Shown here: piece after piece, positions 1 to 28,166 of the stretch
Numbering within the stretch: the first letter of the stretch is position 1
Layout: every line of letters starts with the position of its first letter
Source of the DNA: a virus
DNA: 28,166 nucleotides
Virus record (IMG/VR): IMGVR_UViG_3300023174_000525
Span: 1 to 28,166 of that record
Reading direction: 5' to 3' (one strand)
The notes under the pieces: model-generated
Seen by the model: only the letters and a program-made list of their open reading frames with translations
What the model was told of the DNA's origin: nothing
Database searches by the model: none
Translations under genes and position numbers: made by a program

Positions 1-510
1 CTTCATGTAGAGGCGTGAGACCGTAAGACCCTCTGGAAGTACTGCACGTGCCTGCTCCTTGGCGATGCCGTTCTCGATGGCCCACTTATAAGCATCCTTG
101 GCCGCGTTGACGGCGATCTCCTGAAGCACGTTAAAGGTGCCCTGTAGCTTATCATCATCAGTCTTGATGGAGTTCTGACGATTCTTATGATCCTGCAGGC
201 GCGCCTCGCGAGGCTCTACGAACTCGTTAGCCTCGGCATATCGCTGGCTAAACTCCTGAAAGACGAACGACCTATGACGAAGCATCTGACGAGCGATGTC
301 TCGAGTCGTGATGATCTCGATGGTAGCGTCTACCATCTCGAGAGGAGATAGGTGCTTGTTCTTAATCAGATACTTCAAGAGCTTACCGGCCGTACCGTGG
401 TTGCCTTGATTAGCCGGATTAGACACGCGCGCGCAATAAGCCACCAACTCCTCGGCGGTCTTACACTCGCTGATGACAGGCTTCGTCATAGAAATTAGAG
501 TAGTCTGCAT
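1..510 (-). CDS. thyX: Flavin-dependent thymidylate synthase ThyX, C-terminus cut by window edge
   Basis: ThyX makes dTMP from dUMP with FAD, NADPH and methylene-tetrahydrofolate, supplying thymidine for phage DNA synthesis. I translated 170 open codons from ATG at 510 to the left edge. The family signature RHR-x7-S is exact (R78 H79 R80 ... S88, followed by QRY), and the ARAVLPEG...SRLY segment at the end matches the later substrate-binding region. The start is chosen because GGAG (521-518) lies 7 nt upstream of this ATG. A second in-frame ATG is at 489. About 50-80 residues are missing beyond the window. It follows dps with a 25-base gap and probably shares its transcript. Identification is firm. 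Confidence 0.95.
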   Translation of the reverse strand, partial: MQTTLISMTKPVISECKTAEELVAYCARVSNPANQGNHGTAGKLLKYLIKNKHLSPLEMVDATIEIITTRDIARQMLRHRSFVFQEFSQRYAEANEFVEPREARLQDHKNRQNSIKTDDDKLQGTFNVLQEIAVNAAKDAYKWAIENGIAKEQARAVLPEGLTVSRLYMK

Positions 511-535
511 TCACAATCTCCATAATAAAAATGTA

Positions 536-979
536 TTAGGCAGTACGTACGATAGACCTCAGCATCCAGCCATGCTTGGCGTGAATGTCGGTACGATCCT
601 GCAAGAAGTTAGATAGGCCGATCATGCCGGCGGCTTCCGCCTCGGTGTAGGCCTTCTTGAGGGTATTCATGACGATGCCGTTATCGATGAGGAGCTTAGA
701 CATCATCACCAAAGAGCTGGGAATGTTGAGCTCGTCTTGAATTGAAGTCAGCTCCTGAAAGCGTGTGAAGCTACCGGGAGCAAATCCGTCAGCGGCTCTG
801 ATGTGTTCTGCGATGGCGTCAGTGGCCAGCCAGAGCTCGTTATAGAGGCCCTCTAAGAACGAGTGGTACTGTGGAAAGTCCGGTCCAGTGACGTTCCAGT
901 GAAAGTTATGAGTCTTTAGATACATCGCGAAGGTATCAGCCAAGACTTCCTTAAGGCTCTGAATAACCGGACTTTCCAT
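536..979 (-). CDS. dps: Dps-family DNA-binding/ferroxidase mini-ferritin
   Basis: 147 residues, the usual Dps core length. The dinuclear ferroxidase ligands are all present with Dps spacing: H27, H39 (12 apart), D54 (15 further) and E58 (4 further), inside the typical HNFHWNVTGPDF...YHSFLEGLYNEL context. Such proteins form dodecameric shells that oxidise and store iron using peroxide, and some coat DNA. The N-terminus is short, without the Lys-rich tail linked to DNA binding in E. coli Dps, so iron or peroxide detoxification is the safer inference. A late-type GATAAATA box and a small hairpin lie just upstream, suggesting late expression. Function by family; role in infection inferred. Confidence 0.93.
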   Translation of the reverse strand: MESPVIQSLKEVLADTFAMYLKTHNFHWNVTGPDFPQYHSFLEGLYNELWLATDAIAEHIRAADGFAPGSFTRFQELTSIQDELNIPSSLVMMSKLLIDNGIVMNTLKKAYTEAEAAGMIGLSNFLQDRTDIHAKHGWMLRSIVRTA

Positions 980-993
980 GATCTCTCTCTTAT

Positions 994-1020
994 GTTAAGA
1001 ATGCTCTTAACTTATTTATC
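994..1020 (-). promoter_or_regulatory. Late-type promoter box and leader hairpin before dps
   Basis: On the minus strand GATAAATA (about 1020-1013) matches the T4 late promoter core NATAAATA and overlaps the stop codon of the upstream membrane gene. It is followed by a perfect 7-bp hairpin, GTTAAGA-GCAT-TCTTAAC (1011-994), between box and ribosome site. The hairpin does not cover the GAGAGAG ribosome site, so mRNA stabilisation is as likely as repression. Confidence 0.5.
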
Positions 1021-1221
1021 TTTTCCGAAGATGAGAGCCGTGATCACTGTCAGAAACATGCCAATGATCAACACGCCGAAGAAGATGGCGAGTGGAATCC
1101 AGAAGGGTGACAGTACCCACCACCAGCTCCAGTCGATGTAACCGGTGAGCTTTAGTGTGATGAATACGATGGCGAGGAGACCGCCGAAGCTGATCCCCCC
1201 GCTGCTAGCGGTGTCGGCCAT
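1012..1221 (-). CDS. Small membrane protein, transmembrane Fragile-X-F-like
   Basis: 69 residues beginning MADTASSGG. Two hydrophobic segments (about residues 12-27 and 35-62) flank a GYIDWSWWWVLSP turn. That WSWWWVLSP(F/L)WI motif is typical of short phage and bacterial proteins annotated as transmembrane Fragile-X-F protein, whose function is unknown. The reading frame is open further upstream, but the ATG at 1221 overlaps the TGA of the DUF932 gene (TGATG), so translation is probably coupled and the longer frame is not the gene. The C-terminus is charged (GKDK). Confidence 0.8.
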   Translation of the reverse strand: MADTASSGGISFGGLLAIVFITLKLTGYIDWSWWWVLSPFWIPLAIFFGVLIIGMFLTVITALIFGKDK

Positions 1222-2156
1222 CACGCCGCCTCCGCCATCTCTACTGCCTTCTCGAGAGCCACGACCTTGCGGTTGCGGTTCTGGCCATACCATGCACTGG
1301 CCAGTCGCGACTCAGTGGTGTGACCGAGCTCGTGGTCCATGAGGAACGTGGTGGCATTGAAGGCCGACCACCAAGAACCCTCAGCGAACTTGTGACCAGG
1401 CTGAGTGTCCAGAACCTCGAAGGCGCGCTTGGCCGCGCGGCTCTCGGTCTTGTCGTTCTTCGAGGACATGGCCGGGAAGACCGCAGTGAAGTACTCCTTC
1501 ACGGTGTCGACCGTGAAGCGCTTGGAGCCAAGGAACGAAGCCATGTCCTTGTAGGTACCGAGCTTCTCGTTGGCGATGCCGAGCGTGTTCTTGACGAACT
1601 CGGCGTCGAACTCCTTGCGATGGCTCATGCGAACCATCAGGTCGCTCTTGCTGTTAAGAGACAGCGTAAGAGTGTTGTTGCACACCACGCGAATCGGCGT
1701 GAAGCGAATGTCGATGCTCTTGCCGTACTGGTGAGGATTGGAGAAGAGCAGGTAGCTCTCGACCTTGTCACCGTTGAAGAGCTCGAAGGAGTCCTTCACC
1801 TTGGCCAGAGCCCAGACGATCTCGCCGGACTTCAGGCTGCCGGCCGTGTGCATCTCCATGTCACCGGCCATGATGAACTCATTGAAGAACTCGAATGCAG
1901 TCTCGTTCTGCACAGGATTCCAGTCCTGAGAGACCGTGTCGAGGACTCGGCCGTCAGAGGAACGCACCAGGGCGTCCTTACCGACGTAGATCTGCTTGCC
2001 GCGAACGTCGGCATAAGCGGGGATCTTCTCGACGGTCCAGTTCAGACCGGCCTCGTCCAGCATCTGAGCCGGAGTCAGGTCTGCGATGACCCGCTTACCA
2101 AGGCCGTGCCACGGGGTCTCGCCCGCGTAGGCCATCGTTTCAACTTCATGCGCCAT
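1221..2156 (-). CDS. DUF932 phage/plasmid-like protein (TIGR03299 type)
   Basis: 311 residues. The N-terminal MAHEVETMAYAGETPWHGLG is diagnostic of DUF932/TIGR03299 proteins, common on phages and plasmids and without an assigned biochemical activity. The ATG at 2156 is chosen because GGAG (2166-2163) lies 6 nt upstream; an in-frame ATG at 2168 overlaps that ribosome site and is probably a decoy. It has its own TGTACA-type promoter (2184-2212) located inside the preceding 38-residue gene, so it can be expressed early and independently. It is coupled to the downstream membrane protein by a TGATG overlap. Confidence 0.9.
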   Translation of the reverse strand: MAHEVETMAYAGETPWHGLGKRVIADLTPAQMLDEAGLNWTVEKIPAYADVRGKQIYVGKDALVRSSDGRVLDTVSQDWNPVQNETAFEFFNEFIMAGDMEMHTAGSLKSGEIVWALAKVKDSFELFNGDKVESYLLFSNPHQYGKSIDIRFTPIRVVCNNTLTLSLNSKSDLMVRMSHRKEFDAEFVKNTLGIANEKLGTYKDMASFLGSKRFTVDTVKEYFTAVFPAMSSKNDKTESRAAKRAFEVLDTQPGHKFAEGSWWSAFNATTFLMDHELGHTTESRLASAWYGQNRNRKVVALEKAVEMAEAA

Positions 2157-2183
2157 GATTAACTCCATGTTTGATTCTGATTG

Positions 2184-2212
2184 ATTCTATCACACGTTTA
2201 GTCGTTTGTACA
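2184..2212 (-). promoter_or_regulatory. TGTACA-class promoter for the DUF932 gene
   Basis: On the minus strand: -35 TGTACA (2212-2207), 17-bp spacer, extended -10 TGA-TAGAAT (-10 at 2189-2184). A CGAAAA tract begins 11 bp upstream of the -35 (2223). It lies within the 3' end of the 38-residue gene. Confidence 0.75.
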
Positions 2213-2314
2213 GGCTTTTTTCGAAACTTTCTTGCGGTTGTATGCCTTCTTAGAGGCGACAACACGCGGGCGGTACTTCGAGGTACCAAGATCCTTTGCA
2301 ACCGCATTCCTCAT
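2198..2314 (-). CDS. 38-residue basic protein, DUF7230-like
   Basis: A mini-gene encoding 38 residues, about one third Lys/Arg, with the pattern MRNAVAKDLGTSKYRPRVV followed by SKKAYNRKK. This resembles the tiny proteins grouped as DUF7230 in phages and proteobacteria, function unknown. The start is well supported: GGAGG lies 5 nt upstream of ATG 2314, and a strong TGTACA-class promoter precedes it (2340-2368). The basic composition would suit nucleic-acid or ribosome binding, but that is inference only. Its 3' end contains the promoter for the next gene. Confidence 0.75.
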   Translation of the reverse strand: MRNAVAKDLGTSKYRPRVVASKKAYNRKKVSKKACTND

Positions 2315-2339
2315 GATACCCTCCGTTTCCATTATTAGT

Positions 2340-2380
2340 ATCTTACCACGGCTACCTATGTATGTACATGCTTATTTTCG
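2340..2380 (-). promoter_or_regulatory. TGTACA-class promoter with CGAAAATA box
   Basis: Minus strand: CGAAAATA (2380-2373), TGTACA -35 (2368-2363), 17-bp spacer, TGG-TAAGAT -10 (2345-2340). It drives the 38-residue gene. The transcribed leader AATGGAAACGGAG recurs after the promoter at 25015-25043. Confidence 0.8.
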
Positions 2381-2398
2381 ATAAAAGTGCGCTTTGGA

Positions 2399-2429
2399 CA
2401 AAAAAAACCATCGGATTTGAATCCGATGG
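2399..2429 (-). terminator. Rho-independent terminator after gp41
   Basis: Perfect 9-bp hairpin CCATCGGAT-TCAA-ATCCGATGG on the minus strand (2429-2408) followed by eight T (2407-2400). It lies 11 bases after the helicase stop codon and ends the pol-uvsX-gp41 unit. Confidence 0.93.
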
Positions 2430-2439
2430 CTTGGAGCTC

Positions 2440-3819
2440 TTAGTTGAAGAAGTCTTTTAACTTCTTCTTACGATTGTCCGCCTCCTCAGCGAACTTGCTC
2501 TTATCGAAGGCCGGCCGATCATCGAGGATGTCGACCTGAGCAGACTGCTCCACGTCGTACAATCGCATCTTAGATCGATCCACTCCGACCACGAACCGCT
2601 TGAGGACAGTAGGATCGTTGTATCGATTCTTAAGTTGCTTGATCATCAGCTGGCCGAGGCCTTCCAGTTCTTCTGACGTGATGATGGCGAACATCAAGTC
2701 AGCAGTCATAGGGAGGCCGAAGCTGTCAGAAGTATTCTCCAGCCCCACATCCGAGTCACCGAAGCCACTCCGGTTGGTCTGAGTAGCAGAAACCACTGGA
2801 ACGTTAAACTCTACTGCGAGCCCTCTGAGCTCTTCCGCGATAGTCTTGATAAGAGTGTATGAGTTAACATTAGAACCCATCTTAATACGACTAGAAGAAC
2901 AAATGTTGAGATAGTCGATATAAATGATGTCGGGAACGAAGTTCTTCTTGAGTCTGAGTTCATTCAGTAGATACCTGAAGTTAGCCGAGCCGGCTGAGGC
3001 AGTAGGATACTCCTTGACGATGAGCTTACCGACCGTCTTCGATCGGATCTTCTCGACTTTCTTGTCGTAAGAGTCTTTTGGTAGGATGCTCAGCTCGTCG
3101 ACTCGTGTGTTTAGAAGGTTGGCATCGATACGCTCGGCGATACGCTCCTCGGCCATCTCCATGGTGATGTAGAGGACGTTCTTACCATCCATCATGTTCG
3201 CTGAAGCACAGTGAGTCATGAAGAGGGTCTTACCGACACCGGTGCCTGCCAAGATGATGTTGAGAGTCTTTCTTGGCAGTCCACCCTTCGTGATGGTGTT
3301 GAAGAACTCGAGATCGAAGGCGATTCGATCCTCGATCTTATGGTAGAACTCGAACCGCTGGTCCGCGTTTTCCAGATAGTCGTGGCCGATATTCGTCTGA
3401 AAGCTTACGCCCAGGGCATCTGCAAGGATCTTCGGGATCGATCCCTTCGCTGATGTTCCAGACTTGTCGTCTAGAATCTTGATCGACTCCATGATCGCGT
3501 TGTAGATCGCCTTGTCCTGGCAAAACTTTTCCGTCGTGTCGATTAGCCATTCGATGTTACTCTCATCCTTCTCAATAGAAGAGACGTACTCGACTGCCGA
3601 CTTGAAGGCCGCTTCGTTCAGGTTGTCTTTCTTGTCGAGCTCAATGACCAACGCCTCTTTCGAGGGAAGGTCATTGTAGGTCTTGACATAAGAGTCGACT
3701 AGATCGAATACGAGTCTCTCGGTTGGATTCTGAAAATACTCCGTCTTAAGAAATGGTAGGGTGCGCCTAGCATACTCTTCATTATATACTAGGTGCGTGA
3801 GTACGGTCTTCTCAATCAT
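2440..3819 (-). CDS. 41: Replicative DNA helicase, DnaB/T4 gp41-like
   Basis: 459 residues, close to T4 gp41 (about 475). The N-terminal half (to about 165) is the helical DnaB-like domain. The RecA-fold C-terminal half carries Walker A GTGVGKT (192-198), the TMEM segment with the likely catalytic Glu (E221), and Walker B DIIYID (297-302). The enzyme is a hexameric 5'-3' helicase that unwinds the phage fork and pairs with a primase encoded elsewhere. The start codon overlaps the uvsX stop (TAATG at 3819), giving translational coupling. The order pol, uvsX, gp41 in the direction of transcription is the conserved T4-like arrangement. Confidence 0.93.
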   Translation of the reverse strand: MIEKTVLTHLVYNEEYARRTLPFLKTEYFQNPTERLVFDLVDSYVKTYNDLPSKEALVIELDKKDNLNEAAFKSAVEYVSSIEKDESNIEWLIDTTEKFCQDKAIYNAIMESIKILDDKSGTSAKGSIPKILADALGVSFQTNIGHDYLENADQRFEFYHKIEDRIAFDLEFFNTITKGGLPRKTLNIILAGTGVGKTLFMTHCASANMMDGKNVLYITMEMAEERIAERIDANLLNTRVDELSILPKDSYDKKVEKIRSKTVGKLIVKEYPTASAGSANFRYLLNELRLKKNFVPDIIYIDYLNICSSSRIKMGSNVNSYTLIKTIAEELRGLAVEFNVPVVSATQTNRSGFGDSDVGLENTSDSFGLPMTADLMFAIITSEELEGLGQLMIKQLKNRYNDPTVLKRFVVGVDRSKMRLYDVEQSAQVDILDDRPAFDKSKFAEEADNRKKKLKDFFN

Positions 3820-4859
3820 TACTCGCTCTCAGTCGTTTCCATGATCTTGCCAAAGCCGACTGTGTACTTCTCTTCGATGAACTTACGAAAGATAGGACAC
3901 AGTAGAATTGGCTGCCAGAAGTCTCGAGTGTCTGTGTCGTCTATCCGGTATTTCTTCTCGACCACCTCTCCAGTCGATCGATCAACGCGCTGATACCAAC
4001 CAGCAGAAGGCTTAATGACGTGCCCAGAAAGAAGAGCAACGTCAAGAAGACCGCTCCAACGAGAGATGCCACCATCGAAAGAAACAGTGATGGGAATCTT
4101 AGACTTCTCTTTAACATATCGAGACTTCTCGACGTTAATGATGAAATTATATCCGACAATCTCTTGACCATCTTTTTCCTGCTGCCTTCCGATAATGAAG
4201 ATGTTATCTGCTGAGTAGTAAGAGCCAGTGCCACCTGAGACGATGTCCTTCGGATACATGGCCATCTCTTTGTATGTATGATTGACCACGACCATGGGAA
4301 TGTCCTTGATCGTCAGATGTGGCGTCACCATGCGAAACAGAGACTTGATCTGTTTGGCGCGACTCATGTCGGCCGTAGACTTACCCTCCATCGCGTCGTC
4401 AACTTCCTTCTTCGAGGCCAAGTTACCGATGGAGTCTACTACGATGATGACACGATCGCCACGCTTGAGTCCGTCCATCTGCTTCATGATGTCGAACTTT
4501 AGCTGCTCGATGTCAGTGATGGGAGTGTGTAGGACTCGAGCTGTGTCGATCTCAAAGGAGTCGAAGTAAGACTGAGGAGTGCCGAACTCTGAGTCGTAGA
4601 AGAGAACCGCGGCATCCTTGTACTTGTCGAGATACGCCTTGACGAGTAGCAGAGAGAAAGCCGTCTTGAAGTGCTTAGACGGGCCAGCGAACATCGTCAG
4701 GCCGGGAGTCAGGCCGCCGTCGAAGCTACCCGAGAGTGCTACGTTCATCATAGGAACCGAAGTCTGAATCATGTCCTTCTGCGAGAAGAACTTAGATACG
4801 CTCAGGACTTCCGAGTCTTTAATCGTGGACGCTGCTTTAATCTTATCTAAAATACTCAT
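3819..4859 (-). CDS. uvsX: UvsX, RecA-like recombinase
   Basis: 346 residues, slightly shorter than T4 UvsX (about 391). Walker A is the UvsX variant GPSKHFKT (59-66), with a catalytic Glu in FYDSEFG (E91) and Walker B VIIVVDS (137-143). It coats single-stranded DNA and performs the strand exchange used by T4-like phages for repair and recombination-dependent replication. GGAGG lies 6 nt before ATG 4859, and a textbook sigma70 promoter (4883-4911) overlaps the end of the polymerase gene, so uvsX-gp41 can be transcribed apart from the polymerase. Confidence 0.95.
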   Translation of the reverse strand: MSILDKIKAASTIKDSEVLSVSKFFSQKDMIQTSVPMMNVALSGSFDGGLTPGLTMFAGPSKHFKTAFSLLLVKAYLDKYKDAAVLFYDSEFGTPQSYFDSFEIDTARVLHTPITDIEQLKFDIMKQMDGLKRGDRVIIVVDSIGNLASKKEVDDAMEGKSTADMSRAKQIKSLFRMVTPHLTIKDIPMVVVNHTYKEMAMYPKDIVSGGTGSYYSADNIFIIGRQQEKDGQEIVGYNFIINVEKSRYVKEKSKIPITVSFDGGISRWSGLLDVALLSGHVIKPSAGWYQRVDRSTGEVVEKKYRIDDTDTRDFWQPILLCPIFRKFIEEKYTVGFGKIMETTESE

Positions 4860-4882
4860 GTATATCCTCCATGTATATGTGC

Positions 4883-4911
4883 ATTGTATAACGAAGTATA
4901 GTAAATGTCAA
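4883..4911 (-). promoter_or_regulatory. Sigma70-type promoter for uvsX-gp41
   Basis: Minus strand TTGACA (4911-4906), 17-bp spacer, TACAAT (4888-4883). The -35 overlaps the polymerase stop codon. Confidence 0.85.
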
Positions 4912-7412
4912 TCCCAGAAAGAGTCGATCGTATTCTTCCTCTCGTGTGACCAGTCGATCACCTTGAGAATGATGTTGATCGGATCTAAGAAACTCTTCTC
5001 GAACTGTGTGGCATAGTCTATGTATTTCTCTAGGCCGAACTGCTTAGGGAGTGGACCGAGAGTAGAGATCACGTTCTCTCGAATTGGATTAGGCATCTTG
5101 AGATAGCAGAACTTGATCTTGTCGCCGTCCTTGATCGTCTCTACGGTGGTGATGTTCTTGTCTGCGAGTAACTTGTTGTAGAGCAGAGCGCCGCGGACGT
5201 GAATCGGCGTGGCCTTCTTGTAGATCGTATTACGATCGCGATAGTCCGACATGCCCTTACAACCACGAGGAAAGGCTACGTCTTCGTATGGCATCTCATA
5301 GAACTCGAGACGAAACTCCTCGATGAACTTGATGAGCGAGGCCTCGTCCTCGTTCATGATGATGTCAAGAGCTTTCTTAATTCGATCTCGACACACGCCT
5401 GGAGTCGACGATCGAACCGCCTCGATACCCATCATCTTCAACTTAGCCTCGGAGAATTGCACACCCTCGGAGTCCCACACGTTGAGGATGTACTTCTTCT
5501 TCGCGGTCCAGATTCCCTTGTTGGCGATCGACTCACGCTTCATCTTCATCTTCTGTTGATAGGCGTGCATCAAGTCAGCTAGCTTCTGATACTCGATGTC
5601 GATGAAAGTCTGAACACGAGACTCGATGAACTTGTCGAGAGCGGTACTAATCTCTTTCATCTTCTCGTGAGTCGTCACCTCGGTCTCGCTGCCAAACACC
5701 GCCTGCACGACGTCGTCCATGACCACATAGATCGAGTCGGTGTCAGAGGCGATGACGTAGTCCTTGTTCTTCGTCTTCATCATCTTGTTCATGAAGACGT
5801 TCATTCGAGTCTCGATCCATCGAATGGCCAGCTGACCAGACATGGTGATAGCCTCGGCGTGCTTTAGATCGAACCATCGAAAGTACTGATTGCCGAGGGC
5901 ACCGTAAGCGGAGTTTAGCTGGATCTTCTTAGCGAACTGAAGGTTGTGATATCGAGAGATCTGCTTCTCGAGCTCGTAAGTAGGAGTCTTCTCGTACTGC
6001 TGCTTGGCCTCGATCATCTTCTTCTTGTACAACACTCGATCGTCGTACATCTTCTGCATCAGCTCTGGCAAGAAGCCCTGATGATCCTTGCGATACATGC
6101 ATCCATTCGCCGCGATGGCCACGCCGTCAGGAATATCTGGTGTCTGACCAGCGAGAATCTCGTCGATGGTGGGTACCACGTTCTTTCCGACATAAGTCTC
6201 AGGAGAGATGTTGTACTGCATGATGAGATGTGGATAGAGTGAGTTCAGGTCGAACGATACCACCCACTTGTGCATGCCGATCTTAGGATCCTTGACGTAT
6301 CCACCGACGAGAGGAGAGTCGAGTGACTTCTTCTCGGCGAGAGGAATGACGATATTCTTGCTCATGAGATAGTTGTGAATGATGACGTCCCACGGACGAA
6401 CCGTAGTCATCGTATCCATGTAGTTCACCTTCGCGTCGTATGCGATGGCGAACACCTGCTTGATCAGACCGAGCTTATCCTCGAGACGATCGACTAGCAC
6501 TACGTCGTGTAAGTTATAGTCGATGAACTTCTCATAGTCTTGCTTGTACAGCTCGAGCAGAGAGTCGTATTCTGAGTAGTCTAGCTTTCGCTCGCCGAGC
6601 TCGATGTTAGCGATGTGATCGAGGCGATAAGACTCTTGATTGGTAAAGGAGAACTTCTTGTACAGCTCGAGATAGTCTAGAGTGGTTACACCAGCGATCT
6701 CGTAGACCTTATGAGAAGTACCAGTCTTCTTTCGTACGATCTCACGCTCCTCGACGATACCCCACGGAGATAGCTTCTTCACGCTATCGCTACCGAGGAG
6801 ATTGTTGATTCGATTGTAGAGATACGGGATATCGAAGCCCTCGACGTTCCATCCGGTGATGACGTCAGGAATCCAGTCAGGATGATTCATCAGATTCAAG
6901 AAGATGCCGAGCAGGTTCTTCTCGTCCTTACACTCGACATAAATCACTTCTTTTGACTTCGAGGTGTACTTACCACAGCCCATGACTACGCTCTTACCGT
7001 TCTTACGAACAGAGATGGCAGTCACTGGCTTGTCTGCTCGATAGATGTCCGGAAATCCCTCGTCAGCCGCGACCTCGATGTCGAGGCTGACCACAGAGAT
7101 CAGACTCGGATCGTAGTCGATCTCACCCTTGAACTCGTCGTTGATGTAGGCGTAGACGTAATGAGTGAGGCCATAGATGTCGGGATTATCTTGATACTCC
7201 TTGAGGAAGTCGCGAGCCTCGTACACGCTATCGAAGTTGATCTTCTCGACAGGATCACCACTGAGAGTGGCATACTTCGAAGCCTTATTCTTTGACTTGA
7301 CGAAGAGATACGGCTTGAGTGGAACGTTTCGCTTGAACGCCTTGCCGTTCTTGTAGCCGCGAAGCATCACATTATTCTTAAAGAGATGAAAATTTGTATA
7401 AAAGTAACTCAT
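4908..7412 (-). CDS. 43: Family B DNA polymerase, T4 gp43-like
   Basis: 834 residues from ATG 7412 (GGGA 5 nt upstream; a GTG one codon earlier is not needed). The 3'-5' exonuclease is intact: Exo I D111-I-E113, Exo II N189...D194, Exo III Y299...D303. Polymerase motif A is D388-LNSLYP, motif B KKIQLN-S-AYG (495-504), and motif C D557-T-D559-S. It is the phage replicative polymerase with proofreading. The length is a little under T4 gp43 (898), as in cyanophage relatives. A promoter and a terminator hairpin lie directly upstream (7431-7484). All catalytic residues are present. Confidence 0.97.
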   Translation of the reverse strand: MSYFYTNFHLFKNNVMLRGYKNGKAFKRNVPLKPYLFVKSKNKASKYATLSGDPVEKINFDSVYEARDFLKEYQDNPDIYGLTHYVYAYINDEFKGEIDYDPSLISVVSLDIEVAADEGFPDIYRADKPVTAISVRKNGKSVVMGCGKYTSKSKEVIYVECKDEKNLLGIFLNLMNHPDWIPDVITGWNVEGFDIPYLYNRINNLLGSDSVKKLSPWGIVEEREIVRKKTGTSHKVYEIAGVTTLDYLELYKKFSFTNQESYRLDHIANIELGERKLDYSEYDSLLELYKQDYEKFIDYNLHDVVLVDRLEDKLGLIKQVFAIAYDAKVNYMDTMTTVRPWDVIIHNYLMSKNIVIPLAEKKSLDSPLVGGYVKDPKIGMHKWVVSFDLNSLYPHLIMQYNISPETYVGKNVVPTIDEILAGQTPDIPDGVAIAANGCMYRKDHQGFLPELMQKMYDDRVLYKKKMIEAKQQYEKTPTYELEKQISRYHNLQFAKKIQLNSAYGALGNQYFRWFDLKHAEAITMSGQLAIRWIETRMNVFMNKMMKTKNKDYVIASDTDSIYVVMDDVVQAVFGSETEVTTHEKMKEISTALDKFIESRVQTFIDIEYQKLADLMHAYQQKMKMKRESIANKGIWTAKKKYILNVWDSEGVQFSEAKLKMMGIEAVRSSTPGVCRDRIKKALDIIMNEDEASLIKFIEEFRLEFYEMPYEDVAFPRGCKGMSDYRDRNTIYKKATPIHVRGALLYNKLLADKNITTVETIKDGDKIKFCYLKMPNPIRENVISTLGPLPKQFGLEKYIDYATQFEKSFLDPINIILKVIDWSHERKNTIDSFWD

Positions 7413-7430
7413 CACGATCCCATAAAGAAA

Positions 7431-7453
7431 CTGGGGAGATTTTGTCTCCCCAG
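7431..7453 (-). terminator. Terminator after hsp20, embedded in the pol promoter region
   Basis: Perfect 9-bp hairpin CTGGGGAGA-CAAAA-TCTCCCCAG on the minus strand followed by TTTCTTT. It ends hsp20 transcripts. The pol promoter -10 is only 3 bp upstream of its 5' arm, so new transcripts should start within the hairpin and escape it. Confidence 0.8.
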
Positions 7454-7455
7454 TT

Positions 7456-7484
7456 ATAGTAACATGCTATGATGAAGGTGTCAA
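7456..7484 (-). promoter_or_regulatory. Sigma70-type promoter for DNA polymerase
   Basis: Minus strand TTGACA (7484-7479), 17-bp spacer, TACTAT (7461-7456). It lies across the 3' end of hsp20. Confidence 0.75.
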
Positions 7485-7946
7485 CAGCTCTTTACTCTCT
7501 GCTTCTTTAGGCTCAGAGATATCGATCTTCTTAGGCTTCTTAGACTCTGGAATGATACTCTCTAACCAGACCTTCAGCATACCATTGATGAACTGTGCGT
7601 TCTTGATCTCCACGTTATCGGCGAGCGTGAACTTACGTGTGAAGTTACGATTAGCGATACCCTTGTGTAGATAAGTGACGTCGATTCCGTCCTTCAGTAC
7701 GGTGTCGAGAGTGGTGTTACCCTTGATGGTGAGAGTGGAGTCCTGAAGCTCTAGCTCCAGATCCTGCTTACCAAAGCCGGCGACGGCCAGTTCGATGACG
7801 TACTTGTTTTCATCCACCTTCTTGATGTTGTAGGGTGGATAGTTATTGGTATTCTGAAGCATGTCGGCCTGTAGCTTTTCGAATCGATCGAACATGCTAT
7901 CGAAACCGATGCCGTTATTGGCGAGTGAGAAAAGATTTGTTGCCAT
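7467..7946 (-). CDS. hsp20: Small heat-shock protein Hsp20 (alpha-crystallin domain)
   Basis: 159 residues from ATG 7946, which has GGAGGG 6 nt upstream; the open frame extends to 8108, but that extension overlaps another small gene and has no ribosome site. The alpha-crystallin core spans about residues 40-135 (PPYNIKKVDENKYVIEL, then AGFGKQDLEL and LTIKG), with the GML turn near the end (INGMLKVWL). Small heat-shock proteins hold unfolding proteins in soluble oligomers. They are frequent in T4-like cyanophages, where help in capsid or tail folding has been suggested. A terminator follows directly. Confidence 0.93.
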   Translation of the reverse strand: MATNLFSLANNGIGFDSMFDRFEKLQADMLQNTNNYPPYNIKKVDENKYVIELAVAGFGKQDLELELQDSTLTIKGNTTLDTVLKDGIDVTYLHKGIANRNFTRKFTLADNVEIKNAQFINGMLKVWLESIIPESKKPKKIDISEPKEAESKELLTPSS

Positions 7947-7957
7947 AGTTCCCTCCA

Positions 7958-8050
7958 TTAGACGAGATAGTACGAAAATACGGTGATTAACCATAAGATC
8001 ATGAATGTCGTACCGGGGAACACACGGACAAAGTCGATTGTCTTGCTCAT
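7958..8050 (-). CDS. 30-residue single-span membrane peptide
   Basis: A 30-codon gene too short for most gene finders: MSKTIDFVRVFPGTTFMILW then LITVFSYYLV. The C-terminal half is one hydrophobic span. Support comes from a strong ribosome site (GGAGG 5 nt before ATG 8050), a sigma70-type promoter upstream (8109-8138), and a TAATG junction with the hsp20 leader. No family recognised. It could modulate the host inner membrane early in infection, but that is conjecture. Confidence 0.65.
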   Translation of the reverse strand: MSKTIDFVRVFPGTTFMILWLITVFSYYLV

Positions 8051-8108
8051 TTAGACCTCCTGTGAAAGCAAGGTTATACTGAGCGCGTCCCAAGTAGGCG
8101 ACACACAC

Positions 8109-8138
8109 AGTATATAGTAGTTAGTTTGTGATTGTCAA
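8109..8138 (-). promoter_or_regulatory. Sigma70-type promoter for mini-membrane gene and hsp20
   Basis: Minus strand TTGACA (8138-8133), 18-bp spacer, TATACT (8114-8109). It lies in the gap after the nucleotidyltransferase gene. Confidence 0.7.
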
Positions 8139-8142
8139 TACT

Positions 8143-8862
8143 CTACAGCGAAAGATCTTGATCTTTCTTGGTGCTCTCATAGGCGTCCATTCGCTTAAGA
8201 GCACCACGGTTACGCAACTCCTTGAAGACGAGATTGTCAGGAGCGAACTCTCCTCCTGCCGCAATCCCGTTGTTTCGCATGTCTCGAATCTCCTTGCGAA
8301 GATGCTCGAACACGCTAAGAGCCATCTTGTGCTTGATCATGTGATCGATGGTCTTCTCGTAGTGATCTGCCTTCTTCTGAACTGTCTTGTCGTTCGCGAA
8401 GTCTAGACCCAATTGCTTTGGCTTGGCTACCCACTTATTGTTCTTAAGAGAGTAGACTCCCTGATTCTCTGGATACGTCGCGTCTTTATCTTGAGCGTAC
8501 GGCTCGAGGTCGTATCCGAGGACTTTGATCTTGTGTGTAAGAGTCCATAGGAGCTTCTTGTCGTAGAGATAGTCGTCGAGCATCTGACCAGCAGGCCCGA
8601 TCTTCGACTTGTCTACGATGAGATGCACGTCTATGTCAGAAGTCGGTGTGTAGTTGTAGTTAGCATTACCACCAGTCATGATGACGTCTTCGATGGCCTT
8701 GTCTGGAATATTCGCGAAGTCTGCCCACGCAGACGCGAATCTCATGAGAGCCTTTCTGACGTCGGCGTGAAGCACGTCATTCTTCCACAGCTTCTCGTTA
8801 AGAGTATCGTGATACTCAAGAGTAGTCTTCTCTTGGACTAAGAAACGTGAGAATGATTTCAT
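8143..8862 (-). CDS. Nucleotidyltransferase-fold protein
   Basis: 239 residues from ATG 8862 (AGAGG upstream). A Pol-beta-type nucleotidyltransferase signature is visible: TGGNANYNYTPTSDIDVHLI at about residues 80-100, that is GG-x-n-D-I-D, with a possible third acidic residue in LGYDLEPY (about 135). Such enzymes move a nucleotide to a protein, RNA or small molecule; the substrate here is unknown. Similar proteins occur in other T4-like phages. The C-terminal half is helical and charged. A late box GATAAATA (8887-8880) and a hairpin cover the start region, so late expression is likely. Fold good, activity unproven. Confidence 0.72.
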   Translation of the reverse strand: MKSFSRFLVQEKTTLEYHDTLNEKLWKNDVLHADVRKALMRFASAWADFANIPDKAIEDVIMTGGNANYNYTPTSDIDVHLIVDKSKIGPAGQMLDDYLYDKKLLWTLTHKIKVLGYDLEPYAQDKDATYPENQGVYSLKNNKWVAKPKQLGLDFANDKTVQKKADHYEKTIDHMIKHKMALSVFEHLRKEIRDMRNNGIAAGGEFAPDNLVFKELRNRGALKRMDAYESTKKDQDLSL

Positions 8863-8892
8863 GCTGACCTCTTTTACTCTATTTATCAGCAC
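8862..8892 (-). promoter_or_regulatory. Late promoter box within an RBS-enclosing hairpin
   Basis: Minus strand GATAAATA (8887-8880) overlaps the 5' arm of an inverted repeat TGCTGA (8891-8886) / TCAGCA (8867-8862). The AGAGG ribosome site is in the 18-nt loop and the 3' arm reaches the first base of the start codon. A further G-U pair can extend it. Confidence 0.5.
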
Positions 8893-9083
8893 GCAATCTC
8901 TTTGAGTTCGAGCTGAGTGTATACCGCACCTCGATCGAACTTCTTCACGTCCTCGATCCACGAGAGAGCGTCTTCACGCTCTACGAAGCAGATGCGATCA
9001 TGAATAGTCAGACCATTGAGATAGTGAGACTTCGTCAGGATCTTCTCGAACTCAACGGCGTATACAAACGATTCGTTTTCCAT
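8886..9083 (-). CDS. Hypothetical 65-residue protein
   Basis: Starts MENESFVYAVEFEKILTKSH and ends in KEIAC. GGAG lies 6 nt before ATG 9083. The frame is mixed alpha/beta with an acidic bias and no motif I recognise. A weak extended -10 (TGATATATA near 9110) lies upstream, just after the terminator at 9130-9161, so this gene probably starts its own unit. The late box for the nucleotidyltransferase gene overlaps its last codons. Confidence 0.7.
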   Translation of the reverse strand: MENESFVYAVEFEKILTKSHYLNGLTIHDRICFVEREDALSWIEDVKKFDRGAVYTQLELKEIAC

Positions 9084-9129
9084 CTTGATCTCCTTCTCAC
9101 TCAGGCTAAGTATATATCACACACAGACG

Positions 9130-9161
9130 AAAAAGGGCCGACCACCCGCGATGGCCGGCCC
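9130..9161 (-). terminator. Rho-independent terminator after the winged-helix gene
   Basis: 10-bp GC-rich stem GGGCCGGCCA / TGGTCGGCCC (one G-U pair) with a 7-nt loop, followed by five T on the minus strand. Confidence 0.92.
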
Positions 9162-9180
9162 CCTTCCTACGCTACCCGTT

Positions 9181-9459
9181 TTAGCGGTTGTAAGCGTCAG
9201 CACCGAGAACCGCATAACCGGCAGCGATGACCTCGCGAGGAGCCTTGTTCGCGAGGCGATAGCGATTGACCTCGACGCCCTTGCTGTTCACCGACGTGTT
9301 CAGAAAGATCGGGAAGCCTTCGGCGCGAAGAGTAGCGATCGTCGCAGTGACCGAGTTGGTCGAAGCGAACTTAAAGCGGCTACGAATCTGCTTTGCAGTC
9401 AGAGTCTCACCGGCCTTGAGAGCCTCGAGAAGGGCGCTCGTCTTCGTAACGGTATTCAT
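9181..9459 (-). CDS. Small winged helix-turn-helix protein
   Basis: 92 residues from ATG 9459 (MNTVTKTSALLEALKAGE). Residues about 8-60 look like a winged helix: a first helix, LTAKQIRSRF, a second element with STNSVTATIATLRAEGFPI, then a strand region ending in NRYRL. A DNA-binding regulator is likely; its target is unknown. GGAG (9472-9469) lies 9 nt upstream, and the in-frame ATG at 9474 overlaps that site and is probably not used. It is a single-gene unit with a full TGTACA-class promoter (9510-9550) and a strong terminator, which fits an early regulator. Confidence 0.78.
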   Translation of the reverse strand: MNTVTKTSALLEALKAGETLTAKQIRSRFKFASTNSVTATIATLRAEGFPIFLNTSVNSKGVEVNRYRLANKAPREVIAAGYAVLGADAYNR

Positions 9460-9509
9460 AACTTCACACTCCATAATGATCGGGCAGGATGCCCATTGCT
9501 TACTTTCTC

Positions 9510-9550
9510 ATTCTACCACACTCGAGAGAGTATGTACACAACTATTTTCG
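9510..9550 (-). promoter_or_regulatory. TGTACA-class promoter with CGAAAATA box
   Basis: Minus strand CGAAAATA (9550-9543), TGTACA (9538-9533), 17-bp spacer, TGG-TAGAAT (-10 at 9515-9510). It drives the winged-helix gene. Confidence 0.8.
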
Positions 9551-9552
9551 CT

Positions 9553-9780
9553 CTACGCTAAAAATTTTTCATACACGTCGTAGAGTCTCTTCTCTTCTGC
9601 GTCTAGAGCTTCTTGCATCTTATCGCAATACGCATGAATCTCTTCCACTGTGCACTCGTTGACTATTCTGTGCTTGTCTCCGTGTTTAGACACGATCAGC
9701 TTCTGCACTGACAGAGGAAATAACGCCATGAGATCTCTGTATCTGCTCATGGCTCTGAATATCTCTTTCGTCTCGTCCAT
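9553..9780 (-). CDS. Hypothetical 75-residue helical protein
   Basis: MDETKEIFRAMSRYRDLMAL..., strongly helical with a charged C-terminal helix rich in Glu and Lys. Its ATG overlaps the upstream stop codon (TGATG at 9780), so it is coupled to the 69-residue gene before it. The stop lies only 3 bp from the promoter element of the winged-helix gene. No family recognised. Confidence 0.7.
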   Translation of the reverse strand: MDETKEIFRAMSRYRDLMALFPLSVQKLIVSKHGDKHRIVNECTVEEIHAYCDKMQEALDAEEKRLYDVYEKFLA

Positions 9781-9989
9781 CAGCAGCCACTCTCGAAGAT
9801 ATCAGACTCGTACATCTCGTTATTCTTAATGGCTTCTGTCGCCGACGCGATGAGAAGGTGTCTTAGACCGTAAGAAGTCAAGAACTTGACCGCGGCCTTA
9901 TTCAAGTCTACGGTCAACTTATGATTACCGAGTTCGTCTGGCTCTTCAGTCATTTCGATGACTTCTAGATAAAAGTCTTCCAGATTCAT
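9780..9989 (-). CDS. Hypothetical 69-residue acidic protein
   Basis: MNLEDFYLEVIEMTEEPDEL..., acidic, with a helical middle (LNKAAVKFLTSYGLRHLLIASATEAI, described here as a predicted amphipathic helix pair). GGAG lies 6 nt before ATG 9989. The start is 11 bases downstream of the coiled-coil membrane gene, so the three genes 10836-9553 probably form one unit. Function not recognised. Confidence 0.72.
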   Translation of the reverse strand: MNLEDFYLEVIEMTEEPDELGNHKLTVDLNKAAVKFLTSYGLRHLLIASATEAIKNNEMYESDIFESGC

Positions 9990-9999
9990 GATTTACTCC

Positions 10000-10836
10000 T
10001 CAATTCATAAAGCTAAGAATGTTGTTGGCCGCCACTTCTACGATCTTCTTCTTTCTACGCCGAGTCGGAGACGGAGTCTTAGGCTTATACTGAGTACGCG
10101 TCAGACCGTAGTTACCAGATATCAGCAAGACTATGGCGAGAGGATCAAACACTAGTACGATGAAGAAGATGATGAATCTTACAGCCTCGTCGAAGTGCTT
10201 CTTCGCCTCTTCTTCTCCGTAAAATAGCTCTGCTACGTATTTAATAGGCCCGATATCCGACTGAATCAGGTTGTTTGATCGACGAAGAGGAAGCAGTTCT
10301 TGATTCGTCTGCTCGATGGCTGCGACTGCCTCTTGAATGTCGTTATCTAACTGAGCGCGCTCACTCTTCTGACGAGTGTTGAGATACGCGCGATCCTTGT
10401 CGTTAGACTTTTCGAGAATGTCGTTTAGCGCCTGTACTCTACTCCGAGCCGCCTCCAGAGTCAGCTCTTGATTCTTGAGCTTAGACTCGAGACTCTCGAT
10501 CTGTAGAGTGTAGTCTGCCGATGAAGATGCCTGCTCGATGTGAGCGCGTGATAAGTATCCGAAAGCACCCATAGAAGTCGTTAAGATGAGCACACACAGT
10601 GCGCCACAGAGATACACTCGAATGAGTGTAGGAACAGTCTTCCAGTTGTGATGTAGCCAGACAGTGGCCATGACCTTGGCTAGTTCTAGAGCCGAGGCCA
10701 TGACCATCACTGATACTGCGGCTCCTGAGAAGAGAATCGCCATACCCGCTACTGAGAAGTATGCCGATACCGTAGAAAGAACCAACGCTACTAGGATGGT
10801 GAGTTGATTAATCCTAAGAGACATGTTGTCTTGCAT
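10000..10836 (-). CDS. Four-span membrane protein with central coiled coil, conserved in T4-like phages
   Basis: 278 residues. Three N-terminal hydrophobic segments (about 8-32, 35-57, 72-95), a long charged coiled coil (about 105-195, Glu/Gln/Leu-rich heptads), then GPIKYVAELFYG and one more membrane span (about 220-245, FIIFFIVLVFDPLAIVLLI), and a basic tail (TRRRKKK). The architecture and the SxxAYFSV...ELAKV...DPLAIVLLI pattern match a membrane protein family I associate with marine T4-like phages, function unknown. The start is uncertain: M1 and M5 both have weak ribosome sites. Confidence 0.8.
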   Translation of the reverse strand: MQDNMSLRINQLTILVALVLSTVSAYFSVAGMAILFSGAAVSVMVMASALELAKVMATVWLHHNWKTVPTLIRVYLCGALCVLILTTSMGAFGYLSRAHIEQASSSADYTLQIESLESKLKNQELTLEAARSRVQALNDILEKSNDKDRAYLNTRQKSERAQLDNDIQEAVAAIEQTNQELLPLRRSNNLIQSDIGPIKYVAELFYGEEEAKKHFDEAVRFIIFFIVLVFDPLAIVLLISGNYGLTRTQYKPKTPSPTRRRKKKIVEVAANNILSFMN

Positions 10837-10854
10837 CTCGAGAGTCGCTCTCTA

Positions 10855-11409
10855 TCAGAAGTTGCGGGTAAGAGACAGACCTACAGCTTCAGACTCTGAA
10901 GTACCACGCGTGACGTAGTAGTTAGTACCGACAGTCAGCTCTTCAGCGACCTTCGCAGATAGACCGACGTTGTAACGATTCTCTACGAGGTCGTCGGCGT
11001 TGACGGCCTTACGATAACGATAGCCGACGTTGGCATCTACTGGACCGTAGACCGTGCGACTCACCTTACCACCGACGCCGTAGAAGTTGTAGTCGTTACC
11101 TTCTGAGAGCGAACGACCGGCCTCGACGTATACAGCAGGCTTAAATCCAAGGATTGAAGGAAGAGCCGGACCAACCTTAGCAGATAGCTTAGAACCAACA
11201 CCACCCTGATGCTCAGTCTGCTTGGTAGAGATCTCACCACCAAAGTTAACAAATCGACCGACGGTGTCACCGTACTCGAGCTTAAACTCATCGGCGTTAC
11301 TACCAGTTGAACTATCAACCATCTTGTATTCACCAGTAACAGAACCAGCGAATGCGGTAGTAGAAGCCATAACAGCGACGGCTGCTAGTGCTAGAACATT
11401 CGTACGCAT
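10855..11409 (-). CDS. Outer-membrane beta-barrel protein with signal peptide
   Basis: 184 residues from ATG 11409 (GGAG 6 nt upstream; the longer open frame to 11526 runs through a terminator). The N-terminus is a Sec signal peptide: MRTN, a hydrophobic Ala/Val stretch, and AFA|GS as the probable cleavage site at about residue 21. The mature part is alternating beta-strands separated by charged turns (GEYKMV, GGEIST, AVYVEAGRSL, ANVGYRYR, VGTNYYVTR) and ends in Phe (SLTRNF), the C-terminal signature read by the BAM machinery. About 8 strands are likely. It would place a phage barrel in the host outer membrane, possibly for receptor masking or permeability. Confidence 0.82.
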   Translation of the reverse strand: MRTNVLALAAVAVMASTTAFAGSVTGEYKMVDSSTGSNADEFKLEYGDTVGRFVNFGGEISTKQTEHQGGVGSKLSAKVGPALPSILGFKPAVYVEAGRSLSEGNDYNFYGVGGKVSRTVYGPVDANVGYRYRKAVNADDLVENRYNVGLSAKVAEELTVGTNYYVTRGTSESEAVGLSLTRNF

Positions 11410-11432
11410 TATATTCTCCAGATTATTGCAAT

Positions 11433-11462
11433 AAAAAGAGTGGGAGTTAACCGTGACTCCCA
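11433..11462 (-). terminator. Rho-independent terminator before the barrel gene
   Basis: 7-bp stem TGGGAGT / ACTCCCA with an 8-nt loop, followed by CTCTTTTT on the minus strand. It ends transcripts of the tRNA cluster and the 51-residue gene. Confidence 0.78.
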
Positions 11463-11488
11463 GCGGGTCCATTAGGGAACCACCCCGA

Positions 11489-11644
11489 TTAGTTCTTAAT
11501 ATAATTTCTAAGTTCAGCACCCTCATGATTGTCCATGGAAAGGTAGTACTGTAGCTTCTCGTTCTTTGGATCGTGCTTATGAAGCTCGCGAGCTAGATCA
11601 CGAATCATGTTACGATCCATCTCGGTCTTAAGATGCTTTCCCAC
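11489..11644 (-). CDS. Hypothetical 51-residue helical protein, GTG start
   Basis: Begins (GTG)GKHLKTEMDRNMIRDLAREL and ends ELRNYIKN. GGAG (11654-11651) is 6 nt before GTG 11644. An in-frame ATG at 11656 (giving 55 residues, MEINVGKHL...) overlaps that GGAG, the same decoy pattern seen before other genes here. Highly charged, two helices, no family recognised. It sits between the tRNA-Glu gene and the terminator at 11433-11462. Confidence 0.65.
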   Translation of the reverse strand: MGKHLKTEMDRNMIRDLARELHKHDPKNEKLQYYLSMDNHEGAELRNYIKN

Positions 11645-11661
11645 ATTTATCTCCATGATGT

Positions 11662-11737
11662 TGGTGACTCCAACGGGATTCGAACCCGTATCTCCACCTT
11701 GAGAGGGTGATGACCTGAACCGTTAGTCGATGGAGTC
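11662..11737 (-). tRNA. tRNA-Glu (anticodon CTC)
   Basis: 76 nt with encoded CCA. Acceptor GACTCCA/TGGAGTC pairs fully; anticodon stem CACC/GGTG with loop CTCTCAA gives CUC; T-arm ACGGG-TTCGAAT-CCCGT is canonical. It reads GAG. Confidence 0.93.
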
Positions 11738-11742
11738 ATAAT

Positions 11743-11818
<76 letters not shown>

Positions 11819-11826
11819 TTGTTTAT

Positions 11827-11909
11827 TGGTAGGGACGGTCGGACTCGAACCGACAAGCCAAAGCCGCAGATTTTGAGTCTACTGTGTTTACCAATTTCAC
11901 CACGTCCCC
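11827..11909 (-). tRNA. tRNA-Leu (anticodon CAA)
   Basis: 83 nt, type II with a long variable arm. Acceptor GGGGACG/CGTCCCT, anticodon loop CTCAAAA, T-arm GTCGG-TTCGAGT-CCGAC, encoded CCA. It reads TTG. Confidence 0.93.
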
Positions 11910-11916
11910 ATAATGT

Positions 11917-12004
11917 TGGCGGAAGGGGTAGGATTCGAACCCACGGAGGCTTTCACCTCTCTAGTTTTCAAGACTAGCGCCTTAAGCCTCTCGGCCACCC
12001 TTCC
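11917..12004 (-). tRNA. tRNA-Ser (anticodon TGA)
   Basis: 88 nt, type II. Acceptor GGAAGGG/CCCTTCC, anticodon stem CTAGT/ACTAG with loop CTTGAAA, long variable arm, T-loop TTCGAAT, discriminator G and CCA. First tRNA after the promoter at 12014-12042. Confidence 0.94.
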
Positions 12005-12152
12005 ACAACTTGTATAATACACTCGGCCACTTTCCTATGTAACGATTTTGTAACATGAACAAAAGATCGTTATATAAGTGATCTAGTACTTCTTGTGAAG
12101 ACTCTCTATCTATTCGATCGCTGAGATTCTTCAGTCTTTCATTATCATTCAT
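11982..12152 (-). CDS. Possible small protein running into tRNA-Ser
   Basis: A 56-codon frame (MNDNERLKNLSDRIDRESSQ...) starting 2 nt after the stop of the basic 51-residue gene. The upstream AAGAAG could serve as a weak ribosome site. The first 30 codons look protein-like (helical, charged), but the frame continues through the tRNA promoter and stops inside tRNA-Ser. If it is real, its C-terminus reflects a later join to the tRNA cluster. Low to moderate confidence. Confidence 0.35.
   Translation of the reverse strand: MNDNERLKNLSDRIDRESSQEVLDHLYNDLLFMLQNRYIGKWPSVLYKLWKGGREA
12014..12042 (-). promoter_or_regulatory. Promoter for the Ser-Leu-Lys-Glu tRNA cluster
   Basis: Minus strand TTACAT (12042-12037), 17-bp spacer, TATTAT (12019-12014), 10 bp before the tRNA-Ser 5' end. 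Confidence 0.65.
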
Positions 12153-12154
12153 AC

Positions 12155-12310
12155 TTACTTCTTACGCTTATTCGTACGACCATGGCTTCCGCCAGTCAAT
12201 TTGGCTCGACCACCATTACCAGACTTAGTAAAAGTTGCGCGTGAACCATCTTTATATTCGCGAATATAACCAGATTTATCACGCTTAACAGTCTTAAACT
12301 TGGTAGTCAT
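12155..12310 (-). CDS. 51-residue basic Gly-rich protein
   Basis: MTTKFKTVKRDKSGYIREYK...GNGGRAKLTGGSHGRTNKRKK. Very basic with Gly/Lys/Arg-rich C-terminus and a probable beta-hairpin in the first half (KTVKRDKSGYIREYKDGSR). GGAGAAG lies upstream of ATG 12310, which overlaps the previous stop (TGATG). Nucleic-acid binding is plausible from composition only. No family recognised. Confidence 0.72.
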   Translation of the reverse strand: MTTKFKTVKRDKSGYIREYKDGSRATFTKSGNGGRAKLTGGSHGRTNKRKK

Positions 12311-12471
12311 CACTCTTCTCCAAGAAGCTCTCCGAGATAGTAGTTCTGTTGAAGCGTATGCAGATCTTCGTAGAGCTTATCTAGCTCTTCCATAGAAGCA
12401 CCATCAGCCAGCCTCTTATCTATAAAGCGCGTAAACTCGATGATCGCATTTAGTTCTTCGTCTTCAGTCAT
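12310..12471 (-). CDS. 53-residue acidic helical protein
   Basis: MTEDEELNAIIEFTRFIDKR...EELDKLYEDLHTLQQNYYLGELLGEE: two acidic helices. AGGA lies 8 nt before ATG 12471. It begins 17 nt downstream of tRNA-Tyr and is probably cotranscribed with that tRNA. It is coupled through TGATG to the basic 51-residue gene, an acidic/basic pair that could interact, though this is only an inference from charge. Confidence 0.68.
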   Translation of the reverse strand: MTEDEELNAIIEFTRFIDKRLADGASMEELDKLYEDLHTLQQNYYLGELLGEE

Positions 12472-12487
12472 ATCATCATCCTAGAGT

Positions 12488-12570
12488 TGGTGGAGGGAGT
12501 AGGTAACGCTCCTACACAGCCGAAGCGGGAGATTTACAGTCTCTTGGGCTCACTTTTGCCCAGCCCCTCC
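12488..12570 (-). tRNA. tRNA-Tyr (anticodon GTA) with non-canonical D- and T-loops
   Basis: 83 nt with encoded CCA and a short type II variable arm (CCG-CTT-CGG). Acceptor GGAGGGG/TCCCTCC pairs (one G-U); anticodon loop CTGTAAA gives GUA. The T-arm pairs (GTAGG/CCTAC) but its loop is AGCGTTA instead of TTCRANY, and the D-loop AAAAGTGA lacks the usual GG. The standard D-T elbow contacts therefore cannot form. Either a divergent functional tRNA or one that is decaying. Confidence 0.72.
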
Positions 12571-12580
12571 AAGAATAGCT

Positions 12581-12649
12581 CCGGACACTGTCGCAGTCCG
12601 GCATCGGTTAGTTATTTAAGCGTCTCCCATTGATGCTGCAGCCTGGGAG
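12581..12649 (-). other. Two hairpins in the tRNA-fMet to tRNA-Tyr spacer
   Basis: The 128-base spacer 12571-12698 has no gene. It contains CTCCCA/TGGGAG (12649-12644 and 12629-12624, 14-nt loop with a TGCTGCAGC core) and CCGGAC/GTCCGG (12601-12596 and 12586-12581, 9-nt loop). Neither is followed by a T run, so processing structures or remnants of a lost tRNA are more likely than terminators. Confidence 0.45.
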
Positions 12650-12698
12650 AGAATTATTACCTAACGTCCGAGTCTGTTTCAACGCTAAAGGACCGTTT

Positions 12699-12773
12699 TG
12701 GTTGCAGGAGATGGAATTGAACCATCGACCTCTTGGGTATGAACCAAGCGAGCTGCCACTGCTCCATCCTGCG
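12699..12773 (-). tRNA. Initiator tRNA-fMet (anticodon CAT)
   Basis: 75 nt with encoded CCA. The first acceptor pair is C1 x A72, unpaired, the hallmark of bacterial initiator tRNA that permits formylation; the rest of the acceptor (GCAGGA/TCCTGC) pairs. The D-stem has A11-U24 (GAGC/GCTC). The anticodon stem CTTGG/CCAAG carries two rather than three of the usual G-C pairs, and the loop is TTCATAC. T-arm GATGG-TTCAATT-CCATC. Confidence 0.85.
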
Positions 12774-12779
12774 TTAATC

Positions 12780-12857
12780 TGGCGATCTCTAGTGGATTCG
12801 AACCACTGACCCACAGCTTAGAAGGCTGTTGCTCTGATCCAGCTGAGCTAAGAGACC
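12780..12857 (-). tRNA. tRNA-Arg (anticodon TCT)
   Basis: 78 nt with encoded CCA. Acceptor GGTCTCT/AGAGATC, canonical D-arm, anticodon stem CAGC/GCTG with loop CTTCTAA, T-arm AGTGG-TTCGAAT-CCACT. Its first 10 bases are also the end of the endonuclease gene upstream. It reads AGA. Confidence 0.93.
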
Positions 12858-13171
12858 TTAAGATAATCTTGTAAAACAATAAGATTAAGTTTTTTATTTT
12901 CCAAATAACCTAAAGTAGTATTGCATGGATGACATAAAATACCACGTACTTTATTTGTAGTATGACAGTGATCTATATAGCCACCATCATATTTAGAAAA
13001 CATGATTAAATCTTCTTTGCAAAGAGCACACTGATTATTCTGCTTTTCGTAAAGTTTAATTTGATCTAACTTTGTTAGACCATAACGATTTAATCCATTT
13101 CTGCATGTATTACAAGCAAGGCCTCTTTTATCTGCTGGTAATACACTATTACAGTGTTTACAATGTTTCAT
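12848..13171 (-). CDS. Endonuclease VII-family HNH (homing-type) endonuclease
   Basis: 107 residues. Two zinc-knuckle cysteine sets (C4, C7, C20, C23 and C48, C51, C80, C83) enclose the catalytic beta-beta-alpha core D67-H68-C69-H70 ... RGILCHPCN, the pattern of recombination endonuclease VII relatives and many free-standing phage nucleases. GGAGG lies upstream of ATG 13171. The gene is visibly more AT-rich than its neighbours. Its TAG stop is formed by the conserved T8-A9-G10 of tRNA-Arg. A late promoter inside an RBS-hiding hairpin precedes it. A homing nuclease is the best reading; a resolvase role like T4 gp49 is less likely at this short length. Confidence 0.85.
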   Translation of the reverse strand: MKHCKHCNSVLPADKRGLACNTCRNGLNRYGLTKLDQIKLYEKQNNQCALCKEDLIMFSKYDGGYIDHCHTTNKVRGILCHPCNTTLGYLENKKLNLIVLQDYLKVS

Positions 13172-13173
13172 AT

Positions 13174-13209
13174 AGTTACCTCCGTATGTTTATTTATACA
13201 GAGGTAACT
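13174..13209 (-). promoter_or_regulatory. Late promoter TATAAATA inside an RBS-sequestering hairpin
   Basis: Minus strand TATAAATA (13198-13191) lies between the arms AGTTACCTC (13209-13201) and GAGGTAACT (13182-13174). With one T-G pair and an inner GTAT/ATAC the stem reaches 14 bp with an 8-nt loop. The 3' arm contains the GGAGG ribosome site. Transcripts starting at the late promoter lack the 5' arm. Confidence 0.75.
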
Positions 13210-13225
13210 CTTGACTCTAGAGCAA

Positions 13226-13390
13226 CTACTGCTCCCAAGATATAGTACACATACCAGTCTTCTCGTTCTCTATGTATGTGTACGCTATCCCGTCTTTCTT
13301 AAGAGATCTGGCTAGTGGAACCATGCCCGACTTAGTCCAAAACTCAGCCTTATACTTTATCTTATCGTAGGAGTACTTTACTTTCTTCAT
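13226..13390 (-). CDS. Hypothetical 54-residue protein
   Basis: MKKVKYSYDKIKYKAEFWTK...GIAYTYIENEKTGMCTISWEQ. Basic N-terminus and probable beta-rich C-terminus. Its ATG overlaps the upstream stop (ATGA at 13390-13387), so translation is coupled to the 53-residue gene. The product shape (short strand, helix with PLARSLKKDG, two strands) recalls small phage proteins of unknown role. No terminator is evident between it and the endonuclease gene. Confidence 0.68.
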   Translation of the reverse strand: MKKVKYSYDKIKYKAEFWTKSGMVPLARSLKKDGIAYTYIENEKTGMCTISWEQ

Positions 13391-13548
13391 GCAGCGATCT
13401 TAGCCTGTGGCTTGGCCATGAAGCGCAGCTGAGCGGTCTTGCCGTAGCGATGACGCATGTTGTCCCAGTACTTCCACGCAGAGTACTCGTTGTTGAAGTC
13501 TGCGCGAGCCAGAACCATACCGTTACTCTCGACTACTACCGTGTACAT
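13387..13548 (-). CDS. Hypothetical 53-residue protein
   Basis: MYTVVVESNGMVLARADFNN...AWKYWDNMRHRYGKTAQLRF. It opens with a beta-hairpin, followed by a helix with aromatic residues and a strand. GGAG (13558-13555) lies 6 nt before ATG 13548, and an upstream ATG overlaps that site in another frame. First gene after a strong TTGACA/TAGAAT promoter (13573-13601). Function not recognised. Confidence 0.72.
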   Translation of the reverse strand: MYTVVVESNGMVLARADFNNEYSAWKYWDNMRHRYGKTAQLRFMAKPQAKIAA

Positions 13549-13572
13549 GTCGTTCTCCATAAGTTATAAGTC

Positions 13573-13601
13573 ATTCTATCACGTATTCATGCAGGTGTCA
13601 A
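13573..13601 (-). promoter_or_regulatory. Sigma70-type promoter for the 13.5 kb mini-genes
   Basis: Minus strand TTGACA (13601-13596), 17-bp spacer, extended -10 TGA-TAGAAT (-10 at 13578-13573). It overlaps the 3' end of the GNAT gene. Confidence 0.82.
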
Positions 13602-14030
13602 CAACTTTTTTAACCTAATCGCATCTTTTCCGTTCTCGTAGTACTTTGGAAAGATGCCGTACTGTTCAAATCCAAATCTCTTGTAGATGTTAAGAGCTCT
13701 CTCGTTGTCTTGTTCTACTTCTAAGAAGAGCTCTTCTAACTCTCTCTCACGCGCGTCTCTCTCGAAGTCTTGCAAGAAAGATAAGAGGATTCCTCTCTTA
13801 CGAGCGTCAGGCATTACACCGACACTGTATAGTCTCGCTCTCTTACTCGTAAAGAGATACACACCTATGCAGTAAGCGACTGGAAGTGCATCTTCAAAGA
13901 TAGTGACTCGACTTCGATTGCTCCTCAAGTGCATGAGGAACTCTTTTCGCGTGATGCGCTCGGTCTCGAATGAGACTGTGTGCATTCCTACTAGAACATC
14001 GATGTCACTATCACGTGCGTGTCTTATCAT
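13587..14030 (-). CDS. GNAT-family N-acetyltransferase, RimI-like
   Basis: 147 residues, a complete single GNAT domain. Strand beta4 and the acetyl-CoA loop are clear: ARLYSVGVMPDARKRGILL at about residues 72-90, with the R-x-R-G pyrophosphate-binding turn, followed by EELFLEVEQDNERALNIYKR and FGFEQYGIFPKYY, the order seen in RimI-type protein or peptide acetyltransferases. The substrate is unknown; candidates are a host protein amino group or a small amine. The ribosome site before ATG 14030 is weak (AAGAAG). The gene follows tRNA-Trp by 18 bases and probably shares its transcript. Confidence 0.85.
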   Translation of the reverse strand: MIRHARDSDIDVLVGMHTVSFETERITRKEFLMHLRSNRSRVTIFEDALPVAYCIGVYLFTSKRARLYSVGVMPDARKRGILLSFLQDFERDARERELEELFLEVEQDNERALNIYKRFGFEQYGIFPKYYENGKDAIRLKKLLTPA

Positions 14031-14048
14031 GATTGACTTCTTAAAGAA

Positions 14049-14122
14049 TGGCGAAGGTGTGGAGGATCGAACTCCAGATTGCGGTTTTGGAGACCGCCGT
14101 GTTACCGCTACACTACACCGAC
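14049..14122 (-). tRNA. tRNA-Trp (anticodon CCA) with a defective acceptor stem
   Basis: 74 nt with encoded CCA. Anticodon stem GCGGT/ACCGC with loop CTCCAAA, D-stem GTGT/ACAC, T-arm TGGAG-TTCGATC-CTCCA are all good. The acceptor 5' strand GTCGGTG against CACCTTC leaves mismatches at 2-71 (T-T) and 3-70 (C-T). The mismatched 5' end abuts the degenerate tRNA next to it, as if joined by deletion. Confidence 0.8.
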
Positions 14123-14176
14123 AAGAGGCTGGACTCGAACCAGCGACTAAAAGTTCTACCGCTGAACTACTCTCTA
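14121..14176 (-). pseudogene. tRNA-like remnant lacking the anticodon arm
   Basis: 56 nt. A good D-arm (TAGTTCAGCGGTAGAAC) is followed by only 8 nt (TTTTAGTC) and then a perfect T-arm GCTGG-TTCGAGT-CCAGC. The anticodon arm is absent, the acceptor TAGAGAG/CTCTTGT pairs at only the five inner positions, and no CCA is encoded. It cannot decode. A deleted tRNA gene is the simplest reading. Confidence 0.7.
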
Positions 14177-14212
14177 CGCCAAACTGAATTGGTAGCTGTG
14201 GTCGTCACCGCA

Positions 14213-14281
14213 TGATACTATGGGATTCGAACCCATTGCTCGACCTTTCAGCCAGGAAGTCCCCCATGCTTCTCAGTATCG
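14213..14281 (-). pseudogene. tRNA-like element with irregular anticodon arm
   Basis: About 69 nt. Inner acceptor GATACT/AGTATC, D-stem GAAG/CTTC with a G-rich loop, and T-arm ATGGG-TTCGAAT-CCCAT are clear. The interval between D- and T-arms is 19 nt, too short for a normal anticodon arm and variable loop, and no CCA follows. An outer pair GGTAGC (14286-14281) / GCTACC (14196-14191) can extend it. Either a decayed tRNA or a structured RNA derived from one. Confidence 0.55.
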
Positions 14282-14290
14282 CTACCAAAC

Positions 14291-14368
14291 TGGCTCGGCG
14301 AGTAGGATTTGAACCTACCTTATTCTCGGTTAACAGCCGAGCGCGCTCACCTAGAGTGCTATCGCCGA
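14291..14368 (-). tRNA. tRNA-Asn (anticodon GTT)
   Basis: 78 nt with encoded CCA. Acceptor TCGGCGA/TCGCCGA fully paired, anticodon stem CTCGG/CCGAG with loop CTGTTAA, T-arm GTAGG-TTCAAAT-CCTAC. The D-stem has one A-C mismatch. Its first 10 bases overlap the end of the HNH gene. Confidence 0.88.
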
Positions 14369-14805
14369 ATAATTTCTTTCCAAGATAGAGCTTTACTTTC
14401 ATCGTATGCTCTATCTTTTCCTTTCTTGCAATTTTCTCTTACTGGAAGATATTGAAGATTATCTTGATGGTGTAACCCACCTTTAGCTAAGGCTACTATA
14501 TGATCTACGTGATACCCGCTAGGACAATTCTCATATATCTTCTTAATTAAAGCAAGATCACTACTTTCAACTATTGCGTTATATTTTCTAGCGCGCCAAG
14601 CATAAACATTGGCTTTATTCTGAGCTTTCTTATGTTCTTCAGAAACTCTACCACGTTTATCTGCAGCAGCTATAGTTCTTAATCTAGCTAATTCTTTTTG
14701 TTCTTCAGTTGGCTTCCAGCCCGGTTTACCTTTACAATGATGACCATTTTTTTCAAAATGTTCTTTCAAAGATTTAGATATTTTTTCGTTTTTATGCATG
14801 ATCAT
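14359..14805 (-). CDS. HNH homing-type endonuclease with N-terminal DNA-binding region
   Basis: 148 residues. The C-terminal HNH core is GYHVDHIVALAKGGLHHQDN (about 103-122) followed by LQYLPVRENCKKG, with DH, H and N in the expected spacing. The N-terminal half is basic, with a NUMOD3-like stretch (KISKSLKEH...KGKPGWKPTEEQ...DKRGRVSEEHK), typical of phage homing endonucleases. GGAG lies 4 nt before ATG 14805; a second ATG is two codons on. AT-rich relative to its surroundings. The TAG stop is the T8-A9-G10 of tRNA-Asn, matching the other endonuclease gene. Late promoter and hairpin upstream. Confidence 0.87.
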   Translation of the reverse strand: MIMHKNEKISKSLKEHFEKNGHHCKGKPGWKPTEEQKELARLRTIAAADKRGRVSEEHKKAQNKANVYAWRARKYNAIVESSDLALIKKIYENCPSGYHVDHIVALAKGGLHHQDNLQYLPVRENCKKGKDRAYDESKALSWKEIIRR

Positions 14806-14832
14806 AAGTCTCCAACCTATGATCTATTTATA
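14800..14832 (-). promoter_or_regulatory. Late promoter TATAAATA abutting a start-codon hairpin
   Basis: Minus strand TATAAATA (14832-14825) is followed directly by GATCATAGGT-TGGAG-ACTTATGATC (14824-14800), a 10-bp stem (one G-U) with GGAG in the 5-nt loop and the start codon in the 3' arm. Late transcripts should begin inside the 5' arm and free the start. Confidence 0.72.
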
Positions 14833-14842
14833 ACAAATGCTA

Positions 14843-14866
14843 GCTCTACCGCTGAGCTATCGAGGA
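14843..14866 (-). pseudogene. 5' fragment of a tRNA (acceptor strand and D-arm)
   Basis: TCCTCGA followed by TA and a perfect D-arm GCTC-AGCGGTA-GAGC, exactly as at the start of a tRNA. The anticodon arm, T-arm and matching 3' acceptor strand (TCGAGGA) are absent; the late promoter of the HNH gene follows 10 bases on. Probably a tRNA truncated when the HNH gene arrived. Confidence 0.6.
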
Positions 14867-14874
14867 ATAATTTA

Positions 14875-14993
14875 TACTCTCAAGGATGCACGTGGGGATG
14901 ATCAGTCCCTAGTCGACTCGAACGACCTTTTGTGCCGGAACACATATCTTCCAATGCCCACTAGCCTCGTGGGCACGTGCATCCGTGAGAGCA
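14875..14993 (-). ncRNA. Structured RNA: 20-bp stem enclosing T-arm-like and other hairpins
   Basis: Arms at 14993-14974 and 14894-14875 pair over 20 positions (18 Watson-Crick, one G-U, one mismatch). The 79 bases between hold, in order on the minus strand: GCCCAC-GAGGCTA-GTGGGC, a hairpin around TGTGTTCCGGCACA, a T-arm-like GGTCG-TTCGAGT-CGACT (14927-14911), and GGGA-CTGATCA-TCCC. It is not a standard tRNA: no 7-bp acceptor follows the T-arm and there is no CCA. It fills the only long non-coding gap here, between the secreted-protein gene and the tRNA fragment. Identity unknown. Confidence 0.5.
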
Positions 14994-14998
14994 TAAAC

Positions 14999-15295
14999 TT
15001 AATAACAGACTCGCGAGGCGTGCTGATTGCCCCAACTATCGTACCAATACTCTAAGTTGCACACCGGAGCCGGCCGATAATACACTGGAGGAGGTGAGTA
15101 GTACATCGGAGCGGGTACGTACTCCTGCCTGTAGTAAGGCTGAGGCTGTACGTACACGCGAGGCTGCATAGCCTCATTTATGATAATACCACCTATGACT
15201 CCACCGAGGACGTATAGTCCTGCATTATCGCGAGCTTCAACGGGTGAACACAACGCGCCAGTGATGAGCAGAGCAGCCAGAGTCTTCTTCAACAT
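14999..15295 (-). CDS. Secreted Tyr/Pro-rich protein with signal peptide
   Basis: 98 residues from ATG 15295 (GGAG 6 nt upstream; the ATG at 15307 overlaps the ribosome site). MLKKTLAALLITGALCSPVEA|RD is a Sec signal with probable cleavage after VEA; the Cys does not sit in a proper lipobox. A Gly-rich hydrophobic stretch follows (GLYVLGGVIGGIIINEA), possibly a second membrane segment or glycine zipper, then a Tyr/Pro/Gln-rich tail ending with two Cys. It would act in the periplasm or envelope. Own TGTACA-class promoter (15326-15366), so early expression is expected. Family uncertain. Confidence 0.75.
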   Translation of the reverse strand: MLKKTLAALLITGALCSPVEARDNAGLYVLGGVIGGIIINEAMQPRVYVQPQPYYRQEYVPAPMYYSPPPVYYRPAPVCNLEYWYDSWGNQHASRVCY

Positions 15296-15325
15296 CTTGT
15301 TCTCCATGATCATCACTATATATCT

Positions 15326-15366
15326 ATTCTATCATATTGGAGATCAAATGTACACAACTTTATTCG
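15326..15366 (-). promoter_or_regulatory. TGTACA-class promoter with CGAATAAA box
   Basis: Minus strand CGAATAAA (15366-15359), TGTACA (15354-15349), 17-bp spacer, extended -10 TGA-TAGAAT (-10 at 15331-15326). Confidence 0.8.
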
Positions 15367-15569
15367 CTATCTGAGAAGGTGGCGTAGATGCCGGCCTCAA
15401 ATCCCGGAATATCTTTATGCGTCTTAGAGATCTTAACTTCATACGTAGACTCTATGACATAGTCTTCGTGCCTAAAAGTAACGTTAGCGTGTTCTGGCAC
15501 GTCAGATGTAGCGATGTAGTTGGCGATCTGCTTATAGACTTTGTATGGAATCGAAATATATGCCATCAT
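15360..15569 (-). CDS. Hypothetical 69-residue protein
   Basis: MMAYISIPYKVYKQIANYIA..., then beta-rich (ANVTFRHEDYVIESTYEVKI). ATGA overlap with the upstream stop (15569-15566); the second ATG at 15566 has the better-placed GAGG. No family recognised. Its last codons overlap the upstream element of the next promoter. Confidence 0.68.
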   Translation of the reverse strand: MMAYISIPYKVYKQIANYIATSDVPEHANVTFRHEDYVIESTYEVKISKTHKDIPGFEAGIYATFSDSE

Positions 15570-15793
15570 TCATCCTCGTCAAAGAGTGCGGAGTTCTTAT
15601 GTACTACTATTAGACATCTAACAGCTTGTTCACCGCACACACATTTGGCTATATTTAGAGCGTCTCTATAGTTGCGAGAGTGCAACTTAAATGCGTGTAG
15701 TCGAATATCATGTGGTAAGAGATACGTCAGCGCATAAGTCTTTTCAGCTGGAATGTCGGCGTCACGAAACACGCTTAGTCTTTCTGCGGACAT
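15566..15793 (-). CDS. Hypothetical 75-residue protein
   Basis: MSAERLSVFRDADIPAEKTY..., a mixed alpha/beta sequence with CVCGEQAVRC in the middle and an acidic end (FDEDE). It overlaps the zinc-binding gene upstream by 19 bases in another frame, and the gene downstream by ATGA. The ribosome site is poor, so coupled translation is likely. No family recognised. Confidence 0.62.
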   Translation of the reverse strand: MSAERLSVFRDADIPAEKTYALTYLLPHDIRLHAFKLHSRNYRDALNIAKCVCGEQAVRCLIVVHKNSALFDEDE

Positions 15794-16158
15794 CCATAAA
15801 AGTCACACTCAGATCCGATGGTAATAGACTGAACGATGCCACACTTGATGCAGCGGCCCATGCGATCGATCCTACCAGCCTTAGGAGTCTTAGTTGCTGC
15901 TTCTTCTTGCTTCTTTCGCTCTTTAATCTCCATGATGTCGTAGCGAGTGCCAGTAGAGCCGCGCGCCTTCTGCTCTAGGTGCTTATGGAGCTGAAGGATC
16001 ATCTTCAGAGTAAACTCGTCAGTAGTCGTCATGTCTACGATCAGACACTCAGCACCATACTGATCCGTATAGTAAGCTACTCCGCCGGCATCAGTACGCT
16101 TCGCGTAGATCGTCTGATTTGGAAGCTCAGCTACTTTAATGAAGGGATACTCAGTCAT
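15775..16158 (-). CDS. Hypothetical protein with C-terminal Cys cluster
   Basis: 127 residues from ATG 16158 (AGGTG upstream; a GTG three codons earlier is possible). The first 60 residues look alpha/beta (YPFIKVAELPNQTIYAKRTD, YGAECLIVDM), a charged helix follows (EIKERKKQEEAA), and the C-terminus has CIKCG...SECDFYGC, four Cys suited to a zinc ribbon. The acidic/basic linker and zinc knob suggest nucleic-acid or protein binding. It directly follows the glycosyltransferase gene with a 3-base offset, so it is probably on the same mRNA. Function not recognised. Confidence 0.68.
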   Translation of the reverse strand: MTEYPFIKVAELPNQTIYAKRTDAGGVAYYTDQYGAECLIVDMTTTDEFTLKMILQLHKHLEQKARGSTGTRYDIMEIKERKKQEEAATKTPKAGRIDRMGRCIKCGIVQSITIGSECDFYGCPQKD

Positions 16159-16159
16159 A

Positions 16160-17173
16160 TCATTCACCTTGAATTGGTATCAAATTCTCTAGAAAGATCT
16201 CTTTGCATCTTTCCCATGTATATTGTTTACTCGTATCATAAACTGCTTTTCTATCTATGTCAAGGCAGTTCGCAACCGCTACTGTTAGATTCTCGTCCAT
16301 CGATCCGTTGACGCCCTCGATCACTATAGATTTTGGACCAGTAACAGGATAAGTAGCAATGGGAGTACCAGAAGCGATACTTTCAATAAGGACAACACCA
16401 AAAGTATCGTTAGTAGAAGGAAAAACAAAAATATCGGCATCACGATAAAGTTGTCCAAGATCTTCTCCAGTTCTGGTTCCAACGAACTCGACGTGTGGCC
16501 AGTGACCTTCTAGTTCTTTTCTGGCTGGACCGTCGCCTACGACTATGACGTGCACGTTATTACGACCAAAGTTGTAAGGATTTATCCTACAAAAATCTTT
16601 TATGTTCTTCTCGTGTGACACTCGACCTACGTAGAGTATCGTTAAGCTCTTCTTACTCTTAGCATATCTCGGCTTGAAGATACTTCTATCTACGCCTCGA
16701 GTCCACACGATCATATTCTTGAAGCCGCGAGCTTCTAACTCTTCTCTCATGCAATTGGTTGTTACTAACACACGCGAAGACGCTGAGTGAAACCACTTCA
16801 GATAAGCGTAACCTAATCCGAGGGGAAACACTGGAATGCGAGCCTTAATGAACTCAGCGAATTTGGTATGGAAAGAAGTAGTGAATCGTAGCTTATTGCG
16901 TATGCAGTACATGCGCGCCGCGAGACCGAGTGGACCCTCAGTGGCGATGTGAATGTGCTTAGGATTGTAAAACTTTAGTAACTTTCTGATCTGACGAAAC
17001 TCGTAACAGATCTGAATCTCTTTGTATCCGGGCAGCGAGAAAGACTTGAACATAGAGGGCTCGATGACGAAGACCTCGTGCCCATCTTTCTCCAGCTGTT
17101 CTTTTAGATTAACGAGAGTGGTAACGACTCCGTTAATCTGTGGCGACCACGCGTCTGTTACTATGCAGATCAT
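16160..17173 (-). CDS. GT4-family glycosyltransferase, Agt-like (glycolipid synthesis)
   Basis: 337 residues, GT-B fold. The N-terminal acceptor domain opens MICIVTDAWSPQINGVVTTL, with HIATEGPLGLAAR and FTTSFHTKFAEF, all typical of the group that includes bacterial glycosyltransferases paired with PlcP. The C-terminal nucleotide-sugar domain has ILYVGRVSHEKNI, VVGDGPAR and the GT4 end motif DTFGVVLIES-x-ASGTP (about 275-290). In marine and soil bacteria Agt-type enzymes glycosylate diacylglycerol during phosphate starvation. The start ATG overlaps the stop of the metallophosphoesterase gene (TAATG). Family firm; lipid acceptor inferred from sequence pattern and neighbour. Confidence 0.85.
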   Translation of the reverse strand: MICIVTDAWSPQINGVVTTLVNLKEQLEKDGHEVFVIEPSMFKSFSLPGYKEIQICYEFRQIRKLLKFYNPKHIHIATEGPLGLAARMYCIRNKLRFTTSFHTKFAEFIKARIPVFPLGLGYAYLKWFHSASSRVLVTTNCMREELEARGFKNMIVWTRGVDRSIFKPRYAKSKKSLTILYVGRVSHEKNIKDFCRINPYNFGRNNVHVIVVGDGPARKELEGHWPHVEFVGTRTGEDLGQLYRDADIFVFPSTNDTFGVVLIESIASGTPIATYPVTGPKSIVIEGVNGSMDENLTVAVANCLDIDRKAVYDTSKQYTWERCKEIFLENLIPIQGE

Positions 17174-17949
17174 TAGTATTCTCTAATTACTTTCATTGTA
17201 CCGTCTTTTTGATACTCGAGTATTTGCCAAACACCTTCATGTGTCTCTACGAGGGCAGTCTTACTCTCTACCCAGTCGCCGTCGTTCATGTAGATGGTAT
17301 CGTCTATGAGCTTTATCTCGGCCGTATGAATGTGACCGCAGATGATACCGTCATAGTTATTCTTGCTGCAGTACTCGGTGATTAGATCCTCGAAGCGATT
17401 GATGTAAGCCAGAGCTTGCTTCGTCTTCTTCTTAAGGAAAGCAGAGATGCTCCAGTACTCCATTCCGAGAGCGACTCGAATGTGATTGAGCTTGGTGTTG
17501 ATCACGACTAAGATGTCGTAGAGCACGTCGCCGATGCTCATCCAGAACTTGTTCTCGTGACGCATCATGGAGTCAAACATGTCGCCGTGGACCACGAGGA
17601 ATTGTCTGCCGTGTAAGTCCCAGTACGTGTGACGATTAAGAATGTCGATATTACCAAGGGCGATGTCGTATCTTAGAAACGGTCGAAGTGCCTCGTCGTG
17701 ATTGCCGACGATGTAGTGTACTTTCGTATCTCTCTTAGCTGCGGTGAGAATCCTGCGAATCACGTTGGAGTGACTCTGATTCCAGTAGTACTTACGCTTG
17801 AGTCTCCATCCGTCGATGATGTCACCGATCAGATATAGATTCTCTGACGTGTTGTGCTTGAGAAAGTTGCAGAGCTCTTCTGCCTTACATCCCCTCGAAC
17901 CTAAGTGAACGTCACTGATGAAGATGGATCTATACTTTGGAGAATCCAT
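17173..17949 (-). CDS. Metallophosphoesterase, PlcP-like phospholipase C / LpxH-like
   Basis: 258 residues with the full calcineurin-type metal set: D13-x-H15 (SDVHLGSRG), GD43 (LIGDIIDGW), GNH84D, H121-G-D123 and GH206-x-H208. The segments LYLIGDIIDGWRL, GMEYWSISA and MNDGDWVES are those of the alphaproteobacterial group annotated UDP-2,3-diacylglucosamine hydrolase, to which Sinorhizobium PlcP belongs; PlcP splits phosphatidylcholine to diacylglycerol and phosphocholine. The next gene is the matching glycosyltransferase. A late box GATAAATA lies 32 bp upstream of ATG 17949. An LpxH role in lipid A synthesis is the alternative, but the gene pair argues for PlcP. Confidence 0.82.
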   Translation of the reverse strand: MDSPKYRSIFISDVHLGSRGCKAEELCNFLKHNTSENLYLIGDIIDGWRLKRKYYWNQSHSNVIRRILTAAKRDTKVHYIVGNHDEALRPFLRYDIALGNIDILNRHTYWDLHGRQFLVVHGDMFDSMMRHENKFWMSIGDVLYDILVVINTKLNHIRVALGMEYWSISAFLKKKTKQALAYINRFEDLITEYCSKNNYDGIICGHIHTAEIKLIDDTIYMNDGDWVESKTALVETHEGVWQILEYQKDGTMKVIREY

Positions 17950-17988
17950 TTGACGCTCTCTCGTTTGTGGGAGACGTAGTTATTTATC
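17950..17988 (-). promoter_or_regulatory. Late-type promoter box for the plcP-agt pair
   Basis: GATAAATA on the minus strand (17988-17981), overlapping the end of the upstream gene. Downstream, ACGTCTC can pair with GAGAGCGT (one bulged base), partly covering the GAGAGAG ribosome site. Confidence 0.5.
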
Positions 17989-18430
17989 TTGATTCTTCCC
18001 TCTGCTTCAGTGATGAGTGCTCGTAACAAGTCCAACGATAACCTGGACTCTGAGTAACAGGAAATCCACATCCGGCTTCATTATAGCACTCAGGTTCGTC
18101 ACAGAGACCAACGAGAGTCTTGATAGACTCTATCTTGTTTTCTCGAACGTGATTCTCGATATCTTCCATCTTCTGAATGTCGAACAGATTGGAGATATCT
18201 AGTGCGCCAGCCATCTGCAATACCGCATATGAATCCATATCAAAGCCTAAGCGATCATAGATTAGATAGCGATATGATCCACCCTCGCGGGCGTGATCCA
18301 TGATGTTCTTACACACCCAAGCAGTGATGGCCAGACGAGTATCGTAGTCAGAGTTCTTGACTAGTTCTTCTACCCATCCGTCATCGTCAAAACCAGTCTT
18401 CCACCAGTCGGGATTATCTTCAGCTGACAT
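17984..18430 (-). CDS. Hypothetical protein with Cys/His C-terminus
   Basis: 148 residues from ATG 18430 (GGTGG 5 nt upstream; the ATG at 18442 is a decoy). The N-terminal part is acidic with Trp (NPDWWKTGFDDDGW); the middle is helical (LAITAWVCKNIMDH); the C-terminus, CDEPECYNEAGCGFP...WTCYEH, has four Cys and a His and looks like a zinc site. It overlaps nothing downstream but carries the late promoter box for plcP in its last codons. Not recognised. Confidence 0.72.
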   Translation of the reverse strand: MSAEDNPDWWKTGFDDDGWVEELVKNSDYDTRLAITAWVCKNIMDHAREGGSYRYLIYDRLGFDMDSYAVLQMAGALDISNLFDIQKMEDIENHVRENKIESIKTLVGLCDEPECYNEAGCGFPVTQSPGYRWTCYEHSSLKQREESR

Positions 18431-18432
18431 GT

Positions 18433-19044
18433 TTACCACCATAGATTTCGAAAGTACTTGCCAAACAGTATGGTTCCATTCTGAATACGAGCATTGTATT
18501 CTTCAGCTTCGTCATACATGTACTCGCCAAGCGATCCATCAGGAAGAATATGATAATTGGGTTCATATTCAAAGTCTCCATCATTGACGATCTCTTGAAA
18601 AGCCCAGATCATCTCCTCGAGGACGTATTCCCAACGATCGAACCACCTATCGTCTAGGTCCCACTCATTTTCTTTTGGCGGCGCCGTCGTAGAACGAAGA
18701 TACTCAGGAACATCGACGTCATCGACGTGAGGTGCGCCGTGCCCAACAGCTTGTAGATCCTTCAGCAAAGGAAGAATGATAAGAGCCAAGTCACTATACA
18801 TGCTCCAAGTATCGTGCTTGTCGATACGAATAGTGACTCGACGCTCGCTACGCTTGGTGTAGATCCAGTTACAGATCTTATAGAACCAAGTGTGCTCGTC
18901 ATGTTTGCCATAGAGCCAGTTAGCAAACTTATCTTTGATCGTATCTTCTTCGCGATCATCGTCATCCTTGATCCAGAAGAAGACGAGATCGGCGAGCTGC
19001 CGATGCCCGATGAACTCTGGATAAGGCTTCATCTTAACGTACAT
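18433..19044 (-). CDS. Conserved T4-like phage protein of unknown function
   Basis: 203 residues. The stretch RIDKHDTWSMYSDLALIILP (about 73-92), then HGAPHVDDVDVPE and WDLDDRWFDRWEYVLEEMIWAFQE, is a pattern I know from hypothetical proteins of many T4-like and environmental phages. The protein is acidic, Trp-rich and soluble. AGGA lies 8 nt before ATG 19044. The downstream gene starts with a ribosome site overlapping its TGGTGG-TAA end. No activity is known for the family. Confidence 0.8.
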   Translation of the reverse strand: MYVKMKPYPEFIGHRQLADLVFFWIKDDDDREEDTIKDKFANWLYGKHDEHTWFYKICNWIYTKRSERRVTIRIDKHDTWSMYSDLALIILPLLKDLQAVGHGAPHVDDVDVPEYLRSTTAPPKENEWDLDDRWFDRWEYVLEEMIWAFQEIVNDGDFEYEPNYHILPDGSLGEYMYDEAEEYNARIQNGTILFGKYFRNLWW

Positions 19045-19054
19045 ATTAGGATTC

Positions 19055-19291
19055 CTACATTGGGATCTTATAGTAGTCTAGGACGGCTTCGATTCCGGCC
19101 ATTGTCTTCTTAGTGTCTTCGATGTCGTGTCGAAGATAATCACGAGGTTCATCGGCGTATTGAGCTTCATACAAAGCGACTTGACTAGTCAGAGCATCAT
19201 ATTCTTGCTCTAGAAAGTTAACTAGAAGTTCACACGCGTCGTCGTAACTGACTTCGTGCGTCTGCTTCACCTTGACGGTATACTTAGACAT
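19055..19291 (-). CDS. Hypothetical 78-residue helical protein
   Basis: From ATG 19291, MSKYTVKVKQTHEVSYDDAC..., with GGAG 7 nt upstream; the longer open frame to 19330 has no ribosome site and overlaps the upstream gene. One strand then two long helices, the second charged (DIEDTKKTMAGIEAVLDYYK), likely a helical hairpin. No family recognised. Confidence 0.72.
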   Translation of the reverse strand: MSKYTVKVKQTHEVSYDDACELLVNFLEQEYDALTSQVALYEAQYADEPRDYLRHDIEDTKKTMAGIEAVLDYYKIPM

Positions 19292-19319
19292 CTTTTGTCT
19301 CCTTAGATAAGCTATATAA

Positions 19320-19613
19320 TTAGCCATCAATAGCTTCTTTAGCAGGCTTGTGCTTAAACTTCGGGCTACCCCACACCGTACAAGCCTTGACGCGAATGAA
19401 GCGCTTCTTGGTCTCGGCAGTATTAGGATTAGAGATGGTAATCCACGGATCGTTCTTGCCGCCGTTGGCCTTCTTCCAAGCCTTGATCTGATCCAGTCGC
19501 TTCTCGACGGTCGTCTTGGTACGGCGAACGGCCTTGAGAATGCTGCGATCAGCAGTAGAGTGAATACCGGCTGACTGTTTGCCGGCGGTCTTAGTCTGAC
19601 TCTTCTTACCCAT
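19320..19613 (-). CDS. Hypothetical 97-residue basic protein
   Basis: From ATG 19613 (MGKKSQTKTAGKQSAGIH...), GGAG 7 nt upstream; the open frame extends to 19670 but that part covers tRNA sequence. Very Lys/Arg/Thr-rich with a low-complexity N-terminus, then a folded-looking segment DPWITISNPNTAETKKRFIR. A nucleic-acid-binding role fits the composition only. It lies just downstream of a tRNA gene and probably shares its transcript. Confidence 0.7.
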   Translation of the reverse strand: MGKKSQTKTAGKQSAGIHSTADRSILKAVRRTKTTVEKRLDQIKAWKKANGGKNDPWITISNPNTAETKKRFIRVKACTVWGSPKFKHKPAKEAIDG

Positions 19614-19635
19614 CATATCTCTCCATGTTAAAGTT

Positions 19636-19711
19636 TGGTAGTCCCGACAGGATTCGAACCCGTTCCTCAACCGTTATGAGCGACTCGTGCTGACCATTAC
19701 ACCACAGGACC
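19636..19711 (-). tRNA. tRNA with CAT anticodon: elongator Met or Ile2
   Basis: 76 nt with encoded CCA. Acceptor GGTCCTG/CGGGACT pairs (two wobbles), D-arm GTGT/GCAC, anticodon loop CTCATAA, T-arm ACGGG-TTCGAAT-CCTGT. The acceptor pairs C4-G69 and C5-G68 are those that TilS recognises in tRNA-Ile2, whereas E. coli elongator tRNA-Met has U-A and A-U there. Ile2 (reading ATA after lysidine modification) is therefore possible. Confidence 0.85.
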
Positions 19712-19716
19712 ATGAT

Positions 19717-19902
19717 CTATTCTACTTCACTATAGCTATCTGGCTTTAAGCCACCAATGATTAACTCTTCGTCATATTTCTTACGCGCTTCAAATGCTTC
19801 TTCATACGTATCATAAGTCTCGAGGATGCCGTATGAGTTCTTATCTTTAGCCATTCGAATCACCGAGTATGTAAGCTTACCCATGATATTAGTACGCATC
19901 AT
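19717..19902 (-). CDS. Hypothetical 61-residue protein
   Basis: MMRTNIMGKLTYSVIRMAKD...YEEAFEARKKYDEELII. The core GILETYDTYEEAFEARKKYD is a strand followed by a helix, a layout recurring in several small proteins of this region (25206-25737). Start uncertain among ATG 19902, 19899 and 19884; GGAG favours the second. It lies between the two tRNA genes, 6 bases from tRNA-Met/Ile2. Function unknown. Confidence 0.65.
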   Translation of the reverse strand: MMRTNIMGKLTYSVIRMAKDKNSYGILETYDTYEEAFEARKKYDEELIIGGLKPDSYSEVE

Positions 19903-19916
19903 ACTCCTTGTTATGT

Positions 19917-19990
19917 TGGATCCCAGAGATGGATTCGAACCACCATAAACAGATTCAGAGTCTGCGGTCCTACCATTAGACGATCCGGGA
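19917..19990 (-). tRNA. tRNA-Gln (anticodon CTG)
   Basis: 74 nt with encoded CCA. Acceptor TCCCGGA/TCTGGGA, starting with the weak U1-A72 pair typical of tRNA-Gln; anticodon stem CAGA/TCTG with loop CTCTGAA; T-arm GGTGG-TTCGAAT-CCATC. It reads CAG. Confidence 0.92.
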
Positions 19991-19991
19991 A

Positions 19992-20258
19992 CTATTCTTC
20001 TTCAGTATACACTATCCAACCTGAATTGTCAACACAAGATCTTAGCTTCTCGATGAGTCTCTCTACGATTGGCTTATGGAATGGATTTGCTAACTCGTCA
20101 TTGACTAAGAGAAGATCTTCTAGAGTCATGGCGTAGGCGAAAGCGTCGCCCTGTGTGATGAATAGACCGGCTATAGCACCGTCCATCTCGGCTGGACCAG
20201 ACTCTACGACTTCTTCATAGTAGATCTTAACTCTGTTTGAATTTTCGCTCGAGCTCAT
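19992..20258 (-). CDS. Hypothetical 88-residue acidic protein
   Basis: MSSSENSNRVKIYYEEVVES..., with a Gly/Ala-rich centre (MDGAIAGLFITQGDAFAYAM) and helical C-terminus. It starts within the 3' end of the upstream 57-residue gene (32-base overlap) and has a weak ribosome site, so coupling is likely. It ends 1 base before tRNA-Gln. No family recognised. Confidence 0.65.
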   Translation of the reverse strand: MSSSENSNRVKIYYEEVVESGPAEMDGAIAGLFITQGDAFAYAMTLEDLLLVNDELANPFHKPIVERLIEKLRSCVDNSGWIVYTEEE

Positions 20259-20400
20259 GAATTCGACTCTTCATGTAAGTAATAACTGTATCTATACTTT
20301 CTTGTATGCCGTCGTTACCGTTTGTCAGTATCTGTCCTTGTTCTAAGCTTGATACTTCATGCCGAAAAGCGGCAAGCATGTGATAGTCGATCGAATTCAT
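20227..20400 (-). CDS. Hypothetical 57-residue helical protein
   Basis: MNSIDYHMLAAFRHEVSSLE...ESIDTVITYMKSRIHELERK: two helices, the second coiled-coil-like. Its ATG shares a base with the upstream stop (TAATG at 20400), indicating translational coupling. No ribosome site of its own. Unrecognised. Confidence 0.58.
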   Translation of the reverse strand: MNSIDYHMLAAFRHEVSSLEQGQILTNGNDGIQESIDTVITYMKSRIHELERKFKQS

Positions 20401-20555
20401 TACCAATGTCTTATTACTCCAGCTATGATAAACATGTTAGTAGTTATGTAAGACAAGACGATGATGGTCCTGATAATCGCGACTCTATCAGCCTTGTCGT
20501 CTTCTGAATGGGCCTTGTCGCCGATGGCCTTACACCAGTAGTACCACAGATTCAT
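20400..20555 (-). CDS. 51-residue single-span membrane protein
   Basis: MNLWYYWCKAIGDKAHSEDD, then RVAIIRTIIVLSYITTNMFI as a membrane span near the C-terminus. It starts 4 bases after the stop of the two-span membrane gene upstream (TAAGATCATG), so it probably depends on that gene for translation. The longer frame to 20603 begins with GTG inside that gene and lacks support. Function unknown. Confidence 0.62.
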   Translation of the reverse strand: MNLWYYWCKAIGDKAHSEDDKADRVAIIRTIIVLSYITTNMFIIAGVIRHW

Positions 20556-20559
20556 GATC

Positions 20560-20739
20560 TTACGGCCAGTACTTATGTGCGCAATAAGAGCCGGCAGAAG
20601 CACACAACGTAGCTACTACGTAGACTTTATAGAAAGAAATTGCAATGAAGAAGTTAATCATCATGGCCGCACTAAAAATGACTATCATTAAAGCAGCAAA
20701 TACTATTAACCATACTGGAATGAACTCATATCGAATCAC
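20560..20739 (-). CDS. 59-residue two-span membrane protein, GTG start
   Basis: Reads (GTG)IRYEFIPVWLIVFAALMIVI..., with two hydrophobic segments (about 8-24 and 26-50) and a polar end CAHKYWP. The GTG at 20739 is chosen because a very strong ribosome site AGGAGG lies 5 nt upstream; no ATG fits it. It heads a small run of membrane mini-genes. Unrecognised; might act at the host inner membrane. Confidence 0.68.
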   Translation of the reverse strand: MIRYEFIPVWLIVFAALMIVIFSAAMMINFFIAISFYKVYVVATLCASAGSYCAHKYWP

Positions 20740-20754
20740 TATGTCCTCCTATTA

Positions 20755-20937
20755 TTACACGGGGAAGGTCCGAACGTTCTGACCCTTGCCGTTCGAGACG
20801 TAGATGTGCTTTCCACGCTGAATCGACACGGTATCACCGGTATAAGACTTGAGCTCACCCGGAATAGTGGTCAAGACATTGCCGTCAGCTCCGTAGACGT
20901 ATACCTGATTTCCACGCTGAATGGCTGTCGCGATCAT
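20755..20937 (-). CDS. 60-residue protein with an internal beta repeat
   Basis: Two copies of one unit: AIQRGNQVYVYGADGNVLTT (about 5-24) and SIQRGKHIYVSNGKGQNVRT (about 38-57). Each is two short strands around a Gly-rich turn, like a pair of small beta-propeller or SH3-like blades. AGGA lies 9 nt before ATG 20937. It overlaps nothing and ends before the AGGAGG site of the next gene. Small phage protein, role unknown. Confidence 0.75.
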   Translation of the reverse strand: MIATAIQRGNQVYVYGADGNVLTTIPGELKSYTGDTVSIQRGKHIYVSNGKGQNVRTFPV

Positions 20938-20941
20938 GACA

Positions 20942-21205
20942 TTAAGTCCTCTTGCTATGATGTAGAGAATTTAGATAGTCAATGAAGTCGTTGTCTTCAT
21001 AGGTGACCATGAGCTTCTTCAGGAGCATCAACTCATCCTGCCGAAGCGCGTGCTCATTTGGCTGACGATCTACTGATTCAATTTGATTCCGAGCATCCCA
21101 TATAGGATCCACTGAACTACCTAGAAACGGCCGGATGCGTTCACCGTCAAACGGATGAGTCACATTGAGAATAGCCGTCTTAAGACTCTGATATTCTTTT
21201 GTCAT
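20942..21205 (-). CDS. Hypothetical 87-residue protein
   Basis: MTKEYQSLKTAILNVTHPFD..., a soluble charged protein with a helical C-terminal half (RQDELMLLKKLMVTYEDNDF). ATG overlaps the upstream stop (TAATG at 21205). Unrecognised. Confidence 0.68.
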   Translation of the reverse strand: MTKEYQSLKTAILNVTHPFDGERIRPFLGSSVDPIWDARNQIESVDRQPNEHALRQDELMLLKKLMVTYEDNDFIDYLNSLHHSKRT

Positions 21206-21396
21206 TAGAGCACCTGATGACGGTCGACACGATACTTATACTCAGCCGGATCATTGATCTCACGCTCGGCATCGGCATAGTCATATGCATCATGAGCGTC
21301 GTTGAACACTTTGAGCACGTTGTCGATACTCAGGTCGTCGACGATCTCGGTCATCGTCACGATGTACACGTACTTCTTTTCGAAAATTGTCGTCAT
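21205..21396 (-). CDS. Hypothetical 63-residue protein
   Basis: From ATG 21396 (GGAAG 5 nt upstream), MTTIFEKKYVYIVTMTEIVD..., a strand then an acidic helix with DAYDYADAEREI. A TGTACT/TATAAT promoter lies 52-79 bp upstream inside the 29-residue frame. The strand-helix layout with a DAY/EAY-type helix resembles the proteins at 25206-25737 and 19717-19902. Function unknown. Confidence 0.68.
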   Translation of the reverse strand: MTTIFEKKYVYIVTMTEIVDDLSIDNVLKVFNDAHDAYDYADAEREINDPAEYKYRVDRHQVL

Positions 21397-21398
21397 GG

Positions 21399-21488
21399 TC
21401 ACTTCCAGTCGTTAAAGCCTGCGATAATCCAATACACTCCTAGAGTGATTATACCACAAGAGGCGGCAAAGTACATAAGATTAATCAT
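21399..21488 (-). CDS. 29-residue membrane peptide
   Basis: MINLMYFAASCGIITLGVYW then IIAGFNDWK: one hydrophobic span. Its ATG overlaps the upstream stop (ATGA at 21488-21485), and AAGAAG precedes it; the stop lies 2 bases before the next gene. The same DNA contains a promoter, so coding could be incidental, but the coupling makes a gene plausible. Confidence 0.5.
   Translation of the reverse strand: MINLMYFAASCGIITLGVYWIIAGFNDWK
21448..21475 (-). promoter_or_regulatory. TGTACA-class promoter variant
   Basis: Minus strand TGTACT (21475-21470), 16-bp spacer, extended -10 TGG-TATAAT (-10 at 21453-21448). No CGAAAATA box upstream. Same spacing and -10 as the promoter at 22671-22698. Confidence 0.62.
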
Positions 21489-21682
21489 GGCTTCTTGATT
21501 CCTAAGACGTAGTTCTCAGCGGCGTCTGCGGCGTACTGAAGAGTGTTGTCAGGAAAGTCTTCTTGACCGACGGGATCATCGCCCTCATACATCCGTATGC
21601 TAGGAATACCATCGATAAGAATCACTTCTGCGGTCTTAGTTCGATCGTCTGACACGAACTTGGTGACTTTAACTTCTTTCAT
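21485..21682 (-). CDS. Hypothetical 65-residue protein
   Basis: MKEVKVTKFVSDDRTKTAEV..., a beta-rich start (strand-turn-strand with LIDGIPSIRMYEGD) and a helical end. ATG overlaps the stop of the coiled-coil gene upstream (ATGA). Looks like a compact alpha/beta fold; unrecognised. Confidence 0.68.
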   Translation of the reverse strand: MKEVKVTKFVSDDRTKTAEVILIDGIPSIRMYEGDDPVGQEDFPDNTLQYAADAAENYVLGIKKP

Positions 21683-21951
21683 AGGTCTAGATCCTCTTGT
21701 CTCTTGTCTCGAGCCGCGTAGTAGCGCTCGAGCTCTTCCGGGTCACCAGCGGCTTCTTCCGCGAGAGCCTCTTCGAGCTCATCTTCTAAGTCGTAGATCT
21801 CTTCTTCGAGACGTTCTACGGCATCTTCTGCATTGTCAAATGAGTCTTGAGCGCGCTCGAGCTCGTCGTAACAGTAGTCTCGCGTGTACTCAGCATCTTT
21901 AAGCTCTTTTTGGAGCCGTTCTAGCCGCTCCTTGAGCTCTTCACTCTTCAT
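21679..21951 (-). CDS. 90-residue acidic coiled-coil protein
   Basis: From ATG 21951 (AGGA upstream; the open frame to 22095 is the antisense-like extension across another gene). Nearly all heptad-patterned: ELKERLERLQKELKDAEYTR, then ERLEEEIYDLEDELEEALAE, very rich in Glu. It overlaps the upstream gene by 11 bases. Probably an oligomerising helical protein; function unknown. Confidence 0.75.
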   Translation of the reverse strand: MKSEELKERLERLQKELKDAEYTRDYCYDELERAQDSFDNAEDAVERLEEEIYDLEDELEEALAEEAAGDPEELERYYAARDKRQEDLDL

Positions 21952-22138
21952 TGACGTCCTGCTCCCAGTAGCGCACGTAGAAGTGCTTGCCGTAAGAGTC
22001 GACTTCAGCCTGCGGATAGCCATTCTCAACGAGCCAAGGGATGACACTGACGCCATCCTGACGAAGCTCCGCCGGCATGGGCCGAGGAAAGCCATACTTC
22101 CACCCAGAGGGCGGGTCTACCATGATCATCTTAGCCAT
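21941..22138 (-). CDS. 65-residue protein with VDPPSGWKYGFP motif
   Basis: MAKMIMVDPPSGWKYGFPRP..., a Pro/Gly/aromatic N-terminus that I have seen in small conserved phage proteins, followed by a helix (VIPWLVENGYPQAEV) and a strand (HFYVRYWEQD). Function unknown. It starts 1 base after the upstream stop. Confidence 0.72.
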   Translation of the reverse strand: MAKMIMVDPPSGWKYGFPRPMPAELRQDGVSVIPWLVENGYPQAEVDSYGKHFYVRYWEQDVNEE

Positions 22139-22139
22139 A

Positions 22140-22331
22140 TCAGTTCACGTCCAGTGGAAGGGTTGAGTCATTGTAAGTGCGATACTTGTCGTATGTATTA
22201 TCGAGCGTGGCCTTATACTTGCCGACTAGCTCGGGGCAGGTGACCGCCACAATGAATAGAATCGCGATGATGGTACGAAAGCCGACGTCCATACCCCATA
22301 CTACGTGCTCGATCTTCTCAATTAGATCCAT
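22140..22331 (-). CDS. 63-residue single-span membrane protein
   Basis: MDLIEKIEHVVWGMDVGFRT then IIAILFIVAVTCPELVG as the membrane span, with a polar C-terminal tail. It overlaps the upstream gene by 14 bases. Unrecognised. Confidence 0.68.
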   Translation of the reverse strand: MDLIEKIEHVVWGMDVGFRTIIAILFIVAVTCPELVGKYKATLDNTYDKYRTYNDSTLPLDVN

Positions 22332-22503
22332 AGTTCTTCTCCAGTGTCTCCAGTGCTACGATCTGGTCATCTGCTTCTTCTAGCAGAGCCGTCTCCTTGA
22401 TCATATCTACACGCATCTGATTGTATACGAGAGTAGTCTGTACGAGCATCTTCGCGATGTTATCCCTGCGCTTGATCAGCGTAGCCATCTTGTCAGATCT
22501 CAT
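22318..22503 (-). CDS. 61-residue helical protein
   Basis: MRSDKMATLIKRRDNIAKML...LEEADDQIVALETLEKNY: a helical hairpin or coiled coil. Start either ATG 22503 or ATG 22488; a GGAG lies 9 nt before the first. It overlaps the upstream gene by 11 bases. Unrecognised. Confidence 0.65.
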   Translation of the reverse strand: MRSDKMATLIKRRDNIAKMLVQTTLVYNQMRVDMIKETALLEEADDQIVALETLEKNYGSN

Positions 22504-22642
22504 TCTTACATTCTCCCATCAGACTGACTAGAACGATGCGGGCAATACTCTCGACGCGATCTCGACTATGATCATAACCAGTCATGTCGTCGATGATATT
22601 GGCTATCAGATGCTCGAGCTCAGTGATTCTTTCAGTTGTCAT
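22493..22642 (-). CDS. 49-residue helical protein
   Basis: From ATG 22642, MTTERITELEHLIANIIDDM..., with GGAA 7 nt upstream. The longer open frame to 22699 would include the promoter at 22671-22698 and is not used. First gene of a TGTACA-class unit. Helical, unrecognised. Confidence 0.65.
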   Translation of the reverse strand: MTTERITELEHLIANIIDDMTGYDHSRDRVESIARIVLVSLMGECKNEI

Positions 22643-22670
22643 CTTCATATTCCATTGTTTGGTAAAGACT

Positions 22671-22710
22671 ATTATACCATGTTGAACGCAGATGTACATA
22701 GTTATTTACG
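22671..22710 (-). promoter_or_regulatory. TGTACA-class promoter with CGTAAATA box
   Basis: Minus strand CGTAAATA (22710-22703), TGTACA (22698-22693), 16-bp spacer, extended -10 TGG-TATAAT (-10 at 22676-22671). Confidence 0.82.
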
Positions 22711-22718
22711 GATTGAGA

Positions 22719-23003
22719 TCAGAACTTCTTATAATCTCCACCATTCGAAGACTCATGCCACTCCTTGGGCTTCACCGGAGGAGACTGTTCTCGCTGGTGA
22801 AACCAAAGATCCTCCTGAAACCGATGATTGCGCTCCTTGATGTTATTAAGAGTTCGTTCATGCGATTCATGTATAGCCATGCCTACAGCCCACGTTACAT
22901 AGAATAGAGCACTACAGAAGCAAGCGAAAGCCAGATCTTTATCGACCTTACTCGCGCCCCAGATGACGAACGGAAGCGCCAAACACACGACAAATCTATT
23001 CAT
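22719..23003 (-). CDS. 94-residue membrane protein with two spans
   Basis: MNRFVVCLALPFVIWGASKV, then DLAFACFCSALFYVTWAVGM: two hydrophobic segments separated by a short charged loop, followed by a long polar tail (residues about 45-94, His/Gln/Lys-rich). ATG overlaps the phosphoesterase stop (TAATG at 23003), so both are made together. Function unknown. Confidence 0.72.
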   Translation of the reverse strand: MNRFVVCLALPFVIWGASKVDKDLAFACFCSALFYVTWAVGMAIHESHERTLNNIKERNHRFQEDLWFHQREQSPPVKPKEWHESSNGGDYKKF

Positions 23004-23602
23004 TACATGATCCTCTCATTTCCAGAGCGAAAACCGACCTCTCCACCCTCTGCTCTTATCTTCTTGATGACGTCTTCGAAGAGAATTGGAGCGAAATTAG
23101 TCTGTTCTACGCACACACAGTGATATCTAGGGTCAATTTTATCAGAATAGAGCACATTTCCGCTCTTGGCGTCGACTCCACGCGCTTTCTTGACGCGATT
23201 CGTGTGTAGATGACCATGAATGTTGACTCCGAAGCGCCCCAGAGACTCGGAATGGACCGGAATGTGACTCAAGATCATCCCGTTCATCACGTGATAGCCT
23301 CGGAGCGATCGAAAGTGCTCGAGATAGAGCTCGTCAGCGAAGATATCGTGATTTCCGCGTATCAAGACCTTGTCTCCGTTGAGTCGACCGAGCGTCTTGA
23401 GCGCTTTTTTGTTGATTACGACGTCTCCGAGGTGATATACCTTGTCGTTTGGCTTGACTACCGCGTTCCAGTTAGCCACGAGAGCCTCGTCCATCTCATT
23501 AGGATCATCCCAGGGGCGCACCGGCGCTCCATCCGCAGTGGTGAACTTACAGATGTTAGCGTGGCCGAAGTGCGTATCAGACGTCAAGAAGACACTAGGC
23601 AT
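23003..23602 (-). CDS. Calcineurin-like metallophosphoesterase
   Basis: 199 residues with a complete metal site: D9-x-H11 (SDTHFGH), GD60 (YHLGDVV), GNH85D (RGNHDIF), H112 (LSHIPVH) and GH130-x-H132. The SDTHFGHANI opening and short length match phage and bacterial phosphoesterases of the YfcE/MJ0936-like group, distinct from the PlcP-like enzyme at 17173. Substrate unknown; phosphodiesters, nucleotide signals or RNA ends are candidates. GAGG lies 5 nt before ATG 23602. Confidence 0.88.
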   Translation of the reverse strand: MPSVFLTSDTHFGHANICKFTTADGAPVRPWDDPNEMDEALVANWNAVVKPNDKVYHLGDVVINKKALKTLGRLNGDKVLIRGNHDIFADELYLEHFRSLRGYHVMNGMILSHIPVHSESLGRFGVNIHGHLHTNRVKKARGVDAKSGNVLYSDKIDPRYHCVCVEQTNFAPILFEDVIKKIRAEGGEVGFRSGNERIM

Positions 23603-23609
23603 GGAAACC

Positions 23610-23843
23610 TCATACGATAGTTACACGAGTGATTCTTACGAGACAGTTAGGCGCCGCATAGTGGACGCGAAGCTCAGGATGAGCCTTGTCGTCGTCCTCT
23701 AAGAACCTTATCGTCGCTGTCTTATCATTTATAGCGAGGACTCGAGCGCGCTTTAGGACGCGCTTGCCGCCCGGAGGAGACACGGCAGCGACGCTGTCGC
23801 CTACCTCGAGGTCAGTACCTAAGAAGTCTTTCATTTTATGCAT
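23610..23843 (-). CDS. 77-residue protein, SH3-like beta fold
   Basis: From ATG 23843 (GAGGA 6 nt upstream), MHKMKDFLGTDLEVGDSVAA..., with strands PGGKRVLKRARVLAINDKTA and TIRFLEDD. The pattern L-x-V-GD-x-V...L-x-R-A-x-V is that of small barrel (KOW/SH3-like) domains. A second ATG is at 23834. It overlaps the upstream gene by 8 bases. Role unknown, nucleic-acid or protein binding possible. Confidence 0.68.
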   Translation of the reverse strand: MHKMKDFLGTDLEVGDSVAAVSPPGGKRVLKRARVLAINDKTATIRFLEDDDKAHPELRVHYAAPNCLVRITRVTIV

Positions 23844-24180
23844 CTTCGTTCCTCTCGTAGTATGGACAACCCATGAACTTCCAGGCCTTCTCGAAGAAGT
23901 CCTCGATGTCATAGACGTATGTGTCTGGCTCGACCAAGTACGTCATGTTGACGACTGGCATGGAGTGTTTATTGTTGCCGGCTCGGTACTGCACCATCGG
24001 CTGAAAGTGATACGTGTAGGGATCCTCGTGAGGATACGCCGGAAACACGTCCACCGAGATGAAGTACCTGATACCAGCCTCGTCCTCTATCGTCTTTTGC
24101 AAGAGGAAGAGAGCGGCCCGAGACATCGGTACTGGATACTGCTTGTATCCGTTCTTCTTAAAAGATTCATAAGTCAGCAT
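23836..24180 (-). CDS. Hypothetical 114-residue protein
   Basis: MLTYESFKKNGYKQYPVPMS..., a soluble alpha/beta protein with a beta-rich middle (GIRYFISVDVFPA, YTYHFQPMVQYRAG) and aromatic C-terminus (KAWKFMGCPYYERN). GGAG lies 6 nt before ATG 24180. The layout suggests a substrate-like beta-sheet protein, unrecognised. Confidence 0.72.
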   Translation of the reverse strand: MLTYESFKKNGYKQYPVPMSRAALFLLQKTIEDEAGIRYFISVDVFPAYPHEDPYTYHFQPMVQYRAGNNKHSMPVVNMTYLVEPDTYVYDIEDFFEKAWKFMGCPYYERNEDA

Positions 24181-24189
24181 GATCTTCTC

Positions 24190-24456
24190 CTAAGAGGGCG
24201 TGTACTTACGACGAGTGGGATCAGTATCCCTAAAGACCGCGATCCCGTCGATGTAGCGGACGCCGGGAGTCACGTCGACGTCCAAGCTATCAGGCGACAG
24301 GTACATGTACCCGTTATAGGCACCTGCCTCAAACAGAGCTGACTCCAGGAGAGTGATGAGGCCGTGGCGCTCGTCGCGTGACGACTCGGGATGCTTCAAC
24401 ACGTAGTTCACTTCATCCACGAGAAAGTTGGTAGTGACGTAGTGCGTCTTACTCAT
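24190..24456 (-). CDS. Hypothetical 88-residue protein
   Basis: From ATG 24456 (MSKTHYVTTNFLVDEVNYVL...), GGAGG 5 nt upstream; the open frame to 24492 extends into the upstream gene and is not needed. Helical N-terminal half with acidic/charged residues (HPESSRDERHGLITLLESAL) and a beta-like C-terminus (VRYIDGIAVFRDTD). Unrecognised. Confidence 0.7.
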   Translation of the reverse strand: MSKTHYVTTNFLVDEVNYVLKHPESSRDERHGLITLLESALFEAGAYNGYMYLSPDSLDVDVTPGVRYIDGIAVFRDTDPTRRKYTPS

Positions 24457-24457
24457 C

Positions 24458-24712
24458 TTAAGCCTCCCAGGGCCGACGCGTGTCGGCATCAAAGAACTCT
24501 ACGACTTGGCCCTTGAGCGAGCAGAGCTCAGTAGAGAGCTCGTCGTTCTCCAGCGTGCGCTCTTCGAGTTCGTTAAAGAGAATACCGACTTCTTTCTGAA
24601 GGTACGAGATCTCAGCCTTGTACTCTTCCTCGAGAGCCTTCTGCAGCTGCATCTGCATGCGAAGAAACTGAATCTCTTCTAACTGCATGGCGATGATTTC
24701 ATTCTTAGTCAT
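24458..24712 (-). CDS. 84-residue coiled-coil protein
   Basis: MTKNEIIAMQLEEIQFLRMQ..., continuous heptads through residue about 65 (KALEEEYKAEISYLQKEVGI, ELEERTLENDELSTEL). Probably a dimeric or trimeric rod. Starts 1 base after the upstream stop. Function unknown. Confidence 0.72.
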   Translation of the reverse strand: MTKNEIIAMQLEEIQFLRMQMQLQKALEEEYKAEISYLQKEVGILFNELEERTLENDELSTELCSLKGQVVEFFDADTRRPWEA

Positions 24713-24713
24713 C

Positions 24714-24986
24714 TCAGAGGACCTTTCCGTCGAGAGTGAAGGCCTTGGCCTCGCGATCGAACACCAGGATCCCGTCGTCCATGAGGATCTGCAGAGGAGC
24801 AGTACCCTTCAGGCGAAGGAAGTAGGAGTCGGGATCGTAGTGCTTGACCAGAGCGGCCATGAACTTGGCCCGAGTGACCGGACCGCGGTACTTGAAGCGA
24901 GCCACGAACCGGCGGTCCTGCCCGTAAGTCAGGTAGCCGCCGTGATAGTCGAAGAGGCTCTTGTCGAAGCGATTCGCGTTTTCCAT
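24714..24986 (-). CDS. Hypothetical 90-residue protein
   Basis: From ATG 24986, MENANRFDKSLFDYHGGYLT..., with GGAG 9 nt upstream. The frame contains alternating strand and helix (RRFVARFKYRGPVTRAKFMA, then ALVKHYDPDSYFLRLKG and ILMDDGILVFDREA), an alpha/beta layout. First gene of a TGTACA-class unit that shares leader sequence with the 38-residue gene at 2314. Likely an early protein. Unrecognised. Confidence 0.74.
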   Translation of the reverse strand: MENANRFDKSLFDYHGGYLTYGQDRRFVARFKYRGPVTRAKFMAALVKHYDPDSYFLRLKGTAPLQILMDDGILVFDREAKAFTLDGKVL

Positions 24987-25014
24987 GATGTGTGTCTCCG
25001 TTTCCATTAAGACT

Positions 25015-25043
25015 ATCTTAACAAAAAGAAAGAGGGATGTACA
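25015..25043 (-). promoter_or_regulatory. TGTACA-class promoter
   Basis: Minus strand TGTACA (25043-25038), 17-bp spacer, TGT-TAAGAT (-10 at 25020-25015). The upstream CGAAAATA box is absent or weak. The leader AATGGAAACGGAG matches that after the promoter at 2340-2368. Confidence 0.75.
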
Positions 25044-25062
25044 CAATAAAGTGCACTCCCCC

Positions 25063-25260
25063 CTAGACTATCTCATCCTTGAACGACTCGGACGACAGGC
25101 CGCCCGGTCCGTGATCCTCAGATACGTAGACTTCCGTGACGTAGTGCTTCTGAAGCATCCTCTCTCTTAGTTTCTCGGCGGCCTCGAGAGTTCCTACATA
25201 GAAGTTTACGTATCCGTCCCAGTAGTCGACGTGGACCCGCCAGCGACGGCTCTCACCCAT
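25063..25260 (-). CDS. Hypothetical 65-residue protein
   Basis: MGESRRWRVHVDYWDGYVNF..., a strand pair, then the helix TLEAAEKLRERMLQKH and a strand. GGAG lies 7 nt before ATG 25260, inside the end of the upstream paralogue gene (55-base overlap in a different frame). The strand-strand-helix-strand layout is like the neighbouring proteins. Function unknown. Confidence 0.68.
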   Translation of the reverse strand: MGESRRWRVHVDYWDGYVNFYVGTLEAAEKLRERMLQKHYVTEVYVSEDHGPGGLSSESFKDEIV

Positions 25261-25490
25261 GACGTCTCTCCCTCGTACGGTTGTGGATCCAGCTCGACAT
25301 CGTCTTGATAATCAACCCAGAAGTAATAGTTAGACGGACCAGCACCTAAACTCTCCTGGTGAGTGATGTTTGCTAGCTTGCAGTATGCTTCTGCCTCAGC
25401 CTTGTCGGTGAATACTTTATGCGGAGATCGTGGATGACTTGGCCAAGCATCGATGCCCTGTTTCATTACAACATAAACTGTCTTAGTCAT
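25206..25490 (-). CDS. Tandem paralogue B, ends with GETSWV region
   Basis: 94 residues, MTKTVYVVMKQGIDAWPSHP..., sharing its layout with the next gene: VYVVM start, an (S)PR/HK VF motif, EAEAYCKLANIT, and PYEGETSWVRAV near the end, then a low-complexity Thr/Ser tail (GGSTSTTGTDT) that overlaps another gene. The tail may be a by-product of that overlap. ATG 25490 overlaps the upstream gene. Unknown function. Confidence 0.72.
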   Translation of the reverse strand: MTKTVYVVMKQGIDAWPSHPRSPHKVFTDKAEAEAYCKLANITHQESLGAGPSNYYFWVDYQDDVELDPQPYEGETSWVRAVAGGSTSTTGTDT

Positions 25491-25737
25491 TGTTAGCCTT
25501 CTCTGCTGCTTCTACCCATGATGTTTCCCCTTCAGGCAGTTCTGGATTTAAATAACTGGGGTAGCTATTGACCCACCACCCACTACGATGAGTTGGATCG
25601 GTAATGTTGTTCATGAATTTGCAATATGCCCATGCTTCTTCACAATCGAAGAAAACCGAGCGTGGGTAACGAAGTTCGCTTTCGCCCCACTGATATTTTT
25701 GCATCACTACGTATACGAGCTGATTATTCATAGTCAT
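25483..25737 (-). CDS. Tandem paralogue A, ends with GETSWV region
   Basis: 84 residues: VYVVMQKYQWGE, PRSVFFDCEEAWAYCKFMNN, then LPEGETSWVEAA. About a third of aligned positions match the following gene, so the two arose by duplication. The layout (strand, aromatic turn, helix EAWAYCK, strand) is a small alpha/beta protein. ATG 25737 overlaps the upstream stop (ATGA). Function unknown. Confidence 0.74.
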   Translation of the reverse strand: MTMNNQLVYVVMQKYQWGESELRYPRSVFFDCEEAWAYCKFMNNITDPTHRSGWWVNSYPSYLNPELPEGETSWVEAAEKANND

Positions 25738-26153
25738 TCCAAACTGTCATATTCATAGTCATGCCGATCACCAGTCACGTATCCCTTCCAGAAGCCTAGT
25801 TCTTTTCGAAAGTACTTGTTGTCTCGCTTGAGATCAGCGATCGTTTCTTCTTTCTTTTCGATCTCTTCTTTGAAATCAGCAATTCTCTTTCGTTGCTCCG
25901 CACGTAGATGCTTTATATCCTGTTCAAGCTGATCTTCTCGACCTGCATTGATATCTCTTTCGAAAGAGATCTGCGTCTTGAGCTCAGCGATCTCCTTGTC
26001 CCTCTCAAGAACGAGAGCGATCAGATCATAATACTTCAACTCATTCAATATATCGACAGCCACATACTTATGGAGCATATCATAAGGATGGTCGAAGTAG
26101 TTGGTTAGAACTCCGGCTACGGCTTCTTGTAGATCTGTCATCTTATCGGTCAT
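25734..26153 (-). CDS. 139-residue coiled-coil protein
   Basis: MTDKMTDLQEAVAGVLTNYF..., a helical head (residues 1-48) followed by a long coiled coil (about 49-120, with EIAELKTQISFERDI and KRIADFKEEIEKKEETIADL) and a short tail. ATG overlaps the upstream stop (ATGA at 26153-26150). Unrecognised. Confidence 0.72.
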   Translation of the reverse strand: MTDKMTDLQEAVAGVLTNYFDHPYDMLHKYVAVDILNELKYYDLIALVLERDKEIAELKTQISFERDINAGREDQLEQDIKHLRAEQRKRIADFKEEIEKKEETIADLKRDNKYFRKELGFWKGYVTGDRHDYEYDSLE

Positions 26154-26587
26154 TCGATCACTCCCTTGGCTTGATTGGCGTAGGCGCAGTAGCTGACGAT
26201 CTCCTCCTCATACTGGTCCTCCCACCACTTCTCGTACTTTCGCTTGGCGGCAGTTTCGCCCTCAGCCATGACGAGTCGAGTGTCTTCGAAACGCTCTTGG
26301 TCTTCGCCTTCGTACCAGCGAAACACGACTCCCTCTACAAGAAACAGTTTCATTTTCCGATATTCCATCCTGCGTTCGATGTCGTATGATTCGATCTCTC
26401 CTTGGAGCTCACCGATCTCGCGAGTCTGCTGATCAATGATCTCAGCGGCCTCGCCGAGCATCTTGCTCAGGTGACCGTGTCGATCGCGAAGCTGCTGGAT
26501 ATCAGCCTTGGCTGCGTCGATCCACTCGGCGACACATAGGTCGTCCTGCCAGCGGATCTCTCGATCTAGGATGTCAATCTCAGTCAT
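26150..26587 (-). CDS. 145-residue helical protein with a Trp-rich end
   Basis: From ATG 26587 (GGAG 8 nt upstream), MTEIDILDREIRWQDDLCVA..., a long coiled coil to about residue 80, then a beta-like KMKLFLVEGVVFRWYEGED and a C-terminal helix with KRKYEKWWEDQYEEEI. It overlaps the upstream gene by 8 bases. Unrecognised. Confidence 0.72.
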   Translation of the reverse strand: MTEIDILDREIRWQDDLCVAEWIDAAKADIQQLRDRHGHLSKMLGEAAEIIDQQTREIGELQGEIESYDIERRMEYRKMKLFLVEGVVFRWYEGEDQERFEDTRLVMAEGETAAKRKYEKWWEDQYEEEIVSYCAYANQAKGVIE

Positions 26588-26798
26588 AAGTCTCACTCCT
26601 TATCACGTTCAGTTCGCGTTCACTCTCGAGCTCGCGAGCTAGAACGTCCACGTACTGCAAGACTCTTTCCAAGAAGGCCACCTCGTCCTTGGTCAGGACG
26701 ACCGCGGTCTTCTGAGAGTCGTAGAGCTGAAGATCACGCTCCATCCGATCGATCCATCTGATCTTGGTGCGCAGCCGCTCGTTGATCTCGTTGATCAT
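26580..26798 (-). CDS. 72-residue helical protein
   Basis: From ATG 26798 (GGAG 7 nt upstream), MINEINERLRTKIRWIDRME..., two long helices with charged heptads (DEVAFLERVLQYVDVLAREL). It shares the acidic/helical style of its neighbours and may pair with them. Unrecognised. Confidence 0.7.
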   Translation of the reverse strand: MINEINERLRTKIRWIDRMERDLQLYDSQKTAVVLTKDEVAFLERVLQYVDVLARELESERELNVIRSETYD

Positions 26799-26809
26799 CT
26801 CTGTTCTCC

Positions 26810-26995
26810 TCACACCTTCTCTGGCGCTACGCCGTGGCCGAAGACTCGATATGGCTTACCCAAGGCGTCAAGCTCGGCCGTCATCTCCTCGAGCTCCTTG
26901 GCCGTGTAGCAGAATCGTGCGTTCCAGTCCAGAGAGTCCGGATTCTCGACGACGGTAAACAGGACGTTTCGATCGACTACGATATGATCAGTCAT
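26810..26995 (-). CDS. Hypothetical 61-residue protein
   Basis: MTDHIVVDRNVLFTVVENPD..., strand then helix (TAKELEEMTAELDALGKPYR) and strand, a compact alpha/beta protein. GAAGTGAT precedes ATG 26995 and the membrane peptide stop lies 2 bases upstream. Unrecognised. Confidence 0.68.
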   Translation of the reverse strand: MTDHIVVDRNVLFTVVENPDSLDWNARFCYTAKELEEMTAELDALGKPYRVFGHGVAPEKV

Positions 26996-26996
26996 A

Positions 26997-27074
26997 TCAC
27001 TTCTCCAGGGCTACGAAGAGGATGCAGCAGAAGGCCAGCGCCAGGCCGGCCATGGTGATATAGTATCCGATCAT
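26997..27074 (-). CDS. 25-residue membrane peptide
   Basis: MIGYYITMAGLALAFCCILF then VALEK: one membrane span. Supported by GGAG 8 nt before ATG 27074 and by a TGATG overlap with the upstream stop. Very short, so coding is likely but not certain. Function unknown. Confidence 0.58.
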   Translation of the reverse strand: MIGYYITMAGLALAFCCILFVALEK

Positions 27075-27334
27075 CACACGATCTCCTTGCGGGCCACCGC
27101 CGCCTTGAAGTTCTCGATCATGGCGTCACAGATCCAGAGCGTCTTGACCGGAGTACGATCGACGACCGAGAAGGCCCGGCCGCGCTCGTATCGAGTCTGC
27201 TCCTTGACGGAGTCGTACGCGTCGTAGTCCACCGGGATGCCCTTACGAACCTCGGCATAGCCGCGCTGAAAGGGAACCGAGGTGAGCATGTCGTAGAGGC
27301 CGCGCTGGGCCGTGGTGTGGTTCGAGATGGCCAT
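27074..27334 (-). CDS. Hypothetical 86-residue protein
   Basis: From ATG 27334 (GGAG 9 nt upstream), MAISNHTTAQRGLYDMLTSV..., then RGYAEVRKGIPVDYDAYDSV and a helical end (WICDAMIENFKAAVARKE). The open frame to 27376 passes a leader hairpin and has no site. First gene after the promoter at 27400-27440. Unrecognised. Confidence 0.7.
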   Translation of the reverse strand: MAISNHTTAQRGLYDMLTSVPFQRGYAEVRKGIPVDYDAYDSVKEQTRYERGRAFSVVDRTPVKTLWICDAMIENFKAAVARKEIV

Positions 27335-27358
27335 GGTAGTCTTCTCCGCGTGAATCTT

Positions 27359-27377
27359 CGTGCACCTGAGATGCACG
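27359..27377 (-). promoter_or_regulatory. Leader hairpin
   Basis: CGTGCA-TCTCAGG-TGCACG, a 6-bp stem in the 5' leader of the 86-residue gene, about 25 bp upstream of its start. No T run follows, so it is not a terminator. Confidence 0.5.
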
Positions 27378-27397
27378 ATAATTGCGTTCTTACTCTC

Positions 27398-27691
27398 TTA
27401 TCCTACTCTGAAAGACACCGCTTGTACATCATTATTTTCGTACGAAGCAGCTTTCTTCAGGCCCTTCTCGGTGATCCAGCAGGCCGCGGTCCACATCTGC
27501 AGGCCGTCAGTCTCCACGTAGCCCCGGCTCTGAAGGACGGAGATGGCCTCTCGAGCTCGAGTAGCCGACAGGAAGAGCTGTCCTCCGGTGACCGGACATA
27601 CCTTGGTCTCTACGACGCGATTGATCCACACGGGCTCTCTGAGACCGGCCCTGGCCAGACCGAGCAGGCAGTCCTTCTCGTCTTGCGTCAT
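27398..27691 (-). CDS. 97-residue winged-helix-like protein
   Basis: MTQDEKDCLLGLARAGLREP..., with TRAREAISVLQSRGYVETDG then WITEKGLKKA, which reads as recognition helix and wing of a winged-helix domain ending in a helix. GGAG lies 7 nt before ATG 27691. A DNA-binding regulator is a reasonable guess. Its last 10 codons hold the TGTACA-class promoter for the next unit. Moderate support. Confidence 0.68.
   Translation of the reverse strand: MTQDEKDCLLGLARAGLREPVWINRVVETKVCPVTGGQLFLSATRAREAISVLQSRGYVETDGLQMWTAACWITEKGLKKAASYENNDVQAVSFRVG
27400..27440 (-). promoter_or_regulatory. TGTACA-class promoter with CGAAAATA box
   Basis: Minus strand CGAAAATA (27440-27433), TGTACA (27428-27423), 17-bp spacer, TAGGAT (-10 at 27405-27400). 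It sits within the end of the winged-helix-like gene. Confidence 0.75.
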
Positions 27692-27692
27692 C

Positions 27693-27896
27693 TTAGCTCT
27701 CCTTCTTGAGTCTTACGTACACGGCGGTGACGTCGGCTCCGTAGGCGGGGCAGACGATGATCCTCTCAGAGAGGCCGTCCGGACCGCGCTCTCCGCTCTC
27801 GCCGCAGATGAAGGGCGAGTGGATGCCACGGATCTGATCCAGCACTCTCAGCAGGACGTCTCTCTGAGCCGTCACATCCTCCAGAGTCTCGGTCAT
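27693..27896 (-). CDS. Hypothetical 67-residue protein
   Basis: MTETLEDVTAQRDVLLRVLD..., a helix then a beta-rich half (GLSERIIVCPAYGADVTAVY). ATG overlaps the upstream stop (ATGA at 27896-27893). Unrecognised. Confidence 0.66.
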   Translation of the reverse strand: MTETLEDVTAQRDVLLRVLDQIRGIHSPFICGESGERGPDGLSERIIVCPAYGADVTAVYVRLKKES

Positions 27897-28166
27897 GCCC
27901 GCACCTCGACGTAGACGTCACAGCGCTGGGCGTACAGCAGGTCGATGTCACGAGCTCCGGAGAAGTCGATCATCTTGGCGAAGGGATTGTTCCGACCGAG
28001 GCGACCACGAACACGCAGCCGGAGCCGATCGCGAAGAGTGGAGTCCTCGAAGCCGGTCCGCTTGGACCACGCCTTGGCCCGTTGATTCTGCTCCCTGACG
28101 AAAGCCTGATACATCGGAATCAGGCCGTCCGGATCGATCGGCTCGCCGGCGACCACTGGCAGAGTG
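27893..28166 (-). CDS. Hypothetical protein, N-terminus beyond the window
   Basis: The frame stays open to the right edge (GTG at 28156 is not convincing). The visible part is basic (TLRDRLRLRVRGRLGRNNPF) and ends in DLLYAQRCDVYVEVRA, an alpha/beta C-terminus. ATG 28112 could be an internal start. The real start may lie outside. Unrecognised. Confidence 0.55.
   Translation of the reverse strand, partial: TLPVVAGEPIDPDGLIPMYQAFVREQNQRAKAWSKRTGFEDSTLRDRLRLRVRGRLGRNNPFAKMIDFSGARDIDLLYAQRCDVYVEVRA

What the first reader, a model, noticed from the sequence alone, without database searches (positions are those of the whole stretch)
2184..27440. A phage promoter class: CGAAAATA box, TGTACA -35, TANNAT -10
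Eight minus-strand promoters (-35 ends at 2212, 2368, 9538, 15354, 21475, 22698, 25043, 27428) have TGTACA (once TGTACT) 16-17 bp from TAGAAT, TAAGAT, TATAAT or TAGGAT, nearly all with TGN before the -10. In six, a CGAAAATA-like box begins exactly 12 bp (once 11) upstream of the -35. They precede small accessory genes, not the replication genes, which have TTGACA promoters. The fixed distance suggests a phage activator or altered sigma contact acting early.
Basis: seen in the sequence. Interest (0 to 1): 0.75.

Follow-up and report, generated by a model that had tools for sequence, protein, structure and literature searches.

The report
Strong T4-style early promoters, TGTACA variant
This stretch of an uncultured T4-like phage carries at least eight near-identical strong promoters built like phage T4's early promoters but with an unusual -35 sequence (TGTACA), a variant that recurs across many environmental phages and is probably read directly by the host's RNA polymerase rather than needing a special phage activator.

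Summary
TGTACA-N16/17-TANNAT occurs seven times on the minus (coding) strand and never on the plus strand, against 0.08 expected in shuffles. An eighth site has TGTACT. All seven exact sites lie outside long ORFs, just upstream of a gene start. The A-rich block sits at a fixed place: positions -9 to -5 before the hexamer (-44 to -40 from the inferred start) are 39/40 A/T. An IMG/VR scan found the composite in at least 117 stretches, with spacer 17 (111) or 16 (11), never 15 or 18.

Sites not used to find the motif show that the A-tract is strongly conserved and the CG only weakly. The layout (A-tract at -44/-40, G at -36, 17-bp spacer, TGn, -10) matches phage T4 early promoters column for column, with GTTTACA changed to GTGTACA. 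I read it as a variant UP/-35/TGn/-10 early promoter used by host RNA polymerase, the 'box' being an alpha-CTD (UP) site. No phage activator is needed, though none is excluded. The early/replication split is not general: TGTACA promoters directly precede gp43 in several relatives. The form was gained or lost several times (single clade rejected, p-AU 1e-4); other lineages use TTGACA, TTGACT or TTTACA.

The parts
2184..2224 (-). Promoter: A-tract box (CGAAAAAA, 11 bp upstream), TGTACA-N17-TAGAAT with TGn; drives phrog_1221 gene 1221-2168
2340..2380 (-). Promoter: CGAAAATA, TGTACA-N17-TAAGAT with TGn; drives small ORF 2146-2307
9510..9550 (-). Promoter: CGAAAATA, TGTACA-N17-TAGAAT with TGn; drives 97-aa (92 from the SD-preceded start) ORF 9181-9474 with weak HTH match
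15326..15366 (-). Promoter: CGAATAAA, TGTACA-N17-TAGAAT with TGn; drives ORF 14999-15295
21448..21487 (-). Promoter, weakest member: TGTACT-N16-TATAAT with TGn; AT-rich TTAAT in place of the box; drives ORF 21205-21396
22671..22710 (-). Promoter: CGTAAATA, TGTACA-N16-TATAAT with TGn; drives ORF 22493-22642
25015..25055 (-). Promoter: TGTACA-N17-TAAGAT with TGn; no box, ACTTT at the A-tract position; drives ORF 24714-24986
27400..27440 (-). Promoter: CGAAAATA, TGTACA-N17-TAGGAT, GAG instead of TGn; drives ORF 27074-27334
13573..13612 (-). Possible sister promoter: A-tract AAAAAA, TTGACA-N17-TAGAAT with TGn; drives small ORF 13387-13560
4883..4911 (-). Contrasting canonical promoter TTGACA-N17-TACAAT without box or TGn, upstream of UvsX 3819-4859

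Best explanation
The sites are the phage's strong early-type promoters: a TGTACA variant of the T4-type UP/-35/TGn/-10 early promoter. Shown here: an A-tract at -44..-40, G at -36 in the wider set of phages, TGTACA at -35..-30, a 17-bp (sometimes 16-bp) spacer usually ending in TGn, and a -10, in the same register as T4 early promoters, with T4's TTTACA replaced by TGTACA. Inferred: host sigma-70-type RNA polymerase uses them from the start of infection. Alpha-CTD contacts the A-tract (proximal UP subsite) and the TGn contact makes up for the imperfect -35, so the promoters outcompete host promoters and switch on accessory and takeover genes. The fixed distance comes from polymerase geometry, not from a separate activator.
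For: Site counts, strand bias and shuffle control in the window. Gene starts 12-110 nt downstream of 7/7 exact sites, none inside long ORFs. Spacer 17 or 16 in all 122 IMG/VR hits, none at 15 or 18 although the pattern allowed them. Independent sites conserve the A-tract, with the CG only weakly kept. Column-for-column match with T4 early promoters read from the T4 genome, and A fraction at -9..-5 of 0.76 (T4), 0.71 (motif contigs), 0.73 (window) against 0.36 for TTGACA sites of relatives. A consensus query against all phage records returned mainly T4-like coliphages. Published T4 early promoter layout: GTTTAC at -36..-31, A-rich -40..-44 (PMC1524935), UP/-35/TGn/-10 promoters used by unmodified host polymerase (PMC2988021). 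Same composite at RNase J and other cellular genes.
Against: No transcript data. TGTACA is a poorer match to the sigma-70 -35 consensus than TTGACA, yet it is the dominant -35 in several phages, which host polymerase alone does not explain. Cellular examples are only one to three per genome and were fetched by the pattern itself. The host is unknown. Two of the eight sites lack the box.
Confidence: 0.75

Rival explanations
1. A phage-encoded activator, or a virion protein that modifies host RNA polymerase, recognises the GAAAATA box and/or changes sigma contact so that TGTACA is preferred.
For: TGTACA is the dominant -35 in whole phage genomes but sporadic in cellular genomes. The box distance is fixed. 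T4 itself has the injected Alt protein, which modifies the alpha subunit and stimulates some early promoters (PMC2988021).
Against: The box sits at the UP position and its CG is only weakly conserved. T4 has an A-tract at the same place. No protein family exclusive to TGTACA phages was found.
Confidence: 0.12
2. The TGTACA -35 reflects the particular host: these phages infect bacteria whose housekeeping sigma prefers this hexamer, and the promoters are ordinary host-type promoters.
For: The variant appears in several separate lineages and in a record without gp43, as expected if it follows the host. Each lineage has its own main -35.
Against: No host has been identified. The cellular genomes found carry only one to three TGTACA-TGn promoters each, fewer overall than TTTACA ones. 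Compatible with the best explanation rather than opposed to it.
Confidence: 0.35
3. The TGTACA palindrome is an operator for a repressor or regulator overlapping the -35, like phage immunity operators.
For: TGTACA is a perfect palindrome and strongly conserved. A small gene with a weak HTH match (9181-9474) lies behind one of the promoters.
Against: Conservation is not symmetric around TGTACA, and the spacing to TGn/-10 is fixed at 17 or 16, which marks a -35 element. In the same phages the hexamer shades into TTTACA and TTTACT.
Confidence: 0.04

Closest known systems
Phage T4 early promoters (Pe; UP/-35/TGn/-10)
   Same: A-tract at -44..-40, G at -36, 17-bp spacer, TGn, TANNAT -10, strong strand bias, upstream of small accessory genes
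   Different: -35 hexamer is TGTACA, not TTTACA; the A-tract reads GAAAATA instead of CACAAA; early timing not shown
Early promoters of other T4-like phages (RB49, RB43, Aeh1, 44RR)
   Same: Same layout with phage-specific changes in the -35 (PMC1524935)
   Different: The reported change is G at -33; the TGTACA change is at -34, and RB49 and Aeh1 show no TGTACA enrichment
T4 middle (MotA box) promoters
   Same: Phage promoter class with an upstream element and a -10, often with TGn
   Different: The MotA box is centred at -30 and replaces the -35; here a -35 hexamer is kept and the block is at -44..-40
Bacterial UP-element promoters
   Same: A-rich proximal subsite directly upstream of the -35
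   Different: Here combined with TGn and a fixed non-consensus -35, and repeated across a phage genome

Membership tests
T4-type early promoters | A-rich UP-like block at -40..-44 | tested here: met
   39/40 A/T at this place in the window; same register as T4; literature position from PMC1524935
T4-type early promoters | GTTTAC at -36..-31 (T4 strict consensus) | tested here: not met
   GTGTACA in most related sites and TGTACA in the window; T at -34 is G. T4-like phages are known to vary in this element (PMC1524935), so this counts against strict T4 consensus, not against working like it
T4-type early promoters | TGn directly before a TANNAT -10 at 16-17 bp | tested here: met
   TGn in 7/8 sites, spacers 16-17
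T4-type early promoters | Located upstream of genes on the early strand | tested here: met
   7/7 exact sites before a gene start, none on the other strand
T4-type early promoters | Transcribed by host polymerase immediately after infection, without phage protein synthesis | not testable with these tools
   Needs transcript mapping or in vitro transcription
T4 middle (MotA) promoters | MotA box centred at -30 in place of a -35 | tested here: not met
   A -35 hexamer is conserved and the extra block is at -44..-40
Phage-activator-dependent promoter class | A phage protein present in phages with the class and missing from those without | tested here: inconclusive
   No exclusive family among long records, but one of the four seeded records (G059) mainly uses TTGACA, records are incomplete, and BLAST at 1e-4 can miss small fast-evolving proteins

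The most novel reading that the evidence does not exclude
Many uncultured T4-like phages, and at least one record without gp43, share a TGTACA early-promoter 'dialect' read by a modified or non-standard RNA polymerase (a phage-injected modifier or an unusual host sigma contact), so that the -35 dialect marks the host or the takeover strategy of phages known only from metagenomes.
Probability: 0.15. Interest if true: 0.7.

Novelty: new variant of a known kind. Interest (0 to 1): 0.45.

Why it matters
It gives a strong signature of early-type promoters in uncultured phages, whose early genes are mostly unnamed. It shows that T4-superfamily phages keep the UP/-35/TGn/-10 architecture while the main -35 hexamer differs between lineages (TTTACA, TTGACA, TTGACT, TGTACA). 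If the hexamer follows host polymerase it could help assign hosts; if it follows a phage modifier it points to an unknown takeover factor.

Tried and rejected
(1) Operator reading of the TGTACA palindrome: rejected because of the fixed 16-17 spacing, asymmetric flanks and drift to TTTACA. (2) A general feature of T4-like phages: rejected; 80 gp43 relatives (0.88 Mb) and 26 whole records show essentially none, and no clear excess was seen in 17 named phages (a few, such as HTVC008M and KVP40, have several scattered hits, mostly at mixed spacings, near their control counts). (3) A single-clade trait: rejected, after moving G034 and G059 to the negative set because G059 mostly uses TTGACA. (4) Host from MAG titles: Rhodobacteraceae Water_Bin34 carries 8 gp43 matches and Flavobacteriales SZUA-1004 carries 4, so these look like binned phage contigs, not evidence of a host. 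(5) Literature for TGTACA, GTGTACA or CGAAAATA as phage promoter elements: no relevant paper seen among the listed results in the held library. (6) An accessory versus replication-gene split: not general, and the gp43 TTGACA site at 7484 runs into a terminator-like hairpin. (7) Gene-content search for a shared activator: no exclusive candidate, with the caveat that G059 was wrongly counted as a user in that run.

Full report
WHAT THE WINDOW IS. The 28,166-bp window is one linear virus record (G000). It encodes T4-superfamily gp43 DNA polymerase, UvsX, a gp41-like helicase and Hsp20, all on the minus strand, and ten tRNAs. Its gp43 is about 51% identical to those of Kyanoviridae cyanophages and up to about 60% identical to uncultured relatives. 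The host is unknown.

All eight sites are present. TGTACA-N15-18-TANNAT occurs 7 times on the minus strand, 0 on the plus strand and 0 for the reversed control. With N16-17 the shuffle mean is 0.077 and the maximum 3 in 300. The box match is sharply peaked: five sites have 6-8 of 8 matches exactly 12 bp upstream of the -35, one has 7/8 at 11 bp, and other offsets are at background. The fixed part is the A-tract: -9..-5 before the hexamer is 39/40 A/T across all eight sites, including the '11 bp' case. All seven exact sites have a gene start 12-110 nt downstream and none lies inside a long ORF, versus 25% and 41% for random positions.

THE CLASS IS WIDESPREAD. Of 122 hits, 111 have a 17-bp spacer, 11 have 16, and none has 15 or 18, a built-in control. 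Whole records carry up to 24 such promoters (21 on one strand), with reversed-pattern controls mostly 0-1. In the fetched loci, 111 further 17-spaced sites without an exact CGAAAATA give a nearly independent profile: A/T at -9..-5, G at -1, TGTACA, TRTGG before TATAAT, and an A/T-rich start region. The C and G of the box are only weakly conserved. TTTACA is the second commonest hexamer there.

WHAT IT WORKS LIKE. Nineteen T4 TTTACA early promoters were read from the T4 genome; 18 of them, with 17-bp spacers, form the T4 consensus. They line up column for column: T4 tTTTCACAAAgttG|TTTACA|..GTGg|TACTAT|aaaaCTATCAAcTAc; motif contigs ancGAAAATAattG|TGTACA|..TgTGg|TATAAT; the window agrees. The A fraction at -9..-5 is 0.76 (T4), 0.71 (motif contigs) and 0.73 (window), but 0.36 for TTGACA sites of close relatives. 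A consensus query against 50,697 phage records, not restricted to T4, returned mostly T4-like coliphages, including an annotated T4 -10. Published work places GTTTAC at -36..-31 and an A-rich UP-like block at -40..-44 in T4-like early promoters (PMC1524935), and describes T4 early promoters as UP/-35/TGn/-10 promoters that compete very well for host polymerase (PMC2988021). I infer that the CGAAAATA box is the alpha-CTD (UP) contact and that host polymerase geometry sets the distance. Use by host polymerase early in infection is inference, not shown.

DOES IT NEED A PHAGE ACTIVATOR? Three results weigh against it. The box is at the UP position with a weak CG. A gene-content comparison of four long motif-seeded records with five motif-poor ones found no exclusive family; one of the four (G059) proved mainly TTGACA, so this test is not clean. 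And single promoters with the same composite precede RNase J and other genes in Oscillospiraceae and other Firmicutes MAGs, at one to three per genome. None of these is proof, and those genomes were fetched by matching the pattern.

DISTRIBUTION. The class is not general in T4-like phages: 80 gp43 relatives (0.88 Mb) and 26 whole records lack it, and 17 named phages show no clear excess. On a gp43 tree most TGTACA phages form one large group, with C48C1 as a non-user inside it, but the window, G027 and G032 fall elsewhere. The label needs five changes and a single clade is rejected (p-AU 0.00011); the tree is a quick one with some long branches, and the negative label of short contigs rests on the DNA around gp43 only. 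G033, a 163-kb record without a match to the gp43 family used here, also uses it (its gp43 was sought). Lineages have their own main -35: TGTACA in G027, G033, G016, G028 and G032; TTGACA in G059, G083 and C48C1; TTGACT in G080 and, more weakly, G076 and G092; TTTACA in T4 and Ac42. I did not find the TGTACA form described, within the limits of the held library.

THE FUNCTIONAL SPLIT. In the window UvsX does have a TTGACA promoter without box or TGn. The TTGACA site before gp43 (7484) would start inside a terminator-like hairpin, and another TTGACA site (13601, with A-tract and TGn) precedes a small ORF. In G001, G005, G016 and G028 a TGTACA promoter lies directly before gp43 (for G028, gp43 at 40615 and promoter at 40567-40595). 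So the class is not reserved for accessory genes.

VERDICT. A real promoter class, most simply a TGTACA variant of the T4-type early promoter. Open questions are why TGTACA recurs (host sigma preference or phage modification) and which hosts are involved.

Noticed in passing
G016, G027, G028, G032, G059, G083 (records); absent from G080, G076, G092, C48C1: A dCMP deaminase (Pfam match), a protein of about 220-234 aa that I could not identify and, by eye, a MazG-like protein are shared by these phages and not found in four others; G033 also has the deaminase. They do not track the -35 variant exactly.
   Followed up: partly
window 9181-9474: 97-aa protein with a weak HTH_11 match (below the Pfam cut-off) and phrog_4973 behind the 9538 promoter; a possible DNA-binding early protein.
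   Followed up: partly
window 2307-2368 and 24986-25043: The promoters at 2368 and 25043 share the leader AATGGAAACGGAG in the same register from the -10, and those at 9538 and 27428 share GTAAG; motif contig L229 also starts GTAAGC at that place.
   Followed up: no
L232, L235, L236, L240, L245, L249, L256, L258 and others: RNase J of Oscillospiraceae MAGs has a conserved promoter with the composite AAAATA-N3-GTGTACA-N14-TGn-TATAAT.
   Followed up: partly
window 7429-7455: Strong terminator-like hairpin (11 pairs) between the Hsp20 gene and gp43, overlapping the expected start of the TTGACA site at 7484.
   Followed up: no
window 1221-2168: The phrog_1221 gene (unknown function) lies behind the 2212 promoter; other motif-bearing loci also encode it (10 loci including the window), for example L226 15240-16208.
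   Followed up: partly
window 536-979 and 13587-14030: Ferritin-like protein and GNAT acetyltransferase encoded by the phage.
   Followed up: no
MAG Rhodobacteraceae Water_Bin34 (G043): Eight gp43 polymerase matches in one MAG: apparently several T4-like phage contigs binned into a bacterial genome.
   Followed up: partly

Follow-up and report, generated by a model that had tools for sequence, protein, structure and literature searches.

Several unrelated families of homing nucleases repeatedly insert at or into the tRNA genes of phages and borrow the first stop codon that the tRNA offers, as is evident from hundreds of phage loci compared here. The analysis started from a stretch of viral DNA of 28,166 nucleotides (the window), in which two nuclease genes end inside the tRNA genes that follow them. 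Both are probably cassettes of the free-standing homing endonuclease type that reside in an array of phage tRNA genes, and their shared stop at T8-A9-G10 of the tRNA is what a wider pattern yields in one frame out of three. An odd overlap is thus turned into a general rule for the colonization of phage tRNA arrays by homing nucleases, which may help explain the abundance of nucleases, tRNA fragments, and odd duplicate tRNAs in large arrays. By fusion to the end of an essential-looking gene, a cassette would be shielded from deletion at no cost to the tRNA.

Anatomy of the two nuclease genes

The tRNA array, as called by ARAGORN, occupies the minus strand and comprises tRNAs for Glu, Lys, Leu, Ser, Met, Arg, Trp, and Asn in addition to the two nuclease genes. 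The features of the two cassettes are as follows:

12780..12857, minus strand: tRNA-Arg(TCT), called by ARAGORN, Rfam 65.1 bits; overlaps the EndoVII-like gene by 10 nt
12848..13171, minus strand: EndoVII-like nuclease gene, 107 aa; TAG stop at 12848-12850, positions 8-10 of tRNA-Arg
13175..13208, minus strand: predicted hairpin (-20 kcal/mol, z -5.95; stem of 14 bp) that covers GGAGG, the ribosome-binding site of the EndoVII-like gene, and contains its late promoter
13191..13198, minus strand: TATAAATA, T4-type late promoter -10 element of the EndoVII-like gene
14291..14368, minus strand: tRNA-Asn(GTT), called by ARAGORN, Rfam 50.8 bits, intact; overlaps the HNH gene by 10 nt
14359..14805, minus strand: HNH nuclease gene, 148 aa; TAG stop at 14359-14361, positions 8-10 of tRNA-Asn
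14800..14824, minus strand: predicted hairpin GATCATA..TATGATC (-12.2 kcal/mol, z -3.3) spanning the HNH start codon and ribosome-binding site
14825..14832, minus strand: TATAAATA, T4-type late promoter -10 element of the HNH gene
14830..14866, minus strand: truncated tRNA 5′ half (acceptor strand and D-arm, apparently as far as the anticodon loop TTGTTAT), directly upstream of the HNH gene

The initial annotation held that both genes use T8-A9-G10 of the following tRNA as their stop codon and overlap this tRNA by 10 nt, and this is confirmed by the ARAGORN calls and the ORF ends (...AAG GTC TCT TAG for the EndoVII-like gene and ...ATT CGG CGA TAG for the HNH gene). Both tRNAs look intact, since their Rfam scores of 65.1 and 50.8 bits compare with a cut-off of 29 bits. 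The EndoVII-like product contains an Endonuclease_7 domain (Pfam, E = 5e-17) and matches the structure of T4 EndoVII (1e7d, E = 8e-12). The HNH product matches PHROG HNH/EndoVII families (E down to 1.9e-9) and Cas8f-HNH (0.0036), and the residues of its HNH region are conserved among the 19 relatives compared. A conserved nuclease domain, by which free-standing homing endonuclease genes are recognized, is therefore present in the window, and nuclease activity is predicted for both proteins. The two are not detectably related to each other, in agreement with the initial annotation: homology was rejected because BLASTP gave no match between them and hhalign a Prob of 0.5%. A group I intron homing endonuclease residing in a tRNA was rejected as well, the downstream tRNA being intact and no Rfam intron family matching at 11500-15400.

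The minus strand also holds a tRNA-Tyr(GTA)-like sequence with an abnormal T-loop at 12486-12571 (called by neither ARAGORN nor Rfam) and a tRNA-like sequence at 14213-14283 with the acceptor GATACTG/TAGTATC and a normal T-arm (uncalled by ARAGORN). A further tRNA-like gene at 14124-14173 has no anticodon arm (Rfam tRNA, 30.9 bits) and is possibly a scar of anticodon cutting.

The T4 late promoter core TATAAATA occurs only twice in the 28 kb, once in front of either nuclease gene at a distance of about 20 nt from its start and in or beside a hairpin, and T4-type late transcription presumably operates in this virus. In folding predictions, removal of the 5′ arm weakens the hairpin of the EndoVII-like gene from -20 to -1.5 kcal/mol and that of the HNH gene from -12.2 to -2.9 kcal/mol; as modeled, each hairpin covers the ribosome-binding site when the transcript is long, and little of it persists when transcription starts at the late promoter. 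The same scheme of late promoter and hairpin has been described for I-TevI, I-TevII, I-TevIII, SegB, and Aeh1 MobE (PMC2988022). The window genes thus resemble T4 SegB and other free-standing T4 homing endonucleases (GIY-YIG Seg and HNH Mob), both in this control and in the location of a nuclease in a tRNA array (PMC2988022). SegB lies directly 5′ of tRNA-Arg at a distance of 5 nt; unlike the window genes, it encodes a GIY-YIG protein, has a stop codon of its own, and ends short of the tRNA, and, unlike the window HNH gene, it has no split tRNA upstream in the sequence read.

Each of the two cassettes is a small unit that combines a T4-type late promoter and a hairpin with a nuclease ORF fused straight onto a tRNA 5′ end. 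The hairpin would block translation of early read-through transcripts, the nuclease would presumably cut phage DNA that has no cassette, somewhere in the tRNA region, at co-infection, and repair would then copy the cassette into the cut DNA. As the cassette ends at or just before the tRNA, its ORF reads in and stops at the first in-frame stop, which is T8-A9-G10 in one frame but lies in the D-loop or further on in the other two, and the tRNA stays intact.

Genes that run into phage tRNAs

Two arbitrary convenience samples of phage tRNA loci were surveyed for genes encoding 80 aa or more whose ends fall within a tRNA (overlapping) or up to 15 nt before it (abutting), and all counts from this survey hold among the matches listed. 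Nuclease-like genes, classified by PHROG/Pfam for the most part and by motif reading for the rest, accounted for 17 of 31 overlapping but only 11 of 82 abutting genes (p = 1.6e-5), an approximately 7-fold over-representation by odds ratio; under a stricter count that dropped the protein backed by motif reading alone, the enrichment was still seen (p = 1e-4), and p-values over loci are optimistic because many related loci share ancestry. HNH, GIY-YIG, EndoVII, and PD-(D/E)XK-like nucleases were all found to run into tRNAs. Among these matches, 8 of the 17 overlapping nucleases had the promoter core TATAAATA no more than 90 nt upstream, versus 1 of the 96 other genes (p = 4e-7).

The position of the stop is a different matter. 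It had been suggested that T8-A9-G10 is itself under selection, an exact end there providing a stop without harm to the tRNA. Indeed, besides both window genes, the EndoVII gene of locus L377 and several HNH relatives end at positions 8-10, the latter in tRNA-Asn (L003, L004, and L023), tRNA-Met (L013, L015, and L017), tRNA-Lys (L034), and tRNA-Pro (L288). However, the stop offsets of the 17 overlapping nucleases among the matches listed are 10 (six cases, one of them at 11), 15, 18, 21, 23, 23, 24, 24, 37, 38, 38, and 57, and fall 7/6/4 into the three frames (p = 0.61 against one third). Since all three frames are used equally, positions 8-10 are simply the first stop in one of them; TAG occupies these positions in 567 of 1134 phage tRNAs, and with about half of tRNAs carrying it, one frame in three often meets TAG. 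Likewise, of 113 listed genes that end in the interval from -15 to +70 relative to a tRNA start, 12 do so at +10/11, half of which (6/12) are non-nuclease genes, and the excess of nucleases at this point (6/28 versus 6/85 for others) reaches only p = 0.07. Selection for this particular stop is accordingly highly unlikely, and the survey proposed in the initial annotation, as carried out on these two samples, turned up an enrichment of nucleases among tRNA-overlapping genes rather than a clear one at position 10. The two-of-two coincidence in the window is notable without being astronomically unlikely, and the strong signal is the nuclease excess.

Phage T5 offers an instructive parallel, as its nucleases hegC, hegD, and T5.069 (HNH_3 and T5orf172 domains) also lie in a tRNA array and stop inside the next tRNA, at positions 14, 23, and 24, respectively. 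A homologue of T5.069 in Klebsiella phage Sugarland (41% identity), likewise at tRNA-Asn, enters in another frame and stops at position 10 instead of 24, which speaks further against a special role of T8-A9-G10. The T5 nucleases differ from those of the window in family and stop position, and no TATAAATA is present in the leaders read. Their presence or absence varies among T5-like phages, and T5 and its relatives would be a laboratory system for direct insertion tests.

Occupied and empty sites

Occupied and empty versions of the same site are available in other phages. In L363, a promoter and an HNH ORF lie between tRNA-Tyr and tRNA-Asp; in its empty counterpart L433, the tRNA-Tyr ending in CCCAC is followed by a 3-nt spacer (CTT) and then by tRNA-Asp, and the same two tRNAs are adjacent with no gene between them in S-PM2 and S-CREM1. 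Similarly, T5.069 lies between tRNA-Cys and tRNA-Asn in T5, and Salmonella phage smaug has an 8-nt spacer at this site. The inserts in L363 and at T5.069 have no stop of their own and take it from the tRNA. These pairs (L433 versus L363 and smaug versus T5) show insertion, not later deletion, in those cases, and the overlap arrived with the insertion because only 3-8 nt separate the neighbors at the empty sites.

An alternative is compaction, in which deletions in dense tRNA arrays remove spacers and neighboring genes lose their stop, the C-termini of nucleases being tolerant of this. Genes of all kinds do crowd at -3 to -8 of tRNA starts among the matches listed, and CpeT, UvdE, and carbamoyltransferase genes overlap tRNAs too. 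Nevertheless, compaction is an unlikely explanation, considering the short spacers at the empty sites, the approximately 7-fold excess of nucleases among the listed matches, and the cognate 5′ tRNA fragments found upstream of some nucleases (see below), which deletion leaves unexplained.

An insertion mechanism directed to tRNA 5′ ends, as initially proposed, is thus substantiated in other phages by last codons and stops that come from the tRNA and by the empty sites, which place the inserted nuclease cassette 3-8 nt from the tRNA 5′ end. For the window itself, no uninserted close relative was found among the phage relatives compared, and the suggested comparison with nuclease-free phages was informative only elsewhere. 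DNA polymerase relatives (L072-L151) and glycosyltransferase relatives (L070/L071) were considered as uninserted relatives and rejected, the former being without the array and the latter without tRNAs. We therefore infer by analogy that the window genes arrived by insertion. The statement that the same junction arose twice proved right in kind and too narrow in number, as it has formed repeatedly, with different tRNAs and with nucleases of unrelated families; the junction of the HNH gene with tRNA-Asn is an old family trait because it is common to the relatives L003, L004, and L023.

tRNA fragments and the relatives of the two nucleases

Upstream of the window HNH gene, the tRNA 5′ half TCCTCGATAGCTCAGCGGTAGAGCTAGCATTTGTTAT ends at about the anticodon loop and runs into the promoter. 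It scores 19 against tRNA-Asn halves and 20 against tRNA-Val halves, and is read as the remnant of a split tRNA, probably a tRNA-Asn. Neither this remnant nor the hairpins at the late promoters were noticed in the initial annotation. A 3′ partner (TCGAGGA) was found nowhere else in the tRNA region of the window, and no tRNA fragment was seen upstream of the EndoVII-like gene. Just upstream of the split tRNA, at approximately 14880-15000, lies a long imperfect inverted repeat (ATGCTCTCACGGATGCACGTG...CACGTGCATCCTTGAGAGTAT) that encloses a T-arm-like motif.

The HNH gene would thus lie between a broken 5′ half, probably of tRNA-Asn, and an intact tRNA-Asn, as if a tRNA had been split near the anticodon and restored downstream. 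The same layout of a 5′ fragment, a nuclease, and an intact tRNA of the same isotype is found for an EndoVII gene in L377 (Pro), for HNH types in L313 (Gln), L373 and L303 (Leu), and L409 (Arg), and for PD-(D/E)XK types in L221 (Ser), L141 (Asn), and L153 (Met), the nuclease assignment of L141 and L153 being by sequence reading. Fragment and downstream tRNA agree in isotype in 11 of 19 cases, against a null mean of 2.2 and a maximum of 8 in 20000 draws, and several clear fragments end near positions 31-38 when the sequences are read. These features suggest that the tRNA was broken at its anticodon loop and made whole again by a 5′ half that the cassette brought along. A natural cleave-and-rescue system of this kind, in which the anticodon loop is cut, the cassette's own 5′ half rebuilds the tRNA downstream, and the old half is left upstream, would specifically account for the insertion of the window HNH gene, and we regard it as possible, with somewhat less than even confidence. 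On the other hand, no empty site was found for any fragment-bearing cassette, the insertions at L363 and T5.069 left no fragment, and the fragments are short. The idea that the carried 5′ half has a recoded D-arm as a mark of cleavage resistance was rejected as not significant (p = 0.14). It is equally tentative that phage tRNA genes at large are recurrently parasitized by homing cassettes that act by cleave-and-rescue and encode nucleases of several unrelated folds; these cassettes would insert at the anticodon loop, supply a new 5′ half, and leave the old half as a scar.

No description of such phage tRNA cassettes was found in the literature searched, which covered few subscription journals. 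The nearest known parallel is provided by mobile ORFs of fungal mitochondria (Allomyces atp6; Glomus atp6, atp9, cox2, and nad3), where an endonuclease ORF brings a duplicate gene end and the native end is displaced as a remnant (PMC3630166). Those cases concern the C-terminal ends of mitochondrial protein genes, whereas a phage cassette would duplicate the 5′ half of a tRNA. A 99-aa ORF of no known function in L164 (2301-2600, minus strand) is arranged like the nuclease cassettes, with a tRNA-Leu 5′ fragment on one side and an intact tRNA-Leu on the other.

The closer relatives of the HNH protein lie almost all in large phage tRNA arrays. A tRNA-Asn is adjacent, on either side, in 25 of 32 loci of this family, in which Asn makes up 4.8% of tRNAs, a count over related loci with some tRNAs recognized solely by their anticodon-loop pattern; on a simple reading, the tRNA-Asn region is the homing site of the family. 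The closest relative of the EndoVII-like protein is that of L377 (46% identity), whose stop occupies positions 8-10 of tRNA-Pro downstream of the tRNA-Pro fragment, and most EndoVII relatives from the sequence search are located away from tRNAs. F-CphI of cyanophage S-PM2, a small free-standing homing endonuclease of the EndoVII type, is 36.6% identical to the EndoVII-like protein of the window. The HNH gene of ACG-2014f and the EndoVII gene of RB11-B were rejected as further cases, neither being in a tRNA array.

tRNA-Arg is found directly 3′ of three nuclease families, namely EndoVII (window, 12780-12857), HNH (L363, 5354-5427), and GIY-YIG SegB (T4, 71173-71247), with a TCT anticodon in the window and L363, and may be a second favored nuclease target. 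In L003 (3140-3222), the tRNA-Asn downstream of the HNH gene contains a 7-bp tandem duplication (GTTAATC) in its anticodon loop. In L309 (approximately 4225) and L320 (approximately 4141), HNH relatives are followed by a 3′ tRNA fragment (TCCTACCGGGAGCACCA) and no whole tRNA, a mirror-image junction.

Follow-up and report, generated by a model that had tools for sequence, protein, structure and literature searches.

The window analysed here, a virus fragment of 28,166 bases from IMG/VR, carries a T4-like replication core of gp43 DNA polymerase, gp41 helicase and UvsX, and by this gene content is from a T4-like phage. On its minus strand lie two genes that the first-pass annotation had described as a lipid-remodelling pair, overlapping in TAATG at 16160-17949, and both open reading frames are confirmed there. 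The upstream, plcP-like gene (17173..17949) encodes a calcineurin-like metallophosphoesterase of 258 amino acids (Pfam Metallophos, 7e-13), its product being a predicted phospholipase C acting on phosphatidylglycerol and phosphatidylethanolamine (PG/PE). The downstream, agt-like gene (16160..17173) encodes, as had been claimed, a GT4 glycosyltransferase, with 337 amino acids and matches to Pfam Glyco_trans_1_4 (5e-25) and Glyco_transf_4 (4e-19), and is a predicted diacylglycerol glycosyltransferase. At the junction the plcP stop and the agt start overlap by a single base, the shared A. The metal ligands of the phosphoesterase are complete, all seven being found (D13, H15, D43, N83, H121, H206 and H208), and the segments GMEYWSISA, MNDGDWVES, ATEGPLGLAAR and SFHTKF, which had been picked out from the two proteins, are all present. 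The next open reading frame (15775..16167, minus strand), which has no Pfam family, has its start within the 3' end of the glycosyltransferase gene and is probably co-transcribed with the pair. A second calcineurin-like phosphoesterase, unrelated to the first, is also found in the window (23003-23602, minus strand; PHROG 547, E 3e-50).

Judging by comparison with close relatives, both genes are maintained by selection. The usable ratio is that of the glycosyltransferase against its 84%-identical relative L086, where dN/dS is 0.06-0.07. The window PlcP and that of the relative L006 have 92% identity in protein and ~80% in DNA, and as the dS of PlcP is saturated against both L006 and L007, no ratio was used for this gene.

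Pfam and NCBIfam assign the phosphoesterase to the calcineurin-like superfamily, with matches to LpxH falling below cutoff, and its seven metal ligands are invariant across 55 relatives. Among viral contigs one protein scan found 361 phage relatives of PlcP. The cellular relatives are PlcP-type proteins of 43-58% identity, amongst them a P. aeruginosa PA3219-type protein at 47.5%, these having been gathered by similarity to the phage proteins so that the sampling is not neutral. In the tree the window PlcP falls inside the PlcP family, which also holds the PA3219-type protein, and within a group that is mostly of phage origin, whilst the LpxH proteins of E. coli and Haemophilus are split from all PlcPs on a long branch with a support of 100, many of the inner forks being weak. 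The phosphoesterase does not cluster with LpxH, as the PlcP assignment of the first-pass annotation had implied. An LpxH identity was rejected on this separation and on the LpxH motif GNRDF, which is GNHDE in the window, the site of the arginine being histidine in all 63 cellular PlcPs compared; this histidine is H84 of the window protein, which also has N222 at a site that is V in LpxH. The predicted fold has a pLDDT of 87 and a pTM of 0.81, with a helical cap region of low confidence. Two PlcP genes from MAGs, on contigs bearing the labels Hyphomonas and Hellea (L088 and L089), fall in the phage group, and these may be misbinned phage contigs.

For the glycosyltransferase the best NCBIfam match, below cutoff, is alpha-monoglucosyldiacylglycerol synthase. 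The phage glycosyltransferases group together (support 85) inside a larger clade of support 98, which also holds cellular glycosyltransferases adjacent to plcP and the Agt1 of P. aeruginosa, with Agt2 and an Acinetobacter enzyme next to this Agt clade. WaaG, WaaB, WcaC, WcaI and WcaL are outside it, the outgroup branches being very long, and on this placement a lipopolysaccharide or colanic-acid identity was rejected, which agrees with the Agt-like assignment made beforehand. The P. aeruginosa PA3218-type protein has 39.2% identity to the window enzyme. We take the P. aeruginosa locus to be PA3219-PA3218 from the two genes together with their neighbours (a tRNA-binding protein and an adenylate cyclase).

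In GTcp, a diacylglycerol glycosyltransferase of Pelagibacter, 13 residues are essential by mutagenesis, D256 and the acceptor residues H104, R163 and W320 among them, and the change D256E cut activity by >90% (PMC8231724). Mapped by way of a Pelagibacter orthologue that carries all thirteen at the published positions, these residues are present as 13 of 13 in the window enzyme, with the acceptor residues intact as H102, R159 and W320, compared with 2-8 in eight other GT4 enzymes. The full set is found in 23 of the 38 phage glycosyltransferases; position 256 is E instead of D in 14 of the 38, and is D in the window. The model has a confident GT-B fold (pLDDT 93.5) with MshA, BshA and PimA as its neighbours in the PDB. 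The 'phage' glycosyltransferases in named records reach 23-31% identity only, and the top match of this kind is surrounded by bacterial housekeeping genes in a record that bears the label phage.

To judge by its recurrence, the pair is a conserved module found in many aquatic phages. A total of 119 viral pair loci were collected, which became 96 once near-copies were removed. In a reverse test, loci were found through the glycosyltransferase alone with PlcP unused, and 68 of the 70 with at least 1 kb of sequence upstream proved to be preceded by a plcP gene in the same orientation, at a distance from the glycosyltransferase of up to ~1 kb in nearly all and of up to 150 bases in most. An Agt-like gene is downstream on the same strand in 43/78 phage plcP loci. 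The T4-type capsid gene gp23 is present on 7 pair contigs, including those of 218, 289 and 369 kb, and a terminase match on 14 of 23 contigs, and because of this they are considered to be phage genomes and not misassigned host DNA. The named phage records annotate the gene only as a putative LpxH.

The gene that accompanies plcP is not always a GT4. In 25 further viral loci a GT2 is found in the flank examined (L011, L019, L028, L035, L057, L073, L076 and 18 more), directly after plcP in those inspected, where it replaces the GT4 and in some is itself followed by a fatty acid desaturase; such loci may represent another way for phages to make glycolipid from diacylglycerol. In another locus (L014, 4737-5618) a RimK-like ATP-grasp ligase is found between plcP and the glycosyltransferase, and in four (L016, L026, L029 and L066) a CHASE2-adenylate/guanylate cyclase-like protein is encoded shortly downstream of the phage plcP or pair. 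In a Parabacteroides plasmid (L178, 2983-4904) the gene directly after a PlcP relative is for a different glycosyltransferase; a close relative of this plasmid PlcP is carried by a contig of a human-gut phage (L004).

Genes for phosphate and lipid metabolism are found beside plcP in a number of these phages. A PstS-like gene immediately precedes the pair in one 218-kb phage (L008/L010) and, in divergent orientation, adjoins plcP in the Pelagibacter phage Mosig; no PstS gene was noticed within the 28 kb of the window. A fatty acid desaturase is near the phage plcP in 8 loci and a PAP2 phosphatase in 2. The ribonucleotide reductase genes nrdA and nrdB are near it in ~29 loci (e.g. L009, L017, L039, L048, L054 and L064), which is consistent with a demand for DNA precursors.

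The regulation of the pair may differ between the window phage and its relatives. A box resembling the late promoters of T4, GATAAATA, is at 17981..17988 on the minus strand, 38 nt upstream of the plcP start, and is also found upstream of plcP in the 92%-identical L006. The window has five ATAAATA words, each of them on the coding strand and a short way ahead of a start codon, a number not above chance as shuffles have a mean of 2.5 and 8/100 reach five, and a sigma-70 promoter scan of the pair region was at chance level. The same GATAAATA box is also found before a gene for a ferritin-like protein (536-979, minus strand; Pfam Ferritin, 5e-21), which is probably Dps.

There is precedent for phage phosphorus genes being under the control of a Pho box (PMC10976474). 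The Pho-box consensus CTGTCAT-N4-CTGTCAY, of 14 positions, was sought in the 150 nt before plcP in 104 nonredundant phage loci. Sites agreeing at 10 or more of the 14 positions were found in 33 of the 104 loci compared with 7.5 expected from shuffles, those agreeing at 11 or more in 15 loci compared with 1.1 expected, and a matrix for which cellular plcP promoters were the sole training set gave 13 compared with 1.6 expected, most of the sites being 39-54 nt ahead of the start. A partial-credit scoring was designed after the sequences had been seen, thus reliance is placed on the strict-consensus and cell-trained tests only. By these two tests no Pho box is found before plcP in the window or in its closest relative L006, whilst about a third of the related phage loci have such a site upstream of plcP, as would be expected of a phage phosphorus gene controlled by host PhoB. 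As GATAAATA is present in place of a Pho box in both the window and L006, regulation in the window phage may tentatively be called late-type. The first-pass annotation had read expression from a late-type box; the box itself stands, late expression has weak support in this window, and the relatives point instead to control of the PhoB type. As the window is without a Pho box, the link of the module to phosphate therefore rests on the relatives.

The same genes in the same order are a validated lipid-remodelling operon in P. aeruginosa (PMC8528852) and SAR11 (PMC4796936). The P. aeruginosa plcP-agt1 (PA3219-PA3218) lipid-renovation operon (PMC8528852) shares with the window both families, their order and genes that overlap or nearly so, but is chromosomal and has a Pho box, whereas the window pair is phage-encoded and has none. 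In Candidatus Pelagibacter HTCC7211 (PMC4796936, PMC8231724) the gene after plcP is likewise that of an Agt-clade GT4, GTcp, with the 13 essential residues, although these are host genes and the phage proteins fall largely in groups of their own. The pstS and phoA genes of cyanophages under host PhoBR (PMC10976474) resemble the phage pair in being genes of phosphorus supply with Pho boxes, and PstS adjoins plcP in two phages, yet they serve to take up outside phosphate and the pair would remodel membrane lipid. The nearest case in a named phage, Mosig_00120 of Pelagibacter phage Mosig EXVC030M, is a PlcP relative of 51% identity beside the PstS-like gene, but it is annotated as LpxH and has no adjoining glycosyltransferase.

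It is most likely that the phage pair carries out the two-step route of these bacteria (PMC4796936, PMC8528852, PMC8231724). The PlcP would hydrolyse the PG and PE of the host membrane, in a reaction predicted to be Mn-dependent, to diacylglycerol and a phosphorylated headgroup, and the Agt-like enzyme would then move glucose, galactose or glucuronic acid from a UDP-sugar onto the diacylglycerol, so that the membrane would stay intact as the glycolipid takes the place of the phospholipid. In water poor in phosphate the main benefit would most likely be a supply of phosphorus for making phage DNA, and the charge and surface of the membrane would change too. The probability that the pair is such a module, turning phospholipid to glycolipid with phosphorus as the most likely benefit, is put at roughly 0.8. 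The PlcP/Agt-like reading with which the analysis began is well supported by sequence, through family placement, active sites and the known operon order; what the two enzymes catalyse, which sugar and lipid they use and how the phage gains are inferred.

It is possible, if rather doubtful, that the same chemistry serves another purpose, with a change in the envelope (its charge, receptor presentation or membrane-protein function) blocking superinfection or aiding assembly or lysis and the release of phosphate being a by-product. Phage glycosyltransferases are commonly envelope modifiers (PMC7029224), the GT2 and desaturase genes near plcP would suit such a role, and in the window there is a box of the late type and none of the Pho type; however, the PstS neighbours and the Pho-box-like promoters of the relatives link the module to phosphate. 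It is very unlikely that the phosphoesterase is an LpxH of lipid A synthesis and that the glycosyltransferase modifies lipopolysaccharide, even though public records name relatives UDP-2,3-diacylglucosamine diphosphatase and the nearest solved fold to the PlcP model is that of LpxH. That likeness, at 16-19% identity, is as expected for a distant lipid-acting cousin, whilst on the phage profile E. coli LpxH scores 33 bits and P. aeruginosa PlcP 336, and the long, fully supported LpxH branch, the replacement of GNRDF by GNHDE and the position of WaaG, WaaB and the colanic-acid GT4s outside the Agt clade all speak against it.

Slighter still is the chance that the two proteins act on nucleic acid, as a DNA or RNA phosphoesterase and a glycosyltransferase for modified phage DNA bases. 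T4 does glycosylate its own DNA, by enzymes of other GT families, and there is a weak PHROG match to a DNA repair exonuclease family. A DNA-modifying glycosyltransferase was judged unlikely given that the enzyme is inside the diacylglycerol-transferase clade with its acceptor residues intact, and the homologues found paired in this way in cells synthesise glycolipids (PMC8528852, PMC4796936).

The lipid-remodelling reading can be taken further, to a widespread auxiliary pathway of phages, switched on in many of the relatives by the phosphate-starvation regulator of the host, which would turn the phospholipids of infected cells to glycolipids so that membrane phosphorus enters phage DNA; we regard this wider proposal as evenly balanced. 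The first-pass annotation knew of no described phage case, and no phage plcP-agt pair was found in the open-access literature searched, preprints and most subscription papers being outside its scope. Whilst the chemistry is known, the phage setting therefore appears, provisionally, to be new. Aquatic bacteria meet a scarcity of phosphorus in large part by remodelling their lipids, and in the open literature searched phages are already known to have genes for phosphate uptake but not this route. If the route works as predicted, viruses would change the lipids of the cells they infect where the water is short of phosphorus, and part of the glycolipid signal read as phosphorus stress in bacteria could be due to infection. 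With the pair it can be tested directly whether phage production draws on the phosphorus of the membrane.

The window also has ten tRNA genes in two groups (11662-14368 and 19636-19990, minus strand), with an endonuclease VII-like gene (12848-13171) sitting among them.
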